A stretch of 64,000 bases of DNA from IMG/VR virus record IMGVR_UViG_3300005264_000002, positions 1 to 64,000 of that record; one strand, 5' to 3'. This DNA is from a virus. The notes beneath the pieces are model-generated. The model worked only from the letters and a program-made list of their open reading frames with translations, searched no databases and had not been told where the DNA came from. A program made the translations under genes and the position numbers. Of the stretch, positions 1 to 64,000 are shown piece by piece (within the stretch, counting starts at the first letter, position 1; every line of letters begins with the position of its first letter).

Positions 1-1
1 A

Positions 2-88
2 AAGGTGACAATGAAAGGTGGCCCAAGTTGTGTCGATTTCTGCTCTAAATATGAGATGTCGAATTACCATAAAAGGAGGAATAAGTGA
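2..88 (+). CDS. C-terminal end of a small Cys-containing protein (partial)
   Basis: An open frame runs in from the left edge and stops at 86-88, overlapping the start of the next gene by 4 bases, as is usual for translationally coupled genes here. The visible tail of about 28 residues carries two Cys separated by four residues and ends in a basic stretch. An internal ATG at 11 could also start a 25-residue peptide. No family can be assigned. Short length and the missing 5' part keep confidence low. Confidence 0.35.
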   Translation, partial: KVTMKGGPSCVDFCSKYEMSNYHKRRNK

Positions 89-366
89 TTAAAGCAATTA
101 AAACCTATTTAAGGTATCGTAAGATTAGAAGATTATTTATTAAGTTTCTTAAGGACAATGATATCTATTATGCTTTCCAACTAGAACTAGATGCTGATCT
201 TGAATATTTTGATTTTAATAGTTATGTAAAAGAAAAAATATCATCAGGATTAGGATATGGCCTAATCTCATCAGCTTTTTCATGGGATCTTTCTCCTCAA
301 GGGCATACTTTTTGGGATAAGTTAAATGATAAATGGCAAGACATCATTATCGGAGTCAATAAATGA
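85..366 (+). CDS. Hypothetical phage protein (93 aa)
   Basis: GTG start at 85 follows a good AAAAGGAGGAATAA ribosome binding site. The N-terminal third is basic (KAIKTYLRYRKIRRL), then acidic, and the C-terminal third has a SPQGHTFWDKL segment. Similar F/W-x-PQGHxFW segments occur in small T4-like phage proteins of unknown function (from memory, not searched). No signal peptide or membrane segment. Its stop overlaps the next start by 4 bases, so it is in one operon with the genes at 363 and 593. Function unknown. Confidence 0.75.
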   Translation: MIKAIKTYLRYRKIRRLFIKFLKDNDIYYAFQLELDADLEYFDFNSYVKEKISSGLGYGLISSAFSWDLSPQGHTFWDKLNDKWQDIIIGVNK

Positions 367-596
367 GTTATCTAATAACCTTTATTTCAGGACTAATTAT
401 CAGTTTTATTATCTTTTCATATACTGGTAAGCCTGAATGTCCAAAGACTTATAATCTTCGATCTGATCATATGTTTACTGGAATGCCTAAGCACCACATA
501 CAACTAATAGATTATGGTAACAGGATTGAGGCAAGTTATTTTTGTAATAATGAAAGACAGTTCTATTTGATTGATTACAAGGATGAAGAGGAATGA
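363..596 (+). CDS. Small membrane-anchored hypothetical protein (77 aa)
   Basis: Starts within the stop region of the upstream gene (ATGA overlap). Residues about 3-20 (YLITFISGLIISFIIFSY) are a single hydrophobic segment, consistent with an N-terminal anchor and the remaining 55 residues on one side of the inner membrane. Two Cys are present in the soluble part. No family recognised. Lies in the 85-868 operon of small genes. Confidence 0.7.
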   Translation: MSYLITFISGLIISFIIFSYTGKPECPKTYNLRSDHMFTGMPKHHIQLIDYGNRIEASYFCNNERQFYLIDYKDEEE

Positions 597-868
597 ATTA
601 CTTATTTATTGGTGGACAAGAACACAAGAAGAGAAGATATGTCCCCGTAATGAGTGGAGATCTTGAGCCTGTTCCAATATTTGAGGTCCCCATAAAAGAT
701 TGTTTGACCTCTATTTCAGGCAAACCTCCCTCTCCTCCAGATACTTGGCCAGCTAAGTTAAGATATAGAAGAGTATCTATTAAAGGCAAGAAAGAAACAT
801 TCCATATGTTTATCCTTGCCCATATGGATATTGATGAAGCATTAGAGCTATTACTTAATAAAGATTAA
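593..868 (+). CDS. Hypothetical protein (91 aa)
   Basis: Overlaps the upstream stop by 4 bases. The protein has a Pro-rich centre (KPPSPPDTW) and a C-terminal helix-like tail. No signal peptide, membrane segment or metal motif. Last gene of the first operon; a 123-base gap with a promoter follows. Function unknown. Confidence 0.7.
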   Translation: MNYLFIGGQEHKKRRYVPVMSGDLEPVPIFEVPIKDCLTSISGKPPSPPDTWPAKLRYRRVSIKGKKETFHMFILAHMDIDEALELLLNKD

Positions 869-930
869 CTCTCCTATCCCCCTGCAATCATTCAAAAGTA
901 TAAGGATAATTGCTAGGGAGAAATATAAAA

Positions 931-961
931 AAAAGATATCCTTCTCAGATACACGTATAAC
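931..961 (+). promoter_or_regulatory. Promoter of the AAAAGATA/CGTATAAT class
   Basis: AAAAGATA at 931-938 and CGTATAAC at 954-961 are 15 nt apart. The same pair recurs before several replication and left-arm genes. It drives the gene at 992 with a leader of about 25-30 nt that contains the AGGAG ribosome binding site. Confidence 0.75.
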
Positions 962-991
962 ATTCTATCAACAATTAATCAGGAGCAATAA

Positions 992-1462
992 ATGAAAGAT
1001 CAAATCCAAGAAAAACTTAATCAAATCTCTGATCTAATCATAAGAATCAATTTAGAAACAGATCTAGCTGCATGGTGCAGTGTGAATGGCCACGTTAATA
1101 CTATAAATCTATCTATATCTGAAACAAAGGATCGTTTCCAGGATAAGCTTCATAAAGCAGAATTAAGATATCAACCGTTCCTATGGGATTTCCAATCTAA
1201 AGAAGCTCAAGAAGAAATGATTAAGAAATGGTTTGAAGAGTTTAAAAATGATGCTGATCAGATAATTAAAGATCTTTCAGATACACTTGCTAAAAATTGG
1301 GAAGAAATTCACATAGTAAGTGTAAGTCTTAAGGAAACATCTTTTAGCCAGCCATTCTTATCTATAGAAGAAGCTCAAAAATATGAGAAGAAAATGAAGA
1401 GAAAGTATGGGAAAGTAACAGGGGCATTTATTAGTATCAATACAGAATCGAGGGAGAAATGA
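992..1462 (+). CDS. Hypothetical helical protein (156 aa)
   Basis: ATG follows CAGGAGCAATAA. The protein is highly charged and predicted mostly helical, with coiled-coil-like stretches at the start and middle and a Lys-rich segment near residues 128-142. No signal peptide or membrane span. It is the first gene after the promoter at 931-961 and is coupled by a 4-base overlap to the gene at 1459. No family recognised. Confidence 0.75.
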   Translation: MKDQIQEKLNQISDLIIRINLETDLAAWCSVNGHVNTINLSISETKDRFQDKLHKAELRYQPFLWDFQSKEAQEEMIKKWFEEFKNDADQIIKDLSDTLAKNWEEIHIVSVSLKETSFSQPFLSIEEAQKYEKKMKRKYGKVTGAFISINTESREK

Positions 1463-1644
1463 AATATATTATCCATAAAGCAGATTATAAGAATAAAACT
1501 GAGATCCCAATAGGTTTTGGTCAATATAGAAATTTTCCTGGAGTTGTTTGTGATAAAAAATATCCTTGGAATAGGAGGATGTATCGTACAACTAGAAACT
1601 GGAAAGATGTTACTTGTTTAAAATGTTTAAGTAAGAAGAGATAA
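1459..1644 (+). CDS. Small hypothetical protein, possibly metal binding (61 aa)
   Basis: Overlaps the upstream stop by 4 bases. Basic and aromatic-rich, with a Cys near residue 31 and a C-terminal CLKC pair. The CxxC could belong to a small zinc site, but only three Cys are present, so a full four-Cys site would need a His. Function unknown. Confidence 0.6.
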   Translation: MKYIIHKADYKNKTEIPIGFGQYRNFPGVVCDKKYPWNRRMYRTTRNWKDVTCLKCLSKKR

Positions 1645-1648
1645 TCAT

Positions 1649-1834
1649 ATGAATGTAATACTATTAGCTAAATTCATCTACATGTTAAACATCTCTCCAT
1701 TTGAGAAGAAAGCTTTAACAGCTTGTTTAATGTACAATAGACCTAAACAGGAGATTAATATTCCTCTACTTTGTGGATGTTCTAAGACATTAGAATTAAA
1801 ATCTAAAAAGCTTCTGAATGTTTGTTCAGAATAA
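1649..1834 (+). CDS. Small hypothetical protein (61 aa)
   Basis: ATG at 1649 lies 4 bases after the upstream stop. The ribosome binding site is weak (AAGAGATAATC), so translation may be coupled. Contains a CGC motif near residue 43 and two further Cys, no clear membrane span. The stop is immediately followed by the 28-bp tandem repeat. No family recognised. Confidence 0.5.
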   Translation: MNVILLAKFIYMLNISPFEKKALTACLMYNRPKQEINIPLLCGCSKTLELKSKKLLNVCSE

Positions 1835-1900
1835 TTAACTGTATATATTATCCATTGGATAATTAACTGTATATATTATCCATTGGATAATTAAATTAAC
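1831..1900 (+). repeat. 28-bp tandem repeat, 2.5 copies, carrying two late-type promoter motifs
   Basis: An identical 28-base unit occupies 1831-1858 and 1859-1886, followed by a partial third copy. Each full unit holds CTGTATATATT (1839-1849 and 1867-1877), which fits the TGTAWRTAT motif found before virion genes. ATCCATTGGAT in each unit is also nearly palindromic. The array sits directly upstream of the lipoprotein gene at 1919. Confidence 0.8.
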
Positions 1901-1918
1901 TTGATCTAGGAGGTCAAA

Positions 1919-2317
1919 ATGAAATCGTTTCTTTGTTTACTTTTATTGATTGGTTGCTTAACCTTTTCCTTTACTAGCTGTGATAAGAATGAAATCAAAT
2001 CAAAGCTATCAGAAAAAATCTCTCACACTGCTTCTAGAATACTCATTAATGAACTTGAATGTTCTAATGGTGATTTAGTTAGATCAGATATGAAAGCAAG
2101 AACTGATAAGCTTTTTAAAGTAGAAGCAACTAAATCTACTCTTGGGGGATCTAAAGTCCTTATCTGCAAGACTCTATCCAGTGCCATGTTGCCTGTTGTC
2201 TTAGACCTGATGAAATCAGGAAAATTATCTAATTGGGGATGTAAAGTAGAGAAAGGTGAAGCCGCTCTATTGTCCTTAATGTATAAAGGTTGTGATGGAC
2301 TTGCCAAACCTGATTAG
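1919..2317 (+). CDS. Predicted lipoprotein (132 aa)
   Basis: A strong AGGAGG precedes ATG at 1919. Residues 1-21 form a signal peptide (MKS, hydrophobic core, FTSC lipobox) predicting signal-peptidase-II cleavage before Cys21 and lipid attachment. The mature part of about 110 residues is soluble and has four more Cys, which could form disulfides outside the cytoplasm. It is preceded by a doubled late-type promoter motif and followed by a terminator, so it is a single-gene unit expected to be made with the virion genes. Roles in superinfection exclusion or lysis control are possible; none is shown. Confidence 0.8.
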   Translation: MKSFLCLLLLIGCLTFSFTSCDKNEIKSKLSEKISHTASRILINELECSNGDLVRSDMKARTDKLFKVEATKSTLGGSKVLICKTLSSAMLPVVLDLMKSGKLSNWGCKVEKGEAALLSLMYKGCDGLAKPD

Positions 2318-2354
2318 TTACTATATAGTTTAAATTCATTCGATATAAAAGTAT

Positions 2355-2394
2355 GCCCCTCTTGACAGCTAGACCAAGCGAAGAGGGGCTTTTT
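2355..2394 (+). terminator. Rho-independent terminator
   Basis: GCCCCTCTT (2355-2363) pairs with AAGAGGGGC (2381-2389) and is followed by a T run. It closes the lipoprotein transcription unit. Confidence 0.85.
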
Positions 2395-2403
2395 ATTGCC
2401 CAA

Positions 2404-2434
2404 AAAAGATATATCTCATTCTAATCCGTATAAT
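2404..2434 (+). promoter_or_regulatory. Promoter of the AAAAGATA/CGTATAAT class
   Basis: AAAAGATA at 2404-2411 and CGTATAAT at 2427-2434, 15 nt apart, directly after the terminator. Drives the endolysin gene at 2473. Confidence 0.8.
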
Positions 2435-2472
2435 ATTCAATCAATTAATAATCTATCAATATCAAGGAGAAA

Positions 2473-3612
2473 ATGATGGAAAAGAAACGTATAGCCTTAA
2501 TTGTTGGACATACAGCGAAGAGGCCTGGAGCAACTAATTACTTAGGAGAGTCTGAGTATGCTTTTAATTCAAGGATAGCTAGAGATATGGAAGTCATGAT
2601 AGAAGCTGTATCTGAAGACTGTGTATCTAGAATCTTTTATCGAGATGGAGTTGGAAGATCAGGAGTGGCCGATAAAGTTATAGAATGGAAAGCTGATTTA
2701 TCAATTGAATTACATTTTAATTCATTCGCTCAAAAAGCTAAAGGATGTGAGATCTTAGTTTTAAGTGATGATAGAAAATCAATAGATATAGCTGATCAAA
2801 TTACAACTAAATTATCAGAAGAATTTGGAATAGTAGAAAGACATATCAATGGAGTTAAACGGTTAATAGATGGGAACAGAGGATATTATAATCTTAAGCT
2901 CCTCCAAACAATCCCCATTAATATCCTTATTGAACCTTGTTTTGCTAACATGAAGACAAAAGAATCCCAAGCAATCTTTGAGAATGAAAATAGGTATGTA
3001 GATGTATTGGCCAAAGAATTAATCATAGCTGTCAATGGAACTTTTATCCCAAGAACAAAAGAACAAGAAAAAGATAGTGATGAACCTCTAAAAGATGATC
3101 TCTTCAATTTCATGATGGAATTCTATCCAGAAATTCTTCCTAAAGGATCAGCAGGGATAATTCAATTAATCCTAGATCAAGAGAGACGAATAGAGAAACT
3201 TACTCATATCATTGATGGACAAAAAGAAGCTTGGGATGGATTTTGTGGAGAATTAACTGATGCTTTTGGAAAAGCTACAAAAAAATCAGAAGAGGCTTGG
3301 TTTAAAAAGATAGAGGATAAGGAGTTAAGATCTAAAAAATCTGGCAAGATAATGTGTCAAAAATGTGAGAGGAAGGAAGTAGATCTTGAAATTTGTCCAG
3401 TTATCAAACTGAAAGAAGATGATCCAATCTTAGTTTGTTCAGATTGTTTTGATAATCATATTGAGAGAGAAGAGGAAACAATTACAATTCCTGAGGCAAT
3501 AGCTTGCCAGGCATGTAAAAATAAAAAAGCAAATCATAAGATTATGCCAGGATTAGGAACTAAGGAAGAATCTTGGCTTTGTGAAGATTGCCTTGAAGAA
3601 CATCTAGGATAA
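2473..3612 (+). CDS. N-acetylmuramoyl-L-alanine amidase with two C-terminal zinc ribbons (endolysin)
   Basis: Residues 5-190 match the zinc amidase_3 family, which cleaves the bond between N-acetylmuramic acid and L-alanine in peptidoglycan. Candidate zinc ligands are His13 (VGHTAKRPGA), Glu28 (SEYAFN) and His81 (ELHFNSF); Glu154 (LIEPCF) is the likely catalytic residue. A helical linker with a coiled-coil-like segment follows. The C-terminus carries two copies of a CxxC...CxxC module (about residues 296-335 and 344-378), each ending xCxDCxxxH/E. There is no signal peptide, so export would need a holin. A second start three bases downstream is possible. The zinc ribbons are unusual for an endolysin and may bind the wall or DNA, or mediate oligomerisation. 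Confidence 0.88.
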   Translation: MMEKKRIALIVGHTAKRPGATNYLGESEYAFNSRIARDMEVMIEAVSEDCVSRIFYRDGVGRSGVADKVIEWKADLSIELHFNSFAQKAKGCEILVLSDDRKSIDIADQITTKLSEEFGIVERHINGVKRLIDGNRGYYNLKLLQTIPINILIEPCFANMKTKESQAIFENENRYVDVLAKELIIAVNGTFIPRTKEQEKDSDEPLKDDLFNFMMEFYPEILPKGSAGIIQLILDQERRIEKLTHIIDGQKEAWDGFCGELTDAFGKATKKSEEAWFKKIEDKELRSKKSGKIMCQKCERKEVDLEICPVIKLKEDDPILVCSDCFDNHIEREEETITIPEAIACQACKNKKANHKIMPGLGTKEESWLCEDCLEEHLG

Positions 3613-3650
3613 TAATATCAGGGGCCTATCTATCTCTAGGATGAGCTCCT

Positions 3651-3674
3651 ATCTTTTATTTAACAATAAAAGAT
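3651..3674. promoter_or_regulatory. Perfect 10-bp inverted repeat overlapping a promoter
   Basis: ATCTTTTATT (3651-3660) and AATAAAAGAT (3665-3674) form a perfect dyad with a 4-nt loop. The right arm coincides with the AAAAGATA box of the promoter at 3668-3698. No T run follows, so an operator is as likely as a terminator. Confidence 0.55.
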
Positions 3675-3698
3675 AAAACCTTTTCACAAACGTATAAT
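3668..3698 (+). promoter_or_regulatory. Promoter of the AAAAGATA/CGTATAAT class
   Basis: AAAAGATA at 3668-3675 and CGTATAAT at 3691-3698 with a 15-nt gap. Drives the operon beginning at 3734 that includes the DNA methyltransferase. Confidence 0.78.
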
Positions 3699-3733
3699 CA
3701 TAAATAATAAAAAACTTTTCAAAAGGAAGTGAT

Positions 3734-4096
3734 ATGTTAACAACAGAAGAACTTGAACAAAAAATAGAAGATTGGCACAATAGAACATCAGTTGCCCAAA
3801 AGAATACCATAAAGACAGGGCAAATAATAACAGCAGAAGAAGCTAAAAAACTTATGAGAGACAATCAAAAAATATGTATGGAAAGTGTTAACCATATTCT
3901 CAGTTACATTGAAGGAAAGATAAAAGATTCATGTAAAAATGGAGGATGTGCGACTACATTTACCTATGATCCAGACATTAATAATGAAACTAGAGAAGAA
4001 ATTTCTACTCAATTATGCAGCTTAGGGTATAAGTGTCCTCTTAGGTCACTTACAGGAACACCGGAAACTATTCTTATCTCTTGGAAGGAGGATTAA
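3734..4096 (+). CDS. Hypothetical protein (120 aa)
   Basis: ATG follows AAAAGGAAGTGAT. The N-terminal half is helical and charged; the C-terminal half has four Cys (CKNGGC, then two spaced Cys), possibly a small metal site. First gene of the promoter at 3668-3698 and directly abutting the next gene. No family recognised. Confidence 0.75.
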   Translation: MLTTEELEQKIEDWHNRTSVAQKNTIKTGQIITAEEAKKLMRDNQKICMESVNHILSYIEGKIKDSCKNGGCATTFTYDPDINNETREEISTQLCSLGYKCPLRSLTGTPETILISWKED

Positions 4097-4381
4097 ATGT
4101 TTAAAGATGGAATTATTGTCCCAGATATCCCTAACAATGTTACTAGACCTCATAATCTTACTGAATTAAATTTAAATCTTACTCCAGATCAATCCAGATT
4201 ATTAAAAGCATTTATGATGGATATCAAAGGGAAGCAAGATCCTATCCTTGGATTCCTTAAGATGAAATATTGGTTCCTAAGAATATGGGAAGCTGGAGAG
4301 AGGGATGGAAATGTTGATAAAGAGTTAGTTAATCAGTGGAGAAAGAAAAAAGCAGAGATTCTAAACAAAAAGGAGAGATAG
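4097..4381 (+). CDS. Hypothetical protein (94 aa)
   Basis: The ATG starts one base after the previous stop, with an AAGGAGG site at the end of that gene. Sequence is mixed helical with a basic tail. No membrane span, Cys or known motif. Its last codons overlap the first copy of a 25-bp direct repeat. Function unknown. Confidence 0.7.
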   Translation: MFKDGIIVPDIPNNVTRPHNLTELNLNLTPDQSRLLKAFMMDIKGKQDPILGFLKMKYWFLRIWEAGERDGNVDKELVNQWRKKKAEILNKKER

Positions 4382-4391
4382 AATTATGTCA
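4367..4391 (+). repeat. 25-bp direct repeat, copy 1 (ribosome binding site and start codon)
   Basis: An exact 25-base sequence with the site AAGGAGAGATAGAATTATGTCA is present here and again at 4741-4765. In both places it supplies the ribosome binding site, ATG and first two codons of a gene. The copies are 374 bases apart. Confidence 0.9.
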
Positions 4392-4565
4392 AAGATAACG
4401 TGGAAAGTTGATTGTGATCAATGTAAAAAGAGGATCGCTGATAGTGAATCAGTTAAATCTTCTTCTTATGATCTTATTACTCAAGCAGGATCTTTTGATG
4501 TTCCTCTCCATTTTTGTAGCGAGAAATGCCAAAATAAATTTAACCAAAATGATGAGGAGGATTAA
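4386..4565 (+). CDS. Small zinc-finger protein, TRASH/MYM-like (59 aa)
   Basis: ATG at 4386 with GGAGAGATAGAATT upstream; stop abuts the next ATG. The protein has CxxC near residues 10-13 and an FCSEKCxxxF segment near the C-terminus. CxxC followed by FCSxxCxxxF is the hallmark of TRASH/MYM-type treble-clef zinc sites, so this is probably a single small zinc domain. Target unknown. Confidence 0.7.
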   Translation: MSKITWKVDCDQCKKRIADSESVKSSSYDLITQAGSFDVPLHFCSEKCQNKFNQNDEED

Positions 4566-4769
4566 ATGCTTAAATATAAAATAGAAATAATTTCTCACAG
4601 TATGTCAGGATTAATCAATGATATTGAGCAAACACTTCTATCATTAAAAGCTGATCCTGAATCTATTAAAAGAATTGAATCTAAAGGGATGGAATCTATC
4701 TTTTTTACACAAAGATCTAATATCTCAATAATAGATACAGAAAAAGGAGAGATAGAATTATGTCATTAA
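4566..4769 (+). CDS. Hypothetical protein (67 aa)
   Basis: ATG directly follows the upstream TAA, with GATGAGGAGGAT as ribosome binding site. Small mixed-charge protein without Cys motif or membrane segment. It overlaps the methyltransferase start by 10 bases and is enclosed, with the 4386 gene, by the two copies of the 25-bp repeat. Function unknown. Confidence 0.65.
   Translation: MLKYKIEIISHSMSGLINDIEQTLLSLKADPESIKRIESKGMESIFFTQRSNISIIDTEKGEIELCH
4741..4765 (+). repeat. 25-bp direct repeat, copy 2
   Basis: Exact second copy of the 4367-4391 sequence; it provides the ribosome binding site and start of the DNA methyltransferase. Confidence 0.9.
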
Positions 4770-5716
4770 CTTATAGAGATCTATTTACAGGGATAGGAGG
4801 TTTCGCTCAAGCTCTCCATGAATTAGATCCAAATGCTCAATGTTATTCAATGAGCGAAAATGATAAATGGGCCAATAAAATATTAGATAAAAGATTCCCA
4901 GGGATAGTTAACCTAGGAGATATTAATACAATCAATCCTAAAACCCTAGAACCTGTTGATTTAATTATGGGAGGATTCCCCTGTACTGATTTATCAATCC
5001 AAAGAGGCAAAGGAAGAATGGGATTAGGTGGACAAAAATCAGGACTCTTCTTTAAATTTTTAGAGATCATTAAGCAGAGCAAACCTAATTATTTCCTCAT
5101 AGAGAACGTTGCTTCTATGTCTAAGGCCAATAAAAATTTAATTACTGAAATGGTAGGGGTTGAACCAATAGAGATTAACAGTGGCCTTTTATCAGCTCAA
5201 AATAGGCGTAGATTGTATTGGTGCAATTGGGAAGTTCCTCTTCCAGAAGATAAGGGGATTACTCTAATGGATATTAAAGTGGAGGATGATTTTAAATATG
5301 CTTATGCTTGGAGTAAATCATATCGGCCAGCAGTTATTGCTTGTCCAATAACTAAAGAACTTAAACCAGCATCATTTGATGAAAGAATTAGATATGATGG
5401 GAAAGCAAATAGTTTAACTACTAGCATTAATGGAACTGAATCCCTTAACTTCTTTACTAAAGAACCATTAGATTTTAAGCCTAGGAAAGTATTCAATAGA
5501 CACGACATGTTACCCTACAATCTAGGAGTAAAAGGAGAAGATTGGAGGCCCATTAATTTAATTGAATGTGCCAGACTTCAAACTTTCCCTGATGATTGGT
5601 GTAAAGGATTATCTAACCATCAACAATATAAAAGATTTGGTAATGCTGTCACCAAAGAAGTAATTAAATATATATTAAGTTATTGTCCAGGAGTTAGAAA
5701 TGTTAGTAAAGATTAG
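4760..5716 (+). CDS. DNA (cytosine-5-)-methyltransferase
   Basis: Transfers a methyl group from S-adenosylmethionine to C5 of cytosine in DNA. Motifs in order: I, DLFTGIGGF (7-15); IV, GGFPCTDLS with catalytic Cys75; VI, ENV (about 113-115); VIII, QNRRRLYW; a target-recognition region from about residue 170 to 255; IX, ECARLQTFPDDW; X, RFGNAVTKEV. At 318 aa it is short but complete. No restriction endonuclease is visible beside it, so it is an orphan methyltransferase, likely protecting phage DNA or regulating genes. The target cannot be read from sequence alone. The window is enriched in GGCC, one candidate. Confidence 0.95.
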   Translation: MSLTYRDLFTGIGGFAQALHELDPNAQCYSMSENDKWANKILDKRFPGIVNLGDINTINPKTLEPVDLIMGGFPCTDLSIQRGKGRMGLGGQKSGLFFKFLEIIKQSKPNYFLIENVASMSKANKNLITEMVGVEPIEINSGLLSAQNRRRLYWCNWEVPLPEDKGITLMDIKVEDDFKYAYAWSKSYRPAVIACPITKELKPASFDERIRYDGKANSLTTSINGTESLNFFTKEPLDFKPRKVFNRHDMLPYNLGVKGEDWRPINLIECARLQTFPDDWCKGLSNHQQYKRFGNAVTKEVIKYILSYCPGVRNVSKD

Positions 5717-5897
5717 TGAAGTCTGTGGAAATTGTAACTGTCAAGATCGAGGAAACATTATTGATGTAGCAATGAATCCTTTAAGCGAGGAAGCTGCTTA
5801 TTATGATTGCGATGGGATAATGTGGCATTTGTACAGTGGAGATTTTGAGCCTCTAAATATATATAAATCAGCAGAAACAATTGGACAAAGTTTTTAA
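5700..5897 (+). CDS. Small Cys-containing hypothetical protein (65 aa)
   Basis: Start overlaps the methyltransferase 3' end by 17 bases with GGAG at a usual spacing. Has a CGNCNC cluster at residues 9-14 and a single later Cys, possibly a metal site. Acidic in its second half. No family recognised. Confidence 0.6.
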   Translation: MLVKISEVCGNCNCQDRGNIIDVAMNPLSEEAAYYDCDGIMWHLYSGDFEPLNIYKSAETIGQSF

Positions 5898-5921
5898 CCA
5901 ATAATCACAAAGGAGGAAATT

Positions 5922-6236
5922 GTGGAAACAACAAAAAATGTAGAGTATGCAGTAGTATTAATTAAGTCATTAAATGACACTAGACCAACAAAACTGGAAA
6001 ACATTGCAGTGGCCAAAGGATTATCAATGGCCTTCATGGAACAAGTCGCAAGAAAGTTAAGGCAAGCTGGAATAATAGCATCCTTCAGAGGTCCAGGAGG
6101 AGGATATGTCATTTGTGATAGGAAGATAACCTTTTATGATATTGAAAGAGTTATGCATGAAGAAAGGGAGATCTCTCCAGTTATTAAACCTTACATGGAT
6201 CAAGTTAATAGCGTCTTAAAATCTATAGAGATATAG
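5922..6236 (+). CDS. Rrf2-family winged-helix transcriptional regulator
   Basis: GTG start after AAAGGAGGAAATT. The 104-residue protein aligns by eye with Rrf2 regulators along its length: EYAVVLIKSL at the start, a helix-turn-helix (ENIAVAKGLSMAFMEQVARKLRQAGII) and the wing RGPGGGYVI. Cellular Rrf2 proteins (IscR, NsrR) bind Fe-S clusters through three Cys after the wing; those are absent here, so it is probably a cluster-free DNA-binding protein. It is unusual in a lytic-type phage and could control one of the promoter classes of this genome. Confidence 0.88.
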   Translation: METTKNVEYAVVLIKSLNDTRPTKLENIAVAKGLSMAFMEQVARKLRQAGIIASFRGPGGGYVICDRKITFYDIERVMHEEREISPVIKPYMDQVNSVLKSIEI

Positions 6237-6245
6237 GAGTTAGAA

Positions 6246-6467
6246 GTGGAACAAATTAAAGAAAAGTGTTCATCATGTAAATTCTATAAGATTAGAGGAA
6301 TGGGGGGAGTTTGTAGGTTTAATCCCCCTACTCCTCCTTTAGATCCAAACAAAGCTGTGATAGGAGAGTTTGTCAAAGTTTGTAATAATGATTGGTGCGG
6401 GCAATATAAAAGAAGACCAATCTCAAAGACATTACCTAAACAAGCACCAAGTTTTAATATAGATTAG
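6246..6467 (+). CDS. Small Cys-rich phage protein (73 aa)
   Basis: GTG start after TAGGAGTTAGAA. Contains CSSC (residues 8-11), a Cys near 23 in GVCRFNPPTPP, and DWCGQY near the end. The C..C, CR.PP, WCG(E/Q)Y layout recurs in small phage proteins of unknown function and likely forms one metal-binding site. Neighbouring small zinc proteins suggest similar early roles. Confidence 0.75.
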   Translation: MEQIKEKCSSCKFYKIRGMGGVCRFNPPTPPLDPNKAVIGEFVKVCNNDWCGQYKRRPISKTLPKQAPSFNID

Positions 6468-6473
6468 GGGGGA

Positions 6474-6719
6474 ATGGTGAGATCTAAAATGTGTAAAGCA
6501 TGTTTTATCGTTAAGAATGTTAATCAATTCTATGAAGGTAGGGCAATTTGTAAAGATTGCAAAAGCTCAGATAATGCTAACTATGAGATAAATAAGAACG
6601 CAGAAAAAAATCCTAAAAATTATATGGTATGCAATGGTTGTGATCGTACCTTTCGCAAGTATAAAGATAATAGGAAAGAATGTAAATTTTGTGGTAGTAA
6701 TGATGTCGAATCGTATTAG
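6474..6719 (+). CDS. Double zinc-ribbon protein (81 aa)
   Basis: Four CxxC pairs (CKAC, CKDC, CNGC, CKFC) make two predicted zinc ribbons joined by a short linker. The purine-rich AGGGGGGA is very close to ATG 6474, so GTG at 6477 may be the real start. Likely binds nucleic acid or protein; target unknown. Confidence 0.75.
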   Translation: MVRSKMCKACFIVKNVNQFYEGRAICKDCKSSDNANYEINKNAEKNPKNYMVCNGCDRTFRKYKDNRKECKFCGSNDVESY

Positions 6720-6728
6720 GAGGAATTA

Positions 6729-7055
6729 ATGAAAGGATCTGAGTTTGTTGAGTTTCATGCTCAAACTGTTAAGAAGATGAATGAAATCTGTAAAGCTAAA
6801 AATCAAGATTATTCTGGAGGAGGAGATTCTTCAGCGTTTAATAATTTTATGGTTGTTGAGCATAAAGGAGTTTGTTCTACTGAAGCTGGATTTTTAGTTA
6901 GAATGGAGGATAAGATGATGAGGATTAACAATCTTATCAAGAATAAGACAGCGGCCGTTAAAGATGAATCTATTGAGGATACATTAATGGACTTGGCCAA
7001 CTACTCTATTTTAATGATGGGATACTTAAAGTCTAAAAGAGAAGGTAAGCTGTGA
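6729..7055 (+). CDS. Nucleotide-modification-associated (Nmad1/DUF1599-like) protein
   Basis: 108 aa, ATG after AGGAGGAATTA. The KAKNQDYSGGGDSSAFNNF segment and the C-terminal IEDTLMDLANYSILMMGYL helix resemble the Nmad1/DUF1599 family, small helical proteins found in phages and linked by gene neighbourhood to DNA base modification. The EDTLMDLANY motif resembles the acidic helices of MazG-like pyrophosphatases, so nucleotide hydrolysis is possible. Its operon also holds the cytosine methyltransferase. Assigned from memory of the family. Confidence 0.7.
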   Translation: MKGSEFVEFHAQTVKKMNEICKAKNQDYSGGGDSSAFNNFMVVEHKGVCSTEAGFLVRMEDKMMRINNLIKNKTAAVKDESIEDTLMDLANYSILMMGYLKSKREGKL

Positions 7056-7231
7056 ATGTTAAAGTAACTAAAGGAAAACATCCTGGGACTGCTTCAATTT
7101 GGGAAGTTGACGAGAATGGAGAAACGATTAATGATTATCCCCTGATTTCTTTTGGGAAAAAGAAGTTTGAGGCAATTATGAAATCAATTACTGAACTAAA
7201 AAAGATATTTGGAGAATGTGATGAAAACTAA
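7052..7231 (+). CDS. Small hypothetical protein (59 aa)
   Basis: GTG at 7052 overlaps the upstream stop by 4 bases with GAAGGTAAGCT before it; it stops at 7229-7231, overlapping the next ATG by 11 bases. Basic N-terminus, then a WEVDENGE segment and a Lys-rich helix. Tight coupling on both sides supports it. No family recognised. Confidence 0.6.
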   Translation: MNVKVTKGKHPGTASIWEVDENGETINDYPLISFGKKKFEAIMKSITELKKIFGECDEN

Positions 7232-7439
7232 AGGAATAAAAGGATTGCATCAGATAGCTAAAAGTAGAGCTGCAGGGCTATCAATGCCAGATACAACTGC
7301 ACTAGGAGAGGATATTAAAATTGTCCTTTCACTTGATCCTTTGGCCGATAAAGTTAATGTTAGGGAGCTCTTAAAAGTTATTGAAGAGCAAAAGATAATT
7401 ACTGAAGCTGATGTAATTATGTATAAGGGATTAGAATAA
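7221..7439 (+). CDS. Small hypothetical protein (72 aa)
   Basis: ATG at 7221 is chosen over an upstream TTG because GGAG at 7211-7214 is correctly spaced. Basic N-terminus followed by alternating hydrophobic and acidic residues. Last gene of the operon begun at 3734; the first copy of the 55-bp promoter block follows it. Function unknown. Confidence 0.65.
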   Translation: MKTKGIKGLHQIAKSRAAGLSMPDTTALGEDIKIVLSLDPLADKVNVRELLKVIEEQKIITEADVIMYKGLE

Positions 7440-7467
7440 AAATAATCAAATAAAAGTGTTTTTCTTG

Positions 7468-7522
7468 TTGACATATGTTTTAAACGGATATACCTTTAAT
7501 ACATAAACTTAACAAGGGAAAC
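7468..7522 (+). promoter_or_regulatory. 55-bp promoter/leader block, copy 1
   Basis: TTGACA at 7468-7473 followed by an AT-rich spacer, a conserved TTTAATACATAA segment and an AACAAGGGAAAC leader ending 3 bases before ATG 7526. It matches 8307-8361 at about 47 of 55 positions. With a 17-nt spacer the -10 would be TACCTT, a weak hexamer, so an activator may be needed. Confidence 0.75.
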
Positions 7523-7525
7523 ACA

Positions 7526-7756
7526 ATGTCTAGTAAAACTCAAAAAATTAAAGATCTAATCAATCAAGATGGTGGAAAAGTATCTCAAGTTAATCTCTTT
7601 GGTGATGTTCTTATTATTAGAGCTTCAATGGATTCAAGAGATCAACTAGAAAGATTCCTTAAAGTTGGATTAAAAAACAATCTGTTAATCAATGGTGAGA
7701 TAGAAGAATTGAGAGGAAAGCTAGTTCTTAGCTCTCTTATCGTGGCACAGGAGTAA
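7526..7756 (+). CDS. Hypothetical protein (76 aa)
   Basis: First gene after copy 1 of the 55-bp block, which supplies the ribosome binding site AAGGGAAACACA. Small mixed alpha/beta composition, no Cys, no membrane segment. The identical leader shared with the gene at 8365 implies co-regulation. Function unknown. Confidence 0.7.
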   Translation: MSSKTQKIKDLINQDGGKVSQVNLFGDVLIIRASMDSRDQLERFLKVGLKNNLLINGEIEELRGKLVLSSLIVAQE

Positions 7757-7787
7757 ATCATGCAAAGGAAAATAGAAGGGAATGGAA

Positions 7788-8078
7788 ATGGAAACAGCAA
7801 AAGTAATTCTTCATCAATTAGGTGGTAATAAATTTATTGCAATGACAGGGGCCAAACATTTAGTAGCTACTGAAAGAGGTCTTCAATTTAGAATAGGAAG
7901 AAACACTTCAACTGCTAATAGCATTACAATTGATTTAAATAATACTGATACCTATACAGTTAAGTTTTGGAACATCAGAGGGGCAAAGATACATCTATTA
8001 GAAGAATATAATATGGTCCATGCTGATTCTCTTCAGGAACTATTTACATCTTATACAGGTTTAGCAACTCATTTCTAG
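7788..8078 (+). CDS. Conserved phage protein of unknown function (96 aa)
   Basis: ATG at 7788 is preferred over 7782 because GAAGGGA then has a normal spacing. The layout HQLGGNKFIAMTGAKHLV, then GLQFRIGRNTS..NSITIDL and TDTYTVKFW, belongs to a family seen in many phages and plasmids (LGG.(K/R)F..MTGAK.....GL.FR), always of unknown function. Predicted small alpha/beta fold. Recognition is from memory of the family pattern. Confidence 0.75.
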   Translation: METAKVILHQLGGNKFIAMTGAKHLVATERGLQFRIGRNTSTANSITIDLNNTDTYTVKFWNIRGAKIHLLEEYNMVHADSLQELFTSYTGLATHF

Positions 8079-8087
8079 GAGGAAATT

Positions 8088-8303
8088 GTGAAAGTAAAAA
8101 CAAAAGTATTAAAAGAGATTAAGAACGATGATGATTATTGTGATGTCTGGAAAGAAGTCAACAAATTAGATGGGAGAGCAGAGGCATTAATACAAGTCAG
8201 TAATATGGAAATTCATGATCCTTTAAAAGAAGCAAAGAGAGCAGATAAGAGAAGAAACAAATTAATAGATTTAATGGAAAAATATCAAAAAAAGATTAAT
8301 TAA
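8088..8303 (+). CDS. Small helical hypothetical protein (71 aa)
   Basis: GTG start after AGGAGGAAATT. Very high Lys/Glu/Asp content with heptad-like hydrophobics suggests a coiled coil or helical hairpin. It ends a few bases before copy 2 of the 55-bp promoter block. No family recognised. Confidence 0.65.
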   Translation: MKVKTKVLKEIKNDDDYCDVWKEVNKLDGRAEALIQVSNMEIHDPLKEAKRADKRRNKLIDLMEKYQKKIN

Positions 8304-8306
8304 TAG

Positions 8307-8361
8307 TTGACATACCTTTTAAAGGGATATATCTTTAATACATAAGCTTAACAAAGGAAAC
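8307..8361 (+). promoter_or_regulatory. 55-bp promoter/leader block, copy 2
   Basis: TTGACA at 8307-8312, then TATCTT 17 nt downstream as a plausible -10, TTTAATACATAA and AACAAAGGAAAC. It includes the palindrome CCTTTTAAAGG. It ends 3 bases before ATG 8365. Near-identical to 7468-7522. Confidence 0.78.
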
Positions 8362-8364
8362 GAA

Positions 8365-8505
8365 ATGATCTTAGAACTAACACCAGCACAAATCAAAGAA
8401 ACTCAAGAAAGATTTGCAATGGCTGCTAAAGCAAATGCAGAAGAATATGAAACTGAAATTGTAGTTGATTGGATAGATGATTCTGTTCAAAGAGTGAGGA
8501 AATAA
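8365..8505 (+). CDS. Very small acidic protein (46 aa)
   Basis: ATG at 8365 follows the leader of the duplicated block; the stop TAA shares its last base with the ATG of the next gene. A helical, acidic peptide rich in Ala, Glu and Gln. Dedicated promoter, ribosome binding site and coupling support it despite its size. Function unknown; small early phage proteins of this kind often bind host enzymes. Confidence 0.7.
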   Translation: MILELTPAQIKETQERFAMAAKANAEEYETEIVVDWIDDSVQRVRK

Positions 8506-8999
8506 TGAAAAAAATAATTAAAATACCAGAAACTTGTGATTGCTGTAAACTTTATGATGGAGATTTCTGTTACCTATTAAATGAAGATAAATTTGATGCT
8601 GAAGGATGCCATCTTTCAGAAATTTATTTGATTCCTAGGATCACTCCAGAAAAATCTTGTAGCCTTACAGTAGAGAAATTAACAAGTATATATGATGATC
8701 TTAAAAGTAATGTATTAGATGATAAACCTCTTGTTTCTGTAATATTAATAAATCCAGTAGATAGAGAATTCTTTATCCATAATAACGCAATAATGAGAAC
8801 AGGAGATGAGGCAATCAATCCTCTTACTAAATTTAATGGGATTACTCTCTATAATTTTAGATTGCTTGATAGAGGGAAAATCCTCCCTTTTAAAACTATG
8901 ACCGAGGCCCAAGAATTTATGTATTTTGCTTTTGGCCTAAATAAAAAAGGACATTCAATAGATGATATTATTTTGGCGTGGAATATTAGAACACAATAA
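8505..8999 (+). CDS. Hypothetical protein with N-terminal Cys cluster (164 aa)
   Basis: Start overlaps the preceding stop by one base. Residues 10-31 hold CDCC, then two Cys (FCYLL, GCHLS), which may form a zinc site. The rest is mixed alpha/beta without known motifs. Coupled to the gene at 8365. No family recognised. Confidence 0.7.
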   Translation: MKKIIKIPETCDCCKLYDGDFCYLLNEDKFDAEGCHLSEIYLIPRITPEKSCSLTVEKLTSIYDDLKSNVLDDKPLVSVILINPVDREFFIHNNAIMRTGDEAINPLTKFNGITLYNFRLLDRGKILPFKTMTEAQEFMYFAFGLNKKGHSIDDIILAWNIRTQ

Positions 9000-9017
9000 A
9001 AAGGGAGAGATAAGGTA

Positions 9018-9491
9018 ATGGGAAGAAGAATTATCGTATCAAATAATATTAAAAGTAATAATAAAAAATATAAAACTAAAAACTTACATCAGGGGGTAAA
9101 AAAGGGATTTTATCGCCACGTTAGAAGACCATGCCCCCATTGTGGGAAGATAGTCTTATTATACCCTATAATAACTGATGGCATGGTTAATACTAGGAAT
9201 GATGATGTTGCTTATGAGACTAATGGAAGTAAACATAATTGTATCCCAAAAGTAAAAATCTTTAAAAAGAAGGGGGCTTACCAAGGAATGACTAAAGAAA
9301 AAGCTCAAAACACTTTAGTAGAAATTGATAAATATAGTAGAAAATCTTTTCGTATTAAAATTGGAGAGATGAAAAATCTACCAACTGAGAAATTTATTAA
9401 AGCTTATACTTATTCCGAAGGAGAGATTCAAAAAGCAATTGAATTTTTATACTTTGAAATATTTGATTTAGAAACAAAAAGACCCCTCTAA
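9018..9491 (+). CDS. Zinc-ribbon hypothetical protein (157 aa)
   Basis: ATG after AAGGGAGAGATAAGGTA. A strongly basic N-terminus (about 35 residues) leads to RPCPHCGK, one CxxC knuckle, and a His/Cys pair follows near residue 74 (KHNC), giving a possible zinc site. C-terminal half helical. Basic charge suggests nucleic-acid binding. The stop codon is inside a hairpin. Confidence 0.7.
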   Translation: MGRRIIVSNNIKSNNKKYKTKNLHQGVKKGFYRHVRRPCPHCGKIVLLYPIITDGMVNTRNDDVAYETNGSKHNCIPKVKIFKKKGAYQGMTKEKAQNTLVEIDKYSRKSFRIKIGEMKNLPTEKFIKAYTYSEGEIQKAIEFLYFEIFDLETKRPL

Positions 9492-9499
9492 ACGAGGGG
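9483..9499 (+). terminator. GC-rich hairpin at gene end (possible terminator)
   Basis: CCCCTC (9483-9488) pairs with GAGGGG (9494-9499) around a 5-nt loop that includes the stop codon. No T run follows, so termination is uncertain. Confidence 0.45.
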
Positions 9500-9563
9500 C
9501 CAATTCAACAAACACTTTAACAAAGACTAAAAAGGAATTTTATTTAAACCCAAAGGAATCAAA

Positions 9564-9815
9564 ATGGCAAATAAAAACGCAAAAGGAAGACCAATAGTAT
9601 CAGAAGATCTTAAGAGAAAAGCTAGGTCAATAAAAATTAGAGATAGTGTTTACAGTAAGTTACATGAATTAGGTAGTGGCTCCTATGCAAAAGGGATAGA
9701 GTTTCTCGTATATAACTATACAGAGATAAAAGATCCTGAATGGGATGAAGAGGAGTCAATGGAAGATGAATCATATACAGATGAGAGCGATGGAGAGATT
9801 AGGAGAATCTCTTGA
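9564..9815 (+). CDS. Putative ribbon-helix-helix-like DNA-binding protein (83 aa)
   Basis: ATG after CCAAAGGAATCAAA. The first 50 residues (GRPIVSEDLKRKARSIKIRDSVYSKLHELG...AKGIEFLV) have a basic strand followed by two helices, like ribbon-helix-helix repressors and antitoxins; the last 30 residues are acidic. No partner toxin is evident. A regulator is the best guess. Confidence 0.6.
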   Translation: MANKNAKGRPIVSEDLKRKARSIKIRDSVYSKLHELGSGSYAKGIEFLVYNYTEIKDPEWDEEESMEDESYTDESDGEIRRIS

Positions 9816-10194
9816 TTTAAGTGAAATTAAAAGACTTACCAAAAGCATTATAGATGGTGAATGTAAAAAATATCTAATGTTAGGAAAAGATATTGGCATT
9901 TATCAGGTATTCCTTAATCAAAGGACTGAAGCTATAGCTATTTTTGATCATGCCTATAGGATAATTAAAACTATTGGAAGATCTTCCTGGATAAAGAGAA
10001 AGGGTAATAGATTTTATTATACTCATAAAAGGCAAAAAGAAGATATAGAATCTCAAAATAATAACTACAAAAGAGATAAGGTATATTATGACAGGACAAA
10101 GCATAAACAAAAAACAAGAGAGCTGCTGCGAGGAGATGAGGAGTTTTTCACAAAAAATGGCCGGCGTAATCTTTCCCGTAGGAGAAGAGGATGA
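9790..10194 (+). CDS. Basic hypothetical protein (about 134 aa, start uncertain)
   Basis: The frame is open from 9745; in-frame ATGs at 9781 and 9790 are candidates, all overlapping the 3' end of the previous gene. No good ribosome binding site marks any of them, so translation may be coupled. The C-terminal half is strongly basic and ends in an Arg-rich run. It overlaps the better-supported 10088 gene by 107 bases, so its last 35 residues may be non-native, or the two genes truly overlap. Confidence 0.5.
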   Translation: MERLGESLDLSEIKRLTKSIIDGECKKYLMLGKDIGIYQVFLNQRTEAIAIFDHAYRIIKTIGRSSWIKRKGNRFYYTHKRQKEDIESQNNNYKRDKVYYDRTKHKQKTRELLRGDEEFFTKNGRRNLSRRRRG

Positions 10195-10315
10195 GATTAA
10201 TGGATCAGTCACAATTCAACATAATATGGAATATATTTACTTTTCAGATGGATATAGAAAATTCCCCTCTTTAATGCTTAATTATTGCCCTTTTTGTGGA
10301 AGGAAACAGAGATAA
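10088..10315 (+). CDS. Small zinc-ribbon protein of a conserved phage family (75 aa)
   Basis: ATG follows AGATAAGGTATATT. The N-terminal CCEEM and the C-terminal YCPFCGRK are the paired metal ligands of a family of short phage proteins with a beta-strand core between them. Role unknown. A shorter form from an inner ATG would lose the first Cys pair, so 10088 is preferred. Confidence 0.7.
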   Translation: MTGQSINKKQESCCEEMRSFSQKMAGVIFPVGEEDEINGSVTIQHNMEYIYFSDGYRKFPSLMLNYCPFCGRKQR

Positions 10316-10323
10316 GATAATCC

Positions 10324-10334
10324 TTGTATATATC
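10324..10334 (+). promoter_or_regulatory. Late-type promoter motif
   Basis: TTGTATATATC fits the TGTAWRTAT consensus and lies 32 nt before ATG 10367. Confidence 0.6.
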
Positions 10335-10366
10335 TATAGATAATAAAAAATACATAAGGATTAATC

Positions 10367-10612
10367 ATGACAGGCAAAACAGATTCCCACTTAATGAGAT
10401 TCACTAAAACCGCAAATGATGAATGGACATCTAAGGGGATTAATCGAGGTTATACTGGAGTAATTGTTTTTGTTCCAATCATTCCTCCAGCTCCTCCTGC
10501 TGATAGATACACTTTAACAATAAATCCTGGAGCGATTGTTTCAACTCATGACAATCTTCATAAAGCAAAAAATGAATTCAGAAAATTCCTATTAGATAAG
10601 CCTATAACTTAA
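10367..10612 (+). CDS. Hypothetical protein (81 aa)
   Basis: ATG after AAGGATTAATC. Contains a hydrophobic and Pro-rich stretch (VIVFVPIIPPAPPADRY) near residues 28-43, too polar-flanked to be a confident membrane span. The late-type motif upstream suggests expression with virion genes. No family recognised. Confidence 0.65.
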   Translation: MTGKTDSHLMRFTKTANDEWTSKGINRGYTGVIVFVPIIPPAPPADRYTLTINPGAIVSTHDNLHKAKNEFRKFLLDKPIT

Positions 10613-10627
10613 ACAATTAACTTTAAA

Positions 10628-10635
10628 CGTATAAT
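10628..10635 (+). promoter_or_regulatory. CGTATAAT -10 element without a clear AAAAGATA box
   Basis: CGTATAAT at 10628-10635 lies 31 nt before ATG 10667. The expected upstream box position reads TAACTTAA, so it is a weaker member of the class. Confidence 0.55.
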
Positions 10636-10666
10636 AAGAAAAACTTAAATACTTTAAAGGATTATT

Positions 10667-10945
10667 ATGTTTGAATTTACGCCTCTTGAAATCGCTCTCT
10701 TTATCTGCTTTTCTTTCTTATTGTTTCAATATTTGTTAGGTGTATTTGTTTTCCTTAAAAAAGAGAATGCTATAAGTACAGCTATTAGGACTATGGAGAA
10801 AATGCAGGATTATAATACTGAGCTTTTCCAGAAACTTCTGAAAGAAGAGAAATTAACAATGGCCCTGGCCAATCAGGTAAAAGATTATCGTAAAACTCAT
10901 GGTAGTGGTGGAGTCGATACAATAGCAGGATTAAATAATGAATAA
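10667..10945 (+). CDS. Small membrane protein with helical tail (92 aa)
   Basis: ATG after AAAGGATTATT. Residues 8-29 are one hydrophobic segment (LEIALFICFSFLLFQYLLGVFVFL), followed by a charged helical tail of about 60 residues. It overlaps the next gene by 8 bases. A membrane-anchored early protein or lysis regulator is possible; nothing more can be said. Confidence 0.7.
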   Translation: MFEFTPLEIALFICFSFLLFQYLLGVFVFLKKENAISTAIRTMEKMQDYNTELFQKLLKEEKLTMALANQVKDYRKTHGSGGVDTIAGLNNE

Positions 10946-11564
10946 TTTTAAAGAATTTAATATTGAAATGATTAAAGATTTTGGTGGATGTAAACAAGCA
11001 ATGATTTATCTAAGAGATAAATATGGCCATGAAGTTGATGATCTATCCAAAAGAAGAGCAGATGTAATTAATCTAATGGATGAAGGGAAAGAAGATTGGG
11101 TAATTAATTTCTGTTTAAATGTTATGGATAATCCAAATAAAGTTAAATTTCTTGAATTCGTTCTACTAGATTTTTGTTTTCAATTCCCTGTTGATAGAAG
11201 TTTAGGGAAAGTTTCTAAGTTAATTGTTAATCAGATTATTCATGAGCAAGATAACTTTTCTGAATTGATCCCTTGTTTCAATTTCTATAAACATAATCTT
11301 ATGAAATCTTATGATGCAACAGAAGATCAAAATTGGAGATCTTTATTAATAAAAAAATTACGGACAATAGAAACCGTAATCGAATATATGGACAAAGATT
11401 TCATTAAAGCTTGCATTACATGTGCCAAACATGCCTGTGAATCTATTATCCTTAGAGATCATATCGAAGGTAGTGCAGAAAATATTGGTGTTATGCGTAG
11501 AAATAAGATGAAGGAATACGGATTATATGCAATGATGCTAACCGCTATATGGCCAAATGAATAA
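10938..11564 (+). CDS. Hypothetical protein (208 aa)
   Basis: Overlaps the upstream gene by 8 bases. Mostly helical, with Cys and aromatic residues scattered; a CITCAKHACES segment near residue 160 has three Cys and a His that could bind metal. No enzyme motif recognised. Coupled downstream to the gene at 11557. Confidence 0.75.
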   Translation: MNNFKEFNIEMIKDFGGCKQAMIYLRDKYGHEVDDLSKRRADVINLMDEGKEDWVINFCLNVMDNPNKVKFLEFVLLDFCFQFPVDRSLGKVSKLIVNQIIHEQDNFSELIPCFNFYKHNLMKSYDATEDQNWRSLLIKKLRTIETVIEYMDKDFIKACITCAKHACESIILRDHIEGSAENIGVMRRNKMKEYGLYAMMLTAIWPNE

Positions 11565-11832
11565 TGAAAATCTCGAACAATTAGCCGAAATCATTCCCTT
11601 TCCAGGAGTTCAAGCTTATGGGACTAAATGTTGCATTTGTGGGAAAGGGGGACAATTTGAAGCCTATAAGATCTACGAACAATCATTAGCAAAAGCTTAT
11701 TTTTATTGCAATAGCTGTAAACATTATCATCCTCAAGGATTTAATATCGATATTAAGGAGTCCCCTGAGTTGGCAGGAGTCAACGCTATACCTAAAGGAG
11801 TAATAACATGGGAACAGGAAAAACAGAGTTAG
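11557..11832 (+). CDS. Zinc-ribbon hypothetical protein (91 aa)
   Basis: Overlaps the upstream gene by 8 bases. CCICGKGG near residues 24-31 and CNSCKHYH near 51-58 form a CxxC...CxxC zinc ribbon. No other domain. Target unknown. Confidence 0.7.
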   Translation: MNNENLEQLAEIIPFPGVQAYGTKCCICGKGGQFEAYKIYEQSLAKAYFYCNSCKHYHPQGFNIDIKESPELAGVNAIPKGVITWEQEKQS

Positions 11833-12014
11833 AAAATTATGTACCGACACAGGTTAGGATTAATGGTCATTGGATATCAAATGATGATTATCTAAAAGAT
11901 CCAATAACATATAATAAAGTTCCTTTCTCTGAAGGATACTTAGAGGAATGTGGAATAGATCCTAAAACTGTAAAAGAAGAATTATTGCCAGAATCATTAA
12001 AAAAGGCCTCATAA
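11808..12014 (+). CDS. Small hypothetical protein (68 aa)
   Basis: ATG after AAAGGAGTAATAAC, overlapping the previous gene by 25 bases. Acidic, no motif. Its stop lies inside the terminator hairpin that separates this module from the convergent phosphoesterase gene. Confidence 0.65.
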   Translation: MGTGKTELENYVPTQVRINGHWISNDDYLKDPITYNKVPFSEGYLEECGIDPKTVKEELLPESLKKAS

Positions 12015-12028
12015 TCGAGGCCCTTCTT
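12005..12028. terminator. Terminator between convergent genes
   Basis: GGCCTC (12005-12010) and GAGGCC (12017-12022) form a stem followed by CTTCTT on the + side; A-rich sequence before it gives a weak U-tract for the opposite strand. It lies between the left-arm + strand genes and the minus-strand phosphoesterase. Confidence 0.65.
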
Positions 12029-12052
12029 GTAACTAAAATACATCTAAAAAGG

Positions 12053-13234
12053 TTACAGAGTTTCTTTTCTTTCGTATCGGACACCATGAATTACAGCATG
12101 ATTATAAGGGATGATTATATGTTCAGGTGAAACTCTTTTCTCTTTTGTGTCAATATGAGCAATTAAAAAAGAATTGGTCCATTTATCTCTATGAGGGATA
12201 TATTCAACATTTGTTACTGCCATACATCCAGTTTCTATCCAGGAGCATTTTCCCATAACTAAATTAGTAAAAACTTCTGTTGATGGCCTATGACAATGAC
12301 CACTTGTTCCAGACATTCCATATCCTAGATCTTTAAAGTGGCCAGCAACAAAGCAATCATAATAAACTCTATAATTTTGTTTTAGTTCATTTTTTACATC
12401 ATTTTTAGAGAAAGCAGCTAAATCTAATTTGCATATCATATTGATTTGATACTTATCAAGTCCAAAGACATCCGATAATGATAGGCCCATTACATCAGAT
12501 AATATAACTCTTAGATTAGGAGTCTTTTCAGATAATAGATTTAATATCCTCCATTCATGATTCCCTAATATAAAATCTATTTGAGAATTTGGACATAATT
12601 CCCTTAATGGAGCAAAGATATTTTTCTTAACATAATCAAATCTTTCTACAATTTTCAATTGTCTAACATCTTGAGAGTATCTTGAGCTTTCGTAGCAATC
12701 AAAAACATCACCATTTAAGACAATGACATCAGGTTGAATTCTTGCACAAGTATCAATAAATATAGATAAAACAAATTCATCACAGTCAATGTCATGAAAG
12801 TCTGAAGCAGAGATAATTGTTTTATATCTATTTTTATTCTTATTTAGTTGATCAAACTTATTATGATAAGGAAGGACTTCTGTTTTATAAAAGTTTCTAA
12901 TTTTATCTAAATGAGCTTGTTTAGCAATATCTCTTTCTAGTTGATGTTGTTTTCTTGACAGTTTTAATCCTGCTTGTCTCTTGAATTCTTCAAAAGTTCC
13001 AAAATATCTATTCCAGGTGGAATCTGAATATTTTCCGTTTGCTCTATAAAAGTTTCTTGAGATTGATTGTAGGGGATATTTTTCTTGGATTCTTCTGAGG
13101 TCATTAGTGCATTGTTCTGGAGTAGCTGAGGGGATAAACTTTTTTGTCTTTTCTGATAGTAGGGCTTTTTGTTGAGTTGTTAATTTTTGTTGTTTTTTGA
13201 CTTTCTTCTTTACCTTTTCCTTGGCCTTAGTCAT
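12053..13234 (-). CDS. Calcineurin-like metallophosphoesterase with HNH-associated-repeat-like N-terminus
   Basis: 393 aa. Residues 1-32 are Lys-rich. Residues about 45-90 (RNFYRANGKYSDSTWNRYFG, then FEEFKRQAGL) resemble the HNH-associated DNA-binding repeat found next to homing endonucleases. Residues 138-380 hold the two-metal phosphoesterase motifs: DFH (145-147), GDVFD, GNHEW, and two later His sites including GHCH. This family includes nucleases and phosphodiesterases. It is one of two minus-strand genes, inserted just before the portal gene where a terminase is often found. A late-type motif lies upstream on the same strand (13269-13279). DNA binding and cleavage are inferred. Confidence 0.85.
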   Translation of the reverse strand: MTKAKEKVKKKVKKQQKLTTQQKALLSEKTKKFIPSATPEQCTNDLRRIQEKYPLQSISRNFYRANGKYSDSTWNRYFGTFEEFKRQAGLKLSRKQHQLERDIAKQAHLDKIRNFYKTEVLPYHNKFDQLNKNKNRYKTIISASDFHDIDCDEFVLSIFIDTCARIQPDVIVLNGDVFDCYESSRYSQDVRQLKIVERFDYVKKNIFAPLRELCPNSQIDFILGNHEWRILNLLSEKTPNLRVILSDVMGLSLSDVFGLDKYQINMICKLDLAAFSKNDVKNELKQNYRVYYDCFVAGHFKDLGYGMSGTSGHCHRPSTEVFTNLVMGKCSWIETGCMAVTNVEYIPHRDKWTNSFLIAHIDTKEKRVSPEHIIIPYNHAVIHGVRYERKETL

Positions 13235-13268
13235 TTTTACATCCTTTAAAAATGTTTTGTTGTTATCT

Positions 13269-13279
13269 AATACTTACAA
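13269..13279 (-). promoter_or_regulatory. Late-type promoter motif, minus strand
   Basis: Reads TTGTAAGTATT on the minus strand, 34 nt before the phosphoesterase start codon. TTGTAAGTAT also occurs before the genes at 16165 and 36832. Confidence 0.65.
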
Positions 13280-13329
13280 TGACTTCCAAAAAGGCATGGA
13301 GATTGATTCAATTACTCAAGTAAAGGTTG

Positions 13330-13379
13330 CTGTATATATATCTTACCCATCAGTAGAATCTTCAAGAGTTGTAAATATT
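13330..13379 (+). promoter_or_regulatory. Two late-type promoter motifs before the portal gene
   Basis: CTGTATATATA at 13330-13340 and TTGTAAATATT at 13369-13379, both fitting TGTAWRTAT. They begin the virion gene cluster; ATG 13415 follows 35 nt after the second. Confidence 0.7.
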
Positions 13380-13414
13380 GAATAGATTTAAATTTCATTC
13401 AAAAGAGGATTCAA

Positions 13415-16108
13415 ATGTTTAACAGATTCGTCAAAAAAAATAATGCAGATAAAATTCTTCCTTCTCCAGAATCTCAAGAATTAAAGAAAATGAGGATTGA
13501 AGTTGATGAGCTTCAAATCAAATTAGATGATGAGTATGAAGAGTCATTGGCCCTAGACAATTATTACACTAAGGATACATTATCTAGCTCACATGCTGGA
13601 AGTTCAGCTAATTATGATGTAGTTGATGAGGATATCGATTTAAGGACTCTCCAAGCTTTATATGCTTCTGAAGGATGGTTTTATATTGTTGTTCAGGCAA
13701 TTACTAAAGCTATAATCTCCCTCCCTATGAAAATGGAAAAGAAGAAAATCACCAGTGAAGAGGTTGAATTGCCTAATGGTGATACTGAAGAAGTTAAGAA
13801 TGAAATTTGGGTAGAAGCTAATGGAGAACCTGAATTTGATCTTTTTCAACATCCTAATGATATGCAGGGAGCATTAGAATTCTTTATGTTAGTTATCATT
13901 GATTTTCTTACTCTAGGAAATACCTATATATGGATTGATAGGGGAGAAGGTGGAATTGAAGTTGATAGACCAACGGCAAGACTCCAAGAGGCAATGAGAA
14001 GACATGGACATGGTATAAATGGAATCTATAGAATGAATGCGTCCCTTATAGAACCATTAATAGAAGATAAAGAGTTTGGAATATCTGCTTATGGCCTAAT
14101 GTCAGCAGAGGGATATATAAGATTTGAAGCTAGTGAAATGCTACATATTAAAATGCCTCATCCTGGTAATGCTTTTATTGGATTGTCCCCAATTGTTCCT
14201 GTTCTTAAGAATGTTTTAATAGATAGATTTACCAGTGAGCACATGATTAGATTCTATAAGCAAGGTGCTAGACTTGGTGGAGTAATTAAAACATCTAAGA
14301 AGTTAACTAAAAATCAAATAACCAGATTAACTAGAAATTTTGAATCTAAGTTTTCGGGTAAAAAAAATCACCATAAAACTCTTATCCTTCCTGAGGGTAT
14401 GGAGTATGAAATAATAGAGGCCAATCCAGGTGAAACATCCCTCATTGAATTTAGTAAATTTAATAAAGAACCTATTCTTAGCACTTATTCTGTGCCTCCT
14501 GTTCGAGTTGGTCTTTTAGATGGGGCAACTTATGCAAATGCACTGATTCAAGATAAGTCCTTTTGGGAAAATGCTGTTAAACCTGTAACTATGCTTTTAC
14601 AGGATGGCTTTAGTAATTCAGGCAAGATAATTAAAAGAGAGAGAAGATTAAGAATTCGTTGGGATCTTTCAGATGTTGAAGCTCTCCAAGAGAATCTAAA
14701 AGATAAAGTTGAAATAGGTAAAGGATTAGGCGAAAGTGGTTGGTCAATTGATGAAATTAGAGAAAAACATTGGAAGCTAACTAAATTAGGAGGAGATAGA
14801 GGAGGAAATCTTATCCCATTAGTTGAGAGGACTAAAAGGCCAGAAGGATTTAGGAATTTACAATTATCTGCTCCTGGGACTGAAGAAAAAACTCAGCCGG
14901 CCAATGCTCAACCAGATCAAGAAACGGTTAGTGATGTAACTCCTACAGATCAGACTTTTGAACAAAGAGTTGGAGAGTTAACATCAATTAATATTGCTTC
15001 TGGGCTTTCTCCTGCAATAGCTGCTCAAGAAGCTGTTACTAGAACATTAGCAGAAGGATTATTACCAGGAGTCTCTCCAGAAGTCTCTACTGTTGAAAAT
15101 AATGAAGATCCTCAAAATGATACATCAACTAATGAATCGGAAAATGATTCCGAAGCAGAAGAAAATGAGGATGGAGAAGATAAAACTGATGGAGAAGATG
15201 AACCAAATAAAATTCTTTCTCTTCCTGGTATGGATCAAGACACTCTCCAAAATACAGTTAAGGCCCTAACTGGTGAAGGTGTTGATGGATTAATTAAAGA
15301 TAAATTTGAAGAGACTAAAAGCACTTTTGGTAGAATGGAGAAAATCTTTCAAGAAGCTGCGAAATCTATTGTAACTGATAAGAGTGGAAGGATAAATAAG
15401 CGTAAACATCTAATAAAAAGCTTAAGAAATAAAGCTGATGGAGATGATGGACTCCCAACAGGGAAAGATATTGCTAAATTTGCTGAAAAAGAAGCTTCTG
15501 ATCATCCAAGTTCAGTTGACATTAAAGCAATGGAAGTCGGCCATTCAAATACAATAACAACTCATTCTTTGACTTTTCCTAATGAAGAGGCTTTAGAATC
15601 CATAGAATCAGAAGCAGCTAAGAAAATTGTAGGGATAACTGACACAACTAAAGATCAAATAAGAAGTGTTATTGCTGATGCTTTTAGTCAACAGGCCACT
15701 CCTCAACAATTGGCCGATATGATTTCAGATAAGTTTTCTCAGATAATGACTTATAAGGGTCGAGCAATGACAATTGCTAGGACTGAAACTCTTTCAGCAG
15801 TTAGTGAAGGTCAAGAGATAAAAAAGAACCAATTTCTTGAAGAACTTCCAGAATTATCAGATGAGTTAATGAAGGCCTGGATGAATGCAAATGATTCCGA
15901 TGTTAGGGATAGCCATATCAAAACAGGAGATGAGGGGCCGATTCCTCATGATGAAAAATTCTCTAATGGTCTTATGCATCCAAGAGAAAGAGGGGCCAAG
16001 GCCAAAGAAGTAGTTAATTGTCGATGTACAGTTATTTATTTCCATAAAGCAGAACAAGAAGAAATTGAGGAAACTTTAGCTGATGATTTAATTCCATCAA
16101 TAATTTAA
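13415..16108 (+). CDS. Portal protein fused to a Mu gpF-like (MuF) head morphogenesis domain
   Basis: 897 aa, ATG after AAAAGAGGATTCAA. Residues about 70-470 are an HK97-type portal (stem and clip features such as PHPGNAFIGLSPI and SVPPVRVGLL), the dodecameric vertex through which DNA is packaged. An acidic linker rich in Asp/Glu spans about 560-605. Residues about 770-885 are a MuF domain with MTYKGRAMTIARTE, a HPRERGAKAKEV segment and the terminal NCRCT motif. In many phages portal and MuF are separate genes; here they form one chain, placing 12 MuF domains inside the prohead. Confidence 0.92.
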   Translation: MFNRFVKKNNADKILPSPESQELKKMRIEVDELQIKLDDEYEESLALDNYYTKDTLSSSHAGSSANYDVVDEDIDLRTLQALYASEGWFYIVVQAITKAIISLPMKMEKKKITSEEVELPNGDTEEVKNEIWVEANGEPEFDLFQHPNDMQGALEFFMLVIIDFLTLGNTYIWIDRGEGGIEVDRPTARLQEAMRRHGHGINGIYRMNASLIEPLIEDKEFGISAYGLMSAEGYIRFEASEMLHIKMPHPGNAFIGLSPIVPVLKNVLIDRFTSEHMIRFYKQGARLGGVIKTSKKLTKNQITRLTRNFESKFSGKKNHHKTLILPEGMEYEIIEANPGETSLIEFSKFNKEPILSTYSVPPVRVGLLDGATYANALIQDKSFWENAVKPVTMLLQDGFSNSGKIIKRERRLRIRWDLSDVEALQENLKDKVEIGKGLGESGWSIDEIREKHWKLTKLGGDRGGNLIPLVERTKRPEGFRNLQLSAPGTEEKTQPANAQPDQETVSDVTPTDQTFEQRVGELTSINIASGLSPAIAAQEAVTRTLAEGLLPGVSPEVSTVENNEDPQNDTSTNESENDSEAEENEDGEDKTDGEDEPNKILSLPGMDQDTLQNTVKALTGEGVDGLIKDKFEETKSTFGRMEKIFQEAAKSIVTDKSGRINKRKHLIKSLRNKADGDDGLPTGKDIAKFAEKEASDHPSSVDIKAMEVGHSNTITTHSLTFPNEEALESIESEAAKKIVGITDTTKDQIRSVIADAFSQQATPQQLADMISDKFSQIMTYKGRAMTIARTETLSAVSEGQEIKKNQFLEELPELSDELMKAWMNANDSDVRDSHIKTGDEGPIPHDEKFSNGLMHPRERGAKAKEVVNCRCTVIYFHKAEQEEIEETLADDLIPSII

Positions 16109-16127
16109 AAATATATGAAAATCAAAG

Positions 16128-16149
16128 TTGTAAATATGTTGTAAGTATC
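16128..16149 (+). promoter_or_regulatory. Tandem late-type promoter motifs before the protease gene
   Basis: TTGTAAATATG (16128-16138) abuts TTGTAAGTATC (16139-16149), ending 15 nt before ATG 16165. Confidence 0.65.
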
Positions 16150-16164
16150 AATTAAGAGGAATTT

Positions 16165-17055
16165 ATGTTTAAAAAAAATAAATCGTTTATCCGTAAAAAT
16201 ACTAATCCCCAAAACATGAAGCGTTTGGATTGTCCTATCGTTTGGGATGCTAAAAGCATTAAGAAAAATGCTAGTGGCAAATTAACAATTAAAGGATATG
16301 CCAATACAAAAGATCGTGATCGTGTTGGTGATGTAGTTCTTCCTGAAGCATTTGCCAAACAATTGTCTGAATTTATGGAGAATCCCATTCTTCTCTATAT
16401 GCATGATTGGGATCGTCCTTGTGGGAAGGTCATTAAAGCTGAGATTGATGAGAAAGGATTATTGATTGAAGCAGAAATAACCAATGCAAAATCAGCAGAA
16501 GACATTCGAGAAATGGTTAAAGATGGAACTCTTAAAACTTTTTCTATCGGATATAATGAACTTGATGCAGATTGGGACAAAGAAACTGCAACAAATTATG
16601 TTAAAGAATTAGAATTATTAGAGATATCAATTGTAACCATTCCTTGTAATACCCAAGCAAAATTTGAAGTTAAACCAGATGATAATGAAGAAGAAGCGGA
16701 AGATGATAGCGAAGGGAAATCTGCACCTAAAAAAGTTAAAACTTCTGATGATGTGATTGTTGAGCTTAATGATACAGCTTATGATTTTATTGTTGAAAAA
16801 ATCAATAATTCGATTAATGAAGGGAAAACCATTACTAAAAATCTTATGAAAGAATTTGAGATGGAATTTTGCTCAACAAAAAAAGGAAAAGTGGCCCAAA
16901 CAAAAGCTGTTATCACTGAAGATCAAGCTGAGTTTATGTCCCAAATGCTTAACATGATGGAATCAAATGAAGAAGTCGATTCTGAATTAATAATAGATAT
17001 TTCAAAAGCTTATGATCATTTGAAAGATAATGAATCAGACTTAATAGAAAAATAA
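16165..17055 (+). CDS. Prohead protease (HK97 gp4-like, peptidase U35/S78)
   Basis: 296 aa, ATG after AAGAGGAATTT. Residues 38-170 match caudoviral prohead proteases: KGYANTKDRDRVGDVV, MHDWD with candidate catalytic His80, and LKTFSIGY with candidate nucleophile Ser127. It would cleave scaffold and the capsid N-terminus during maturation. The C-terminal 110 residues after an acidic linker are helical and probably self-processed or scaffold-like. Position between portal and capsid genes agrees. Confidence 0.93.
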   Translation: MFKKNKSFIRKNTNPQNMKRLDCPIVWDAKSIKKNASGKLTIKGYANTKDRDRVGDVVLPEAFAKQLSEFMENPILLYMHDWDRPCGKVIKAEIDEKGLLIEAEITNAKSAEDIREMVKDGTLKTFSIGYNELDADWDKETATNYVKELELLEISIVTIPCNTQAKFEVKPDDNEEEAEDDSEGKSAPKKVKTSDDVIVELNDTAYDFIVEKINNSINEGKTITKNLMKEFEMEFCSTKKGKVAQTKAVITEDQAEFMSQMLNMMESNEEVDSELIIDISKAYDHLKDNESDLIEK

Positions 17056-17085
17056 TTAACAATATTTTCATAGGAGAAAATTATT

Positions 17086-17595
17086 ATGAAACTAAAAAAG
17101 AAGGCCCTAAAAGATCTAGTTCTTAAATTACGTGGAAAATCTGTTGATCCAACTCCAGAAGATGAAACCAAAACTCCAGAAGAAATTGCTGCTGAAGAGG
17201 CTGCAAAAGCTTGTGATGAAGATGATAAAGAAGAAGACGATAAATCTGTTGATTCAACTGAAGAAAATACAGAAGACAAAGTTGATGTTGAAGGAGATGA
17301 AGAAGATCCTGCAATGGGAGCTTTAAAAGTTCTTACTGAAAAAGTTGATTTGATGATGGATGGCCTGGCAACTGTTTTAGAAATGCTTGAAGGCTCTAAG
17401 GCTGAAGATTCTGAAGAAGAGGATTCTGAAGAAGATGACATGGATTCAGAAGATGAAGATAAAACTGATGATGAAGATTCTAAAGATGAGGATGAAGAAG
17501 ATAAAACTTTGGATGAATTATCTGATGAAGAAGCTTTAAAAGTTCTTGAAGATCTTGATGAGCAACTTGAAGAAATAGAGGAAGGAGCCGTTTAG
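17086..17595 (+). CDS. Highly acidic scaffold-like protein (169 aa)
   Basis: ATG after AGGAGAAAATTATT. About a third of residues are Asp or Glu, arranged as two acidic blocks around a helical segment (residues about 83-106, MGALKVLTEKVDLMMDGLATVLEML). Placement between protease and capsid and this composition suggest an internal scaffold or delta-domain protein removed on maturation. Low complexity prevents a family call. Confidence 0.7.
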   Translation: MKLKKKALKDLVLKLRGKSVDPTPEDETKTPEEIAAEEAAKACDEDDKEEDDKSVDSTEENTEDKVDVEGDEEDPAMGALKVLTEKVDLMMDGLATVLEMLEGSKAEDSEEEDSEEDDMDSEDEDKTDDEDSKDEDEEDKTLDELSDEEALKVLEDLDEQLEEIEEGAV

Positions 17596-17599
17596 GCTC
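17584..17599 (+). terminator. Hairpin at the end of the acidic protein gene
   Basis: GGAGCC and GGCTCC form a 6-bp stem around the stop codon region, followed by TCTCTTAGTT rather than a clean T run. Possible weak terminator or mRNA end stabiliser. Confidence 0.45.
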
Positions 17600-17621
17600 C
17601 TCTCTTAGTTATAAATTGTTG

Positions 17622-17632
17622 GTGTATATATA
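17622..17632 (+). promoter_or_regulatory. Late-type promoter motif before the major capsid gene
   Basis: GTGTATATATA in the context TTGGTGTATATATATCCTGT, almost the same as at 25791 (TTGGTGTATATATATTCTGT). Lies 57 nt before ATG 17690. Confidence 0.75.
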
Positions 17633-17689
17633 TCCTGTGAAGTGAATATGCTAAAAATTGTTGAATAAATATCTAAGGAGAAAAGACAA

Positions 17690-19105
17690 ATGAAACCTGA
17701 ATTAAAAAAAGCTATCCTTGAAGCTAGAAAAACTCTTAAAACAGCTAAAGCTAACGCTGCTTTCGCAACTAAAAAGCCAGGGCAAACTGGAACTAAAGGT
17801 TCAATGCCAGAAGTTGCCAAGAAATTTCTTGGAAAATTTTCTTGTAAATCTTTCCAAGAATTGATGAAAGTTGATACTTCATCTAAGAAGTTTTCTTATC
17901 TAGGTGATGAAGAAATAGAGAGAGTAAAAGGTCTTAAAGAAAGCGTAGATACTTGTGTTATCGCTGCTGAACTAATTAAATTTGTTGAGAGTGACGGTAA
18001 AGATCGTTCAGTAGCAAAGAGCGATGTTAAAAACTCAAAATATTATCAAGAAGAGCTACTTCCTCAGCTTAAAGCTTTTGGTATCGATTCAGGTGATGAT
18101 GGTTATGAGTGGATTCCTGAAATGGTATCAACTTCTTATATCGATGAATTTAATTTGGATAGAAAAGTTTCTGGACTTTTCCAAGAAATCCGTATGCCAT
18201 CAAATCCTTATCGTTTTCCTGTTTTAACTCAAGGTGCAATTGCTCGTAGAGTTGGAACTGTTACAGCTTTAAGTCCTTCACAAGCTTTCAAAACTGATAA
18301 GACAATCCTTTTTGAAGCTGTGAAATTGACTAATCAATATGAGCTACCAGAAGAGTTGAATGAAGATTCTGCTCCTGATATCGTAAAAGTAATCAGACAA
18401 GAGCTTATTGAAGGTCAAGAAAAAGCAATTGAAATTGCAATCCTTGAAGGGGATACTTCTGATCCTCATCAACATTCTTTTTCTCAATTGGCTGATCTTC
18501 CTGCTGGTACAGCTCTTGGAGCACTTCCAAATCAAGATGATTCTCCAGAGCGTGTTTTCGATGGTCTAAGAGTTAGAGCTTTGGCCGCTGGTGCTACTGC
18601 AATTGTTGACGCTGGTGCAAACACTCTTTCAGAAACAGAAATGAGTGAAGCAAGAGCTAAAATGGGCAAATTTGGAGTAGATCCTTCTCAACTTGTTTGG
18701 CTTTTTGGTCCAAAAGGATACAATCAAGCTCTACAACTTGATGATGTAAGAACTCTTGAGCAGTATGGGCCAAAAGCTCCTGTTCTTACTGGAGAGCTTG
18801 CAAAATATGAAGGTGCTCCAGTAGTTGTTTCTGAGTATCTAAGAGAAGACACAGACGCAACAGGTGTTAATGGTGCAGTTCCTGCTAACAACATTAAATT
18901 ATCTGTTATCTGCGTAAATAGAAAGAGATTCTTTGTTGGATTGAGAAGAGGACTTCAAGTTAAAGTTGAGAATAACAGAACTCAATATGATGTACTTGAC
19001 ATGGTATCTTTCCAAAGAAAAGCTTTCCAAGCTGTTCTTAAGGCCGATGGATCAAATTATGCTGCAGAAAGTTCAGTATCTTTGATCTACAATATCGGAG
19101 CTTAA
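17690..19105 (+). CDS. Major capsid protein (HK97 fold)
   Basis: 471 aa, ATG after AAGGAGAAAAGACA. Residues 1-110 are helical and basic, like the delta domain cleaved by the prohead protease. The rest matches phage_capsid proteins: MPSNPYRFPVLTQG, the spine-helix region, a NGAVPANNIKLSVICVNRKRFFVG P-domain segment and a C-terminal LDMVSFQRKAFQAVLKADG. It has its own late-type promoter and a terminator downstream, and more C-containing synonymous codons (ATC, TTC) than neighbours, as expected for the most highly expressed gene. Confidence 0.95.
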   Translation: MKPELKKAILEARKTLKTAKANAAFATKKPGQTGTKGSMPEVAKKFLGKFSCKSFQELMKVDTSSKKFSYLGDEEIERVKGLKESVDTCVIAAELIKFVESDGKDRSVAKSDVKNSKYYQEELLPQLKAFGIDSGDDGYEWIPEMVSTSYIDEFNLDRKVSGLFQEIRMPSNPYRFPVLTQGAIARRVGTVTALSPSQAFKTDKTILFEAVKLTNQYELPEELNEDSAPDIVKVIRQELIEGQEKAIEIAILEGDTSDPHQHSFSQLADLPAGTALGALPNQDDSPERVFDGLRVRALAAGATAIVDAGANTLSETEMSEARAKMGKFGVDPSQLVWLFGPKGYNQALQLDDVRTLEQYGPKAPVLTGELAKYEGAPVVVSEYLREDTDATGVNGAVPANNIKLSVICVNRKRFFVGLRRGLQVKVENNRTQYDVLDMVSFQRKAFQAVLKADGSNYAAESSVSLIYNIGA

Positions 19106-19134
19106 TAAAAAAGCTGGGCGATTGTGTTAAACCT

Positions 19135-19167
19135 AAAAGGGGAGGGGTCAAATCCTTCCCTTTTTTT
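19135..19167 (+). terminator. Rho-independent terminator after the capsid gene
   Basis: AAAAGGGGAGG pairs with CCTTCCCTTTT with one mismatch and is followed by seven T. Confidence 0.8.
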
Positions 19168-19179
19168 GTATAGGAGAGA

Positions 19180-19416
19180 ATGATGATTAAAATAATTGGT
19201 GATTTAAATAAAGCAAAAAAAGCTCTTGGAACTAATGTAGAACTTTATAATGGTCAATTACTTAAAGGTAATGAAAAAAAGATGAAAGCTCTTTGTCAAA
19301 AATATCCTAATTTATTTTCTTGGGAAGGAGATGATTGGTCGGCCAATATGAAGAAAGCTCCATCTAAAAATAAAATGATGGATAAATCTAAAGCAAAATC
19401 TAAAAAAGTTAAATAA
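19180..19416 (+). CDS. Small basic virion-cluster protein (78 aa)
   Basis: ATG after TAGGAGAGA; a second ATG follows at once. First 50 residues look globular (KIIGDLNKAKKALGTNVELYNGQLLKGNEKK), the last 20 are Lys-rich. Location after the capsid gene suggests a head-completion or decoration role. No family recognised. Confidence 0.65.
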   Translation: MMIKIIGDLNKAKKALGTNVELYNGQLLKGNEKKMKALCQKYPNLFSWEGDDWSANMKKAPSKNKMMDKSKAKSKKVK

Positions 19417-19447
19417 AGGGGCCGGCCCTTTACCATAAGGGGTTAAT

Positions 19448-20302
19448 ATGGCCGTAAAATATGCTAAAAAATTGCAGATGTTTAACTCTCATGTTCTCCA
19501 AACCAGGGAGAATTTTGGGGGTCAAGCTTTTTCTGATTTTGAATTAGTTACCGGATCTCGTTTAGTCTGGGCCTTATCAATTAAAACTATTGATCCTGGA
19601 GCTTCAATAGTTGTTAACATTAAGAATGGATTTACTAGAGATTTTCCTTTTGAAACTATTTTAAATATTACAGGAAATGCTGCTGGATTCTATAAAAAAG
19701 TTTTAACAGATACACATAATTTATTTGATGTAGATGTAACAGTTGTTGGAGGAAATGCTACCTATGCTTTAGGCGTTTCTATTTCAGACAATGCTCTAAC
19801 TACCAGGATTGAAAACGCTGAAATTGCTGTTGATTTGAATCATATCCTTCAATCAAATGGAGAGTATGATTCTGTTAGAATTGGAGATGGGGTTGAAGAA
19901 TTAGAAATTAATCCTGATGGATCTATTAATGTAAATATTGTTAATACTTCCGTTGTTCCAGAGATAGTAAGGCCAGTTTTCAATAAAATTACTAGCGTAG
20001 TAGATTCAATAAGAAGTTCCATTGTTTCTCATACTGCAAGTTTAACTAAACAGACTTATCTTCAATTTATATCTGTTAGCGGAAATAATATTGCTGATTA
20101 TGAGCTGGAAATTAATAGCAGTGTAATTGATGAGAGGAATACTTATTTTGGTGGCCCATTATCTGAGCAATTTGAATTTAACGCTTATTCTGAAAATGGG
20201 ATGCTAATTACTCCAGGTCAGAAAATAGAAGTATTTTCTACTCATTATCGATCAGATTTAGGTGATTTTAGCTCTAGGATACAAATATTGGAAGTTGGAT
20301 AA
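19448..20302 (+). CDS. Virion structural protein (284 aa)
   Basis: ATG after AAGGGGTTAAT, beginning MAVKYAKK. Beta-rich throughout. Residues about 140-170 contain VRIGDGVEELEINPDGSINVNI, a strand-turn-strand pattern common in phage head and fibre proteins. Near the head genes, so a head decoration or fibre protein is likely. No enzyme motif. Confidence 0.7.
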   Translation: MAVKYAKKLQMFNSHVLQTRENFGGQAFSDFELVTGSRLVWALSIKTIDPGASIVVNIKNGFTRDFPFETILNITGNAAGFYKKVLTDTHNLFDVDVTVVGGNATYALGVSISDNALTTRIENAEIAVDLNHILQSNGEYDSVRIGDGVEELEINPDGSINVNIVNTSVVPEIVRPVFNKITSVVDSIRSSIVSHTASLTKQTYLQFISVSGNNIADYELEINSSVIDERNTYFGGPLSEQFEFNAYSENGMLITPGQKIEVFSTHYRSDLGDFSSRIQILEVG

Positions 20303-20304
20303 AA

Positions 20305-20315
20305 TTGTATATATA
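20305..20315 (+). promoter_or_regulatory. Late-type promoter motif
   Basis: TTGTATATATA immediately after the previous stop and 15 nt before ATG 20331. Confidence 0.6.
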
Positions 20316-20330
20316 GAACAGGAGGGGATT

Positions 20331-20507
20331 ATGAGTTTAGAGAAAAAGAAAAAAGAAGCTGAGATAATGCGTATGAGATCCAATATCTTAGATGCAGAAG
20401 TTCAGATTGAAGAGAGAAAAGAAGAAATCCAAAGAATTGGAAATAAAATAGAAACTTTTAACAATAGAATAGAAGTTCTTGAAAAAGAACTTATAAAGGG
20501 GAAGTAA
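20331..20507 (+). CDS. Small coiled-coil protein (58 aa)
   Basis: The frame opens further upstream, but AGGAGGGGATT directly before ATG 20331 fixes the start. The whole protein is one predicted coiled coil with heptad-spaced Ile/Leu/Met (MRSNILDAEVQIEERKEEI). It lies between two beta-rich virion genes and may trimerise or bridge a decoration protein. Confidence 0.7.
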   Translation: MSLEKKKKEAEIMRMRSNILDAEVQIEERKEEIQRIGNKIETFNNRIEVLEKELIKGK

Positions 20508-20508
20508 A

Positions 20509-21318
20509 ATGAGTGATAATAAAAGAGGCCTACCTGTTAGAACCCAAGAAGATCCTGACTTAAAAGTCCAGGTGAAACTTGTTGATTATGATACTCCATC
20601 TCAAGGGATGGAAGTCGATACTGATAAAAATGCACATGTTGAAGTTCATGGAAATCAGCCAACAACAAATAATGATATAGCTCTTCAATTATCTGAAGAG
20701 GGAAGAGTAAATGGTAATGGTGACTATGATGTGTCCACCAACACAAAGCCTGCCTCTTGTGCTCCAATTATGCATGATAGGAAGGATACCGCTGAGACTC
20801 CTTCAGAGACAGATCAAAATTTGCGTCCTACTGGTGTAACTTATGATAATGGTGTTGATGAAACTATTGTCGCTCAAGATGTTGCCATTAGAGATGAAGA
20901 TGGTGTCCCATATTCTAAAGATAATCCAATGCCTGTTGCCCTTGAAGAGTCTGAAGGTGAAGAGATCCATGATTATTTCGAGCATGTAGATGTTGTTAAA
21001 AATGGTGCAACATCTACTCATACATTTTCAGTAGTAAATGGTAAAACATTATCATTAGATCAAGTTCTTTGTGACGGTTCATTAGCTCATTCAATGAAGT
21101 TAGAAATTGGCGATGGTGGAGCTACTGAAACATTTGTCTCAAAAGCAAATAGATTCGCTTCAGAAGCCAATGATAATGCTGATGTTGAATTTAAAAGATC
21201 ATTAAAAGTTATTGGAACTGTAAATAATACAACAGTAAAAGTGACAGTAACAAATAGAGATAAACATGATGATGTCTCTATTTACACGACTATTGTTGGA
21301 TTGCTACATAATACTTAA
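20509..21318 (+). CDS. Virion structural protein (269 aa)
   Basis: ATG one base after the previous stop, with AAGGGGAAGTAAA as ribosome binding site. Acidic N-terminal half; C-terminal 120 residues beta-rich (SVVNGKTLSLDQVL...VIGTVNNTTVKVTVTNRDKHDDVS), like a phage decoration or fibre domain. Unrelated to known enzymes. Part of the accessory head block 19448-22911. Confidence 0.65.
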   Translation: MSDNKRGLPVRTQEDPDLKVQVKLVDYDTPSQGMEVDTDKNAHVEVHGNQPTTNNDIALQLSEEGRVNGNGDYDVSTNTKPASCAPIMHDRKDTAETPSETDQNLRPTGVTYDNGVDETIVAQDVAIRDEDGVPYSKDNPMPVALEESEGEEIHDYFEHVDVVKNGATSTHTFSVVNGKTLSLDQVLCDGSLAHSMKLEIGDGGATETFVSKANRFASEANDNADVEFKRSLKVIGTVNNTTVKVTVTNRDKHDDVSIYTTIVGLLHNT

Positions 21319-21329
21319 GAGGCCTTAAA

Positions 21330-21704
21330 ATGGGTGATGCAACTAGAGAAAAGGCCAGTACCACTAATAGGATTATTGGCCCCAATGAAGATAATGAAGC
21401 TCTTGTTAGTGATAATCAGGAGCTTCATATTCGTGACACTCATGACAATGGTGGTTTAGATGCTATTATTGATCTAACAACTACTCCAATTGAAGGGAAA
21501 GTTGGAGCTACTACAAAAACAGAAAGAAAGTATGTAATAATGGAGGCCCTAGACACAAATGTCGTTTGGGGCTTTTCTAATACTACGCAATCTTTCGATT
21601 TATTTAAAAATCAATTGATTATGGTTCCAGTAGGACCAAATACAGAAGTTTGGTTTAAAATGAAATCTAGTACAGGTCAAGTTGCTTTTGGGGAGTTAAG
21701 TTAA
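21330..21704 (+). CDS. Small virion-associated protein (124 aa)
   Basis: ATG after AGAGGCCTTAAA. An Asp/Asn-rich N-terminus (about 45 residues, SDNQELHIRDTHDNGG) precedes a beta-rich domain. The N-terminus resembles that of the 269-aa protein just upstream, suggesting a shared attachment segment. It shares its last base with the next ATG. Confidence 0.65.
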   Translation: MGDATREKASTTNRIIGPNEDNEALVSDNQELHIRDTHDNGGLDAIIDLTTTPIEGKVGATTKTERKYVIMEALDTNVVWGFSNTTQSFDLFKNQLIMVPVGPNTEVWFKMKSSTGQVAFGELS

Positions 21705-22210
21705 TGGCCGGTCCTTTTACAACTCCTGTTGCATTTTCTACTCCATTCCTTTCTGAGCCTGAAAGAAGCAATGGTTTTGTATCTAAAAATGTTCAAGAAG
21801 CAATTGAAGAATGTTTAGCTTTGGCCTTAGCTAATGATAGATTCTTGGTATTGGCAAAATATAATGGTAAGGCAAATATAGGAAGACACCTTGAATTTTA
21901 TAGTAGGATCAGTAGCGATGATGCACCATTATATATGAATGGTGGTGCTAATATTTTGGCCATAATAGGAGCAACTACCGCAGCTAATGCAACATGTAAA
22001 ATTGGTTTTTTTGATAAAAATGTGAGTGAAACTGTACCACTTTATGAGATTGAATTTAGTAATGAAAAGAAGGTTGAATACTTAGGTTCTGTCTTAGTGC
22101 CGTTATTCACAATTGATGCATCTGGAGAATTAGTCGTAAGAGTGACTTCAGGCTCAATAAATAAACCACACTTACAAGTGACATTTAGTTCAAATGTTAG
22201 TTCTCCATAA
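21704..22210 (+). CDS. Virion-associated protein (168 aa)
   Basis: Overlaps the previous stop by one base. N-terminal FVSKNVQEAIEECLALALAN is a short helix typical of trimeric fibre and decoration proteins; the C-terminal 110 residues form a beta-sandwich-like pattern ending VRVTSGSINKPHLQVTF. Likely head decoration or head fibre component. Confidence 0.65.
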   Translation: MAGPFTTPVAFSTPFLSEPERSNGFVSKNVQEAIEECLALALANDRFLVLAKYNGKANIGRHLEFYSRISSDDAPLYMNGGANILAIIGATTAANATCKIGFFDKNVSETVPLYEIEFSNEKKVEYLGSVLVPLFTIDASGELVVRVTSGSINKPHLQVTFSSNVSSP

Positions 22211-22224
22211 TAAAGGATTTTTAA

Positions 22225-22911
22225 ATGAGTAAAATAATTCATAATCTATTAGAAGAATCAAAAACCTATGGAGGAATGATTATTCCAGCTAGTGAAAGTT
22301 ATCTAATATCTGAAGAAGAGCTTAGAGGTTTTCAAAATGATATTAATCTTCATAATGCTATTAATGCAGAAATAGCTGAAGTAGTTTTAGAGGACTCAAA
22401 TGCTCCAGGTATTTTTCTTTCTGGAGTAAATGGTATCCGATTTTTGTTATCAAATATGGTTATAATTACAGAGACTCCAGCAGCCTATCCTTTTAAGAAA
22501 AAATGTTTAGAGTCTGGAAATAAACTTTTTAGAAGAAAACATGGAATTAAAGAAACTATTCCAGCAAATAGCTCAGAAACCCTTTCCATTATTGTTCCTT
22601 ATAATAATTGTAAGATTGATGAATTAGAAATCGTTAATGGGAAAATTGGGGATACTGTTGATTTAAAAGTTTATGATACTCCTGAAGGACTTATCCAAAT
22701 GAGCATGGGAGTCCCTCCAGAACAGATTATTCCTTCAAAAATGCTTAATCAATTTGGATTTGGAGCAAATATCTGCGAAGGTTACTATAAAGATAAGTCT
22801 GACTATGATGCGGATTTAATTAAAGACTTAAAAGTTGAAGTAACTTATTATAATAATGGTGATTCAGATTTAGTAATTGGAGCTAACTTTATACTCCATC
22901 AAATAGTATAG
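22225..22911 (+). CDS. Virion-associated protein (228 aa)
   Basis: ATG after AAAGGATTTTTAA. Mixed helical N-terminus and beta-rich C-terminus; ends VIGANFILHQIV. No motif recognised. Fourth member of a run of accessory virion genes between capsid and neck genes. Confidence 0.6.
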   Translation: MSKIIHNLLEESKTYGGMIIPASESYLISEEELRGFQNDINLHNAINAEIAEVVLEDSNAPGIFLSGVNGIRFLLSNMVIITETPAAYPFKKKCLESGNKLFRRKHGIKETIPANSSETLSIIVPYNNCKIDELEIVNGKIGDTVDLKVYDTPEGLIQMSMGVPPEQIIPSKMLNQFGFGANICEGYYKDKSDYDADLIKDLKVEVTYYNNGDSDLVIGANFILHQIV

Positions 22912-22918
22912 GTTGATA

Positions 22919-23626
22919 ATGAAAGTATTAAATTTTATCATAAATATTTTAAGTAAAACTATTGGAGAATGGCATTTTCCTTGGGTTGATAAAAAATTTA
23001 ACCTTAAAGATTATTTTCTGATTGAGGGCCAAATTAGAAAATTATCTTCTCCTTTTGTTGTAGGAGTAGTTAAGACTAATGGTCATGGATCAAATTTGTT
23101 AATTAGATTCGCTCAATTATTTTCTAAAGATGCAAGAAAAAGAAAAGGTGAAATTACTCATGCATTAGCTCATATTGGAATCTATGATGGGTATAAGCAT
23201 AGAGTTGTTGAATCTTTAGGTGATGGGATAAGAGAACATTCTCTATTGGAATCTATTGGTCAAAGAGATACTGTAATTTTAAGGCGGCCAAATCCAAAAT
23301 TTTTAAATCCAACATTATGCAATCATGCCATTGATTATATTAAAGAGGTGGCCAAAAGAGATGCTTTCAATAATATCGAGTATGATAATGATCATGACTA
23401 TAAAACTATCCCAATAGAAGATATTATGGATTACACTAATACTAAGAATCTAAAATTAGATTGTAGCGAGACAGTAATGCAAGCTCTTGAGCATGGTTTT
23501 AGAATGACTGGCCAAGTTAGTATAATCAAAATGGTTAAGAGAGGAGGAAAGCTTACCTGGATACCAGCAGATATACTTTTTTCTGATCTTTTTATTACTA
23601 TGTATGATTCAAGAAAGGAAAAGTAA
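22919..23626 (+). CDS. Permuted papain-like peptidase/amidase (YiiX/NlpC-P60-like)
   Basis: ATG at 22919 is preferred to a TTG two codons upstream because AGG is correctly spaced. 235 aa. His85 in HALAHIGIYDG comes before Cys182 in KLDCSETVMQAL, with Glu98 between, the His-first order of the circularly permuted NlpC/P60 (YaeF/YiiX, C92-like) group. Such enzymes cleave peptide, amide or lipid-linked bonds. In a virion gene block it may be a particle-borne wall hydrolase or a maturation protease. A hydrophobic helix at residues 3-15 could tether it. Confidence 0.75.
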   Translation: MKVLNFIINILSKTIGEWHFPWVDKKFNLKDYFLIEGQIRKLSSPFVVGVVKTNGHGSNLLIRFAQLFSKDARKRKGEITHALAHIGIYDGYKHRVVESLGDGIREHSLLESIGQRDTVILRRPNPKFLNPTLCNHAIDYIKEVAKRDAFNNIEYDNDHDYKTIPIEDIMDYTNTKNLKLDCSETVMQALEHGFRMTGQVSIIKMVKRGGKLTWIPADILFSDLFITMYDSRKEK

Positions 23627-24780
23627 TGGCAGAATATCAAACACTCCTTAAACCTAATGCTTGGATAGATCCTCTTTCGTTAGCGGATCATTTAGATATT
23701 AAGCATATAAAAATTGACGTAATAGCAAATAAAGCTGAGGTTAATATCCAGGATATTTTATGGCAAGCAATTCTTGGGGGAATTGAGGGAAATGATTATT
23801 CTGTTGAATATACAATTGGAGCTGTTGCAGGATCGGAGGTTGTTTCAACCGTTGCTAATAAGATAGTTATTCAAATTGAAGATGGAGTTTCTTTAAATAG
23901 TCAGATAAAAATAGCATTTGATGCTTTTGTTGTCGCTAATCCTTTAAGTATCGCTTCAAATATTTCTGCTAGTATCGTATCAGACCTCTCTCCTAATGGG
24001 GTTGTTGCTACGCCTTTAATTGGAGGAACTAATCCGGATTCAGAACATGCATCAACTCTTAGAAAATTAGAAAGATTTATTAATAGAGCTTGTTCCAGAA
24101 TTGAGCAATATATTGATACATCAGCAATGGCCAAATGTTTCCAGGAAGATCTAGACGCAAATAATTCTAATGTTATTGTCCCTACTCATTGGCCAGTTAA
24201 AAGAATTCATGAAATTAAAATAGATTTTAATCGTCAATTTTCATCTTTTACAAAGCTTCTTCCAGAAAATTATTTCTTAAGAGGAACTCCCGATAGAAAT
24301 AGAAATGACCAGGAAGGAGAAATTTCTGAAGTAGATATGTGTACTCAAATCCTTAATGGAAGTGTTGATATAAATTTAATCGGGAATGATATTGTTCTTA
24401 GAGATGATAATGAAAGATTTATTGTTGGAAGGATATTTGCAGGATCTTCTTTAGGTTCGATTAGAGTAACTTATGACGCTGGTTGGATTGTTGGAAAAGA
24501 ATCATCTATTGATGAGGATACTGGAACAACTGTTTTTAATTTTTCTTTTATCCCTGATGATTTGGAATATGCAGCAACTCTTCTTTGTGAATGGTGGTAT
24601 TTCCAAAGAGATAGGAAAGATCTTGGGATTACTTCCAAAGGTGTTAGGGGAGAAAATTATTCCAAAATCGAAACTGGAATGCCAAGTGAAATCCAAGATA
24701 TCTTAGAAGCTTATAGAGATTTTTCTTTTGGTCAACACAATACACCTCAAAGAAATATAATGCTGGATATTGATTCATGA
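23626..24780 (+). CDS. Head-tail connector (gp6-like neck protein) with an inserted repeat domain
   Basis: 384 aa, start overlapping the previous stop. The C-terminal two thirds (residues 140-384) look like gp6-type connectors: a helical START at ERFINRACSRIEQYI, a beta hairpin region and the closing IPDDLEYAATLLCEWWYFQR...SEIQDILEAYRDF helices. Residues about 41-137 are an extra copy of the dispersed beta domain also found in the genes at 25847, 26795 and 34359. It would form the ring below the portal. The insert is unusual. Confidence 0.8.
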   Translation: MAEYQTLLKPNAWIDPLSLADHLDIKHIKIDVIANKAEVNIQDILWQAILGGIEGNDYSVEYTIGAVAGSEVVSTVANKIVIQIEDGVSLNSQIKIAFDAFVVANPLSIASNISASIVSDLSPNGVVATPLIGGTNPDSEHASTLRKLERFINRACSRIEQYIDTSAMAKCFQEDLDANNSNVIVPTHWPVKRIHEIKIDFNRQFSSFTKLLPENYFLRGTPDRNRNDQEGEISEVDMCTQILNGSVDINLIGNDIVLRDDNERFIVGRIFAGSSLGSIRVTYDAGWIVGKESSIDEDTGTTVFNFSFIPDDLEYAATLLCEWWYFQRDRKDLGITSKGVRGENYSKIETGMPSEIQDILEAYRDFSFGQHNTPQRNIMLDIDS

Positions 24781-25271
24781 AATTAAGCCTTTATACAAAT
24801 GCAGATTTAGTTGTCCGTCAAATGGACAAAGATGCAGCGGCCATTAATAAGGCCATGCAATTTGCTATGTTTAGGGCCGTATCTATTTTAGAAGCTGAGA
24901 TTAAACAAAATATTAGATCAAGATCTGGTTTGCGTGTTAGGACAGGAACTCTTCTAAATTCGATTCAACATCACATATTTATCGGGAATGGGAGAGTTGA
25001 AGCAGAAATAGGTCCAAGAAATGTCCCTTATGCTGCGATTCATGAATTTGGGGGAACTATTCCTTCCAGATTTGTTAGTCCAGTAAGGAAAAAGGCCTTA
25101 AGATTTTTTGATAAAAGTGGAGTCCCAAGATTTTCAAAAGGTCATACCATTCCAGCAATTACTATTAGACCTAGACCATATATCGCTCCTGCTGTTGAAG
25201 CTACTCAAGATAAAATAGCTGAGACTTTTGGAGTATTTATTGAAGAAGCTTTAAAAATGAATGTAGGATAA
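24777..25271 (+). CDS. Tail completion protein (HK97 gp10 / Mu gpG-like)
   Basis: 164 aa, overlapping the connector stop by 4 bases. Layout matches phage virion morphogenesis proteins: an N-terminal helical pair with RVRTGTLLNSIQHHI, the YAAIHEFGGTIP signature and the ITIRPRPYIAPAVEATQDKI C-terminus. Function in the family: neck or tail-completion ring joining head and tail. Confidence 0.85.
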   Translation: MKLSLYTNADLVVRQMDKDAAAINKAMQFAMFRAVSILEAEIKQNIRSRSGLRVRTGTLLNSIQHHIFIGNGRVEAEIGPRNVPYAAIHEFGGTIPSRFVSPVRKKALRFFDKSGVPRFSKGHTIPAITIRPRPYIAPAVEATQDKIAETFGVFIEEALKMNVG

Positions 25272-25274
25272 AAT

Positions 25275-25784
25275 ATGACAAGCTTAACACAACCAGAAGT
25301 ACAAGAAATCGATAGTCAAATCTCAGGCATTAGATCTAAGCGTGGTCGAATAATGGAGGGGTTAAGATTAATTTTTGAACAATCAATTAAAAGATCAAAT
25401 GGATATACTGTTGATTTAGATGAGGCAACTTTTATAATTAGAGGTTGGCAAGATAGAACAAAAGAAACTACTCCTGTTATTTATATTGTTGATGATAACC
25501 AGAATCGTTCAAGAAATGCTGGATGTTTAAGGAATTATGATTGGGTGATTCAGCTATATGTTCATTATCATGGTGACAATTTAATTGAATTTGAAGAATT
25601 TATTGCTGATGTTGAAGAATGTATTGATGATAATAATACTATTGCTCAACAAATTAATAAAATGGAAGTTGAAAATATTATTTCAGATGGACAATTATTT
25701 GCTTCTGAAGATACGGCAGAACATCATTTGGCCCAAATTACTCTTGGGATAATTTACACTCGTAAAGCAAGGAATCCACGTTAA
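25275..25784 (+). CDS. Putative tail terminator protein (169 aa)
   Basis: ATG after TAGGATAAAAT. Mixed alpha/beta; RGWQDRTKETTPVIYIVDDN and a later WVIQLYVHYHGDNL strand resemble tail-terminator and minor neck proteins that cap the tail tube. Position just before the tail tube genes agrees. Assignment by position and fold pattern only. Confidence 0.65.
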   Translation: MTSLTQPEVQEIDSQISGIRSKRGRIMEGLRLIFEQSIKRSNGYTVDLDEATFIIRGWQDRTKETTPVIYIVDDNQNRSRNAGCLRNYDWVIQLYVHYHGDNLIEFEEFIADVEECIDDNNTIAQQINKMEVENIISDGQLFASEDTAEHHLAQITLGIIYTRKARNPR

Positions 25785-25793
25785 AAATCATTG

Positions 25794-25804
25794 GTGTATA
25801 TATA
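25794..25804 (+). promoter_or_regulatory. Late-type promoter motif before tail genes
   Basis: GTGTATATATA in the context TTGGTGTATATATATTCTGT; 42 nt before ATG 25847. Confidence 0.75.
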
Positions 25805-25846
25805 TTCTGTAAACCTCATATCACTACAAAATGGGAAGGAACAGAT

Positions 25847-26458
25847 ATGTCACATTATAGATCAAATTCACACATACAAAATCGACTACTTAAAATTGAA
25901 GATATTTTTCCTGTAAGAGTCTCTGAAGTTCTTGCCTCATTAATTGAGCAAGATTTAACTTTTACAGCAAAAGCTGGAACTGGAGAGCAAGGTAATTTAA
26001 TAAATATCATTTATGTAGCTGGAGCCGTAGCTGGAGCTGAAGTTGTTACTGTTGTTGGGAATAATATCGAAGTTCAAATAGAAGATGGTGTTTCTGATGC
26101 AACTCAAATTAAAGCTGCTCTTGATGGAGAGCCTCTTGCACTTGCTACAATCACAACTTCAATAAGTGGAGTTGGAGCAAATCCTCAGTCTGTTTTTACT
26201 CCTGCTAAGTTTCTTGCTGGTGGAGTTACAGAAATACCTGGTAAGCAAAGATCTTTTGTTTTTCGGCACTTAGCAACTGATGTAAGAGTTGATGGAAGAG
26301 AAATGACCAGTGTTGATTTTCAAGCAAATGGTGGTTTAGATATTACTTTTGATGCTGGTGGATCATCTTTTACTGTCGTTAAAGCAGATATAACAATTAT
26401 TAATCGTTTAAGAACTAAGAGATATCTCGTAGATGCCTCTGCAGTTACAATAGTTTAA
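25847..26458 (+). CDS. Virion protein built around the dispersed beta domain (203 aa)
   Basis: ATG after AAGGAACAGAT. Residues about 32-126 are a copy of the dispersed domain (LIEQDLTF...GNLINIIYVAGAVAG...IEVQIEDGVSDATQIK) and are by eye about 70% identical to residues 195-289 of the tail protein at 26795. The remaining 75 residues are beta-rich. Its place between tail terminator and tube genes suggests a tail-tube-associated or decoration protein. Confidence 0.7.
   Translation: MSHYRSNSHIQNRLLKIEDIFPVRVSEVLASLIEQDLTFTAKAGTGEQGNLINIIYVAGAVAGAEVVTVVGNNIEVQIEDGVSDATQIKAALDGEPLALATITTSISGVGANPQSVFTPAKFLAGGVTEIPGKQRSFVFRHLATDVRVDGREMTSVDFQANGGLDITFDAGGSSFTVVKADITIINRLRTKRYLVDASAVTIV
25940..26224 (+). 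repeat. Dispersed structural domain, copy in the 25847 gene
   Basis: About 95 codons. Shared landmarks: QDLTF, GNLINIIY, AGxEVVTVV, I(E/D)DGVS, TTSISG and a closing LAGG. Compare 23746-24031, 27377-27661 and several copies in 34802-35720. Confidence 0.85.
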
Positions 26459-26467
26459 GGATAAGTC

Positions 26468-26782
26468 ATGAGTAAAGGTAAATATTTCTTAAAAACTTTA
26501 GAGAAAGCAATTTATGCAAATGAAGCTTTTCTTAATGATGAGAAAATTGAGCTTGTAAGTCCATGTTGTGATGGGAATCGAGTCGCTCATGCTGATGGGG
26601 ATTTTGTTTGTGATAAAATTAAAGTAGTTCTTAAAGGCAAAAAAAGAATCGCTTATTTTTTTACAGCACCTATTCTTGATGAAGCTCCTGCTAAGGAAAA
26701 ACCTGTTAAGAAAAAAACAGCTAAAAAAGTAACCAAAAAAACAGCTAAAAAAGTAACCAAAAAAACAGCTAAAAAAGTATAA
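26468..26782 (+). CDS. Small protein with histone-like Lys/Ala repeat tail (104 aa)
   Basis: ATG after AAGGATAAGTC. A globular part with CCDGNRVAHADGDFVC (three Cys, possible metal site) is followed by about 35 residues in which the 8-residue unit KKTAKKVT repeats nearly three times. Such tails occur in histone H1-like bacterial proteins and bind DNA. Found between neck and tail tube genes, it could contact the DNA end in the tail or be a scaffold. Function unproven. Confidence 0.65.
   Translation: MSKGKYFLKTLEKAIYANEAFLNDEKIELVSPCCDGNRVAHADGDFVCDKIKVVLKGKKRIAYFFTAPILDEAPAKEKPVKKKTAKKVTKKTAKKVTKKTAKKV
26711..26779 (+). repeat. 24-bp coding tandem repeat, 2.9 copies
   Basis: An identical 24-base unit at 26711-26734 and 26735-26758, plus 21 bases at 26759-26779, encodes the KKTAKKVT repeats. 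The exact identity suggests recent slippage expansion. Confidence 0.85.
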
Positions 26783-26794
26783 GGAAGGATAATT

Positions 26795-28372
26795 ATGAGA
26801 AATCTTAATTCACGTTCATTTGAAGTTTTAGGAGTTGACCAAAAAATTTGGTTGTCTCAAGAAACTGGAGGATATGGAGAGGCTGCGACAGGGGGCCTAA
26901 TCCCTGATGAGACAGGAGCAATCGAACACATAACTGCTGATGTCAAATTTGATATTCCTAGAGAGGATTCTGCAGCAAGATCAGGTAGATCTTTAGTTAC
27001 TCGATTGAGTGGAAAGATCAATGTAGAATTTTCTTTTGAAAGCTATATTATTCCTGGTACTCCTGATGCACTTGGGAATCCAACTTTTCCTCCTACTCAT
27101 GCTTTTATTCTTTCAGCTTTTGGAGATGTTGATACGTCTAATCCTGCTGAAATCGTTTATAAGCTTTCTAGGTTAAATGATAAATCTTTCAGACTTATTG
27201 AAGAAGCAACTCATTACGCTAGGCTTACTACTGGTTGCGTAATTGATACGGTGACTTTTTCTCTCCCTGGAGATGGGAAAGCTCAATTTAAGGCTGATGG
27301 ATTTGCTCAGAATTCTTTTATAGCTGGTGAAGGTAATTTGTCTCAAGCTATAACTGGTGTTGAGCAATTGGCCCAATTAATAGAGCAAGATTTAACTTTT
27401 GATGCCAAGCCAGGTTCAGGAATTAATGGAAATCTTATCAATATTATTTATATTGCTGGTGGTGTTGCTGGATCTGAGGTTGTTACTGTTGTTGATAATG
27501 ATATTGAAGTGCAAATTGATGATGGTGTTTCCAGTGCTCTTGAAGTTAAAACTGCTTTAGATGGGAATATTGATGCAGCAGCCTTAATTACCACAACTAT
27601 AAGTGGTGTCCCTGGTGGTTCACAGTCAATATTTACTCCTGCTAAATATCTAGTAGGTGGGCTTGGAACTAATGATATCAAAGTTGGAGATGGTGAAGGC
27701 AACAGATATGAAGTTGGAGCTTTAATTGATATTATCCAAGGTGTTGATGGCAACACAATCATAGAATCTCAAAGAGAAATCACTGTTGTTTATGATATCA
27801 CGAGTCCTAATGCTGATATCATAACAGTTGGTGGAGCTGCTCTTGCTGCTTCTGTAATTGGAGATTTTGTTATTGGCCATGCTCCAGAAAATTATGATCC
27901 AATAACTTCTGAAAATGCTCTTTTAGGTTTAAAGGGATCTTTTTCAGTAGCAGGATATCAACTTTCTGAATGTGAAATGATTACTGCTGAAATAGCAATA
28001 GCAAATAATTATACTAAGAAAGATTTCATTTATGGAACTAATAAAATTTGTGGATATATCCCTGATAAAAGACGTTCTGTAACTTTGAAAGTAGATGTTC
28101 TTTTGAATAAAAATAACTTCTCTTTCTATATGAGAAATAAGAAGTTTGTTGCTGAGAATGTGACTTTGACTCTTGAGCCAAATGATATTCCTGCTCCATC
28201 TTTCGCAAGTTCTGTGGGAAGGACTTTTGAATTTAATCTTCCAAAAGTAGAGTTTAATATTCCGTCTATTGAGAATCCTGGTGATTCTTATGTGACTCTA
28301 AGCCTTGAAGGTGTAGCTTTGGCAACATCTACAAATAGCTTAGATGATGAAATGACTCTTACCATTAAGTAA
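26795..28372 (+). CDS. Putative major tail tube protein with inserted dispersed domain (525 aa)
   Basis: ATG after AAGGAAGGATAATT. N-terminal 190 residues and C-terminal 200 residues are beta-rich and resemble tail tube or tail fibre-forming proteins; residues 195-289 are a copy of the dispersed domain, acting like an outward-pointing decoration. Position two genes before the tape measure and directly before the frameshifted chaperone pair is that of the tube protein in siphoviruses. A terminator follows, matching a need for high expression. Confidence 0.75.
   Translation: MRNLNSRSFEVLGVDQKIWLSQETGGYGEAATGGLIPDETGAIEHITADVKFDIPREDSAARSGRSLVTRLSGKINVEFSFESYIIPGTPDALGNPTFPPTHAFILSAFGDVDTSNPAEIVYKLSRLNDKSFRLIEEATHYARLTTGCVIDTVTFSLPGDGKAQFKADGFAQNSFIAGEGNLSQAITGVEQLAQLIEQDLTFDAKPGSGINGNLINIIYIAGGVAGSEVVTVVDNDIEVQIDDGVSSALEVKTALDGNIDAAALITTTISGVPGGSQSIFTPAKYLVGGLGTNDIKVGDGEGNRYEVGALIDIIQGVDGNTIIESQREITVVYDITSPNADIITVGGAALAASVIGDFVIGHAPENYDPITSENALLGLKGSFSVAGYQLSECEMITAEIAIANNYTKKDFIYGTNKICGYIPDKRRSVTLKVDVLLNKNNFSFYMRNKKFVAENVTLTLEPNDIPAPSFASSVGRTFEFNLPKVEFNIPSIENPGDSYVTLSLEGVALATSTNSLDDEMTLTIK
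27377..27661 (+). repeat. Dispersed structural domain, copy in the tail tube gene
   Basis: Closest relative of the copy at 25940-26224: both start LIEQDLTF and end FTPAK(F/Y)L(A/V)GG. Confidence 0.85.
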
Positions 28373-28380
28373 TTTTCTAT

Positions 28381-28409
28381 AAAAGGGGTCTAGTTTTAGG
28401 CCCCTTTTT
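28381..28409 (+). terminator. Rho-independent terminator after the tail tube gene
   Basis: AAAAGGGG (28381-28388) pairs with CCCCTTTT (28401-28408), an A/U-tract hairpin able to act in both directions. Confidence 0.85.
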
Positions 28410-28427
28410 ATCTGTGACTCCCCGAAG

Positions 28428-28438
28428 TGGTATATATG
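28428..28438 (+). promoter_or_regulatory. Variant late-type promoter motif
   Basis: TGGTATATATG differs from TTGTATATAT at one position; it lies just after the terminator and 51 nt before ATG 28490. Confidence 0.55.
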
Positions 28439-28489
28439 TTATGAGATGGCGAACCAAAAACATATTAATCATAACTTAAGGAGTTAAAA

Positions 28490-28957
28490 ATGTCTTTGAA
28501 ACGCTTAAACCCTAATTCTATTTTTAAAATTTGTTCTACTCAAGATCCTGCTATTGATAAAGAGGCAACAGGAGAAGAGAATTTAACGAAATATTCTGAA
28601 ACTCACGATATAGCTTTGCTTAAATTCGTTGAAGGGAAACTTCCTACAATTTTTCATGTAAAAAATATTTCTCCAGAAGATGAAGCTGAAATCCAAGAGG
28701 ATCATTATGTTATCCAAATGCCAGATCTCGACAAATTAGAAGGCGAAAAACTTAAAAAAGCAAAACCATCAGTAAAACAGGTTAAACAACAACAAATGTT
28801 TATGAAATATTTTAAAGCTGGAGTTAAGCATATTGAAGATGATGGGAAGATTGAACCAACATTCACTCCAGGAGAATGGCCATTGTCAATTCAACAAGAG
28901 ATCGGTGGATATATTATGATCAAATCTGCTTTAGGAGCAGAAGAAAAAAAGTCTTAA
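28490..28957 (+). CDS. Tail assembly chaperone, zero-frame product (gpG-like, 155 aa)
   Basis: ATG after AAGGAGTTAAAA. Lies between tail tube and tape measure genes, the fixed place of siphoviral tail chaperones that coat the tape measure during assembly. The gene ends GAA GAA AAA AAG TCT TAA, where A AAA AAG (28945-28951) is a textbook -1 slippery heptamer in the correct frame. Most ribosomes would stop at 28955-28957 and give this 155-residue form. The helical, Lys-rich sequence agrees. Confidence 0.82.
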   Translation: MSLKRLNPNSIFKICSTQDPAIDKEATGEENLTKYSETHDIALLKFVEGKLPTIFHVKNISPEDEAEIQEDHYVIQMPDLDKLEGEKLKKAKPSVKQVKQQQMFMKYFKAGVKHIEDDGKIEPTFTPGEWPLSIQQEIGGYIMIKSALGAEEKKS

Positions 28958-29334
28958 CTGTCATGATGGGGCTGGCATTAGATCAAAATCAAAATGTCAA
29001 ATTAGATTGCTCCAATTGTGACTTGGGACTTCAAAATTTAAGGAATTGCGGTGGGAGGTTTAGAGAGAAGTCTAGATCTCCTATTAGAGTAAATGAAGAA
29101 ATTTATTGGATATGTCCAAGATCTTTGATTTTTAATAGGAAGGTAGAAAGTCAACTCTTCAATCTCTATATGACTTGTAAGGACAATAATGTTTTTCCTT
29201 ATGGAGCAGAGCCGCTTAAACAAACGTCCTTTTGTTTAGATGTGTTTAAGTTTTTAGATGGAATTTTAAGTGAATATCACGCCAGAAAAGACAAAGAACA
29301 CAAAGCTAAAATGGAGAAGGCCAATAAGATTTAA
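28490..29334 (+). CDS. Tail assembly chaperone, -1 frameshift fusion product (gpGT-like, about 281 aa)
   Basis: A -1 slip at 28945-28951 joins the first 154 codons to the frame running from GTC at 28951 to the stop at 29332-29334, adding 127 residues. The added domain has CSNCDLGLQNLRNCGG (three Cys) and a basic helical end. It matches the lambda G/GT scheme, in which the T part binds the tape measure. The downstream frame could alternatively start at ATG 28963 or 28966, but no ribosome binding site precedes these. Confidence 0.78.
28945..28951 (+). promoter_or_regulatory. Programmed -1 ribosomal frameshift site A AAA AAG
   Basis: X XXY YYZ heptamer in frame with the upstream gene and one codon before its stop; the overlapping downstream frame is exactly -1. 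Confidence 0.82.
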
Positions 29335-29346
29335 TAGGGAAATGAG

Positions 29347-32300
29347 ATGGCAATTGAAAGGGAAATAAGTGTAAATGTTGTTGGTACGGATGAGAATACC
29401 AGCAAAACGATACAAAAAGTATCTCAGGCTATAGCTAATCAGCTTGTTAAGGCCACTGCAGCGGCTAATGCTCAATTCAAGCAGATGGAAACCAATACAG
29501 ATAAGACTAATCAGGTTCTCCAGCAAAATCACAAAGCGGCTCAAAAAGTATCAGAACAAAATCAAATGATTGCAGAAAGTCTTGAAGAAATTAAAGGCAA
29601 AGAAGGCATCATTGCCACTATTACATCATCTATGGAAGGTCTTGTTAAAACTGGACTAGGTATAGCTGGAGCTTTTGCTGGGGTAGTCGCAATTGATAAA
29701 ACCTTTATTCCTCTTAATGCAATCATGGGGAGCTTAACCAATACTATGATTGGTGCTCAAAATAGAGCTGCTGCAATGTCCACAATGTTTAGGCAAACAG
29801 CCTCCAAGACATCAATCTTAACTCAAAAATTCAATCAACTAAAATCAAATGGCATTGATGTTATGATCAAGGGATTGAATGTTGGGAAGACAGCTCTTAC
29901 CAATACAAGGGCAGTACTTCAAAATTTTACATTCTCTGCTAAAGCATCTGGAGTTATCTTAGCTGGAACCTCTAAAGCCTTTCTATCTGCGTCTAAACAT
30001 ACAGAATTATTTGAAAAAGGATTGGCTGGGACTGTAGTAAGAGCATCATTGGCCGGTGCTGCTTTTAATATGTTGGGGATCAACTTATTAAGATCAGATA
30101 GTATTTTAGGAAAAATGGCAGGAGTAACTCTAATAGCATTAGCAGCCTCTTTGGCCGGTGCTGTCTTTGTCGTTAAACAATTATTGGCCGCAGTCGGTGG
30201 ATTGATTCAAAGTATCGGTGACAATTTAACCGCTGCAACTGAAAAGCAGATTGAATTATTTGCTAAGGCCGAAAAGAATACTTTTGCTTTTACTCAAACT
30301 GTTACCAGTTATGCTGAATCGGCGGAAGATGCGGCTGCTCAAACAAATATGTGGAATAGCTTTATTGCTGATACGAGTGCGGCAACAGGAGAAACAACAG
30401 ACTCTCTTCAAGCGTTAGTAGCTGAGACAGTTGCGGCGACAGAAGCAGCTCATCTTAATGAAATTCAAATGAAAGAATTAATTAATAGAACAATTGATCT
30501 TTCAGAAAGAGCTCATAAACCAGCAATGGATACATTAGTCGCATTGATTAATGGAATGAACGGAGCTGGTCAGTCTGTTATCTCTCTTGGATTGCATATG
30601 AGCGAATCTGCTATCCAACATTCTAAGTTAAATGCAGAAGTAAAAAAGAACTTCAAAAATCTAAGCGATTCTGAAAAGGCTCAAGCTCGATTTGCTGTAC
30701 TTATGGAGCAAGCAGGGAAGGCTGCTGGATTTGCTTCTAATAATGCAGATCTTTATAGTAAGTCAGTTAAGCTTCAAGAAAATGCTCAAAAAGAGCTTAA
30801 TGCTGAACTTGGTAGGGGTGCAGCGATCATTAATGGCCAATATAGATTTGGTCTGGCCACAGTCACTAGAATGATGACAAATTTTATCAAACCTATTCTT
30901 CCTGCTATTGGATTCTTAGAAGCATTAGGAGGACGGTTCCTTCAGGTTACAGGATTTATCACTAAAAATATTTTGATAGTTGGATTTGCAATTAGTACAT
31001 GGAAAGCTTTCAATATTTTATTGGCCAAAGGTGTTGCTGGTGGAGTATTTGCTCAACAATTACCATTTCTAAATAAATCTATACTCCAAATTGTGGCCAG
31101 TCTTGGAGCAACTAATGCAAATTTAGGAAGTCTCAAAGGTGTTGCACAAACAACTTTTCAAATCCTTAAATCTCAATCTCTAAATGCAGTCAAATCAATG
31201 CTTGGACTTGAAGCTACTGCTAAATTAACAGCAAAAACTTTTTCTACTCAATTAGTTAAAGGATTAAAGGCTGCAGGAAAAGGTGTATTGCAATTTGGAA
31301 AAAGACTTTTAGTATTATTAGCGAATCCTATTGTCATTAAGTTTGCCCTTATTTCTGCAGCAATCTTTTTAGTAGTTAAAGCTCTTCAGAAGATTGAAGA
31401 AAGAACAGGCATATTTTCAAAGGTATGGGAAAAATTCTCTGCTCAATTCGCTGGGTCTTCTGAGATGTTTCAACCTGTTTTAGATATTTTGAAAAAGATA
31501 GGAGACATCTTAACGACTGTTATTGGAGCTGCAGTTAAGTTTGTCGCTGCTGCTTTATCTGTTTTTATTGGAAATATATTAAGAACTGTTAAAGGTCTTA
31601 TGTTGCTCTCAAATGTACTATCATTTATGTTGCCTGATGCAATGGTGGCCAGTGCTGAAAGTTTAGAGTCAATTAATAAGCAAATAGATGTTTTAAATAA
31701 AACAGCGAAAGATTTTGCAAAAGAAGGAGCCGCTGATCTATTAGGAATCTTTGTTTCTTCAGCAGAAGCAGCAGATGGTGCAATCCCAATGGTAAAAGAT
31801 TGGACTAAAGAATTAGCCAGTGCAGCAGCCGGTGTTGGAAAAATGGAGGAAAAAGCTAAAAAGGCTTTTGAGGCAGTTAAAGATTTTACTCCTAAAATCA
31901 ATATGGCCCAATTCCAAAAAGAAACAGCTCAATTTGATACCGCTCTAAAAGGATTAAAGAAAAAACTTGAAGCTCAAAAAATTGTCTTAATCAAAGCAGG
32001 AGCAAATGAAGAAGAGATTAAAACAGTAGAAACTAGGATTTCCCAGACAACAGAAGCAATTAAAGGACTTCAACTAAGATCTGCTAAAGAAATTCGATCT
32101 GCAAGACTTAAAATTGTAGAAACTGAATTAACATCTAGAAAAAATAAAATTTTTACTGTTGAGCAAGAAATTAAACAAATGAGACTTGATTTTGCTAATG
32201 AAACTAGATCACAAGCTATCGAAATTGAGACTCAAAGGATATTAGAGCAAAGGAATCTCGCAACAGATGCAGCCAAGGAAGGGATAAGCGTTCGTCAAGC

Positions 32301-33492
32301 TGCGATTCTTGAAGCAAATAATGTTGAGTTAGAAGCTTTTAGAAGCGGTCTTCAAGCACAAAGTGACTTAGCAATCAATATGGAGACTCAAAAGGCCTTA
32401 GAATTGGCAAATATTAGAGCTGGAGCTTTAGCTGGAACTCCTGCAGGAGCAGGGGCCAGTGAAGATGTTGAGACATTACAAGCTAAAGTAAAACAGGAGC
32501 AATTGGCCCAATTAAGGGAAAATGATCGAATCTCTGAGCAAGAACATCAGCAAGCATTAACTCAGATTAAAATAAGTCAAATGCAGGCAAGAACTGAAAG
32601 AGAAATTGAGCTGCAAAACAAAAGATCTGAAGCACTAGGATTAACTGAAGCAGGGTTAGAATCTCGTTTAGCTCAAAATGACATAGTTTTCCAGATGGAA
32701 ATGGAGCAAATGAGACTCCAGAAAGAAACTATATTTGAAAATGAAGTCCAATTTCAAGAATCAATGAAAGAAATGGAAATTCAGAATCAAATAAGCAAAT
32801 CTGAAACTAGACAGAGATTTATTCAAGAAGAGATTGATCAAAATATTAAGAAAAAAGATAGTTTCGCTGTTTCTTTAGCTCAAATTCGATTAGCTCAGGC
32901 CAAACATGGCCAAGTAATGGGAACATTATTAGGAGTTCAGCAAACAGCAGAATTTAAAGGAGTTCAAGGAGCACTTAGCAATCTAGCTACTTTAAGAAAT
33001 TCTAAAGGGAGAAAAGAATTTGAAATTGGAAGAGCTGCTGCTTTGGCAGGAGCCGGTGTAAATATCGCCCAGGGAATAATTGCTTCATTAGCTCCTCCTC
33101 CAATTGGTGCTGGGCCATTAATGGGGCCAATTTTAGCTGGAACAATTGCCGCTGCTGGTGCTGTTCAGATGGCCCAGATTAGTGCTCAAAAATATCCTGG
33201 TGGACAGGCCGATCAAGGTATGGATTCAATTCCAAAATCATTAAATGGTAAATCTTTTATCTTATCTGCAGGAGAAAGAGTTGTTCAGCCTGAAGCAAAT
33301 AAGAAATTAACTTCTTTCTTAGATCAACAAGAGAAATCTGGTGGAGGAGGGAATATTTTCCATATTCATATTGGATCTGTTGATAGTGATGATAGAGTTG
33401 AGCAAGTTGCTCAAAGAGTTAAGAGTATCATTAGAGAAGACTCTGAGAGAGGTGAACCAATTATAAGTGCTAGGGGAGTCGTTAATGAGTAA
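29347..33492 (+). CDS. Tail tape measure protein (1381 aa)
   Basis: The longest gene here, directly after the chaperone pair. Long helical stretches alternate with hydrophobic Gly/Ala-rich segments near residues 95-120, 205-300, 500-690 and 1215-1280, the pattern of tape measure proteins that fix tail length and cross the membrane during DNA entry. Residues about 845-1210 are coiled coil. The C-terminus has PGGQADQGMDSIPKSLNGKS, resembling the C-terminal region seen in other tape measure proteins. Length would correspond to a tail of about 200 nm by the usual 0.15 nm per residue rule (inference). Confidence 0.92.
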   Translation: MAIEREISVNVVGTDENTSKTIQKVSQAIANQLVKATAAANAQFKQMETNTDKTNQVLQQNHKAAQKVSEQNQMIAESLEEIKGKEGIIATITSSMEGLVKTGLGIAGAFAGVVAIDKTFIPLNAIMGSLTNTMIGAQNRAAAMSTMFRQTASKTSILTQKFNQLKSNGIDVMIKGLNVGKTALTNTRAVLQNFTFSAKASGVILAGTSKAFLSASKHTELFEKGLAGTVVRASLAGAAFNMLGINLLRSDSILGKMAGVTLIALAASLAGAVFVVKQLLAAVGGLIQSIGDNLTAATEKQIELFAKAEKNTFAFTQTVTSYAESAEDAAAQTNMWNSFIADTSAATGETTDSLQALVAETVAATEAAHLNEIQMKELINRTIDLSERAHKPAMDTLVALINGMNGAGQSVISLGLHMSESAIQHSKLNAEVKKNFKNLSDSEKAQARFAVLMEQAGKAAGFASNNADLYSKSVKLQENAQKELNAELGRGAAIINGQYRFGLATVTRMMTNFIKPILPAIGFLEALGGRFLQVTGFITKNILIVGFAISTWKAFNILLAKGVAGGVFAQQLPFLNKSILQIVASLGATNANLGSLKGVAQTTFQILKSQSLNAVKSMLGLEATAKLTAKTFSTQLVKGLKAAGKGVLQFGKRLLVLLANPIVIKFALISAAIFLVVKALQKIEERTGIFSKVWEKFSAQFAGSSEMFQPVLDILKKIGDILTTVIGAAVKFVAAALSVFIGNILRTVKGLMLLSNVLSFMLPDAMVASAESLESINKQIDVLNKTAKDFAKEGAADLLGIFVSSAEAADGAIPMVKDWTKELASAAAGVGKMEEKAKKAFEAVKDFTPKINMAQFQKETAQFDTALKGLKKKLEAQKIVLIKAGANEEEIKTVETRISQTTEAIKGLQLRSAKEIRSARLKIVETELTSRKNKIFTVEQEIKQMRLDFANETRSQAIEIETQRILEQRNLATDAAKEGISVRQAAILEANNVELEAFRSGLQAQSDLAINMETQKALELANIRAGALAGTPAGAGASEDVETLQAKVKQEQLAQLRENDRISEQEHQQALTQIKISQMQARTEREIELQNKRSEALGLTEAGLESRLAQNDIVFQMEMEQMRLQKETIFENEVQFQESMKEMEIQNQISKSETRQRFIQEEIDQNIKKKDSFAVSLAQIRLAQAKHGQVMGTLLGVQQTAEFKGVQGALSNLATLRNSKGRKEFEIGRAAALAGAGVNIAQGIIASLAPPPIGAGPLMGPILAGTIAAAGAVQMAQISAQKYPGGQADQGMDSIPKSLNGKSFILSAGERVVQPEANKKLTSFLDQQEKSGGGGNIFHIHIGSVDSDDRVEQVAQRVKSIIREDSERGEPIISARGVVNE

Positions 33493-34297
33493 TACGCAAG
33501 GAATAAGCTTTTTATATGAATTTGATTTGGGAAACAAGCATGTTGATGATCCTGCTCAAAATATTTTATCAGTAACCTCTACGGCTCCAGGTGATTTTGA
33601 TCCTGCGAACATGACAAGTGAAGCAACAAGAGAAAGATGGCGATCTTCAGGGGTATTGGTAACTCAAGAAATTGTATGGAAAGCAGAACAAGCATCTAAT
33701 ATTGATACCTTTGCTATCTTAGGACATAATTTTTCTGAGGATGCTGTTATCCAATTACAAGCGAATATTTCTAATAATTTTGCTGCTCCTCCAGTTACAA
33801 TAAATATCCCTTGGAGAAAAGAAAATATTGTTTGGTTAAATGAGCTTGGTGGAGAATATGAATATTATAAGATCTCTATTCTTGATCCAACAAATCCATG
33901 TGGATATATTGAAATTGGAAGAGTTATTGGAGGAAGAGCATTTACCATAACTAATAATGAAGATATTAAAGATGCATTTAATATTGGCAAAAAAGATATG
34001 GCCGATCAAATGAAGACAGAGGGATTTTTTAGACAGTCAAATCAAAGGATAAAGGTTAGAACTTTATCAGCTTCATTTGCAAAATTAGAAACCAAATTAG
34101 GACTATCTAACGAAAATTTCTTAGGACTCAGGGAAATGTTCGATTATGTTGGTGAGACTGTTCCGTTACTAACAATCCTTGATCGAAATAATCCTGATCT
34201 TTTTACTGCTTGGGGACAATTCGATTCGATCCCTTCAGAATCGTTTACAACTAACGAATTTATGACATCTTCTTTTAAATTTAGTGAAGTTTTCTAA
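33485..34297 (+). CDS. Distal tail-like protein (270 aa)
   Basis: ATG at 33485 overlaps the tape measure stop by 8 bases and has AGGGGAG at correct spacing; an in-frame ATG 18 bases upstream lacks this. Beta-rich, with WKAEQASNIDTFAILGHNFSEDAVIQL, a signature of tail-tip proteins found straight after tape measure genes in many siphoviruses. Likely forms the ring at the tail end. Confidence 0.75.
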   Translation: MSNTQGISFLYEFDLGNKHVDDPAQNILSVTSTAPGDFDPANMTSEATRERWRSSGVLVTQEIVWKAEQASNIDTFAILGHNFSEDAVIQLQANISNNFAAPPVTINIPWRKENIVWLNELGGEYEYYKISILDPTNPCGYIEIGRVIGGRAFTITNNEDIKDAFNIGKKDMADQMKTEGFFRQSNQRIKVRTLSASFAKLETKLGLSNENFLGLREMFDYVGETVPLLTILDRNNPDLFTAWGQFDSIPSESFTTNEFMTSSFKFSEVF

Positions 34298-34300
34298 TTG

Positions 34301-34311
34301 GTGTATATATT
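34301..34311 (+). promoter_or_regulatory. Late-type promoter motif before fibre genes
   Basis: GTGTATATATT in the context AATTGGTGTATATATT; 47 nt before ATG 34359. Confidence 0.72.
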
Positions 34312-34358
34312 AAATAAGCCAATCAAAACTATCCCAATATTAGAAGAGAGAATATAGT

Positions 34359-36797
34359 ATGTCACAGAACATATTCAAAAATCCATTTGTATCATCTCCT
34401 CCAACTTTAACAGGAGCATCAGTTGGAAATGGGACATTAACGATAGATCGTTTGACTCATTTCACAATAAACCAAGATTATACTGCTGTTTGTACAGCGA
34501 TAACTCCTTTTACTGTTTTTAAAATTATTGGAAGTTTAGATGGATCTGTTGGAGTTGCTGTTGTTGGGACTCAATTCTATGATCAAGATCTTAAGGTTTT
34601 CTTAACTATTAATCAAGGTCCAACTACTTTTCAAATTGGTGATACTTTTGAATTTACTCTTGATCAAGGGACAGATCTAAATAGAGAAAATATTGATTTA
34701 TATGATGAATTACCTCAAAAGAATTTTGGGGTAGGTGTTCCAGGCTCAATATCTGGTGATTATAATATCAGATTAAATACTACTGGAATTGATGCTTTTA
34801 GAATTATCCAAGACTTAAAATTCACTTCTAAAATCTCAGGTGCAGAAGGGAATGAAATTTCTATAGAATATCTTGCTGGATCTGTTTTGAGTCCTGCATC
34901 ATTAATTATCCAAGATTTAACTTATACTGCTTCACCAGGTGAAGCTGGGAATGGAATATCAATTCTATATACTCAATTCACTCCTGGAGTTGCGGCCACT
35001 AGAGATGTTCAAGATATTAATTGGACAGCAGATAATATTGGGGTAAATGGAAATTATATTTCAATGGTTTATATTGGTGGAGGAACTGCTGGTTCTGAAA
35101 TTGTTAATGTAACAGGGACAGGAACAGGCGGCGATCCATATATAATCACAGTCACTATTGAGGATGGAGTTTCTTCCGCTGATCAAATTAGATTGGCCGT
35201 TGGACTTCATGGAGTGGCTGGACCGCTAGTTGATGGGATTGCTCTTGGGACAGGATTAGAGCCTCAAAGTATTCAAGCTCAGATCTTTCTTTTAGGTGGA
35301 TTAGATCCAATTGGTGACGCTGGAAATGAAGTTGTCAATGTAGTTGCTCTTCAGATTGAAGTTATTTTAGAAAGTGGAGTTTCAACTGCTCAAAATGTTT
35401 ATGATGCTGTTTTTGCCTCTCCTGCTGCTTTAGCATTAGTTACCCCTACAATTTCAGGGACTCCAGCTACAACTCAAACTGCCCCTGTTGCTGAGGCAAA
35501 TTTAACAGGTGGAGCAGATGATGTTGGATTACCAGGATCAGAAGTTGTCAATGTATCTGACAAGGCCATTGAGGTCACTTTTAATGATGGATTATCTACT
35601 GCTGATCAAATTAAAACAGCAATTGAAGGAGATATTGATGCTAATGCCCTGGTTACAGTAACTATTGAAGGTGTTGGGGCCAATTTCCAAGACTCTCCTG
35701 TTGTTAGAACATTTCTTAGATCGGGACAATTGGCCGGGACTTTTGCTTTTAACTCTGAAGAGTTAACCGTTCCTGGTTCTTTTTTTGAAGGTAATGCCAA
35801 TATTTTAGCAAACAATCTTAACCTTCAAAATGAATTAAATGTTGAAGGAGAGTCCGAATTTAGAGGAAAAGTTAAATTCGATGATGCTATTCCAGCAAAT
35901 AATTCAGGTCCATTAATCGAAAATAATCAAAAAACAATTAATAATCTTATCCAAAATGGAAAAGTTTTTCTTCATACAGTAAATGATGAAAAAATGGAGT
36001 GGTCAGATCCTGCTGGGACATTAACGCTTTTAGATGACATTAATATTGTATTTTGTGAAACTAATATTGTTAATACAATTCTAGCTACTGATGGGCCATT
36101 TGTTATTGCTGATGGTGAGCATTTATATGTGACAGTTGATAGAGAGAATAATGTTAATCTTACGACTACAATAGCTTCTACTGTTCCAAATAGTCCTAAT
36201 GGAGAAAATATTTTTAGATTAGTTTCTAGGGTAGGTGATTCATTAGTCTGGTTTGATAATACTCTTCAAACTGAAGGCAAGAATATTAGAATAGGTGAAG
36301 GTGGAGCTGGTGGAGTTGGCTATCAAGAAAAGTTAGGAAATGGCGATGGAGCAGTTACAGCTTTTGGCCCTTTAACTTTTATTCCATCTTCTGAAAAATC
36401 CATTCTTGTTTTTTCAAATGTTATTAATTTTGTAACAACTGATTGGACATATAATGTAGTCCAAAATCAAATTGACTTTATAACACCACCTCCTTTGGGA
36501 GCAGAAATTTATGTCTTTTATTTAACAGAAGGTGAAACTTTATCAGTTCCTACTCCAAGTGGAGTAGAACGTGTTGAATATAGAGATATAACTTTAGCTG
36601 AAGAAACTGCCAAACAATTGACATTAGCAAATCTTCCTGCTGAACCAACTAAAGTTAAATTAGATATTATTGGTGGATCAGCTCAAAGATATACGGTTGA
36701 TTTTATTGTTACAGGAAGCATTTTGTCATGGAGTGGTTTAAGACTTGATGGAGTCTTAGTTGAAAATAGTGAAGTAAGGATAAATTATTATTCTTAA
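34359..36797 (+). CDS. Tail fibre protein with multiple dispersed domains (812 aa)
   Basis: ATG after AAGAGAGAATATAGT. Residues 150-455 hold several full or partial copies of the dispersed domain (IIQDLKF, LIIQDLTY, VQDINW, then GNEVVNVV and GSEVVNVS units each ending GG). Residues about 470-540 look like a trimeric fibre shaft (NNLNLQNELNVEGESEFRGKVKF). The C-terminal 170 residues carry two units of a beta domain that ends in a Y strand, also present in the genes at 36832 and 37903. Likely a host-contacting tail fibre. Confidence 0.78.
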   Translation: MSQNIFKNPFVSSPPTLTGASVGNGTLTIDRLTHFTINQDYTAVCTAITPFTVFKIIGSLDGSVGVAVVGTQFYDQDLKVFLTINQGPTTFQIGDTFEFTLDQGTDLNRENIDLYDELPQKNFGVGVPGSISGDYNIRLNTTGIDAFRIIQDLKFTSKISGAEGNEISIEYLAGSVLSPASLIIQDLTYTASPGEAGNGISILYTQFTPGVAATRDVQDINWTADNIGVNGNYISMVYIGGGTAGSEIVNVTGTGTGGDPYIITVTIEDGVSSADQIRLAVGLHGVAGPLVDGIALGTGLEPQSIQAQIFLLGGLDPIGDAGNEVVNVVALQIEVILESGVSTAQNVYDAVFASPAALALVTPTISGTPATTQTAPVAEANLTGGADDVGLPGSEVVNVSDKAIEVTFNDGLSTADQIKTAIEGDIDANALVTVTIEGVGANFQDSPVVRTFLRSGQLAGTFAFNSEELTVPGSFFEGNANILANNLNLQNELNVEGESEFRGKVKFDDAIPANNSGPLIENNQKTINNLIQNGKVFLHTVNDEKMEWSDPAGTLTLLDDINIVFCETNIVNTILATDGPFVIADGEHLYVTVDRENNVNLTTTIASTVPNSPNGENIFRLVSRVGDSLVWFDNTLQTEGKNIRIGEGGAGGVGYQEKLGNGDGAVTAFGPLTFIPSSEKSILVFSNVINFVTTDWTYNVVQNQIDFITPPPLGAEIYVFYLTEGETLSVPTPSGVERVEYRDITLAEETAKQLTLANLPAEPTKVKLDIIGGSAQRYTVDFIVTGSILSWSGLRLDGVLVENSEVRINYYS
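34802..35720 (+). repeat. Tandem array of dispersed structural domains inside the tail fibre gene
   Basis: At least three units in tandem, more diverged than the copies at 25940 and 27377. Landmarks QDL(K/T)(F/Y), GNxIS(I/M), GSE(I/V)VNV, (I/L)xDGxS and closing L(L/T)GG recur. Confidence 0.75.
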
Positions 36798-36799
36798 TA

Positions 36800-36810
36800 T
36801 TGTAAGTATA
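36800..36810 (+). promoter_or_regulatory. Late-type promoter motif
   Basis: TTGTAAGTATA directly after the fibre stop codon, 21 nt before ATG 36832. Confidence 0.68.
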
Positions 36811-36831
36811 ATCTAAAAGGAGATTATAGAA

Positions 36832-37890
36832 ATGGCCAAAATATTAAAAGAGTGGATTGCTGATGATGCTGTCGATGGAACTAAATTTAAACTATTAAAT
36901 GATCAGAGCCTTAAAGCAAGGAATAATACTGATACTGATGATGTAAATCTATTTAAATTAAATACATCTAATGAATTAGAATTAGCTTTACAGCCAAAAT
37001 TTGCTTCAGATCCTACAGTAGATAATGATTTAGCAAGAAAAAAATATGTTGATGATGGTCTTGACCTCAAAGAGACAGCATCAAATAAAGGTGCAGCTAA
37101 TGGATATTGTTCTCTTGATGCAAATTCATTAGTCCCTCTTACAAATATTCCTCCAGCAGCTCTAGAGAGATTAGCAGTTGTTGCTGATGAAGCTGCTAGG
37201 TTCGCTTTGACAACCGCAACAGTTCAAAATGGAGATACTGTTAAACAAACAGATACTGGATTAATGTATTTTATTAAAGATGATACAAATCTAGATAATG
37301 CTTCAGGATATGAAGTATATACAGCAGGAGCAGCTTCTTCTGTTGCTTGGTCTGGAGTAACTGGAACGCCAACAACTGTTGCTGGTTATGGGATTACAGA
37401 CGTTGATGATGTTGCGAAAGCTGCAGCCGTTGCTGATTCAATTACTGAGGATGTTACTGATGTTGCACCTTCTCAAAATGCTGTTTTTGATGCGTTAGCT
37501 CTTCAGGCCAAAATTGCGGATTTAGCTTCTACTGATAATGGTAAAGGAGCCTCTACTGTTGGTGTTGAAGATTCTGGAGCAAAGTTTACTGCTACTGATG
37601 TTGAGGGAGTTTTAGCAGAACTTCAAGATAATATTGATGGGGCCGTCGGCTCAACTAATGGCAATGAAGTTAAAACATTATCTGCTGGTGATATTTCTAA
37701 CGGATATGTTGATTTAGCTCAAGAAGCAATTGCTGCTTCTGTTATGGTTCAACCTGTTGGTGGGATTATGCAAGAGCCAGGAGTTGATTTTACTCTATCA
37801 GTTGTATCAACAAAAACTAGAGTAACTTTTGCTGGTGATTTATTAGAGCTAGTTGAGAATAATAAAGTAATTTTTTATTACGAATATTAA
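36832..37890 (+). CDS. Tail fibre protein (352 aa)
   Basis: ATG after AAAAGGAGATTATAGAA. N-terminus has the attachment-type FKLLNDQSLKARNNTDTDDVN and DPTVDNDLARKKYVDDGLDLK segments common in tail fibres; the middle holds a VAWSGVTGTPTTVAGYGITD repeat-like unit; the end is a beta domain ending NNKVIFYYEY. Related in its end domain to neighbours at 34359 and 37903. Part of a host-recognition fibre complex. Confidence 0.8.
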   Translation: MAKILKEWIADDAVDGTKFKLLNDQSLKARNNTDTDDVNLFKLNTSNELELALQPKFASDPTVDNDLARKKYVDDGLDLKETASNKGAANGYCSLDANSLVPLTNIPPAALERLAVVADEAARFALTTATVQNGDTVKQTDTGLMYFIKDDTNLDNASGYEVYTAGAASSVAWSGVTGTPTTVAGYGITDVDDVAKAAAVADSITEDVTDVAPSQNAVFDALALQAKIADLASTDNGKGASTVGVEDSGAKFTATDVEGVLAELQDNIDGAVGSTNGNEVKTLSAGDISNGYVDLAQEAIAASVMVQPVGGIMQEPGVDFTLSVVSTKTRVTFAGDLLELVENNKVIFYYEY

Positions 37891-37902
37891 TAAGAGTTTT
37901 AT

Positions 37903-38148
37903 ATGAAACTGAATGGTTTATTTATTGATCCTGATATCTTTAAAATAAACACCGCTGATGGTGATGGGGTAACGGTTATTTACACTTTAACCAATACCCC
38001 TATTGGCGTTGGAGCTTTATGGGTATATGTAGATGGGATTAAAAGAACTTGGACACAAGATTATACCATCTCAGGTAAGGATGTAACTTTTGTTACTGCT
38101 CCAGCTTTAGGGCAAAAAATTGAATTTAATTATATAAAGAAGGATTAA
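37903..38148 (+). CDS. Single-domain tail protein (81 aa)
   Basis: Short leader; ATG 12 bases after the previous stop. The protein is essentially one beta domain: ADGDGVTVIYTLTNTPIG, DYTISGKDVTFVTAPALGQKIEFNY. The same pattern (DGxxxxFxL, DYxxxxxxIxFxxxPxxGxxIxVxY) is found at the C-termini of the genes at 34359 and 36832, suggesting a stand-alone copy of a fibre-tip module. Confidence 0.75.
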   Translation: MKLNGLFIDPDIFKINTADGDGVTVIYTLTNTPIGVGALWVYVDGIKRTWTQDYTISGKDVTFVTAPALGQKIEFNYIKKD

Positions 38149-38151
38149 GAC

Positions 38152-40293
38152 GTGGCCGGGAAACTTCAAAATCAAGATCATAAAAGTGAAGCTGAATTAA
38201 TAGCTCTTGGTGCTACTAAGACATCTTTATTAAATACCGATAAAATATATTCTCCAAAAAACGCAGATGTTTTGGAGACTGTAATTCGTAAGAATAATTA
38301 TTTGGCCATTGTTGATCCTACTGTTGATAACGATATTGATGAGAATTATGAGGTTGGATCGAAATGGGTCAATACTGTTTCTGGAAAGATTTTTACTTGT
38401 GTTGATAATGCTGATGGAGCTGCTGTTTGGTCAGAAGGTGGATCTGGTGGTGGTGGAAGTTTAGATATATTCTATTCTGAGGACTTTGAAGGTTCTGTTG
38501 ATGCCTCTAGCTTTACTAAAGGAAATAATTCTACCTTTTTAGGCGGTGGAGTTTTTGATGGGGATTTAGAAGATGAAGAAACTTCTCCTTTATCGAAAAC
38601 GAAATCATTGAAATATACGATGGGATCAAGTTCTACAGGTGACTATTGGGCCTCTCCTGTAATTGATATTGATGAAAAACAAACAAATAATGAAACTGGT
38701 TGGCACTTATATTTTACTTCAAATATTACTGATGGAGATATAAAATTTGTAGTTTATGATGTAACTAATAGTAAAATCTTAAGCTCAACCTTAGATATAT
38801 TTAAAACAAGATCTGGAGCAACTAGATTCTCATTGAAAGCTTATATTCCAGATGGAGTTACTCAAATTCGTTGGGGTTGTCATGTTGTCACTGGAAATAG
38901 TGGAAAAGTTCTTTTAATTGATGATGTTGAAGGGACAATGAATCCTTTTATTTATAAAGATTTAATTAATACTCAAACTCTTTGGTTAGATACTCGGGCA
39001 GGAGATGGATCTGCGACATCTAGAGTCCCTTATTATACAAATATTAGAGAGGAATCTGGTGGTGGACTATATACATTTGTCAATAATTCAACAGATGGTT
39101 TTATTTTAACTGCAATTAAAGATATCCCATTTTTTTCTATTTCAGCAAACTTTAAAACAACAACTGCAGGACAAGCTGGTTGGATTTCTAGAGATGGAAA
39201 CCCTGCTTCTGCATCTCAAACAGATGATAAAATAGCTGCTTATTCTAATAATAATTCATCTAACACAACATTAACTCATACATATAATGGGAAATTAAAT
39301 GCTGGAGAAACTATCTTTATTCAATATACTGGAACTGCTTCTAGTAACAATAACTGGAATATTTCTGTTTCAGCAGTAGCTGAAACTGCATCGGTTATTT
39401 CTTCTTCTATAGGAGCATCTCAATATATCACACATGATGGAGCGTTTAACTCTCTAATAAATAATGCAGGAGAGATTGAATTTAACACTTCTAACTTATC
39501 TTATATTGGGGATGATATCCTTACAATTGAGGATGATTCTGGGAACACTCGAACAAAATTTATAAATAATAATGGGTATAAAGTAATTGTAAACGTAGAT
39601 TTATCCGGTGTTACATTTAATAACAACCAAAACCCTGTTACTTTTTATATAAACGGATCTGAAATATCCAGAGGATCTGCTGTAAATTCGGGTACGTATA
39701 ATAAAAGTCACTCTGCTACTCTAATTCTTGAAACTGGTGATTATCTAACGGTAGGTACTACTGGAACTACGGTTTCTACCTCCGACGCATTATTTCTTAA
39801 TTTAACGGCCCAAGCTGACAAAGCTACTCCAATTATAGCTCCTCTGACTAGAACTTGCTATATTAAGGATGTGAAGTCTTCTGGAACAAATGGCGGAACT
39901 TTTACTGCAGGAGCATGGCAAACAAGAGATTTCAATGACCTTTCAGGCGATACTAGTTTTATTACATTAGATTCAAATCAGATTACTATATATCCTGGAA
40001 AATATCTTATTAGAGGATCTGCACCAGCGCACCAAACATCTAGGCATAAGGCAAAATTGAGAAATATCACAGATAGTACAGATGATATAATAGGATCTAC
40101 TGAGTATATTAATCCAACTTACTCTATCCAAACACCTAGTTTTATTTGTGGAATGCTTGAATTAACTGAAAAGAAAGTATTTGAATTACAGCATAAAACC
40201 GAAACAACCTCAACAACTTTCGGTTTTGGTGTAGCTTCTGGTTTTACGGTAGATGAGATTTATGCTCAATTAGCAATAACAAAATTACTATAA
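38152..40293 (+). CDS. Tail fibre / receptor-binding protein (713 aa)
   Basis: GTG start after AAGGATTAAGAC. N-terminal 110 residues have VDPTVDNDIDENYEVGSKWVNTVSGKIFTC, a fibre attachment module. Residues about 118-265 look like a carbohydrate-binding jelly-roll (DYWASPVIDID, GWHLYFTSN). The C-terminal 140 residues resemble C1q/TNF-like trimeric heads (GTFTAGAWQTRDFNDLSGDTSF...ITIYPGKYLIRGSAPAH). Likely binds host sugars. Confidence 0.78.
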   Translation: MAGKLQNQDHKSEAELIALGATKTSLLNTDKIYSPKNADVLETVIRKNNYLAIVDPTVDNDIDENYEVGSKWVNTVSGKIFTCVDNADGAAVWSEGGSGGGGSLDIFYSEDFEGSVDASSFTKGNNSTFLGGGVFDGDLEDEETSPLSKTKSLKYTMGSSSTGDYWASPVIDIDEKQTNNETGWHLYFTSNITDGDIKFVVYDVTNSKILSSTLDIFKTRSGATRFSLKAYIPDGVTQIRWGCHVVTGNSGKVLLIDDVEGTMNPFIYKDLINTQTLWLDTRAGDGSATSRVPYYTNIREESGGGLYTFVNNSTDGFILTAIKDIPFFSISANFKTTTAGQAGWISRDGNPASASQTDDKIAAYSNNNSSNTTLTHTYNGKLNAGETIFIQYTGTASSNNNWNISVSAVAETASVISSSIGASQYITHDGAFNSLINNAGEIEFNTSNLSYIGDDILTIEDDSGNTRTKFINNNGYKVIVNVDLSGVTFNNNQNPVTFYINGSEISRGSAVNSGTYNKSHSATLILETGDYLTVGTTGTTVSTSDALFLNLTAQADKATPIIAPLTRTCYIKDVKSSGTNGGTFTAGAWQTRDFNDLSGDTSFITLDSNQITIYPGKYLIRGSAPAHQTSRHKAKLRNITDSTDDIIGSTEYINPTYSIQTPSFICGMLELTEKKVFELQHKTETTSTTFGFGVASGFTVDEIYAQLAITKLL

Positions 40294-40303
40294 AGGAAAT
40301 ATA

Positions 40304-41065
40304 ATGAGCCATTACGATAATGAACGAAATAATGAAATAGCTGCAATTAATGAATTATTAATTGATGATTGTTTCTTTTCATTGCTTGATAGATTAGTTG
40401 ATTTTTCAAATATTCCCCAAAATGAAGCTCCTTATCTTTTAAGTGAAGATGAAGAGCTATCTTATTATGAAAGAATAACTCTTCATGAATCTTTAACTTT
40501 ACCTAGTTCTGATGATTTTGATGCTGAATTTATAATTTATAAGAATGAATTAATTCAAGAAATCAATAATCGTTATGATGAATTAGAACGAATTTATAGT
40601 ATTACTGAAAGATATAATGCTATTGAAGATATTAGGGGAGCTATTAATGAAGCTGGTTTAGATGAATCTATTCCAAATGTTAAAATAGAATTAAAAAGAA
40701 TTATTAAAGAAAATGATATAACACAATTAGAATTACTTGAAAATTCAGGAGCAGCTTTTATAGGTAAAGAAGCAATTAAAGCTCAAAAAATAGTAAGAAA
40801 AGAAAAAGGTAAAAAAGCAAGAATGCTTTGCACTGACATATTAGATTTAATGGCCGGTTTTAATTTAGAAAGAGAGCTTACTTCTGAACAAATTAACGAA
40901 CTAAAAACTACTTTCGCAGCAATAAACGGATACTTAATGAGTAATCAACCTTGGGCCGCAAAAGTTCTTATTGATGCCATTGAACCAGATGATGTCTTAG
41001 TTACTGCTGAGATTAAGCAAGCTATATTGAATGAATTTACTGAATCTGGATTACCAGGATTTTAA
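40304..41065 (+). CDS. Helical hypothetical protein in the fibre module (253 aa)
   Basis: ATG after AAAGGAAATATA. Almost wholly helical and acidic, unlike its beta-rich neighbours. Could be a fibre assembly chaperone or adaptor, judged from position only. No family recognised. Confidence 0.65.
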   Translation: MSHYDNERNNEIAAINELLIDDCFFSLLDRLVDFSNIPQNEAPYLLSEDEELSYYERITLHESLTLPSSDDFDAEFIIYKNELIQEINNRYDELERIYSITERYNAIEDIRGAINEAGLDESIPNVKIELKRIIKENDITQLELLENSGAAFIGKEAIKAQKIVRKEKGKKARMLCTDILDLMAGFNLERELTSEQINELKTTFAAINGYLMSNQPWAAKVLIDAIEPDDVLVTAEIKQAILNEFTESGLPGF

Positions 41066-41089
41066 TTGATAAAACTATAGGATATAAAG

Positions 41090-41428
41090 ATGGAGAAGCA
41101 GGCCTTTCAATTGTTGATGAACAAACTCCAGGGAATTGATCGCAGATTAGAAGAGGGAGATAAAAAATTCCATGAATTCCATCTTACTCTTCAGGAAAAT
41201 ACAAAAGAATTAGCTGAACATGTTAAAGGATCAATTGCGACGAACAAAAGATTAGAGATTGTAGAAAATAAAATGCCAAATATTGAAAAGCATGTTTCAT
41301 TTATGCAAAAATTTGGCAAAATAATTGGCCCATCTAAAAGAAAAATCGCAGGGGTATTAGCAGCAATCTCTTTATTTTTTGGAATCGTTAAAGTTATCGA
41401 TTATTTAAAAATGAAGAATATATTATGA
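41090..41428 (+). CDS. Coiled-coil membrane protein, XhlA-like (112 aa)
   Basis: ATG after ATAGGATATAAAG. Residues 1-75 are coiled coil; residues about 88-103 are a membrane segment (IAGVLAAISLFFGIVKVI) followed by a short charged tail. This layout resembles XhlA/hemolysin-type holin accessory proteins, but it lies in the fibre block and overlaps the next gene by 4 bases, so a tail role is possible. Confidence 0.6.
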   Translation: MEKQAFQLLMNKLQGIDRRLEEGDKKFHEFHLTLQENTKELAEHVKGSIATNKRLEIVENKMPNIEKHVSFMQKFGKIIGPSKRKIAGVLAAISLFFGIVKVIDYLKMKNIL

Positions 41429-44400
41429 GCTGTAATCAAAATGGAACTTTCAGATATTTTTATACAGGGAATCAAGTTGGGAATCTCAATTTTGTAGGAG
41501 ATTTTAATTTTGTTGCTGGTGGGATTTTAGGCTCAAATATTTCTGCTGGTGTTATTGCTCCCGTTTTCTTCCCCGGTCGTCCATCAAGATTCCCTTGGAA
41601 AGAGTCCAATGCTACTTTAAGTCAAGAATTATTAGATGCTTGCCATTATTTTATCGATTTACAATGGATAGCGGATATTCATTTAACTGATGATGTTATC
41701 TTAAGAGCATCAAATAGGAATATCTATGTCGAAGATATTGATGGATTGCCCAGATTTTATGAAGCAAGAGCATCTAGGGCACCAAAATTAAATGTTACTT
41801 CTGGAGAATGGCTTAATCCTAATTTTGAAATAGGGGATATGAAGATCACTCTGAACAATAGGGATGGATTTTTCAACCAATATATGCCCCAAGGTGAAAA
41901 TTATGTCCAATGGATAGGGGCAAGAGTCGTTATTAAGATAGGATTTGGAGAAAAGCTATCTAATTACCATGATGTTTTTGAAGGATTCATTCCAGAAAAA
42001 AAGGGACTCGTAACATCAGATCAAGATATAACTGTTAGAGCATATGATAGATTTGATAGGGATGAGATTCCTATTCCTGCAAGAAATTATGATGAGACTA
42101 ATTATCCTTTTATCCAGCAAGATTTTAAGGGAAAGAAAATCCCTCTTGTTTATGGAGATTGGTCAACAGATGTAAATGATACAGGAGAAATTCCTGCTGC
42201 ATGTACAAATGCAATTGATCCTGATGCTTTAGTTTATAATTTTAAAATTTCTGATACTTCTCTGAGGGAAATTGGGGATGTTTATTTAAACAGAGGGAAT
42301 AGGAAAGCTGGAGATGAAGGCCCAATTAAATTCATTGAACCAGCAGTTTTTAAAGATGCTCCTAATGGAGAGTTTGAAATTGATTCAAGGATTCCTTCAT
42401 TAAGCGAAAACTATACAATTCTAAAAGACAAAAAAGCTGGAACAGGATCTGGATTAAATCTAATTATCTCTGAAACTTCTGAACTTAATTTTATTGAAGC
42501 AGGAGTTAGTGTTGGTGATTTGGTTTATAAGGATGCTGATAATATCCCTGCTATTGTTGATGATGTTCAAACAGGACAATTAACTCTTACTGGAGGTAAA
42601 ACTTTTAATCCAGAAGATAATTTTAATATCCTTACAGACAAATACAAATATAAGAAAGGAGATAAAATTGTTGTTCTTTGTAAAGGGAAAGATATTAGAA
42701 CCATCTCAACTTTCAGGATTTCAGACTCAGGATTAACATCTTCTACTCCAAGGGCCTTGACTGTAACTTTAAGAAATAGTTTTTGGACAGCAGATAACAC
42801 TCTCCAAAAATTATATGAGATATCATTTGAGGGTAGAATCCTTAAAGAATATAATTTTACAGATATTTCTCCAGACATTACAGAAATAACAGGATTATCA
42901 GAACAAACAGACAATACTCTTTATATTTTTGATCGTCCTTTATCAAAAATTTATCGCTTTTTATTAGAAGATGAAATAGTTGGACTTGAATTTGATACCA
43001 GTTTTGTTTCTGGCCTAGGAAGTCTTTTAGTAGATGGAAGAGATATCTCTATTGATGATGGTAATTTATTGACCGTTTATGATAATGACAATGGGCAATT
43101 TTATAGAATCAATATCTTTTTTGGTGGTGGTCCAACTTTAGACGCAACATTTAATAAAAATGTATTTGAAGTAAATGCAACAGATATTCTTGGAATATCA
43201 ATAGACAATAATAATAATGAAATGGTTGTTGTTGATAGGAGCACTTTAAAATTTTATCGAGTAGATCCTGCAATTGGAACTTTTATTTCTTCTGTTGATC
43301 TAAGTAATATTGCAACAACATTAGATTATCCTGTTGGGATATCTTCTTTCCAAGATGGGACAATTTTTGTTTTAAATAGATCAGATCGAAGTGTTTATAA
43401 TTATAATGAATTCTCTGATGCTAATGAAAATCCAGGCTTTATTTCCAGAGATCTATTACAAAATTATGCTGGGAGAACTTCTTTTGATTTTGATTTAAGA
43501 TGGAATGAGACTTCAAGAGAGAGCTTAACATATTTTTCCAGAGTTTATATTGATTCTAAAGTTAATGTAGTAAGTTATCTAAATAAATTTCTTCAAGAAT
43601 ACAATGCAATGGTTCATAATAGATTTCAAAAGTATTCTCTTTTCCATATCGAATTTAATAATTTTAAAACTGATGGGAAAGCAATAAAAGAAAAGGATAT
43701 TAAATTAGGAAGCTTTAAGCCATCAAAAGAATTTAATCAATACTTTAATTCCTGTATCTCTGAATATTCAGAGTTTCCATACTCTTCTAGTAAATTAGAG
43801 AGTGACACTTACATCTCTCCATTAGGAATTCAATTAGCAGGGAAAGAGGTATCTAAAATATTAAAGTTTCCATCAGTATATAGGAGAGAAGATCTTGATA
43901 AATTGATTCCTCTCTTTGTTCGTTTGGCCGCTGCAGAACCAGAATTCATAGAATTAACTGTAGGATTTAGATTCTTATTCGCTCAGTTAGCAACTTTTTA
44001 TAATATAAATTATCATGATTTTGATTGTCAGCTTGGAAAAACAGTTAGTGGAAGAAGGTTCGATAATATCCCTGCCTTTGTCAGAAAAGCAACTTTTGAT
44101 CTTGATACTTTAGCTGTTGGATTAAAGTTGTGGTCATTAGGAACAACTACTTTTGGAGACTTTACACCGGAAGGAGTTACAGCAGGAGGCCAATTTGATG
44201 ATATTGTTTTAACCAATCTAGGTACTCCAGGATATATTTCACCAGTTGGAGAAATTACAGGAGATGGAGCGAATTTTGTAAACCTGGCCGATGTTGATGG
44301 TGATGATGCTGAAAGTAGGCAAAATGTTGTAACAGGATTGGCATGGCCAGCAACGGCCATTATTGACATTATCGATAATTCTACTCAATTAGTTGTTGAA

Positions 44401-44703
44401 ACTAAAACAATTGAATCTGTATCAGGTAGTTCAGTTTTTTTTACGGAGCCGATAGTAACGGCCATTGTCCTTCCTTCTAAAAATGCAGCAGGATTTTATA
44501 ATACTGGTCATACAATAAAATATTCAACATTTGACAAGGTGAATAGTGATCAGCAGACAAAACATGTTTATTTTTGTTCACCAGATGAAGGATATCCATC
44601 TACAACAACAGAAGAAATTGAAGAGCAAAGAGCAGGAAAGCATGATTTTTCTAATGGAAGAGTCCCCTATTTGCTTCACCCTGTTGATTTTGTTCAGAAC
44701 TAA
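41425..44703 (+). CDS. Large tail tip / baseplate hub protein with inserted beta-propeller (1092 aa)
   Basis: Overlaps the previous gene by 4 bases. Residues 1-300 resemble tail-hub proteins (WLNPNFEIGDMKITLNNRDGFF, DVFEGFIPEKKG, ITVRAYDRFDRD). Residues about 475-665 contain four or so repeats of D(R/N)xxxxFYR(I/V)..., an NHL-like beta-propeller. Residues 680-900 again look hub-like, with a C-terminal beta-rich part. Probably forms the tail tip and contacts receptor. Confidence 0.72.
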   Translation: MSCNQNGTFRYFYTGNQVGNLNFVGDFNFVAGGILGSNISAGVIAPVFFPGRPSRFPWKESNATLSQELLDACHYFIDLQWIADIHLTDDVILRASNRNIYVEDIDGLPRFYEARASRAPKLNVTSGEWLNPNFEIGDMKITLNNRDGFFNQYMPQGENYVQWIGARVVIKIGFGEKLSNYHDVFEGFIPEKKGLVTSDQDITVRAYDRFDRDEIPIPARNYDETNYPFIQQDFKGKKIPLVYGDWSTDVNDTGEIPAACTNAIDPDALVYNFKISDTSLREIGDVYLNRGNRKAGDEGPIKFIEPAVFKDAPNGEFEIDSRIPSLSENYTILKDKKAGTGSGLNLIISETSELNFIEAGVSVGDLVYKDADNIPAIVDDVQTGQLTLTGGKTFNPEDNFNILTDKYKYKKGDKIVVLCKGKDIRTISTFRISDSGLTSSTPRALTVTLRNSFWTADNTLQKLYEISFEGRILKEYNFTDISPDITEITGLSEQTDNTLYIFDRPLSKIYRFLLEDEIVGLEFDTSFVSGLGSLLVDGRDISIDDGNLLTVYDNDNGQFYRINIFFGGGPTLDATFNKNVFEVNATDILGISIDNNNNEMVVVDRSTLKFYRVDPAIGTFISSVDLSNIATTLDYPVGISSFQDGTIFVLNRSDRSVYNYNEFSDANENPGFISRDLLQNYAGRTSFDFDLRWNETSRESLTYFSRVYIDSKVNVVSYLNKFLQEYNAMVHNRFQKYSLFHIEFNNFKTDGKAIKEKDIKLGSFKPSKEFNQYFNSCISEYSEFPYSSSKLESDTYISPLGIQLAGKEVSKILKFPSVYRREDLDKLIPLFVRLAAAEPEFIELTVGFRFLFAQLATFYNINYHDFDCQLGKTVSGRRFDNIPAFVRKATFDLDTLAVGLKLWSLGTTTFGDFTPEGVTAGGQFDDIVLTNLGTPGYISPVGEITGDGANFVNLADVDGDDAESRQNVVTGLAWPATAIIDIIDNSTQLVVETKTIESVSGSSVFFTEPIVTAIVLPSKNAAGFYNTGHTIKYSTFDKVNSDQQTKHVYFCSPDEGYPSTTTEEIEEQRAGKHDFSNGRVPYLLHPVDFVQN

Positions 44704-44718
44704 AACGGATAATAACTT

Positions 44719-45822
44719 ATGACAATATCAACTCCAGTTTTAAAGCCTAATATTATCCAAAAAATTGAATCAGATTTTGGATCAACAATTTCTGCTTTTA
44801 TTTGGAAAAAAGTTTTACAACATCAAATGTGGACCAATAGGTCCATTCCTGTTGGATCAATATTATCATTTTTTGGATCTCAATTACTTGCTAGGACTGG
44901 CCCATTTGATGAATTAATCCCTCAACCAGATTCATCATTTTGGCAATGGTGTGATGGGGCGGCCATTATCAATCCAAATTCTCCTTTATTGGGGCAAAAT
45001 ACACCAGATTTTAAAGAAAAATTTCTTAAAGGATATGGAACGTTAGGAATCCTTGGGGGTCAATCTACAATCAATTTGCAGCATAATCATAGTGGAATTA
45101 CTCAACTTGAAACAGATAGATCTAATGAAGAAAATGTTGATGATGGAGGTGATCATACAAGTGGGAGTCATCATACACATCCTATTAGTAATAATTGGTC
45201 AACGTCAGAATCAATCATTCCTCCATATACAGAAATCCAATATTATATAAGAATTGATGGAGGTCCAGGAAGTTCAACTCCATCTTTAGATGATACTATT
45301 CCAACAACTTTTGGAAGTCTTATTAATGATCAAATCACTGAATATGCAAAAATTCTTTCTCAAGAGCTTGCGACAACAATTCATTATAATTCTTTACTCT
45401 TAAACACAATAATCCCAATTGGTTCAGTAATCCCAATTATGACAAACATTCCTGGTGTTCCTGCACCAGATCTTAATATTTTTCAAGAATGTGATGGATC
45501 AGAAATTACTAATGAAAACTCTCCATTAAGATCTATTGGAGGAGAAAATAGATATGTTCCTAATTTAATTGAACATTATCTTAGAGTACCTTCTACTTTT
45601 GGATTATCAGGACAGAATGGAGGAGTAAATGATTCGACTCTTTTTGCTCATAATCATGGGGGAGTTACAGGATATCAAGAAAATGATGAAGATGGAGATC
45701 CTTCAGGGGATGAATTTATGGCCGCAAGAAGACATAGGCATGGTATCAATTCAGATTTAGTTAATCCATTAAATGTTGAGCCTCCATATTTTACAGTAAG
45801 ATTTTTTATGAGGATTCAATAA
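44719..45822 (+). CDS. Tail collar-domain protein, two copies (367 aa)
   Basis: ATG after ATAACTT (weak site). Residues about 45-185 and 235-365 are two copies of a phage tail-collar-like domain: VGSILSFFGS, WQWCDGAAI.NPNSPL, PDFKEKFLKGYG, LQHNHSG, then IGSVIPI, FQECDGSEI.NENSPL, HNHGG and RHRHG. His-x-His motifs bind iron in T4 short fibre tips. Likely short tail fibres or tail-tip proteins. Confidence 0.8.
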   Translation: MTISTPVLKPNIIQKIESDFGSTISAFIWKKVLQHQMWTNRSIPVGSILSFFGSQLLARTGPFDELIPQPDSSFWQWCDGAAIINPNSPLLGQNTPDFKEKFLKGYGTLGILGGQSTINLQHNHSGITQLETDRSNEENVDDGGDHTSGSHHTHPISNNWSTSESIIPPYTEIQYYIRIDGGPGSSTPSLDDTIPTTFGSLINDQITEYAKILSQELATTIHYNSLLLNTIIPIGSVIPIMTNIPGVPAPDLNIFQECDGSEITNENSPLRSIGGENRYVPNLIEHYLRVPSTFGLSGQNGGVNDSTLFAHNHGGVTGYQENDEDGDPSGDEFMAARRHRHGINSDLVNPLNVEPPYFTVRFFMRIQ

Positions 45823-46358
45823 TGAGCAATATTATTATTCCCCCAATTTTTACAGAATATCATGAAGAAGAATTAGATCTTTTATCTCCTGGGAATGAAG
45901 AATTGATTCGGAAAATTGCAATCAATAATAATTTCTTAATGAATTTATTACCATTAGGATCAATCCTTTGGATTGATATTAATAAACCAGGAGGAATTGG
46001 TATTCCAAATACTAATGTATTTCAAGAATGTGATGGATCTGAAATCACTAATCCCAATTCTCCACTAAGAACTATTGGAATATTTCCAAGATTTACTCCA
46101 GATCTCAAAAATAAATACCCAAGAGGGGCCAATAGTATTGATGCAAATAGTTCAGGTGGAACTCATAATCATAATCTAACTCATAATCATGGAGGATATA
46201 CTGGTGGAGGCGGTGGCGGTGGAGCTGGCATTGAGAAAAAGGGCGATAGAAGATATGCTGTATTTCATGAACATACCATTTCTGGCCAATATGCTAATCC
46301 TACCTTTATCGAGGCACCTAAATTTGTTTATTTTATAGCTTACATAAAAATTATATGA
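45822..46358 (+). CDS. Tail collar-domain protein, single copy (178 aa)
   Basis: Overlaps the previous stop by one base. One collar domain (LGSILWIDI, FQECDGSEITNPNSPL, GTHNHNLTHNHGG), closest to the second domain of the upstream gene, so the pair arose by duplication. A Gly-rich loop (GGGGGGAG) is near residue 129. Probably forms a mixed tip with the protein encoded upstream. Confidence 0.8.
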   Translation: MSNIIIPPIFTEYHEEELDLLSPGNEELIRKIAINNNFLMNLLPLGSILWIDINKPGGIGIPNTNVFQECDGSEITNPNSPLRTIGIFPRFTPDLKNKYPRGANSIDANSSGGTHNHNLTHNHGGYTGGGGGGGAGIEKKGDRRYAVFHEHTISGQYANPTFIEAPKFVYFIAYIKII

Positions 46359-46365
46359 GGTGAAT

Positions 46366-46740
46366 ATGTCTAAGACAGAAACAGAGAAACCAGTAAAAAC
46401 TCCTAAAAAAATAATGAATAGTGAAGTCAGTATAACTCATGCGATTATCTTGTCTCATGATCCATATTATATTATGGCCCACAATGAAGAATCGGCGATA
46501 GAAGTTTCTGAAAAGTATGGTAGTTCTTGTATTGGAATTATCGTTGCTCCAAAAGGCTTATCAATGAAATCTATTCAAAAGAAAACGATATTAGCAGATA
46601 TAGAGATTAAAGCACTTCCTCTTTATTCTGTCTCTGATGATGGAATGACTGTTGAAGAAGTCATTGGCTCAGAAGATGAAGTAGATTTTGATGAAGAAGA
46701 ATTAGACATTTTAAATATCAACAAACCACTTGGAGAGTAA
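46366..46740 (+). CDS. Hypothetical protein (124 aa)
   Basis: ATG at 46366 chosen over GTG 46360 because GAGGTGA is then at normal distance. Central hydrophobic strands with SHDPYYIMAHNEESAIEVSEKYG, and a strongly acidic C-terminus. Last but one gene of the virion block. No family recognised. Confidence 0.65.
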   Translation: MSKTETEKPVKTPKKIMNSEVSITHAIILSHDPYYIMAHNEESAIEVSEKYGSSCIGIIVAPKGLSMKSIQKKTILADIEIKALPLYSVSDDGMTVEEVIGSEDEVDFDEEELDILNINKPLGE

Positions 46741-46741
46741 A

Positions 46742-46903
46742 ATGAGCAACATTAAATTATATGAATTCTTTTTTAAACGACATTTAAAAGTAAAAGAAAA
46801 ATATGAAAGAATGATATCAAATGATCATCCTGATTCATTCTTAACAAAAAAAACTATGGAATTAAATGAAAGATTGATGCTTTTATTTAAACCTACACTT
46901 TAG
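46742..46903 (+). CDS. Small basic protein (53 aa)
   Basis: ATG one base after the previous stop, with GGAGAGTAA upstream; stop at 46901-46903 overlaps the convergent helicase gene by 11 bases. Helical and basic. Close coupling supports it. Function unknown. Confidence 0.65.
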   Translation: MSNIKLYEFFFKRHLKVKEKYERMISNDHPDSFLTKKTMELNERLMLLFKPTL

Positions 46904-48338
46904 AAATCTTTACTCCAAACTCTTTTTGATAAATTCTCTTTCTTGCATTAGAATGTTTTTTTGTTGTCTTATGTCCATCATCAAATGCATCAACAACAAA
47001 TCCAACTTCTTGATGGAATCTTTGAGGTTTTCTGACTACTCTTCCAGTATTTTGCATAACCCTAGTTTTAGATTTCTCTCCAGAACCCAGGACAATTGCT
47101 CCAGCTTCTTTAGTATCTATCCCCTCACCAATAACAGAAGTCCCAATTAAATTTGGAATCTCTCCTCTGTTAAAAGCTTCTACTGTTTCAAAATTATGTT
47201 TTTGTCCAAGTTCACCATGAATAAAAGTAGAGCCTGGGATAATATCATTAAAAATATGTCCATGCTCTATGTTCTTAACTAAGACTAAAGTTGGGATTTT
47301 TTGTTTATGAGACATTAAAATGGCAGATTTTCCAAGTTTTTCATTTCTTTCATCATGATGGACAATCCAATTAGGATAAATATCTTTAGTATAATCTAAT
47401 CCTTTTTTATATTCATCCCATGGATCATTATCTTCAGGCTCACCCCATGGGACATCCCCATGCTGATATTCTTTAGGGACAGGAATGTCTCCAATATTAT
47501 GAAAAATAGGTTGAATAGGTAAAATATATCCCTTTTTTATTGCATCAACTACAGAAAGAGAATAAGTTTGATTGGCCATGATGCAATCTAATAAAATCTG
47601 TTCATTTTTTGAATTTCTAAAGTTAGTGGCCGTTTGAGCAAATTTATAATATATATCCCCAAAAAGCTTTTTATCAATCATTCTTGCAGTTTCACAAGCT
47701 TCATGATGCCATTCATCAAAATAAACACAATCAAAAAAAGAAAACATTTCTGGTGAACAATTTTCTAATGCATCTAAATTTGCAATAGAAACAGGCTTAT
47801 TATTCCCTAATTTATCAAATATCCCTACATTATCTTCTCCAAAACATGCACATAAATACAAATATATTTGTAATTTAAGAGTTAAAGATGGAACAACAAC
47901 CAAAGTATTAACCCCTAATTGTTGGATAGTATCTTTCATTGATCTTGTCTTCCCAACTCCTGTCGGCAACACAATTATTCCTCTTCCAGCAGGGGAGTTT
48001 AATAGAGATTTTGTTGCTAATATTTGATCATCATAAGCAACTGGTTCACTTATTAACTGAGATAATTTTAAATATCCTAGATCTGGAATTATTCTTGGAT
48101 CAATAATATTAACTGGAACACCATGAGTTTGACATGAAATAAAGACTCTTTTGGCCAAACCTGTTGAGAAACTGCCATCAGACTCTATAAGTGAAGTCCT
48201 GGCATAATCCCAATTTTTTGATCTAAAATATTTTTGCATATCATAAAATGAAACATCTTTCCTTATTTTCTGAAAAACAAAATGTGGAATATTCTGAAGA
48301 TATGATACTGAGTTTCCGATTATAATTTTAGAATTCAT
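46893..48338 (-). CDS. Superfamily 2 DNA helicase (UvsW-like)
   Basis: 481 aa. ATP-dependent duplex or branched-DNA translocase. Motif I VLPTGVGKT, motif II DEWH, motif III TATNFR, motif IV-like LVLVKNIEHG, motif V GTSVIGEGID and motif VI QNTGRVVRKPQRF are all visible. The order and length fit UvsW-like phage helicases that process stalled forks and D-loops, matching the recombination genes on the other side. The start codon lies 5 nt after TATAAT of the minus-strand promoter at 48344-48374, so it is likely leaderless. No ribosome binding site precedes it. Confidence 0.9.
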   Translation of the reverse strand: MNSKIIIGNSVSYLQNIPHFVFQKIRKDVSFYDMQKYFRSKNWDYARTSLIESDGSFSTGLAKRVFISCQTHGVPVNIIDPRIIPDLGYLKLSQLISEPVAYDDQILATKSLLNSPAGRGIIVLPTGVGKTRSMKDTIQQLGVNTLVVVPSLTLKLQIYLYLCACFGEDNVGIFDKLGNNKPVSIANLDALENCSPEMFSFFDCVYFDEWHHEACETARMIDKKLFGDIYYKFAQTATNFRNSKNEQILLDCIMANQTYSLSVVDAIKKGYILPIQPIFHNIGDIPVPKEYQHGDVPWGEPEDNDPWDEYKKGLDYTKDIYPNWIVHHDERNEKLGKSAILMSHKQKIPTLVLVKNIEHGHIFNDIIPGSTFIHGELGQKHNFETVEAFNRGEIPNLIGTSVIGEGIDTKEAGAIVLGSGEKSKTRVMQNTGRVVRKPQRFHQEVGFVVDAFDDGHKTTKKHSNARKRIYQKEFGVKISKV

Positions 48339-48343
48339 AAGAC

Positions 48344-48374
48344 ATTATACGTTTCTGAAAGAAGAATATCTTTT
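48344..48374 (-). promoter_or_regulatory. Minus-strand promoter of the AAAAGATA/CGTATAAT class, leaderless
   Basis: On the minus strand AAAAGATA (48367-48374), 15 nt, CGTATAAT (48344-48351), 5 nt, then ATG ending at 48336. Transcription would begin at or next to the start codon. Confidence 0.78.
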
Positions 48375-48384
48375 TTTATTTTTA

Positions 48385-48710
48385 GGCTATGCGTTAAGAA
48401 GATTTTGGGTATAGTATGGCCTTTTTGGTAGGAGTTGAGCGAAGCGAACGACAAATACTATTAATATTTATTCAAATTTATATAATAATTAATGAAAATC
48501 CGAGCGGTAACACCCGAGAGATTTTCGGTCTAACCCTAGGGGATATTTGGGTTAGCCTAACTCGCTTAACGCCCCTGATTGGGGCTACTCGTTATCACGT
48601 AGTGGAGTTGAGGGAGGTAACGACCGAACGACTAAGACTATTAAAAGAATCCGATTATATCGAGCGGCCGCGATTTGTCAAGTTTACCGCCGAGAAAATT
48701 AAAATAATAA
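48385..48710. other. CpG-rich, hairpin-rich island between divergent promoters
   Basis: This stretch has roughly 25 CpG dinucleotides by eye, whereas flanking phage DNA has very few. Visible pairings: GAAAATC (48494-48500) with GATTTTC (48520-48526); CTAACCC (48530-48536) with GGGTTAG (48549-48555); GCCCC with GGGGC (48571-48585); ACTC with GAGT around CAC-GTA-GTG (about 48587-48608). A direct repeat starting GGAGTTGAG lies at 48431 and 48604, and GCGGCCGC at 48664-48671. It separates the helicase gene from the replication operon. Candidate replication origin, structured RNA, or acquired DNA. Confidence 0.7.
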
Positions 48711-48790
48711 AAAAAAAGATATTTCCTCCAGATTACACGTATAAGATATCAAAACAACCAAGGAAGCATAAAAATGGAATTAAGATTTAA
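48416..48790 (+). CDS. Doubtful open frame across the CpG-rich island (124 aa)
   Basis: An uninterrupted frame from ATG 48416 to 48790, overlapping the next gene by 17 bases and running over its promoter. No good ribosome binding site. Composition (Arg codons CGA/CGG, many CpG) differs from neighbours. Translation contains GVERSERQILLI and TTERLRLLKE, echoes of the DNA repeat. It may be coding DNA of foreign origin, or an open frame by chance in a structured element. I favour the second. Confidence 0.25.
   Translation: MAFLVGVERSERQILLIFIQIYIIINENPSGNTREIFGLTLGDIWVSLTRLTPLIGATRYHVVELREVTTERLRLLKESDYIERPRFVKFTAEKIKIIKKKIFPPDYTYKISKQPRKHKNGIKI
48431..48644 (+). repeat. Imperfect direct repeat in the CpG-rich island
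   Basis: Unit 1 (48431-48464) and unit 2 (48604-48644) both begin GGAGTTGAG, contain CGAACGAC and end ACTATTAA, with 7 extra bases in unit 2. Confidence 0.7.
48714..48745 (+). promoter_or_regulatory. Promoter of the AAAAGATA/CGTATAAT class for the replication operon
   Basis: AAAAGATA at 48714-48721 and CGTATAAG at 48738-48745, 16 nt apart. A leader with AAGGAAG precedes ATG 48774. Confidence 0.78.
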
Positions 48791-50180
48791 TTTTGATGAT
48801 AATTTTCAGCAAGGGATTCTCCAGTTAATAATTCAAGATCCTCATTTTTGTCAAAAGGCATTAATGTATGTTCGTCCAGAATATTTTAAAAACTCTTATT
48901 ATGGATATTTTTTTAAAACCTTTAAATTTCTTTCAGAAAAATATGACCGGATAGATGATCTTCATATTCAGAATGAGCTCTTAAAATTTGATGAAGAAGA
49001 TCAAGAAAAATATAACAGGATATATGCTGATATAAAAAATCTTAATGGTGTTCCTAGAGATTTTCAATATATTAGGAATAACCTTAAAAAGTTTATTCAA
49101 AAAGCAACTACTTGGCATATTAACCAAAAATTAGTCAAGGCCCAACATAAAGATCCTGATGAATTATTCAAAATGATCCAAAAAGATATCACAGCATCAG
49201 CTATGGTAAATTTTGAAGAAGATGATTCAATGAGTTTCAACGATTTAAGAAAGGTCATGAAAGAATCAGCGGAATCAGTTGGGGTATTATTGCCACTAGG
49301 GATTCCTATTATTGATGCTGCACTAGGAGGAGGAGTTGAAAGGGAAACTTTGACTCTTGCTTTAGGTGGAACGAATGTTGGGAAGTCAATTTTTCTTATT
49401 AATGTTTGTTATCATTGGTTAACTCAAGGATTTAAAGTCCTATATCTTAATCTTGAGGGGAGAAAAATACAGCCTCTATTAAGACTTGGGGCCAGGGCGT
49501 TACATGTTCCTTATGGAAGAGTCAGGAATCATGATCTTACAGATGAGGAATGGGAGCGTTTTAATAATTTTAAAAAACAATATGGTGAAAATTTAAGAAT
49601 TAAACATGTCGCAGAGTTTGGATATACTGTTGAAGAATTTACTGCATATTGTAAAGATTTATATAAAGAATTTCCTTTTGACGGAATTGTTGTCGATTAT
49701 GGCCAGCTACTTCAAACAAAAGAAAAGTTTAGGGATCTAAGACATAGACAAGCTCACGTTCATCAATGCCTTGATGGACTTGCTGGGATGTTCAAAGCAG
49801 CATGTTTAACCGTTGCCCAAGGAAACAGAGAGGCCCAAGGTAAAAATGATCAAGGTTTTAGATTACTTAAGAAAGAAGACATTTCTGAATGCTTTGAGAT
49901 CACTCGTAAGGCTGCAACAATCTTTACTCTTAATCGTTCAGAGCAAGATGAACAAGCAGAAAGAGTTAGAATCTTATTAGATAAACAAAGGGATGGAGAG
50001 AAAGGCGTTATTGCTAACTGCAAAACAAACATGGCCTACATTGCTTATTATGGATCTGAAGAAGAAGGATTAGGATTTTTATCTCATGAGGAATATGAAA
50101 GCAATCAAACGAATATTCCTGCTTATATTCCTGAAGAATCGAATCCAACATCTACTCCAGAGATAACTAATGGTAATTGA
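48774..50180 (+). CDS. Replicative DNA helicase (DnaB-like)
   Basis: 468 aa, hexameric 5'-3' helicase that opens the fork. Residues 1-130 are the helical N-terminal domain; the RecA-like domain follows, with Walker A GGTNVGKS at 198-205, a Walker B-like FDGIVVDYGQLL, and DnaB-type downstream motifs (VAQGNREAQGK, arginine-rich RKAATIFTLNR). The last 40 residues are Pro/Asn/Thr-rich and disordered. First gene of the replication operon and overlapping the primase gene by 11 bases, so helicase and primase are made together. Confidence 0.92.
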   Translation: MELRFNFDDNFQQGILQLIIQDPHFCQKALMYVRPEYFKNSYYGYFFKTFKFLSEKYDRIDDLHIQNELLKFDEEDQEKYNRIYADIKNLNGVPRDFQYIRNNLKKFIQKATTWHINQKLVKAQHKDPDELFKMIQKDITASAMVNFEEDDSMSFNDLRKVMKESAESVGVLLPLGIPIIDAALGGGVERETLTLALGGTNVGKSIFLINVCYHWLTQGFKVLYLNLEGRKIQPLLRLGARALHVPYGRVRNHDLTDEEWERFNNFKKQYGENLRIKHVAEFGYTVEEFTAYCKDLYKEFPFDGIVVDYGQLLQTKEKFRDLRHRQAHVHQCLDGLAGMFKAACLTVAQGNREAQGKNDQGFRLLKKEDISECFEITRKAATIFTLNRSEQDEQAERVRILLDKQRDGEKGVIANCKTNMAYIAYYGSEEEGLGFLSHEEYESNQTNIPAYIPEESNPTSTPEITNGN

Positions 50181-51288
50181 TATTAAAGCGATCCTTCAAG
50201 ATAAGGGTATTGGTTTTATCGAAAATTCTGACAACTATATTTTAAATAGTTGCCCTGCTTGTAATGGAACACATAAACTTTATTTATCTAAAAAAGATTA
50301 TCGATGGATCTGTTTTAAATGTATGGGGTCAGCAGAGGGAGATGGTGTTGATCTTGATAAAAATGAAGGGAAAGGAAATCTTTATGCTATTTTAAGATTA
50401 ATTGGATTTTCTCATCATGAAGTAATTGAGATTATAGGTGGAAGCAATTTTTCTTATATTGATGATTTTGAATTTCAATCAATTGAAAGCAATAATTCTC
50501 AAGACAAAACCAATGAAGTCCCTGAGATTATGCTCCCTTGGTATTTTTTTAAGCTAGATGGGACAGAAAGTAATATCTTAGAATATGAGGAAGCATATAA
50601 ATATCTTCTTTCCAGGAATGTGAATAATATTAATCTAATTAAGAAGTTTGATCTTCATTATTCCCCGATGAATAAAAGAATCTTTTTCCCTATTAGGAAA
50701 AATTACCATACGATCATTGGATATCAAGGAAGAGATATTACCAATCGACATAAATCAAAGCATTACAAATGTATGAATCAAGATTGTTCAATGAGACATA
50801 ACCCTTATTTTTCAGGAGAGCATGAGGCTCCAGAATTTTGTCATAAGTGTGGCAATAAATTAGAGCTTTGGCATTACCCTAAAATGCTAAACAGTAATAA
50901 CTTTCCTAAAAAACATATTTTTATGAATGAGCACCTTATTAATTGGGAGAAACCAGTTACTTTAGTTGAAGGCCCATTTGATTCAATTAATACTCCAAAC
51001 TCTTTGCCTTTACTTGGGAAGTTTTTAAGTAAATATCAATCGGATCTACTTTATAAAAATTGCAAAGAATTAATTTTATATCTTGATGGTGATGAATATG
51101 GAGTAACGGCCAGTCAGCAAATTTATCATGAGTTATCACCATTTATCCATAATATCAGAGTCGTTCTTTCCAATGATATAGAAGATCCAGGGCAATTTTC
51201 TTATCAAGATAATCAAGAAAAAATCAATTCTTCTCTTTCTTTTCCGGAATGGGCTCAAAAAAAAGATATTTTTTCTCTTTACATTTAG
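50170..51288 (+). CDS. DNA primase (DnaG-type, zinc ribbon plus TOPRIM)
   Basis: 372 aa. Synthesises RNA primers at the fork. Zinc ribbon Cys28, Cys31, Cys48, Cys51; catalytic TOPRIM with LVEGPFDS (Glu) and LYLDGDEYG (DxD). Between them is an additional metal site (CMNQDCSMRHNPY...FCHKCGNK, residues about 198-235), an unusual insertion before TOPRIM. No helicase-binding C-terminal domain is obvious, and the gene overlaps the helicase gene. Confidence 0.9.
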   Translation: MVIDIKAILQDKGIGFIENSDNYILNSCPACNGTHKLYLSKKDYRWICFKCMGSAEGDGVDLDKNEGKGNLYAILRLIGFSHHEVIEIIGGSNFSYIDDFEFQSIESNNSQDKTNEVPEIMLPWYFFKLDGTESNILEYEEAYKYLLSRNVNNINLIKKFDLHYSPMNKRIFFPIRKNYHTIIGYQGRDITNRHKSKHYKCMNQDCSMRHNPYFSGEHEAPEFCHKCGNKLELWHYPKMLNSNNFPKKHIFMNEHLINWEKPVTLVEGPFDSINTPNSLPLLGKFLSKYQSDLLYKNCKELILYLDGDEYGVTASQQIYHELSPFIHNIRVVLSNDIEDPGQFSYQDNQEKINSSLSFPEWAQKKDIFSLYI

Positions 51289-51348
51289 TATTGTTCAATC
51301 AACAATTTTATTAAATCAATAATTAATTGCCTTAAACATGGAGTGTGT

Positions 51349-51927
51349 ATGGGAGCATTAGCTAATGAAGCTGAATTTTTTAAGCATGATGGAATGATCA
51401 AAAATTTTTACTATTCAAACCAAACCCTTTTTAACCATCCGGCCCTTTCTCTTGATTTGGATGATGTCCTGCAAGAGATGAGAGTTTTAATCATTAATGC
51501 TATTCCTAAGTATGATGCATCAAAAGGAGCTGCACTATCTACATATTTATATATGCATTTGAGTGATAGACTTAAAGATCTTAAGGCAAAAATAATAAGA
51601 AGATCCAAATTTCATGCTGGATATACTGAGGATTTAATTTTAAGCAATAGACAAGATAAGCAATCGGATGTTGACTATAAAATAAATTATTTATCCTTTA
51701 AAAATATTCAAGGTGAACATACAAAACAAGATACATTAGCTGATTGCATTGATGTTAAAATAATTTTAGAGCACTTAAAAGAAGATGATCGAAAACTTTT
51801 TGTAGATCGATATCTATATGGGTATTCTTTCTCAGAACTACAAGAGCGTCACAATAAATCTAATACATATATTAATAAGAAATTAAGAAGAATCGATACA
51901 ATTTTTGAAACTTTGAGATTTCAATAA
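51349..51927 (+). CDS. Phage sigma-70-like RNA polymerase sigma factor
   Basis: ATG 51349 with GGAG 5 nt upstream is preferred to GTG 51343. 192 aa. Region 2: LDLDDVLQEMRVLIINAIPKYDASKGAALSTYLYMHL, matching the core-binding and -10 recognition helices. Region 4: LKEDDRKLFVDRYLYGYSFSELQERHNKSNTYINKKLRRI, a helix-turn-helix. No region 1 or 3, like small alternative sigmas and T4 gp55. It probably redirects host RNA polymerase to the TGTAWRTAT promoters before virion genes. Confidence 0.82.
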   Translation: MGALANEAEFFKHDGMIKNFYYSNQTLFNHPALSLDLDDVLQEMRVLIINAIPKYDASKGAALSTYLYMHLSDRLKDLKAKIIRRSKFHAGYTEDLILSNRQDKQSDVDYKINYLSFKNIQGEHTKQDTLADCIDVKIILEHLKEDDRKLFVDRYLYGYSFSELQERHNKSNTYINKKLRRIDTIFETLRFQ

Positions 51928-51932
51928 GAAAA

Positions 51933-51963
51933 AAAAGATAAAAACAATTCTAACACGTATAAT
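51933..51963 (+). promoter_or_regulatory. Promoter of the AAAAGATA/CGTATAAT class, leaderless
   Basis: AAAAGATA at 51933-51940, 15 nt, CGTATAAT at 51956-51963, then 5 nt to ATG 51969. Confidence 0.8.
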
Positions 51964-51968
51964 ACTTT

Positions 51969-52325
51969 ATGAGAAAAATTAAAAACTATATTACTAGAGA
52001 TGTTTTTTTAACTAAGATTTATAATGAAGGTGTTGCTGATTTTGAGGAACTGCATCATTTTGCTTGTAATATTAATGAACCTGTTAGAGATTTTTCTTTG
52101 ATTGTTGATCTTGTTAAGGAAGCGGAAAAACAAGGTATTCTCTATAAAAAGCATACTAAAAGCATGAAATTATCTAGCTACTATAAAAACTTGAGATGGT
52201 ATATGGGGCGGTTAGAAAGAAAAGGTAAAATAAAAGGATTTACTGGTGTTGTGGGAAGACCAAAGGGAGCTAAGAGTCTCGATAGAGGACTTTTAGAATC
52301 TATACAGAACTTATTAGGTAGTTAG
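51969..52325 (+). CDS. Hypothetical protein, probably DNA-binding (118 aa)
   Basis: Start codon 5 nt after TATAAT with no ribosome binding site, so likely leaderless. N-terminal 75 residues are helical with winged-helix-like spacing (FLTKIYNEGVADFEELHHFA...LVKEAEKQGILYKK); a basic GVVGRPKGAKSLDR near the end resembles an AT-hook. Sits between the sigma factor and dnaE, followed by terminators. A regulator is plausible; the family is not recognised. Confidence 0.7.
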   Translation: MRKIKNYITRDVFLTKIYNEGVADFEELHHFACNINEPVRDFSLIVDLVKEAEKQGILYKKHTKSMKLSSYYKNLRWYMGRLERKGKIKGFTGVVGRPKGAKSLDRGLLESIQNLLGS

Positions 52326-52348
52326 CGATCTTTCGCTAATTTGTTTTC
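52322..52348 (+). terminator. Terminator 1 upstream of dnaE
   Basis: TTAGCGA (52322-52328) pairs with TCGCTAA (52333-52339) around a 4-nt loop, followed by TTTGTTTT. Confidence 0.75.
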
Positions 52349-52368
52349 TTGGGATTGGTCTTGATTGG

Positions 52369-52402
52369 CCCTGAGTTTGATCTCTCAGGGTCGATCTTTT
52401 TT
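52369..52402 (+). terminator. Terminator 2 upstream of dnaE
   Basis: CCCTGAG (52369-52375) pairs with CTCAGGG (52384-52390), then TCGATCTTTTTT. Together with terminator 1 it isolates dnaE from upstream transcription. Confidence 0.65.
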
Positions 52403-52422
52403 CTTCTCTCATCCACTTCATC

Positions 52423-52430
52423 CGTATAAT
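52423..52430 (+). promoter_or_regulatory. CGTATAAT -10 element of dnaE, leaderless
   Basis: CGTATAAT is followed after 5 nt by ATG 52436. No AAAAGATA box is present at the usual place. Confidence 0.68.
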
Positions 52431-52435
52431 AAGGT

Positions 52436-55400
52436 ATGGAAAACTTTAAATACGCAAATTTACATCATAAAACGCATTATTCTTGTGGAATTGCCATAGG
52501 AACTTGTGAAGATTCGATTCTTGCAGCAAAAAACAATGAATTATCTGCTTTGGCCATTACTGATTATTGCTCAATATCTGGTGCATTAGAATTTCTTAAA
52601 GAAGGACAGAAGCAAGAATTCCCTGTCATTGTCGGATCAGAAATTAATTATGTTGATGAATGGAATCAAATATTTAATATCGTTTTATTGATTAAAAATA
52701 ATGTCGGGTATCATAATTTATGTAGGTTGATTACTTACGCTCATCAAAATGCACAAAAATATAATAAACCAGCTTGCCTTCTTTCAGATCTAAGAGATTT
52801 TTCAGATGGGTTAGTTTGTTTAGCTGGTGGAGCATTAGGCCCATGGTCCCAATATTGGATTAAAAAAGATATGATCGACTCTCCCAAGGCTAAAATAGAG
52901 GAGCTCTTAAATATTTTTAAGGATGATTTTTATCTTGAATTTAATCAGTCTAATCAAATGTATCAATGGGATTCAAAACATAATGAGTATATCCAAAAAT
53001 ATGATGATAATCCTCATAAGTTTGCAAATAAAGCATTAATTAAATTTTCTGATGAGACAGGGATAAAATGCATAATAACATCAGATTCTTATATCCCAAA
53101 TGAAGAAGATAAAATCCTTCAAGATGTTGTTGTTAGGACTTCTCCAAAAGGAAAACAAGGATTTTATTTTAGGGAGACACGCCCAATTTTAAGATCTGAA
53201 GAATTAGAAGCTAGAATTGCTGTTGAGCACATTGGAATTAGTCATAAGCGACTAGGAAGATATTTTTCAAATACATTAGAAATTGCTGAGAAATGTCAAA
53301 ATCCTATAATCAAATTTAAAGATCAGGTTGTTCAGTTCCCGATAACCACACACACAATGCATCAAAATGGGATGGATAAAAATGATCTTTTATGGGAGAT
53401 CATACGTTCAAATGGGCGTATTGATCTCTCTAATAAAGAACAAATGGACAGACTTTCTTACGAGATCAAGGCCATTAAAGATAATGGAAGGATAGATTTA
53501 TTAGATTATTTTTTAGTTGTTGAAGATTTAGTTCGAGCATGTAGAGATAATGGAGTAGTTGTTGGGCCAGGAAGAGGATCAGGAGCAGGATCTTTATTAA
53601 ATTATGCTTTAAAAATCACTCATTTAGATCCATTAAAATATGGGTTACTGTTCGAGAGATTTATTTCAGAGGGTAGAATCCAAAAAGGATCACTTCCAGA
53701 TATTGATTTGGATTTCTCAGATCAAAAATGGGCAAAGAATTATCTTGGTGAAAAGTATGGATGGGATAGAGTCATGCCTATAGGTACTTTCCAGACGATG
53801 CAAACAAAATCTTCAATAAAAGATGCTTTTAAATTATTCTATCCTCATATTGAATTCAAAGTAGTTAATAAAATTACAAATAAATTTGGTAAAAAAGATG
53901 AATCTGAAACAGAAGTAGAATTTTTTCAAAGATCTCTTGAATCTGATGAATCTATTAAGATTGATCTATTTAAAACTTTTCCTAAAGCTGGAGAGTGTGT
54001 TGAAAGATTAATTGGATTCAATCGCCAAACTGGAATTCATCCATGTGGAATAGCCATTACTCAAGATAAGCTTGAAGGTATCGCACCAGGGAGAAGCTAT
54101 AAAGATAAAATGTCTTTAGATTTTGATGGGAATACTTGCGAACAGGCAGGAGTTATAAAATATGACATTTTATCATTATCAACTCTTAAGTATATTGGAA
54201 CAGCAGTAAAATTAATAAAAGATAGACATGATATTGATATAGATATTTATGAACTCCCAACAGAAGATCCTAAAGTCTGGAAAGCTTTTGATCGTGGACA
54301 GACTGATGGAGTATTTCAATTTGGAAGTAATATTGCTAAAGGGATCTTAACAAAAGTTAAGAGTAAAAATCTTGAAGATGGGTCCATGGTTACTTCAGTG
54401 GGAAGGCCAGGACCAATGGCCAACGATCAACACTTAGAATTTATAAAAAGATCAAATGGAGAACATGATTCAATCCCTCCTCATCCTAAACTTGCTGAAG
54501 TCCTCAAGGAAACTTATGGGATTATGATCTATCAGGAGTCAGTTATGAAGGCCTCTCAAATTCTTGGAGGATTCTCATTAGCTGAGGCCGATGATATTAG
54601 AAAGGCAATGGGGAAGAAGAAAAGAAAAATTCTAATCCCTTATAAGAAGAGATTTATTGAGAATTGTGTTCGATATTATGATCCTGATGGGGGAAAGTAT
54701 CGAGATTTTGAATTAGATCAGATTGCTGATGAGGGAGGGCACACAGATATTTCTCCAGAGCGTGCAGAATATCTTTGGCATTTAATGGAAACCTTCTCAG
54801 GTTATGGATTTAATAAGTCTCATGCGGTATGTTACGCTTATATTGGATATATCTGTCAATATTTAAAGGTATATTATCCTCTTGAATGGTGGTGCTCTTG
54901 TCTCCATCATTCAGTAAGCAAACCAGATAAGTTTTCAGAATATTTTCAAGCAGCTCAAGATCTTATTCTTCTCCCTGATATTAATCATTCAACTAATAAT
55001 TTTTATATTCGAGGTGATAAGATTCAATTCCCATTCAATTCTATCAAAGGTGTTGGAGTTGTAGCTAATGCTGAAATTGAAAAGAATAGACCTTATACAT
55101 CTATAGATGATTTTTATAAAAGAGTTTATAAAAGGGTGATCAACAAAGGTGTTTTTGAAAAACTAATATTTGCAGATTGTTTTCAGTCTTGGGGTAATTT
55201 CCAAGATATCCTTAAACATTATTATGAAGAATTGAGAGGTGAAAAAATCCCTGAAAAATATTTGCATTTAAATAAAGAGCAAAAACTTAACTTAAGGGCC
55301 AAGGCTTTGGATTTTATTGTCTTGGATTATTATGATATTTATCCTGATGTTTTCAATGATCCGGATTTTTTAATTAGACTGGAAGATTTGAAAAATACTG

Positions 55401-55693
55401 ATCAAGGGCAAAAAGTCAAAATTGGCGGTAAGGTTACAGAAAGAAAAATCATTACAACTAAAAGAAAAAAAGAAAAAATGGCCAAGATAGTTATCCAAAA
55501 CGGAAGGGATACCGCAAGAGTTACAATCTGGCCCAAAGAATTTGCTCATTATGATTCTAAAATACAAATTGAAAATGTTGTCAAAATTGAAGGAACGATT
55601 GATTATTTTAATAATCAACCTCAAATTTTATCAACTCATATATTAACCTTAGAAGAGGCCCTAAGACAAAAGGCCCAATGGAGTTACAAGTGA
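52436..55693 (+). CDS. dnaE: DNA polymerase III alpha subunit (DnaE, family C)
   Basis: 1085 aa, the replicative polymerase. PHP domain at the N-terminus (YANLHHKTHYSCGIA), polymerase palm with GPGRGSGAGSLL and the catalytic PDIDLDFSD, the third palm segment around residues 550-580, fingers with GIMIYQESVM and GYGFNKSHAVCYAYIGY, and a C-terminal OB domain (KVKIGGKVTERK...VKIEGTIDYFNNQPQIL). No editing exonuclease is fused. The PHP motif begins seven residues from Met1, so ATG 52436 is certainly the start even though no ribosome binding site is present. Confidence 0.96.
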   Translation: MENFKYANLHHKTHYSCGIAIGTCEDSILAAKNNELSALAITDYCSISGALEFLKEGQKQEFPVIVGSEINYVDEWNQIFNIVLLIKNNVGYHNLCRLITYAHQNAQKYNKPACLLSDLRDFSDGLVCLAGGALGPWSQYWIKKDMIDSPKAKIEELLNIFKDDFYLEFNQSNQMYQWDSKHNEYIQKYDDNPHKFANKALIKFSDETGIKCIITSDSYIPNEEDKILQDVVVRTSPKGKQGFYFRETRPILRSEELEARIAVEHIGISHKRLGRYFSNTLEIAEKCQNPIIKFKDQVVQFPITTHTMHQNGMDKNDLLWEIIRSNGRIDLSNKEQMDRLSYEIKAIKDNGRIDLLDYFLVVEDLVRACRDNGVVVGPGRGSGAGSLLNYALKITHLDPLKYGLLFERFISEGRIQKGSLPDIDLDFSDQKWAKNYLGEKYGWDRVMPIGTFQTMQTKSSIKDAFKLFYPHIEFKVVNKITNKFGKKDESETEVEFFQRSLESDESIKIDLFKTFPKAGECVERLIGFNRQTGIHPCGIAITQDKLEGIAPGRSYKDKMSLDFDGNTCEQAGVIKYDILSLSTLKYIGTAVKLIKDRHDIDIDIYELPTEDPKVWKAFDRGQTDGVFQFGSNIAKGILTKVKSKNLEDGSMVTSVGRPGPMANDQHLEFIKRSNGEHDSIPPHPKLAEVLKETYGIMIYQESVMKASQILGGFSLAEADDIRKAMGKKKRKILIPYKKRFIENCVRYYDPDGGKYRDFELDQIADEGGHTDISPERAEYLWHLMETFSGYGFNKSHAVCYAYIGYICQYLKVYYPLEWWCSCLHHSVSKPDKFSEYFQAAQDLILLPDINHSTNNFYIRGDKIQFPFNSIKGVGVVANAEIEKNRPYTSIDDFYKRVYKRVINKGVFEKLIFADCFQSWGNFQDILKHYYEELRGEKIPEKYLHLNKEQKLNLRAKALDFIVLDYYDIYPDVFNDPDFLIRLEDLKNTDQGQKVKIGGKVTERKIITTKRKKEKMAKIVIQNGRDTARVTIWPKEFAHYDSKIQIENVVKIEGTIDYFNNQPQILSTHILTLEEALRQKAQWSYK

Positions 55694-56265
55694 AAGATAC
55701 AGTTCAAAAAGATAAGCAACCATTTGAAAATTTTGAAGAATTGCCATGTGATATTATTGATCAAAAAGCTTATGATCAAGAGATTGATGGAGAAACAAGG
55801 TGTTCTTTAAGTATTCATGTTGAAGTTTTGATAGGGAAAAATCTTGGAGAAGACTTTCAAGAAGCAGTCAATAAATTAGGTAAAGCTATTGTTGCGAGAA
55901 CAACAAAAAGAGGGACAAGATTTTATGCTGGAGATATTGAATATAATCCTACTACTGGGATAATTAGTTTTGATGCTGGGACTGTGATTCCTGATTATAT
56001 TGTAGATGGATTCAAGCATTATTCTAAAAATAAACTTGGAACAACTTTTGCAGATTTTTGTTTTTTAAATTCTGAAGGGACTAAGTTTTTTACGAAAGAT
56101 CAGTGCTCAACTCCTTTCAGAGATGATGCTACTCCAGGAGATTTGACTTGGGTTCTTCCAGCTAAATTTGTTGATGATATGGTTGAAATGATGAGCATAA
56201 TGAATAATCTTATATTGGCCGGAACAATGGAAGAATCAATTTTATATGGTCCATTTTTAAATTAA
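55678..56265 (+). CDS. Hypothetical protein in the replication operon (195 aa)
   Basis: Overlaps dnaE by 16 bases. Mixed alpha/beta protein with few charges in the middle (RGTRFYAGDIEYNPTTGIISFDAG). Family not recognised. Coupling to dnaE and closeness to the single-strand binding protein suggest a replication accessory role. Confidence 0.7.
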   Translation: MELQVKDTVQKDKQPFENFEELPCDIIDQKAYDQEIDGETRCSLSIHVEVLIGKNLGEDFQEAVNKLGKAIVARTTKRGTRFYAGDIEYNPTTGIISFDAGTVIPDYIVDGFKHYSKNKLGTTFADFCFLNSEGTKFFTKDQCSTPFRDDATPGDLTWVLPAKFVDDMVEMMSIMNNLILAGTMEESILYGPFLN

Positions 56266-56296
56266 AAAAGATAAAAAAAGATCATACACGTATAAT
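56266..56296 (+). promoter_or_regulatory. Promoter of the AAAAGATA/CGTATAAT class
   Basis: AAAAGATA at 56266-56273, 15 nt, CGTATAAT at 56289-56296; a 43-nt leader with AAGGAGAATTAA precedes ATG 56340. Confidence 0.82.
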
Positions 56297-56339
56297 GTAA
56301 TTACCAAGAAAATAAAGACTGATTACCAAGGAGAATTAA

Positions 56340-57521
56340 ATGGAAGAGCAACAGAATTATTTTGGTTTTGATGATGATATGTTTCAAGGAAACTTCGAGA
56401 AACTAGAGAAGTATAAATTTAGTAATGGGATTCATAAAATACGTTTTTTACCTCCATATGAAAAAGGGACACTTTATTTTAAGGTAGATCTTCATTGGGG
56501 ATACACTGATCAAAATGGTCAAACCTATCCTGTAAAATGTGTTGGCGAAAATATTTGTCCTATCTGTCAAGAGTCTAAGAGAATCAAAGCTCAGTCTGAT
56601 GAAATGATGGCACATAGTCAGGGAGATCCACAAAAAATAGATGAAGCTAAAATTGTTGCTAAAAGAGCAAATGATATAAAAAGGAAGCCAACTTATATTT
56701 ATCAAATCTTAGATTTTAATGGATCACATAAACAAATTAATTTTTCTTATAAACAGCATATGTCAGTATATGGAAAGATTAGATTTTTTTGGAATGAGAG
56801 AAAAATCAATGTGACTGATCCAAATAGGAACATGATTGTTTATGTTGATCGTCAAGGTAAAGGTAACCAAAGCACGTATAACGTTGAAATTTTAGAGGAA
56901 AGTATTAAAAAAATTGATATGCCTAAACTTGCTCAACTTCATGAATTACATAAAGATCAAACAGTTGAGTCTCTTGCAGAGATTGTTAAAACAGGATTCC
57001 TCCCTACCAACAAAAAGAAGGATGATCAGGCCACTAATAATTTTCATGGCTCTAGCAATCCAGTTGGAGAGCCTCCTTCATATATGACTGATGTTCCTCC
57101 TCAAGAAAATTCTTATCCTCCACATAATTCTCATCAACAGAATAGTCAGAATTATAATTATCCTCCTAATAATTCTCATCAACAGAATAATCAGAATTAT
57201 AATTATCCTCCTGGTGATTCTCATCAACAGAATAGTCAGAATTATAATTATCCTCCTAATAATTCCCAACAACAGAATAATCAAGGGAATCAGAACCAGG
57301 GGGTTAATTTCCAGAATAGAATGCAAAATCAAGTTGGTACGCCATCTCATAGTACCACTGAGGGAGTTGCAGGAACATCCCAACCTTCCCATGGGAATCC
57401 TGCTTCTTCCTCTCCTCATACTACTCAGACTCCAGCAAACAATGTTCAGATGAATAACAATCAACAACAAGCTATCAATGAAACTGTTGGAGCTTTTAAT
57501 GTTGATGACATCCCATTTTAG
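56340..57521 (+). CDS. Single-stranded DNA-binding protein (gp32-like core, bacterial SSB-type tip)
   Basis: 393 aa. Residues 1-225 resemble T4 gp32-type proteins: HKIRFLPPYEKG, a zinc-site candidate with His near residue 45 and CVGENICPIC, and an OB-like core. Residues about 260-319 are a Gln/Asn/Tyr/Pro-rich disordered region with a 15-residue repeat. The last residues, FNVDDIPF, equal the acidic tip of bacterial SSB that recruits replication proteins. It coats single strands for replication, recombination and repair. The combination of gp32-like core and bacterial tip is unusual. Confidence 0.85.
   Translation: MEEQQNYFGFDDDMFQGNFEKLEKYKFSNGIHKIRFLPPYEKGTLYFKVDLHWGYTDQNGQTYPVKCVGENICPICQESKRIKAQSDEMMAHSQGDPQKIDEAKIVAKRANDIKRKPTYIYQILDFNGSHKQINFSYKQHMSVYGKIRFFWNERKINVTDPNRNMIVYVDRQGKGNQSTYNVEILEESIKKIDMPKLAQLHELHKDQTVESLAEIVKTGFLPTNKKKDDQATNNFHGSSNPVGEPPSYMTDVPPQENSYPPHNSHQQNSQNYNYPPNNSHQQNNQNYNYPPGDSHQQNSQNYNYPPNNSQQQNNQGNQNQGVNFQNRMQNQVGTPSHSTTEGVAGTSQPSHGNPASSSPHTTQTPANNVQMNNNQQQAINETVGAFNVDDIPF
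57117..57296 (+). repeat. 45-bp coding tandem repeat in the SSB gene, four units
   Basis: Four 45-base units encode PPxxSHQQNxQNYNY-type repeats; the fourth is degenerate. High DNA identity suggests recent expansion. Confidence 0.85.
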
Positions 57522-57530
57522 GAGGTTACC

Positions 57531-57968
57531 GTGGAATCTATGAAAAAATATTTTAATAAAGAAGAATTTCTCGCTGTTAATAATGAAAACTTTTCTTATG
57601 TCAGGAGTGGAGCATCATTACTTAAAAGGCCAGAACAAATGGGGATGGGGGGCATTCCCTTTGCTGAAGCGGAACAGCTCTCCTATACCTTTTTGGATCT
57701 TATTAATAAATGTTCTGATCTAATGTTAGGATTGGCGGCCTCTGCTGCTGATGCAAAAAGTCGTTATAAAAAGGCTCATGCTTTAGCATTTTATCGAGCA
57801 GATGGAAGAGTCAAAGATAAAGAGTTTGCTGCTGATATGGATGATACTTATCAAAGAGAACATACTAATCATAATGATTTAAGTGATCTTTTTGAATATC
57901 TAAAAATGAAGCGTGAAGATTTTGATAAGTCACATTATTACTATAAACAAATGTTAAAAAGGGATTAG
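57531..57968 (+). CDS. Hypothetical helical protein in the recombination operon (145 aa)
   Basis: GTG start after AGGAGGTTACC. Almost all helical; LSYTFLDLINKCSDLMLGLAASAADAKSRYKKAHALAF is a long amphipathic helix pair. Located between SSB and the recombinase, in the position of a recombination mediator such as UvsY, also a small helical protein. That role is inferred from position and length only. Confidence 0.6.
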   Translation: MESMKKYFNKEEFLAVNNENFSYVRSGASLLKRPEQMGMGGIPFAEAEQLSYTFLDLINKCSDLMLGLAASAADAKSRYKKAHALAFYRADGRVKDKEFAADMDDTYQREHTNHNDLSDLFEYLKMKREDFDKSHYYYKQMLKRD

Positions 57969-57970
57969 AT

Positions 57971-59104
57971 ATGGCAAAGAAAAAAGAAACACCAGAACAA
58001 ATTAAAAGGAATCGGCTTTTTGGAGATCTTTGTAATAGTGAAAATACATATCAAGCATCTACTATTTGTAACGACTTAGCGTCGATAGTACCCCAAAGAA
58101 AACCTTTTCTTTCATCATCCCCTTCTCTTAGTTGGGGATCTGCTGTTGGGATGGAATTTGGGACAATGGAACTCTTAATCGGAACAAAATCATCTGGTAA
58201 AACTATGATTGCGTTAGATCGAATTAAAAACATTCAAGCAACCGATCCAGAGATAGTTTGTGCTTTTGTTGATGCTGAAATGGATTTTGAATTTCAATCA
58301 ACTATTAGATGGCTAGAATCTAATGGAGTTGATACAGATCGCTTGCTAATTAAGCGTGAAGTTAATATTGAAAAAATTTGGGACTGGTTCTTAAACGATG
58401 TTCAAACAGCTTGCCGTGATAATGGGGTTAAACTTGGCGGTATTGTTATGGATTCTATTGCAGCTATGGGAGTTAAAGAACTTCCTTCTGACCTTAAGAA
58501 GATTGGAAGCAAAGGTAAGGGTGGATTCCAAATGAATAAGCAGGATTATGGAGCAAAAGCTAATTTTCTCTCCAGGAATCTATCCTTCTTTAGACAGTTT
58601 GTCAGGCAGTATAGGCCATTTGTGACATTCATCAATCAAGCTAGAATTAAAGGCCAAGATCAAGTTGGGAATGATATCTATACAACCAACGGAGGAGAAG
58701 CCTTTTATCATGAACAACAATATAGATGGTTCATTGAAAAGCTAGATGGTAAAAATAGTGTCATAACAGCAAATGGGACAGCAGATCAATTTGGTAATGA
58801 AGTTCCAATTGGACATAAAATTCGTTGGATCTGTGAAAAGAATAAGATGGGAGAAGGGCTTGGCCGCAGGGGTGTAGCTGATATCATTTATATGAAAGGT
58901 CTTGTTAATCGAGAGAAAGAGATCGTTGACCTTGGAGCTAAATTGGGAATTATTGAACAAGGTGGTGCTTGGTACACTTACAATGGAGAGAAGTTCCAGG
59001 GGGCTGAAGCATTGGCCAAAGTTTTTAAAGAAGATGCTAATGAGTACAATGGTCTTTTCGCTAAAGTTATGATGGATGCAAGCAATTCTCAAAGGTATTC
59101 ATAA
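57971..59104 (+). CDS. uvsX: RecA/UvsX-like recombinase
   Basis: 377 aa. Forms ATP-dependent filaments on single-stranded DNA and exchanges strands. Walker A GTKSSGKT (71-78), Walker B-like LGGIVMDSIAAM, DNA-binding loop region with FVTFINQARI and a C-terminal WICEKNKMGEGLGRRGVADII segment. Close in length and motif order to UvsX. Start ATG one base after the previous stop with AAAGGGATTAGAT. Confidence 0.9.
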   Translation: MAKKKETPEQIKRNRLFGDLCNSENTYQASTICNDLASIVPQRKPFLSSSPSLSWGSAVGMEFGTMELLIGTKSSGKTMIALDRIKNIQATDPEIVCAFVDAEMDFEFQSTIRWLESNGVDTDRLLIKREVNIEKIWDWFLNDVQTACRDNGVKLGGIVMDSIAAMGVKELPSDLKKIGSKGKGGFQMNKQDYGAKANFLSRNLSFFRQFVRQYRPFVTFINQARIKGQDQVGNDIYTTNGGEAFYHEQQYRWFIEKLDGKNSVITANGTADQFGNEVPIGHKIRWICEKNKMGEGLGRRGVADIIYMKGLVNREKEIVDLGAKLGIIEQGGAWYTYNGEKFQGAEALAKVFKEDANEYNGLFAKVMMDASNSQRYS

Positions 59105-60099
59105 TGATTAAGTTTATTGCTACCAGTGATCTTCATGGTAATTTAAAAAATCTTGAACCTTTTAAGATAGTTGTTAGAAGGGCATTGACTGAGGCTAGAA
59201 AACATCAATGTCCATTCTTTATTGGAGGGGATCTTAACGATACCAAAGCCATTTTGCGGGCCGAGTTTGTCCAGTTCCTAATAGAAAGTTTTTTAGAATA
59301 TTCTGATGTGCAGATTATTGTTTTAGTTGGCAACCATGATCTTGTTAATCATCATAGCAATATTGAACATTCATTAGAATTTCTTAAGAACCTTCCCAAC
59401 GTTAAAGTTATTGATACCTCTCAGGAAGTTTTTTCTGGATGGTATGCAATACCCTATCATCATAGAAATGAGGATATCTTGGAACAACTCCAGATTGCAA
59501 AAGACAAAGGATATCGTAAGATCCTCTTTCACCAAGGGATAATGGGAGCAAAACAATCTGAATATATTCTAGATAAATCTTCAATATCATTAGAAGATCT
59601 AAAAGGTTTTGATAAAGTCCTAACTGGCCATTATCATTCTTATCAAACATTAGGAAATGCTGTTTACCTTGGCTCCCCATTCAGTGTGTCATTTGCTGAA
59701 GCGAATCAAGATAAATTTATTTGGTTAGTTGAAGACAATGAAGATTTTAAAATGACTCCGATTCGTCCAGGAGCAAGAAGTCATATCCAAATTGTTTGGA
59801 ACGAAGGTCAAGAAAATGTTATCCCTCAAATAAATAAGGATGATATTTTAAAGATTGTCGCAAGAGGAACTAAAGAATTCTGTTTATCTATCAATAAAGA
59901 AGATATTAAAAAACAATATAATATTGAGAACTTACAGATTGTTACTGAGATTGCTCAGACACGAAAGAAAAGAGTTGATGCTTCTAGTATTCATAAACCA
60001 ATAGAAGTTATTGATGGATATTTAGAATCAGCAGAGACTTCGCTAAACAAGATTGAACTAAAAGAATACTTGGGGAAGGTGTGTAATGCAATTACTTGA
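59104..60099 (+). CDS. SbcD/gp47-like recombination nuclease subunit
   Basis: 331 aa, one-base overlap with the recombinase stop. Metallophosphoesterase with motifs ATSDLHGN, GGDLNDTK, VGNHDLVNHH and GHYHSY, the Mre11/SbcD signature. With the next gene it forms the ATP-dependent nuclease that processes DNA ends. Overlap of 14 bases with sbcC supports complex formation. Confidence 0.92.
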   Translation: MIKFIATSDLHGNLKNLEPFKIVVRRALTEARKHQCPFFIGGDLNDTKAILRAEFVQFLIESFLEYSDVQIIVLVGNHDLVNHHSNIEHSLEFLKNLPNVKVIDTSQEVFSGWYAIPYHHRNEDILEQLQIAKDKGYRKILFHQGIMGAKQSEYILDKSSISLEDLKGFDKVLTGHYHSYQTLGNAVYLGSPFSVSFAEANQDKFIWLVEDNEDFKMTPIRPGARSHIQIVWNEGQENVIPQINKDDILKIVARGTKEFCLSINKEDIKKQYNIENLQIVTEIAQTRKKRVDASSIHKPIEVIDGYLESAETSLNKIELKEYLGKVCNAIT

Positions 60100-62314
60100 T
60101 GCTAAAGCAAAAAACTTCTTATCATTTTTGGATTTTTCTTATAATTATTCGGCCCAAGGCTTAACAAATATTGATGGTGAAACAGGAGAAGGGAAATCTA
60201 CTTTTATGGATATTCCTTGCTATGCTTTTTTTGGGAAAACATCTAAAGATCTTAAGGCCGACGAAGTTATTAATTGGGATACTAAAAAGAATTTAGAAGT
60301 CCATTTCAGATTCAAAAAGGAAGATGGAATATATGAAATCCATCGTTATCGAAAACATAAAGATCATGAGAATGATTTCTATCTAGTCAATCCTTCAGGC
60401 GAAATGGTTCGGGGAAAAGATTCCAGAGAAACTCAAAAAATCTTAGAGCATCTTCTTGGATTTGATTATGAAATCTTTAAGAAGGCCATTTACTTTGGCC
60501 AATTTGATAATACAGATAAATTTCTTTCTTCTACTGATAAAGAGAAAAAAGATCTAATATCTACTATTTGTGATTTATCTGCTTATGATGAAAAGTTAGA
60601 TCTAGTTAAAGCTGAGATCAAAGAAAATGCAGAATACTTATATGACATTCAACAAAAGCATAACATCCTTGAGCACTCTCATGAGGCCATTGATAAACAT
60701 CTTTGTTCTACTGGTGAATCATTAGATAGATGGAATGAACAACAGAAAGAAAAGTGTGACAATTTAAAGCAGCAGTTACTTGATGCTGATCTTTCTATCC
60801 AACAAGAGATCGGAGATCTTGGAGACAAAATAGTAGAATGGGAATCTGAGAAAGACAAACGATTAGCTCAGATAGATGCTGAGATTAAAACTTGGGATGA
60901 TGTTCAAAAGGAGAAGATTCATTCATTAGAACAAGAATCTCAAAGATGGATTGATAACCAAGAATCTTTAATCCGTACAATGTCCCAGGATATTCCTAAA
61001 CTAGAAGATGATTTAAAAATAGCAAAAGATGAATATACTCAAGCTTGTTCTGAACCTGAGCAGGATCTTTCAGAAAAAATTAAGGAGATCGAACAAAAAA
61101 TATCTGATCTTAAGCTTAAAGAAAGAGAGGGAGATAAGATTTATGCTCATCAACAACATTTAGAAGGATTAAATGTCAATCTTAAGCAAATTATTATTCA
61201 AGAGAACAATAAGAAAAATGAAGGGATTGGATCAGAATGTCCTCATTGCTATCAAGAGATCACTGGTGAGGCAATTGATAAAAAAATCCAAGGACTTTAT
61301 GAAGAAGGTAAAAACCGTAAGACTGAAATTGATAATTGCCAGACTCAAATCAATCAAATCAATGAAGATATGCTAATCATAAAAGAATATACTGCTGAAC
61401 TTAAAGATATCAATGAGCAACAAAGTCAGCAAAGAATGAGATCCATGAATCTTAGAACCTTAAAAGATCGAATGGATGGACTGAAGAGAAGCCTTGATAC
61501 TAAAATTGATAGCGTGGAGCGTGAGAGAGAGCGTGGAAATCCAATGAGGTTATCTATTGAGACAGCTAACAATGAAACAAATCCTAATAAAGCTCAAAAA
61601 GGATTCATTGAATCAGAAATGAATCCCCATATTGCAGAATTAAATGTCGCAAAGAAACGGACGAATCCTTATCCAGAAATGCTATCAGCAGCAACTAAAG
61701 AACAAAATCCTTATAGAGATCAAGTAATTAATCTTGAGAATGATTTAAAAGAAAAAGGATTAAAGCTTAGAGGATATCAATCTGATATTAAAAAGATTGA
61801 CCATCAGATTCAACTAGGAGAGTTTTGGAAAGCTGGCCTTGGAACTTATATTAAATCAATGTTAATGGATTCTTTCCTTGAACAATTAAATATTCAGGCC
61901 AATGATTATTTAGAAACTCTTTTTGATGGAGTCTTAAAGATTCAATTAACTTCTGTTACCGAAGGGAAAAAGGGAGTTAAAGAAAAGATTGACCAAAAGA
62001 TCTTCAATGGTAATCATGAATGTTCTTACGATGCTCTTTCAGGTGGGGAAAGGTGTAGGATATGTTTAGCCGTGAACTTGGCCATAAGTGACATTACATG
62101 TAAATCTCTAGGTGCTTCATTCTCTCTATTAATGCTTGATGAAATCTTTACAGGGTTAGATAATGCTGGGAAGACTCAGACAATGAAACTGTTAAAAGAA
62201 CTAGAGCCAAGATTTGAAACAATATTAGTTATTGATCATACAGAAGAATTTAAATCATTATTCACTAATGTTATTACTGTCAAAAAAAGAGGCGGTATTT
62301 CAATAATTGTATAA
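60086..62314 (+). CDS. SbcC/gp46-like SMC-type ATPase subunit
   Basis: 742 aa. N-terminal Walker A GETGEGKST, then two long coiled-coil arms (residues about 180-360 and 395-570) around a zinc hook CPHC at the turn, then ABC signature LSGGERCRI and Walker B LLMLDEIFTGLD. Partner of the upstream SbcD-like nuclease, holding and signalling DNA ends. Confidence 0.93.
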   Translation: MQLLDAKAKNFLSFLDFSYNYSAQGLTNIDGETGEGKSTFMDIPCYAFFGKTSKDLKADEVINWDTKKNLEVHFRFKKEDGIYEIHRYRKHKDHENDFYLVNPSGEMVRGKDSRETQKILEHLLGFDYEIFKKAIYFGQFDNTDKFLSSTDKEKKDLISTICDLSAYDEKLDLVKAEIKENAEYLYDIQQKHNILEHSHEAIDKHLCSTGESLDRWNEQQKEKCDNLKQQLLDADLSIQQEIGDLGDKIVEWESEKDKRLAQIDAEIKTWDDVQKEKIHSLEQESQRWIDNQESLIRTMSQDIPKLEDDLKIAKDEYTQACSEPEQDLSEKIKEIEQKISDLKLKEREGDKIYAHQQHLEGLNVNLKQIIIQENNKKNEGIGSECPHCYQEITGEAIDKKIQGLYEEGKNRKTEIDNCQTQINQINEDMLIIKEYTAELKDINEQQSQQRMRSMNLRTLKDRMDGLKRSLDTKIDSVERERERGNPMRLSIETANNETNPNKAQKGFIESEMNPHIAELNVAKKRTNPYPEMLSAATKEQNPYRDQVINLENDLKEKGLKLRGYQSDIKKIDHQIQLGEFWKAGLGTYIKSMLMDSFLEQLNIQANDYLETLFDGVLKIQLTSVTEGKKGVKEKIDQKIFNGNHECSYDALSGGERCRICLAVNLAISDITCKSLGASFSLLMLDEIFTGLDNAGKTQTMKLLKELEPRFETILVIDHTEEFKSLFTNVITVKKRGGISIIV

Positions 62315-62333
62315 CTATATCATGGAGGACACT

Positions 62334-62723
62334 ATGAAATTTAAAAAACTTATTCTTATTTTCTTATTGCTTACTTTCCCTCTCGTAGTATTTGCGAATG
62401 CTGCTGTTCAAGTTCTTTCTTATGAAGAATTTTTTGCCTTTGTTTTCAATAATATAGGAGAGTTTAAGGGGGCGACATCTCTTGGAGTAACTTTTTTAAT
62501 TGTCCAAATCTTAGTTAAGTTATTTGAAACTAAAGTCGGGGCTTTGATTGGTAAATGGAAACTTACAATAGTTGCCTTTCTTACTTTGATAGTTGGGACA
62601 TTAGGAATGTCAATCTCAACTAATGTTAGTATCGTGACAGCTATCTTTTCTTCTGCTAATCTAGTTTTATTACAGGCCTTTGGCCATCAAGTTTATAAGC
62701 AATTTTTCATTAAGGAAGACTAA
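62334..62723 (+). CDS. Putative holin (129 aa)
   Basis: ATG 62334 follows GGAGG by 5 nt; longer in-frame starts lack this. Signal-like first segment (KKLILIFLLLTFPLVVFANA) and three further hydrophobic segments about residues 40-60, 72-92 and 95-115, ending with a short charged tail. This size and pattern fit holins that open the inner membrane for the amidase. Overlaps the lipoprotein gene by one base. Confidence 0.7.
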   Translation: MKFKKLILIFLLLTFPLVVFANAAVQVLSYEEFFAFVFNNIGEFKGATSLGVTFLIVQILVKLFETKVGALIGKWKLTIVAFLTLIVGTLGMSISTNVSIVTAIFSSANLVLLQAFGHQVYKQFFIKED

Positions 62724-63673
62724 TGAATCATTTTAATACTTTGTTCTGCTTTTTTATCCTCCTAATATTAGCTTCATGTGGAAGTAAACTTAGAAGAGAT
62801 CATGGGGCCATTGCTTTTAATTCAAACTTTTATAGTGCTGAGTTTAAAGCATGTGGAGAAATTCATCATGGGGTTGCATCTTGTCCAGTAGAAGAAGGGA
62901 TGCTCTTTAATGATGTAAAATTACAGATCCAAGGTTACAGTTCAGGGACGATCAAGATTAGTTCTGAGGGTTGTGATCTGTCTCAAGACGTATTCAGATA
63001 TGAAAATAATGATCTGATTGGTATCGAGATCTTGGGGAAAGTAGAGCAAAGTTGTTTCATCCAGTTTGTTGTCCAGCCTGAGTATTCTGAACGGCAGACG
63101 CAGGATTTGGTCCTAGAGGATTTCAAAGGGGCCATTTATCTGAAGAAAACCAAGCAGTCATGGACTGCACTTACTAAGGGAGTAAGGGTCAAACAGTTTA
63201 ATACATCTAAGTGGGCCATTCCTTTTCAGGATGGCCCTGATGTTAGAGCAGTATTTATTTCAGATAGATGCGATATCAATTATGATCAAAGACTAAAGGT
63301 TATAGATAATAAAGTAGAATTAGATTTGAAACAATTATTCCCCAAAATAACTGATGATGTTCAAACATGTATTTTATCAGGAGCATTAATAGGAGAATCT
63401 AAGAAAGTTAGATTATCTTGGCTCATTTCAGTATATGATGAAAAGTATCAAAGACTTCCTATTCCTAAGGTCAGATTTAAAAGAAAGAAGATCCGTATTA
63501 GTGGAGATCTAAATACATCTATTATTTCATTAAATCGTAAATATAAAATTGACAAGAAAGCTAAATTCAAATTTAATAAGAGTAAGAAAAATATTGTAAG
63601 ATTACTTACAGTTAAAGGAAGATCTCGAATAGGGATCTGGAATCCAAAAGAGCGAAGATTTTTATGGAAGTAA
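62723..63673 (+). CDS. Predicted lipoprotein in the lysis cassette (316 aa)
   Basis: Signal peptide with lipobox LASC at residues 16-19 (MNHFNTLFCFFILLILASC), so the mature protein would be anchored by Cys19. The mature part is beta-rich with several Cys; the last 80 residues are strongly basic. It lies between the holin-like gene and a small membrane coiled-coil gene, so it may be an outer-membrane spanin subunit, though 300 residues is long for one. An alternative is a wall- or host-modifying lipoprotein. Confidence 0.7.
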   Translation: MNHFNTLFCFFILLILASCGSKLRRDHGAIAFNSNFYSAEFKACGEIHHGVASCPVEEGMLFNDVKLQIQGYSSGTIKISSEGCDLSQDVFRYENNDLIGIEILGKVEQSCFIQFVVQPEYSERQTQDLVLEDFKGAIYLKKTKQSWTALTKGVRVKQFNTSKWAIPFQDGPDVRAVFISDRCDINYDQRLKVIDNKVELDLKQLFPKITDDVQTCILSGALIGESKKVRLSWLISVYDEKYQRLPIPKVRFKRKKIRISGDLNTSIISLNRKYKIDKKAKFKFNKSKKNIVRLLTVKGRSRIGIWNPKERRFLWK

Positions 63674-63939
63674 ACCCCGATTGGATTAAGATGATTGAAG
63701 GGATTCTTAGTGGAGGATCTACTGCTAATATCATTAAGGGAATATTACTTCTTCTTCTTGGTGTAGGCTTTTTCTTTATTAAAAGCTGGATCAAAAAGCA
63801 AAAAATTAAAGTTGCACGAGCAAAAACTCAACAACAAAGACAAGACCATCAAACTCAATTAGATCAAGAAACCAGAGTTATTTCCCAAGATACTCAAAAC
63901 TCAGAAGAGAGGATAGAAGATATTATTAATGGGGAATGA
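63664..63939 (+). CDS. Small membrane protein with coiled-coil tail, i-spanin-like (91 aa)
   Basis: Overlaps the lipoprotein gene by 10 bases. One membrane segment (residues about 25-42, IKGILLLLLGVGFFFIKSW) is followed by a basic then Gln-rich coiled-coil tail. Size, topology and overlap with a lipoprotein gene are typical of inner-membrane spanin subunits, which join with an outer-membrane lipoprotein to fuse membranes at lysis. The family is not proven. Confidence 0.6.
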   Translation: MEVNPDWIKMIEGILSGGSTANIIKGILLLLLGVGFFFIKSWIKKQKIKVARAKTQQQRQDHQTQLDQETRVISQDTQNSEERIEDIINGE

Positions 63940-63942
63940 TGT

Positions 63943-64000
63943 ATGGGTAAAATTGTAGTAGGATTAGATCTGTCAACCAAGACAGGTTATTCAGTTTTTG
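63943..64000 (+). CDS. RuvC-like Holliday junction resolvase, N-terminal fragment
   Basis: ATG 63943 after GGGGAATGATGT; the window ends after 19 codons. The visible VVGLDLSTKTGYSVF is the first beta strand and catalytic Asp (DxSxxxTG) of RNase H-fold nucleases of the RuvC type. It would resolve recombination intermediates. Truncated by the window edge, not by a mutation. Confidence 0.6.
   Translation, partial: MGKIVVGLDLSTKTGYSVF

Follow-up and report, generated by a model that had tools for sequence, protein, structure and literature searches.

The genome of this phage (a record of 76,086 bases, the first 64,000 nucleotides of which are referred to here as the window) carries a recurrent box, TGTAWRTAT (M2), in its short intergenic gaps. 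Does this box mark a class of late promoters and, if so, which sigma factor reads it? The original prediction named as reader a small sigma-like protein encoded within the window (S1) and proposed that the phage might possess a late switch like that of T4.

Distribution and shape of the M2 box

Across the whole record, M2 was found as an exact match 16 times: 12 times in gaps on the plus strand, once in a gap on the minus strand and 3 times inside genes. Intergenic gaps make up only 6.4% of the bases, yet they hold 13 of the 16 matches, and equal frequency inside genes, named beforehand as grounds for dropping the idea, was not seen. Within the window, with both strands counted, 15 exact matches were observed versus 3.34 expected, a number reached in none of 100 shuffles. 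Similarly, the 12 sense matches in gaps compare with a mean of 0.32 and a maximum of 3 in dinucleotide-shuffled gaps (0 of 300 shuffles reached 12). The box was recovered at every gene for which it had been listed (Table 1), including, as predicted, a copy with one mismatch upstream of gene 28490, the orthologue of which in relative B is preceded by TGTATATAT. Since the lone minus-strand site precedes the minus-strand phosphoesterase gene, all 13 gap sites point the same way as the downstream gene.

Table 1. Positions of M2 and M1 sites, the virion block and the sigma-like genes
Feature	Position	Strand	Source
M2 box TGTATATAT, gene 1919, copy 1 of tandem 28-bp repeat	1840..1848	+	
M2 box TGTATATAT, gene 1919, copy 2, 51 nt from ATG	1868..1876	+	
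M2 box TGTATATAT, 42 nt upstream of gene 10367	10325..10333	+	
M2 box TGTAAGTAT, 44 nt upstream of phosphoesterase gene (start 13234)	13270..13278	-	
M2 box TGTATATAT, 84 nt upstream of portal gene	13331..13339	+	
M2 box TGTAAATAT, 45 nt upstream of portal gene	13370..13378	+	
M2 box TGTAAATAT, 36 nt upstream of prohead protease gene	16129..16137	+	
M2 box TGTAAGTAT, 25 nt upstream of prohead protease gene	16140..16148	+	
M2 box TGTATATAT, 67 nt upstream of major capsid gene	17623..17631	+	
M2 box TGTATATAT, 25 nt upstream of gene 20331	20306..20314	+	
M2 box TGTATATAT, 52 nt upstream of tail-region gene 25847	25795..25803	+	
Degenerate M2 box GGTATATAT, one mismatch, 61 nt upstream of gene 28490	28429..28437	+	
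M2 box TGTATATAT, 57 nt upstream of gene 34359	34302..34310	+	
M2 box TGTAAGTAT, 31 nt upstream of minor-tail-like gene 36832	36801..36809	+	
Virion block: portal, protease, capsid, head-tail adaptor, tape measure, minor tail, tail fibre	13415..46358	+	Pfam, PHROGs
M1 pair AAAGATA / CGTATAAC, upstream of gene 992	932..961	+	
M1 pair AAAGATA / CGTATAAT, upstream of amidase (endolysin-like) gene 2476	2405..2434	+	
M1 pair, upstream of gene 3734	3669..3698	+	
M1 -10 box CGTATAAT without AAAGATA, upstream of gene 10667	10628..10635	+	
M1 pair, helicase gene; TATAAT then ATG after 5 nt	48344..48373	-	
M1 pair (CGTATAAG), upstream of DnaB-like helicase gene 48774	48715..48745	+	
M1 pair, upstream of gene 51969; TATAAT then ATG after 5 nt	51934..51963	+	
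M1 -10 box without AAAGATA, DnaE-like polymerase gene 52436; TATAAT-ATG 5 nt	52423..52430	+	
M1 pair, upstream of SSB-like gene 56340	56267..56296	+	
S1, sigma-like protein, 192 aa, regions 2 and 4	51349..51927	+	Pfam
S2, sigma-like protein, 196 aa, beyond the window	record 65967-66557 (L002:1967-2557)		

In this phage, the box (in its extended form, rTTGTAWATAT) lies 25 to 84 nt upstream of unit starts. The distance from M2 to the start codon has a median of 46 nt and is never below 25 nt, which leaves room for a transcription start and a ribosome site. Alignment of 42 M2 sites, from which 16 further 8-mer gap matches more than 125 nt from any gene start had been left out, revealed no conserved -35 element, with no column upstream of position -3 above 0.19 bits. 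With no -35 element and at least 25 nt to the start codon, M2 fits the expectation for a one-element late promoter. Two of the 42 aligned sites (C+64557 and Q+17799), which lie within TGTAAA...TTTACA palindromes, may be of a different kind.

A second promoter-like class, M1, is a two-part motif (AAAGATA, 15 nt, CGTATAAT) and marks replication genes. Virion units account for 7 of the 10 units headed by M2 versus 0 of the 12 headed by M1 (Fisher P = 7e-4), the remaining 3 M2 units being located outside the virion block, in which several genes had no family match in Pfam or PHROGs. M2 was missing from some virion gaps of 30 to 389 nt (17086, 19183, 19448 and 29347). A search of viral_contigs for the M1 pattern returned 14 stretches with one match apiece, which we took as chance.

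As TGTATATAT is -10-like and starts with TG, the host primary holoenzyme might read M2 as an extended -10 promoter, making a phage sigma factor unnecessary, and a sigma-70 scan did return weak pairs near gene 1919. However, besides lacking a -35 element, M2 is unlike TATAAT and coexists with the separate CGTATAAT class in the same genome, and sigma-70-like pairs were not commoner at window positions 1 to 20000 than in shuffles (72 versus 84.9). We therefore regard reading by the host holoenzyme as unlikely.

Conservation of M2 in related phages

Comparison with related phages, suggested in the original prediction as a check, bore out the link with virion genes: M2 stands ahead of portal, protease, capsid and tail genes both in this phage and in its AT-rich relatives. 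When AT-rich records were scanned for TGTAWRTA within 240 nt upstream, the 8-base core preceded the portal gene in 7 of 8 records (the one miss, record O, has only 27 nt of upstream sequence), the protease gene in 7 of 8, the capsid gene in 5 of 7 (the other two having TGTATAAA) and the orthologues of gene 25847 in 4 of 4; upstream of control genes (those for terminase, DnaB, DnaE, SSB, RecA and helicase), it was found in 0 of 20 cases. An unbiased expectation-maximization (EM) motif search on relative B returned rTTGTAwATAT as its top motif. For this phage (A), B and C, gap shuffles served as the control for this search in place of Markov runs.

The box itself differs among phages, reading TGTAWATAT in this phage and in B and TGTAWATA or TGTATAAA in C, the gaps of which contain only the 8-base core and not the 9-base motif. 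In record F, for which the EM log-likelihood (60.7, versus at most 39.2 in Markov controls) indicated a clear motif, the virion box becomes TCGTATAATTAMT and the sigma factor is diverged. The GC-richer relatives D and E have no exact M2, while S2, the second sigma-like protein of this phage, has counterparts there. Variants with GTAWATA or CGGTWATAT returned by the EM search for D and E are not claimed here, their log-likelihoods (38.2 for D; 47.6 and 47.7 for E) being inside the range of the Markov controls (31.5 to 41.6 and 35.5 to 48.9, respectively).

Longer records of this phage group measure approximately 54 to 81 kb. A terminase alignment search in viral_contigs returned the same near relatives again, along with many distant ones; alignment searches of the bacterial genome collection found no relatives of capsid or terminase, and a literature search turned up no paper on the group.

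Alternatively, M2 could be no promoter at all but serve late genes as an operator or as an RNA signal in their 5' leaders, a reading with which its position upstream of start codons, its doubling at gene 1919, portal and protease, and the related TGTAAA...TTTACA palindromes in C and G004 would agree. M2 is, however, asymmetric and sense-oriented and has the same letters as mapped phiEco32 promoters; moreover, a phage sigma factor co-occurs with it, and in F both have changed. This makes an operator or leader signal quite improbable. Enrichment, orientation, conservation ahead of virion orthologues and absence before replication genes together lend good support to the view that M2 forms a class of late promoters specific to the phage and recognized by a phage sigma factor.

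Two sigma-like proteins as candidate readers

The open reading frame proposed to encode the reader, S1, does encode a sigma-like protein: its Sigma70_r2 match scores 26.2 bits (cut-off, 24) and its Sigma70_r4_2 match 19.8 bits, below the cut-off of 25.7. Its predicted structure is poor (pLDDT, 57.7). A second sigma-like gene, encoding S2 and located three genes ahead of the large terminase gene, falls beyond the window and so escaped the original prediction. An S2-type gene near the large terminase gene is present in each of the seven records with a sigma match; reciprocal best hits were obtained in B (47%) and C (43%), further counterparts turned up in D and E, and those in G004 and F were identified by Pfam. 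Used as tblastn queries, neither S1 nor S2 matched anything in the phage collection, and nothing was confirmed with S1 or portal as a single query in viral_contigs.

Could S1 read M2, leaving a different role for S2? Having regions 2 and 4, S1 also matches PHROG 1740 better (5.5e-9) than S2 of this phage does (2.4e-5). Against this, S1 is very divergent from similar proteins in other phages (17 to 23% identity), and relative B keeps M2 ahead of the same virion genes with an S2 orthologue as its sole sigma match. B and F have one sigma match each and both have 127-nt terminal repeats, which, in the case of B, suggests that the genome is complete. Because B has the motif without S1 and all seven sigma-bearing records have S2, we consider S1 a doubtful reader and its exclusive use of M2 rather unlikely. 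Present alongside S2 in this phage, S1 could nevertheless share M2.

S2 fits the description of an ECF-like sigma-70 factor, having sigma2 and sigma4 and, judging from its structure model, little else (sigma2: Z, 9.1; 78 residues; 2.8 Å; sigma4: Z, up to 9.9; 69 residues, within S2 residues 127 to 196; 2.6 Å). Its likeness to PHROG 1740 is remote, with matches in B (1.6e-10), E (6.7e-7), F (4.6e-6) and G004 (2e-5) and marginal ones in C (0.0022) and D (0.0061). A point against S2 as the reader is its sigma4 domain, given that M2 sites conserve no -35 element.

We consider it probable that M2 sites are late promoters read by host core RNA polymerase together with the phage ECF-type factor S2. 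From the DNA alone, we infer their promoter role, their reader and the timing as follows. TGTAWRTAT would be the sole -10-like element of these promoters, and S2, rather than S1, would most likely be the phage sigma factor that joins the host core enzyme. S2 itself would probably be expressed alongside the replication genes from an upstream M1-type promoter; the gene run headed by the SSB-like gene 56340 includes S2 further on. With S2 bound, the polymerase would then be directed to the virion units, every one of which starts downstream of an M2 box. As a tentative extension, there may be a two-sigma cascade in which S1 reads M1 middle promoters and S2 reads M2 late promoters, with S2 and its box drifting together.

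Known late promoters compared

The phiEco32 promoter consensus is given as tAATGTATAtA (PMC4281155, PMC4331800), and we located boxes of this type in the phiEco32 record. They share with M2 a TGTATATA core and, as a single -10-like box with core TGTATA and no -35 element, stand ahead of late units. Both phages also encode a small sigma factor, with phiEco32 gp36 matching PHROG 1740 at 1.9e-45. Profile comparison of S2 with the single gp36 sequence (hhalign) gave no direct match (probability, 0.2%; E, 0.32), so that their kinship rests on the PHROG 1740 profile. Furthermore, gp36 serves middle as well as late promoters in phiEco32, a podovirus of 77.5 kb; our phage, by contrast, carries a gene for a tape measure and two for sigma-like proteins, and a two-part motif of their own precedes its replication genes. 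Late promoters of Staphylococcus Kayvirus (TGTTATATTA), described as having a long -10 box and no -35 element, cluster at virion genes and are attributed to a phage sigma factor (PMC7698491). The letters of their box differ from those of M2, and the likeness to these large Herelleviridae myoviruses is one of promoter shape.

The T4 comparison of the original prediction holds for promoter shape: T4 late promoters (TATAAATA) and M2 both consist of one -10-like box without a -35 element, near the start codon and ahead of virion genes, and TGTAAATA is one base away from TATAAATA. It fails for the exact box and the sigma type. A true T4-type system would combine such a box with a gp55-like sigma factor, a gp33-like co-activator and a sliding clamp, and S2 does touch the gp55 family, PHROG 234, weakly (0.0016; 6.7e-5 for one genome), a profile that gp55 itself matches at 2.9e-69. 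However, PHROG 234 had no match in 10 other records, profile comparison of S2 with gp55 reached a probability of only 3.8%, which does not place S2 in that family, and T4 gp55 is not known to have a sigma region 4, unlike S2 with its modelled sigma4 domain. None of the eight exact TATAAATA matches lies in a gap, and DNA_pol3_beta (beta clamp) was found in none of six records, although a diverged clamp could escape the profile. Chains of gp55 and gp33 were absent among the Foldseek/VIA matches listed, which carries no weight against them. All in all, a T4-type system is very improbable, and gp36 of phiEco32 is a nearer precedent for S2 than gp55.

With S2 as the probable reader of M2, an undescribed environmental phage group gains a transcription programme readable from its sequence, with a sigma gene and promoters named, and the one-box late promoter of the T4 pattern would recur with a quite different sigma factor. 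Should S2 and its box prove to co-vary, as record F suggests, these phages would offer a natural experiment on sigma recognition without a -35 element; if the two-sigma cascade is true, they would form a natural series from which to work out the way in which promoters lacking a -35 element are read by an ECF-type sigma factor that has a sigma4 domain.

Placement and conservation of the one-box motif

Within the window, the late-promoter-like box TGTAWRTAT (M2) occurs 15 times against 3.34 expected, and every site named in the original prediction, which held that this box marks virion genes, is present. Over the whole 76,086-base record of this phage (A; window bases 1-64000 plus the remaining 12,086 bases) there are 16 matches, 12 in gaps on the plus strand, 1 in a gap on the minus strand and 3 inside genes; with gaps making up 6.4% of the bases, the motif is not equally frequent inside genes, the test that had been proposed for it. 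All gap sites are oriented as the gene that follows. When the gap sequences themselves were dinucleotide-shuffled 300 times, a control that preserves their AT-richness, sense matches averaged 0.32 and never exceeded 3, against the 12 observed. Since the 103 genes of A (101 on the plus strand, 93.9% coding) were called by a simple script, start sites are approximate. Two copies each precede the portal, the protease and gene 1919, a lipoprotein-like gene that adjoins an amidase gene and may be a lysis gene; at the last, a 28-bp tandem repeat duplicates the box.

Relatives were recruited via the DnaE-like polymerase and via the capsid: B (G001, 79,485 bases), C (G003, 77,040) and F (G015, 81,383), which look whole on account of exact terminal repeats of 127, 141 and 127 bases, respectively; D (G011) and E (G012); and the shorter pieces N (G014), O (G016), Q (G004), H44, H48 and H53. 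Among orthologues from A, B, C, N, O, H44, H48 and H53, TGTAWRTA was found within 240 nt of the start in 7/8 portal genes (upstream sequence in O amounts to just 27 nt; the H44 box lies 230 nt from the called start), 7/8 protease genes (the exception being H48), 5/7 capsid genes (the remaining two carry TGTATAAA) and 4/4 orthologues of gene 25847. Values were lower for genes 34359 (2/5, two more with TGTATAAA), 36832 (1/4, two more with TGTAAAAA), 28490 (1/5) and 26795 (0/5), and none was seen before 20 control genes (large terminase, DnaB, DnaE, SSB, RecA and helicase from A, B and C, plus F for two of them). In B, rTTGTAwATAT was the first motif to emerge from an unbiased search of the gap sequences. 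The 42 gap sites lying no more than 125 nt from a gene start were aligned, leaving out 16 further 8-mer gap matches that do not; in this alignment, the box reaches past the selected letters to rTTGTAWATAT and stands 25-116 nt (median, 46) before the start codon. Upstream of -3, no column exceeds 0.19 bits, so a -35 element is not conserved.

Sigma-like genes and the candidate reader

The record of A encodes two sigma-like genes, S1 and S2, which are related to each other (profile comparison 97.6%, E 3e-12). S1 had been put forward as the natural reader of M2; however, the apparently complete B has M2 and, of the two sigmas, only S2. This is evidence against S1 as a necessary reader, and S2 is probably the reader instead. 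This second gene, near the large terminase, is conserved across the group, with reciprocal best hits in B (47%) and C (43%) and counterparts in D and E recovered by the S2 alignment. A Sigma70_r2 scan of 11 records found sigma genes in seven (one each in Q, B and F; two each in A, C, D and E), the other four being pieces of 10-27 kb.

A model of S2 built from a six-sequence alignment (mean pLDDT, 74.0; pTM, 0.50) resembles sigma factors along its whole length, with a predicted sigma2 domain at residues 16-103 (8b3z; Z 9.1, 78 residues, 2.8 A) and a predicted sigma4 domain at residues 127-196 (3mzy; Z 9.9, 69 residues, 2.6 A), and most of the named matches in a viral structure library were to sigma factors of phages or to RNA polymerase subunits. 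PHROG 1740 is matched by phiEco32 gp36 at 1.9e-45; each of the seven scanned S2 proteins also hits this family, with weaker values (1.6e-10 to 0.0061); direct profile comparison of S2 with gp36 alone gave no similarity. PHROG 234, to which T4 gp55 belongs by its match, was touched by the S2 of A only (0.0016; 1/11 records), and profile comparison of S2 with gp55 gave 3.8%.

The pairing of S2 with the box is best supported by F, where the sigma, again a few genes ahead of the terminase, is diverged (78.6% in profile comparison with S2) and the box differs as well, being TCGTATAATTAMT (EM 60.7 versus controls of ≤39.2). It precedes the orthologues of the portal, 26795 and 34359 genes, not those of capsid or protease. 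D and E have S2, yet the motif search gave nothing significant there, which counts against a fixed box.

Coordinates of sigma-like genes, promoter-like motifs and other features
Feature	Sequence	Position	Remark
S1	A, window	51349-51927	Sigma70_r2 26.2 bits (cut-off 24); Sigma70_r4_2 weak
S2	A, record	65967-66557 (L002:1967-2557)	Sigma70_r2 25.6 bits
Large terminase	A, record	67615-69024	S2 three genes ahead
28-bp tandem repeat	A, window	1839-1895	before 1919
M1 pairs	A, window	932-961, 2405-2434, 3669-3698, 48344-48373 (-), 48715-48745, 51934-51963, 56267-56296	AAAGATA 22-23 nt before CGTATAAT
M1 pairs	A, record	69053, 72601	as preceding line
TCGTATAATTAMT	F (G015)	19371, 25965, 30198, 55800, 57318, 63160, 67156, 78728	all sense, in gaps
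AATGTATA	phiEco32, first 49,000 bases	9102, 26015, 36705 (+); 36632, 42937, 46862 (-)	
TGTAAA...TTTACA	C (G003)	upstream of 63259 and 64628	then GAATTAACAGCAAC repeats
TGTAAA...TTTACA	Q (G004)	17799	

A second promoter-like class

A two-part class, M1, stands before replication genes and further non-virion genes. It consists of CGTATAA(T/C/G), with AAAGATA beginning 22 nt upstream in 8/12 sites and 23 nt upstream in one; in the other three, AAAGATA is off-register or absent. Of the units headed by M2 in A, 7/10 are virion units, versus 0/12 of those headed by M1 (Fisher p 7e-4). In three genes, at 48338 (-), 51969 and 52436, the ATG lies exactly 5 nt past the M1 TATAAT, and for two of them there is no alternative in-frame start within 105 nt, an arrangement that suggests leaderless mRNAs for the DnaE-like polymerase, the helicase and a small protein. 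Because S1 is missing from B and CGTATAAT from its gaps, S1 may read M1. Against this, no M1-type motif was found in C, D or E although S1-like genes are present. The two-part motif was not seen in B or C, and a search turned up the class in no other phage.

Other gap elements were also noted. The two near-identical regions upstream of 7526 and 8365 both contain TTGACA and may be early promoters of the host type or a control region that is repeated, and the palindromes in C and Q are operator-like.

A proposed late program

In phiEco32, the middle and late promoters carry tAATGTATAtA at 6-8 nt ahead of the start and are read by an ECF sigma, gp36 (PMC4281155; also PMC4331800); their TGTATATA core is identical to that of M2. 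Kayvirus late promoters have a long -10 box and no -35 (PMC7698491), and resemble M2 in this respect. The observation is confirmed, and the T4-like late switch in a siphovirus that was originally suggested is half right: late promoters of a class specific to the phage, paired with a sigma of its own, are supported, but the likeness to T4 late promoters is limited to shape. No beta-clamp homologue was found in six records. Nor was a contractile sheath found in the same six, which, together with tape-measure and minor tail matches, makes a siphovirus-like body plausible. In the tail region (23626-36797), genes 23626, 25847, 26795 and 34359 have repeated segments in common (33-58% identity), a domain recurring across these proteins.

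We infer that M2 is a promoter and S2 its reader. Given the phiEco32 gp36 and Kayvirus precedents, the simplest account is that S2, a phage ECF-type sigma, would bring the core RNA polymerase of the host to late promoters made of a single box.

Follow-up and report, generated by a model that had tools for sequence, protein, structure and literature searches.

A recurrent phage promoter motif placed flush with three gene starts suggests leaderless messages in the replication region

The well-known leaderless messages of phages are those of a repressor gene, lambda cI, which is transcribed from PRM, and those of a Thermus phage. Leaderless messages are already established in bacteria and phages alike, as a known but uncommon type of start. 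In bacteria, leaderless genes with a -10 box adjoining the open reading frame (ORF) have been described with TA-like signals (PMC3160421) and with the -10 motif of Deinococcus-Thermus (PMC12340547). In the Thermus phage phiYS40, leaderless mRNAs make up most of the middle and late messages, and IF2 and IF3 shift upon infection (PMC3594737), and the cI message of lambda has been named as a leaderless mRNA (PMC9031893). Regulons of phage-encoded sigma factors have been reported for phiEco32 and 7-11 (PMC4331800) and for SPO1 gp28 (PMC3594737).

The window analyzed here covers positions 1-64000 of a virus record with a length of 76,086 bases. As in bacterial leaderless genes, the -10 hexamer ends a few nucleotides before the start codon at three of its genes, without a Shine-Dalgarno (SD) site; at all three, the gap is exactly 5 nt, which is within the range for such genes (PMC3160421). 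This gap is slightly shorter than that of Deinococcus (about 6-7 bp), in which the -35 element is often missing, as at dnaE here (PMC12340547). Unlike the bacterial cases, the layout concerns only three genes in a tailed phage that otherwise uses SD sites, and two of the three carry a full non-host upstream element. Predicted expression from leaderless mRNAs is shared with phiYS40, in which most transcripts are leaderless, whereas only 3 of 103 genes are concerned here and the promoter class extends to SD-led genes. A phage transcript beginning at the A of AUG, as predicted here, is also found with lambda cI; cI, however, is a single repressor gene read by host sigma-70, whereas the present genes belong to the replication region and carry a phage-specific motif. 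In common with phage sigma regulons, two sigma-70-family proteins are encoded (51349-51927 and 66042-66557), and a low-copy, well-conserved, non-host motif recurs in seven perfect copies beside host-type early promoters. The locus differs from those regulons in that the link between sigma factor and motif is a putative one and three members stand flush with the start codon. That a single phage promoter class occurs in two arrangements, ahead of SD leaders and directly against AUG, extends the known cases modestly.

The original prediction stated that TATAAT is followed by exactly 5 nt and then ATG at three genes, and this was confirmed as described. The first encodes an SF2 helicase of the UvsW-like family (481 aa; 46893..48338, minus strand; identified by Helicase_C, ResIII, phrog_16 and alignment with relatives), which begins with TATAAT-GTCTT-ATG (48349-48336, minus strand). 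The second, the 51969 gene (51969..52325, plus strand), begins with TATAAT-ACTTT-ATG (51958-51971) and encodes a 118-aa protein with a basic GRPKGAK tail; this protein has an orthologue in the relative G001, matched no family in Pfam or PHROG, and gave a structure model of moderate confidence with no PDB match better than E 3 and no usable fold match. The third is dnaE, for the DNA polymerase III alpha subunit (1085 aa; 52436..55693, plus strand; PHP, 1e-30; DNA_pol3_alpha, 2e-57), with TATAAT-AAGGT-ATG (52425-52438). The SD score was 0 for all three genes. The accompanying claim of SD-type sites at nearly every other gene was borne out for most genes, with a strong SD in 76 of the 103 called genes, although SD status and start choice for these other genes rest on a simple custom gene caller.

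A TATAAT placed at this spacing automatically puts TAA in frame, so that a mechanical ORF call begins at that ATG. Because of this automatic stop codon, the three starts need support of their own. A nearby alternative start was absent for all three ATGs, the next in-frame start being codon 34 in the helicase and codon 44 in the 51969 gene. In dnaE, TAA stands in frame at the second and third codons ahead of the start, and other possible starts come no earlier than codon 39, which is past the PHP motif, in agreement with the earlier statement that this start is fixed. The helicase start is in line with the starts of two relatives, and the starts of dnaE and the helicase are independently fixed. 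Two further TATAATNNNNNATG matches occur (9167 and 48481), neither of them at a gene start.

All three TATAAT boxes read CGTATAAT, within a longer repeated motif, AAAAGATA-N15-CGTATAAT. The 76-kb record holds seven perfect copies of this motif (48351 on the minus strand, 51956, 56289, 3691, 2427, 69053, and 72601) and two near-perfect ones (954 and 48738). At the helicase (48336..48383, minus strand) and at the 51969 gene (51926..51971, plus strand), AAAAAAAGATA-N15-CGTATAAT matches the motif at 16 of 16 positions and is followed by GTCTT and ACTTT, respectively, and then by ATG. At dnaE (52423..52438, plus strand), the motif scan detected CGTATAAT-AAGGT-ATG without the AAAAGATA upstream element; sequence that follows a terminator occupies the place of the upstream half-motif. 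The copies other than those at the helicase and the 51969 gene precede genes with leaders of 25-45 nt and SDs. According to the motif scan, these are gene 992 (930..992, plus strand; CGTATAAC; 30-nt leader), the amidase endolysin gene 2476 (2404..2476, plus strand; leader of ~41 nt with AAGGAG), gene 3734 (3668..3734, plus strand; 35-nt leader), the DnaB helicase gene 48774 (48714..48774, plus strand; N16 and CGTATAAG; 28-nt leader), the SSB-like gene 56340 (56266..56340, plus strand; 43-nt leader with AAGGAG), and genes 69086 (motif at 69053) and 72654 (motif at 72601). AAAAGATA-N15-CGTATAAT is a recurrent non-host promoter motif, and its copies are real promoters.

From the motif, its spacing, the missing SD sites, the fixed starts, and a sigma-family gene, all of which are read from the sequence, we infer that transcription starts at the A of AUG, which sigma factor is involved, that translation is leaderless, and that protein amounts are affected. 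We consider it likely that the phage has a promoter class of its own that is placed, whole or as its -10 part, flush against ATG at three genes, so that RNA starts at the A of AUG and is leaderless. In this proposed mechanism, host RNA polymerase with the phage sigma factor encoded at 51349 would read AAAAGATA-N15-CGTATAAT, which would usually stand 25-45 nt ahead of a gene and yield a short leader with an SD. The whole promoter would be flush with the helicase and 51969 genes, and only its -10 part with dnaE; since the -10 box ends 5 nt ahead of ATG, RNA would begin at the A of AUG, and translation of the leaderless mRNA would have to follow the 5'-AUG (70S) route. Compared with the SD-led genes of the regulon, the catalytic replication proteins would then likely be made in smaller amounts or under different regulation.

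The exact transcription start matters because a start one base later would cut into AUG. Many promoters initiate 6-7 nt past the -10 box, and 5 nt is among the shorter gaps. Within positions 2-7 past the box, the helicase and 51969 genes have no purine other than the A of their ATG, and position 6 past the box is A in six of the eight leadered sites, a preference that is only suggestive with eight sites. Structure prediction indicated that the first bases of all three predicted mRNAs are unstructured. The earlier proposal of leaderless mRNAs thus gained from the recurrent motif, the missing SDs, the purine position at the helicase and the 51969 gene, and the matching geometry at a relative's helicase; it was weakened by the lack of an upstream element at dnaE and by a host-type promoter that may give the helicase a long leader. 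For the three genes, leaderless mRNA is probably the best reading of these sequence features.

Which factor reads the promoter was approached by comparison with relatives, of which G001 (79 kb) and G002 (77 kb) are syntenic. The candidate reader of the CGTATAAT class is a phage sigma-70-family factor with regions 2 and 4 (51349..51927, plus strand; Sigma70_r2, 7e-6; phrog_1740, 6e-9; a sigma70-ECF match of 2e-10 was just under the cut-off), whose gene adjoins the 51969 gene. The second sigma-70-family factor (66042-66557) has orthologues in G001, G002, and G003 at 45-49% identity. Another motif, TTG(G)TGTATATAT or TTGTAAATAT, lies upstream of structural genes and is common to G001 and this phage (G000), whereas the 51349-type sigma factor and the CGTATAAT motif are both present in this phage and both missing from G001. 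Judged by co-occurrence alone, the simplest assignment gives the late-type motif to the 66042 sigma factor and the CGTATAAT motif to the 51349 sigma factor. On this circumstantial basis, the latter is probably the likeliest reader of AAAAGATA-N15-CGTATAAT. A competing arrangement, to which we give perhaps a minor but real share of belief, is that host sigma-70 polymerase acts with a phage activator bound at AAAAGATA, like MotA of T4. The layout is compatible with T4 MotA middle promoters, which combine an activator box near -30 with a sigma-70 -10 box: the AAAAGATA box lies at about -30 to -37, the -10 half has TATAAT, a perfect match to the host type, and dnaE, if functional, works with the -10 half alone. 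It is opposed by the co-occurrence of sigma factor and motif in this phage and by their joint absence from G001, which nevertheless shares the late sigma factor and the late motif; a MotA-like gene was not noticed, in an inspection that included no specific search for one. This arrangement concerns the reader only and would leave the leaderless outcome unchanged.

A different explanation for the three SD-less starts is that they are translated mostly from longer transcripts, with S1-assisted ribosome binding at an A/U-rich, unstructured start, and that the flush promoters add little. Upstream operons could supply such transcripts by read-through; the helicase could also receive one from TTGACA-N16-TATAAT, a perfect promoter of the host type that lies ~310 nt upstream (48681-48654, minus strand). 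This promoter is directed toward the helicase, and the stretch between them is structured and rich in G+C. Its product may be a small RNA in its own right or a helicase message with a long leader. Rfam gave no match, either for the window or for the intergenic region between the helicase and dnaB, and no tRNA genes were found. The gap between the sigma gene and the 51969 gene is only 41 nt, with no terminator reported there, and the 51969 gene may also be transcribed from the upstream sigma gene; the start regions are, in addition, mostly unstructured. However, the helicase has no upstream gene on the same strand, the perfect motif stands at an identical distance from the helicase and the 51969 gene, and SD-less genes with an upstream gap are otherwise rare in this phage. 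For dnaE, two hairpin terminators had been proposed upstream, and two intrinsic-terminator-like hairpins do lie between the 51969 gene and dnaE (52320..52402, plus strand). The second proved to be a strong terminator (52363-52396; -22.8 kcal/mol; z, -6.2); the other, which coincides in part with the stop codon of the 51969 gene, is weaker. The strong terminator supports a promoter of its own for dnaE and also argues against longer transcripts, which we regard as an unlikely source of most translation at these genes.

The leaderless reading is further supported by the statistics of spacing. TATAAT was not enriched overall (94 seen against 109 expected), and the hexamer alone therefore means little. 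CGTATAA was enriched, with 11 occurrences in the window against 2.1 expected, a number reached by no shuffle. TATAAT stood at N5 in 3 of the 103 called starts against 0.16 expected; in simulations (n = 3000), none had three at N5, and 0.17% had three at any single spacing from 4 to 9. Within 60 nt of a start, the TATAAT distances included 5 nt three times and none from 6 to 14, and CGTATAA-type sites lay at 5 nt three times and otherwise only at 25-45 nt. An upstream gap is present at 45 genes, and of these only SD-less ones had TATAAT at N5 (3 of 6 against 0 of 39 with an SD; Fisher p 0.0014). That the repeated 5-nt spacing is a coincidence of an A+T-rich genome in which TATAAT is common, with ORFs called mechanically after an in-frame TAA, is hardly credible: the lack of overall enrichment and the automatic stop codon are in keeping with it, but the excess of such starts over expectation, the CGTATAAT form of every box with the full 16/16 motif at two sites, and the independently fixed starts of dnaE and the helicase are not.

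The proposal that leaderless starts mark genes for a different stage of infection was not supported. It was rejected because SD-led genes, including those for the DnaB helicase, the SSB-like protein, and the endolysin, have the same promoter class; timing would be set by that class and not by the missing leader. A related idea is that leader length acts as a switch within one sigma regulon, SD-led and leaderless messages from one promoter class serving to give replication enzymes different translation rates during infection or a different response to changed initiation factors; we regard this as unlikely. If the 5' ends are as the sequence suggests, the phage offers a natural comparison, within one promoter class, between messages with SD leaders of 25-45 nt and messages that lack a leader. 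Such a comparison would directly measure, on replication genes, the effect of a missing leader on phage protein output; apart from it, the locus represents ordinary promoter biology.

Examination of the relatives for the 5-nt spacing gave a divided answer. The helicase is SD-less in this phage, G001, and G002, with a start conserved in the alignment. In G001, it is preceded by TTGTTA-N17-TAGAAT-TAAAT-ATG, a host-like promoter at the identical distance of 5 nt; the G002 helicase has no clear -10 box. For dnaE and the 51969 gene, leaderlessness is not conserved, since their G001 orthologues carry SDs; dnaE of G002 overlaps the end of the upstream frame. The leaderless layout thus appears to be common to the helicase of this phage and at least that of G001, and to be peculiar to this phage for dnaE and the 51969 gene. 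At 15-16 of 16 positions, the motif had no site in G001-G003, and the promoter sequence attached to the flush starts seems to occur only in this phage. A single-sequence search of viral contigs found no relatives of the sigma factor, the 51969 protein, or the helicase; a search with the helicase alignment returned only G001 and G002 again and no closer relatives, and capsid and terminase alignments gave no match in bacterial genomes. Exact motif scans of viral contigs yielded 1 match with N5-ATG and 15 without; none of these contigs shares a protein with this phage, and the matches resemble chance occurrences or coding sequence. The G001 orthologue of the 51969 protein has a Lys-rich tail.

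The promoters of the helicase and dnaB genes are divergent, each with one copy of the upstream element AAAAGATA (48354-48383 and 48703-48732), and these copies form an imperfect inverted repeat of 30 nt that flanks the intergenic region. Within the 435-nt gap between the two genes, a perfect promoter, TTGACA-N16-TATAAT, was also observed on the minus strand, and the G+C-rich stretch 3' of it exhibited moderate structure (158 nt; -43 kcal/mol; z, -2.0); promoter and stretch together cover 48681-48490. A search of Rfam returned no match for this structured stretch. The promoter and the structured stretch together could possibly represent a small RNA or a replication origin.

A distinct motif, TTG(G)TGTATATAT / TTGTAAATAT, common to the phage and its relative G001, constitutes a late-type promoter motif (17619, 25791, 34298, 28428, 16128, and 20305) located 5' of structural genes. 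The second phage sigma-70-family factor (66042-66557 of the phage record; L004:3043-3555), kept in three relatives at 45-49%, is likely the late sigma factor.

In G001, a minus-strand gene without a Shine-Dalgarno site (63754-64113) has TTGACA-N17-CAGAAT-N6-ATG at its start codon; its promoter is host-type, and it may be another leaderless gene. The DnaE protein of G001 carries an in-frame insert (L005:8319-9169) matching the intein N-terminal splicing model TIGR01445; the DnaE inserts of the relatives G002 and G003 occupy a different site. Tandem repeats were observed in the SSB-like gene (57113-57283; 45-nt unit, 3.8 copies), with TATAAT present on both strands of the repeat, and directly 5' of gene 1919, where the 28-nt ATAATTAACTGTATATATTATCCATTGG is perfectly repeated (1831-1894).
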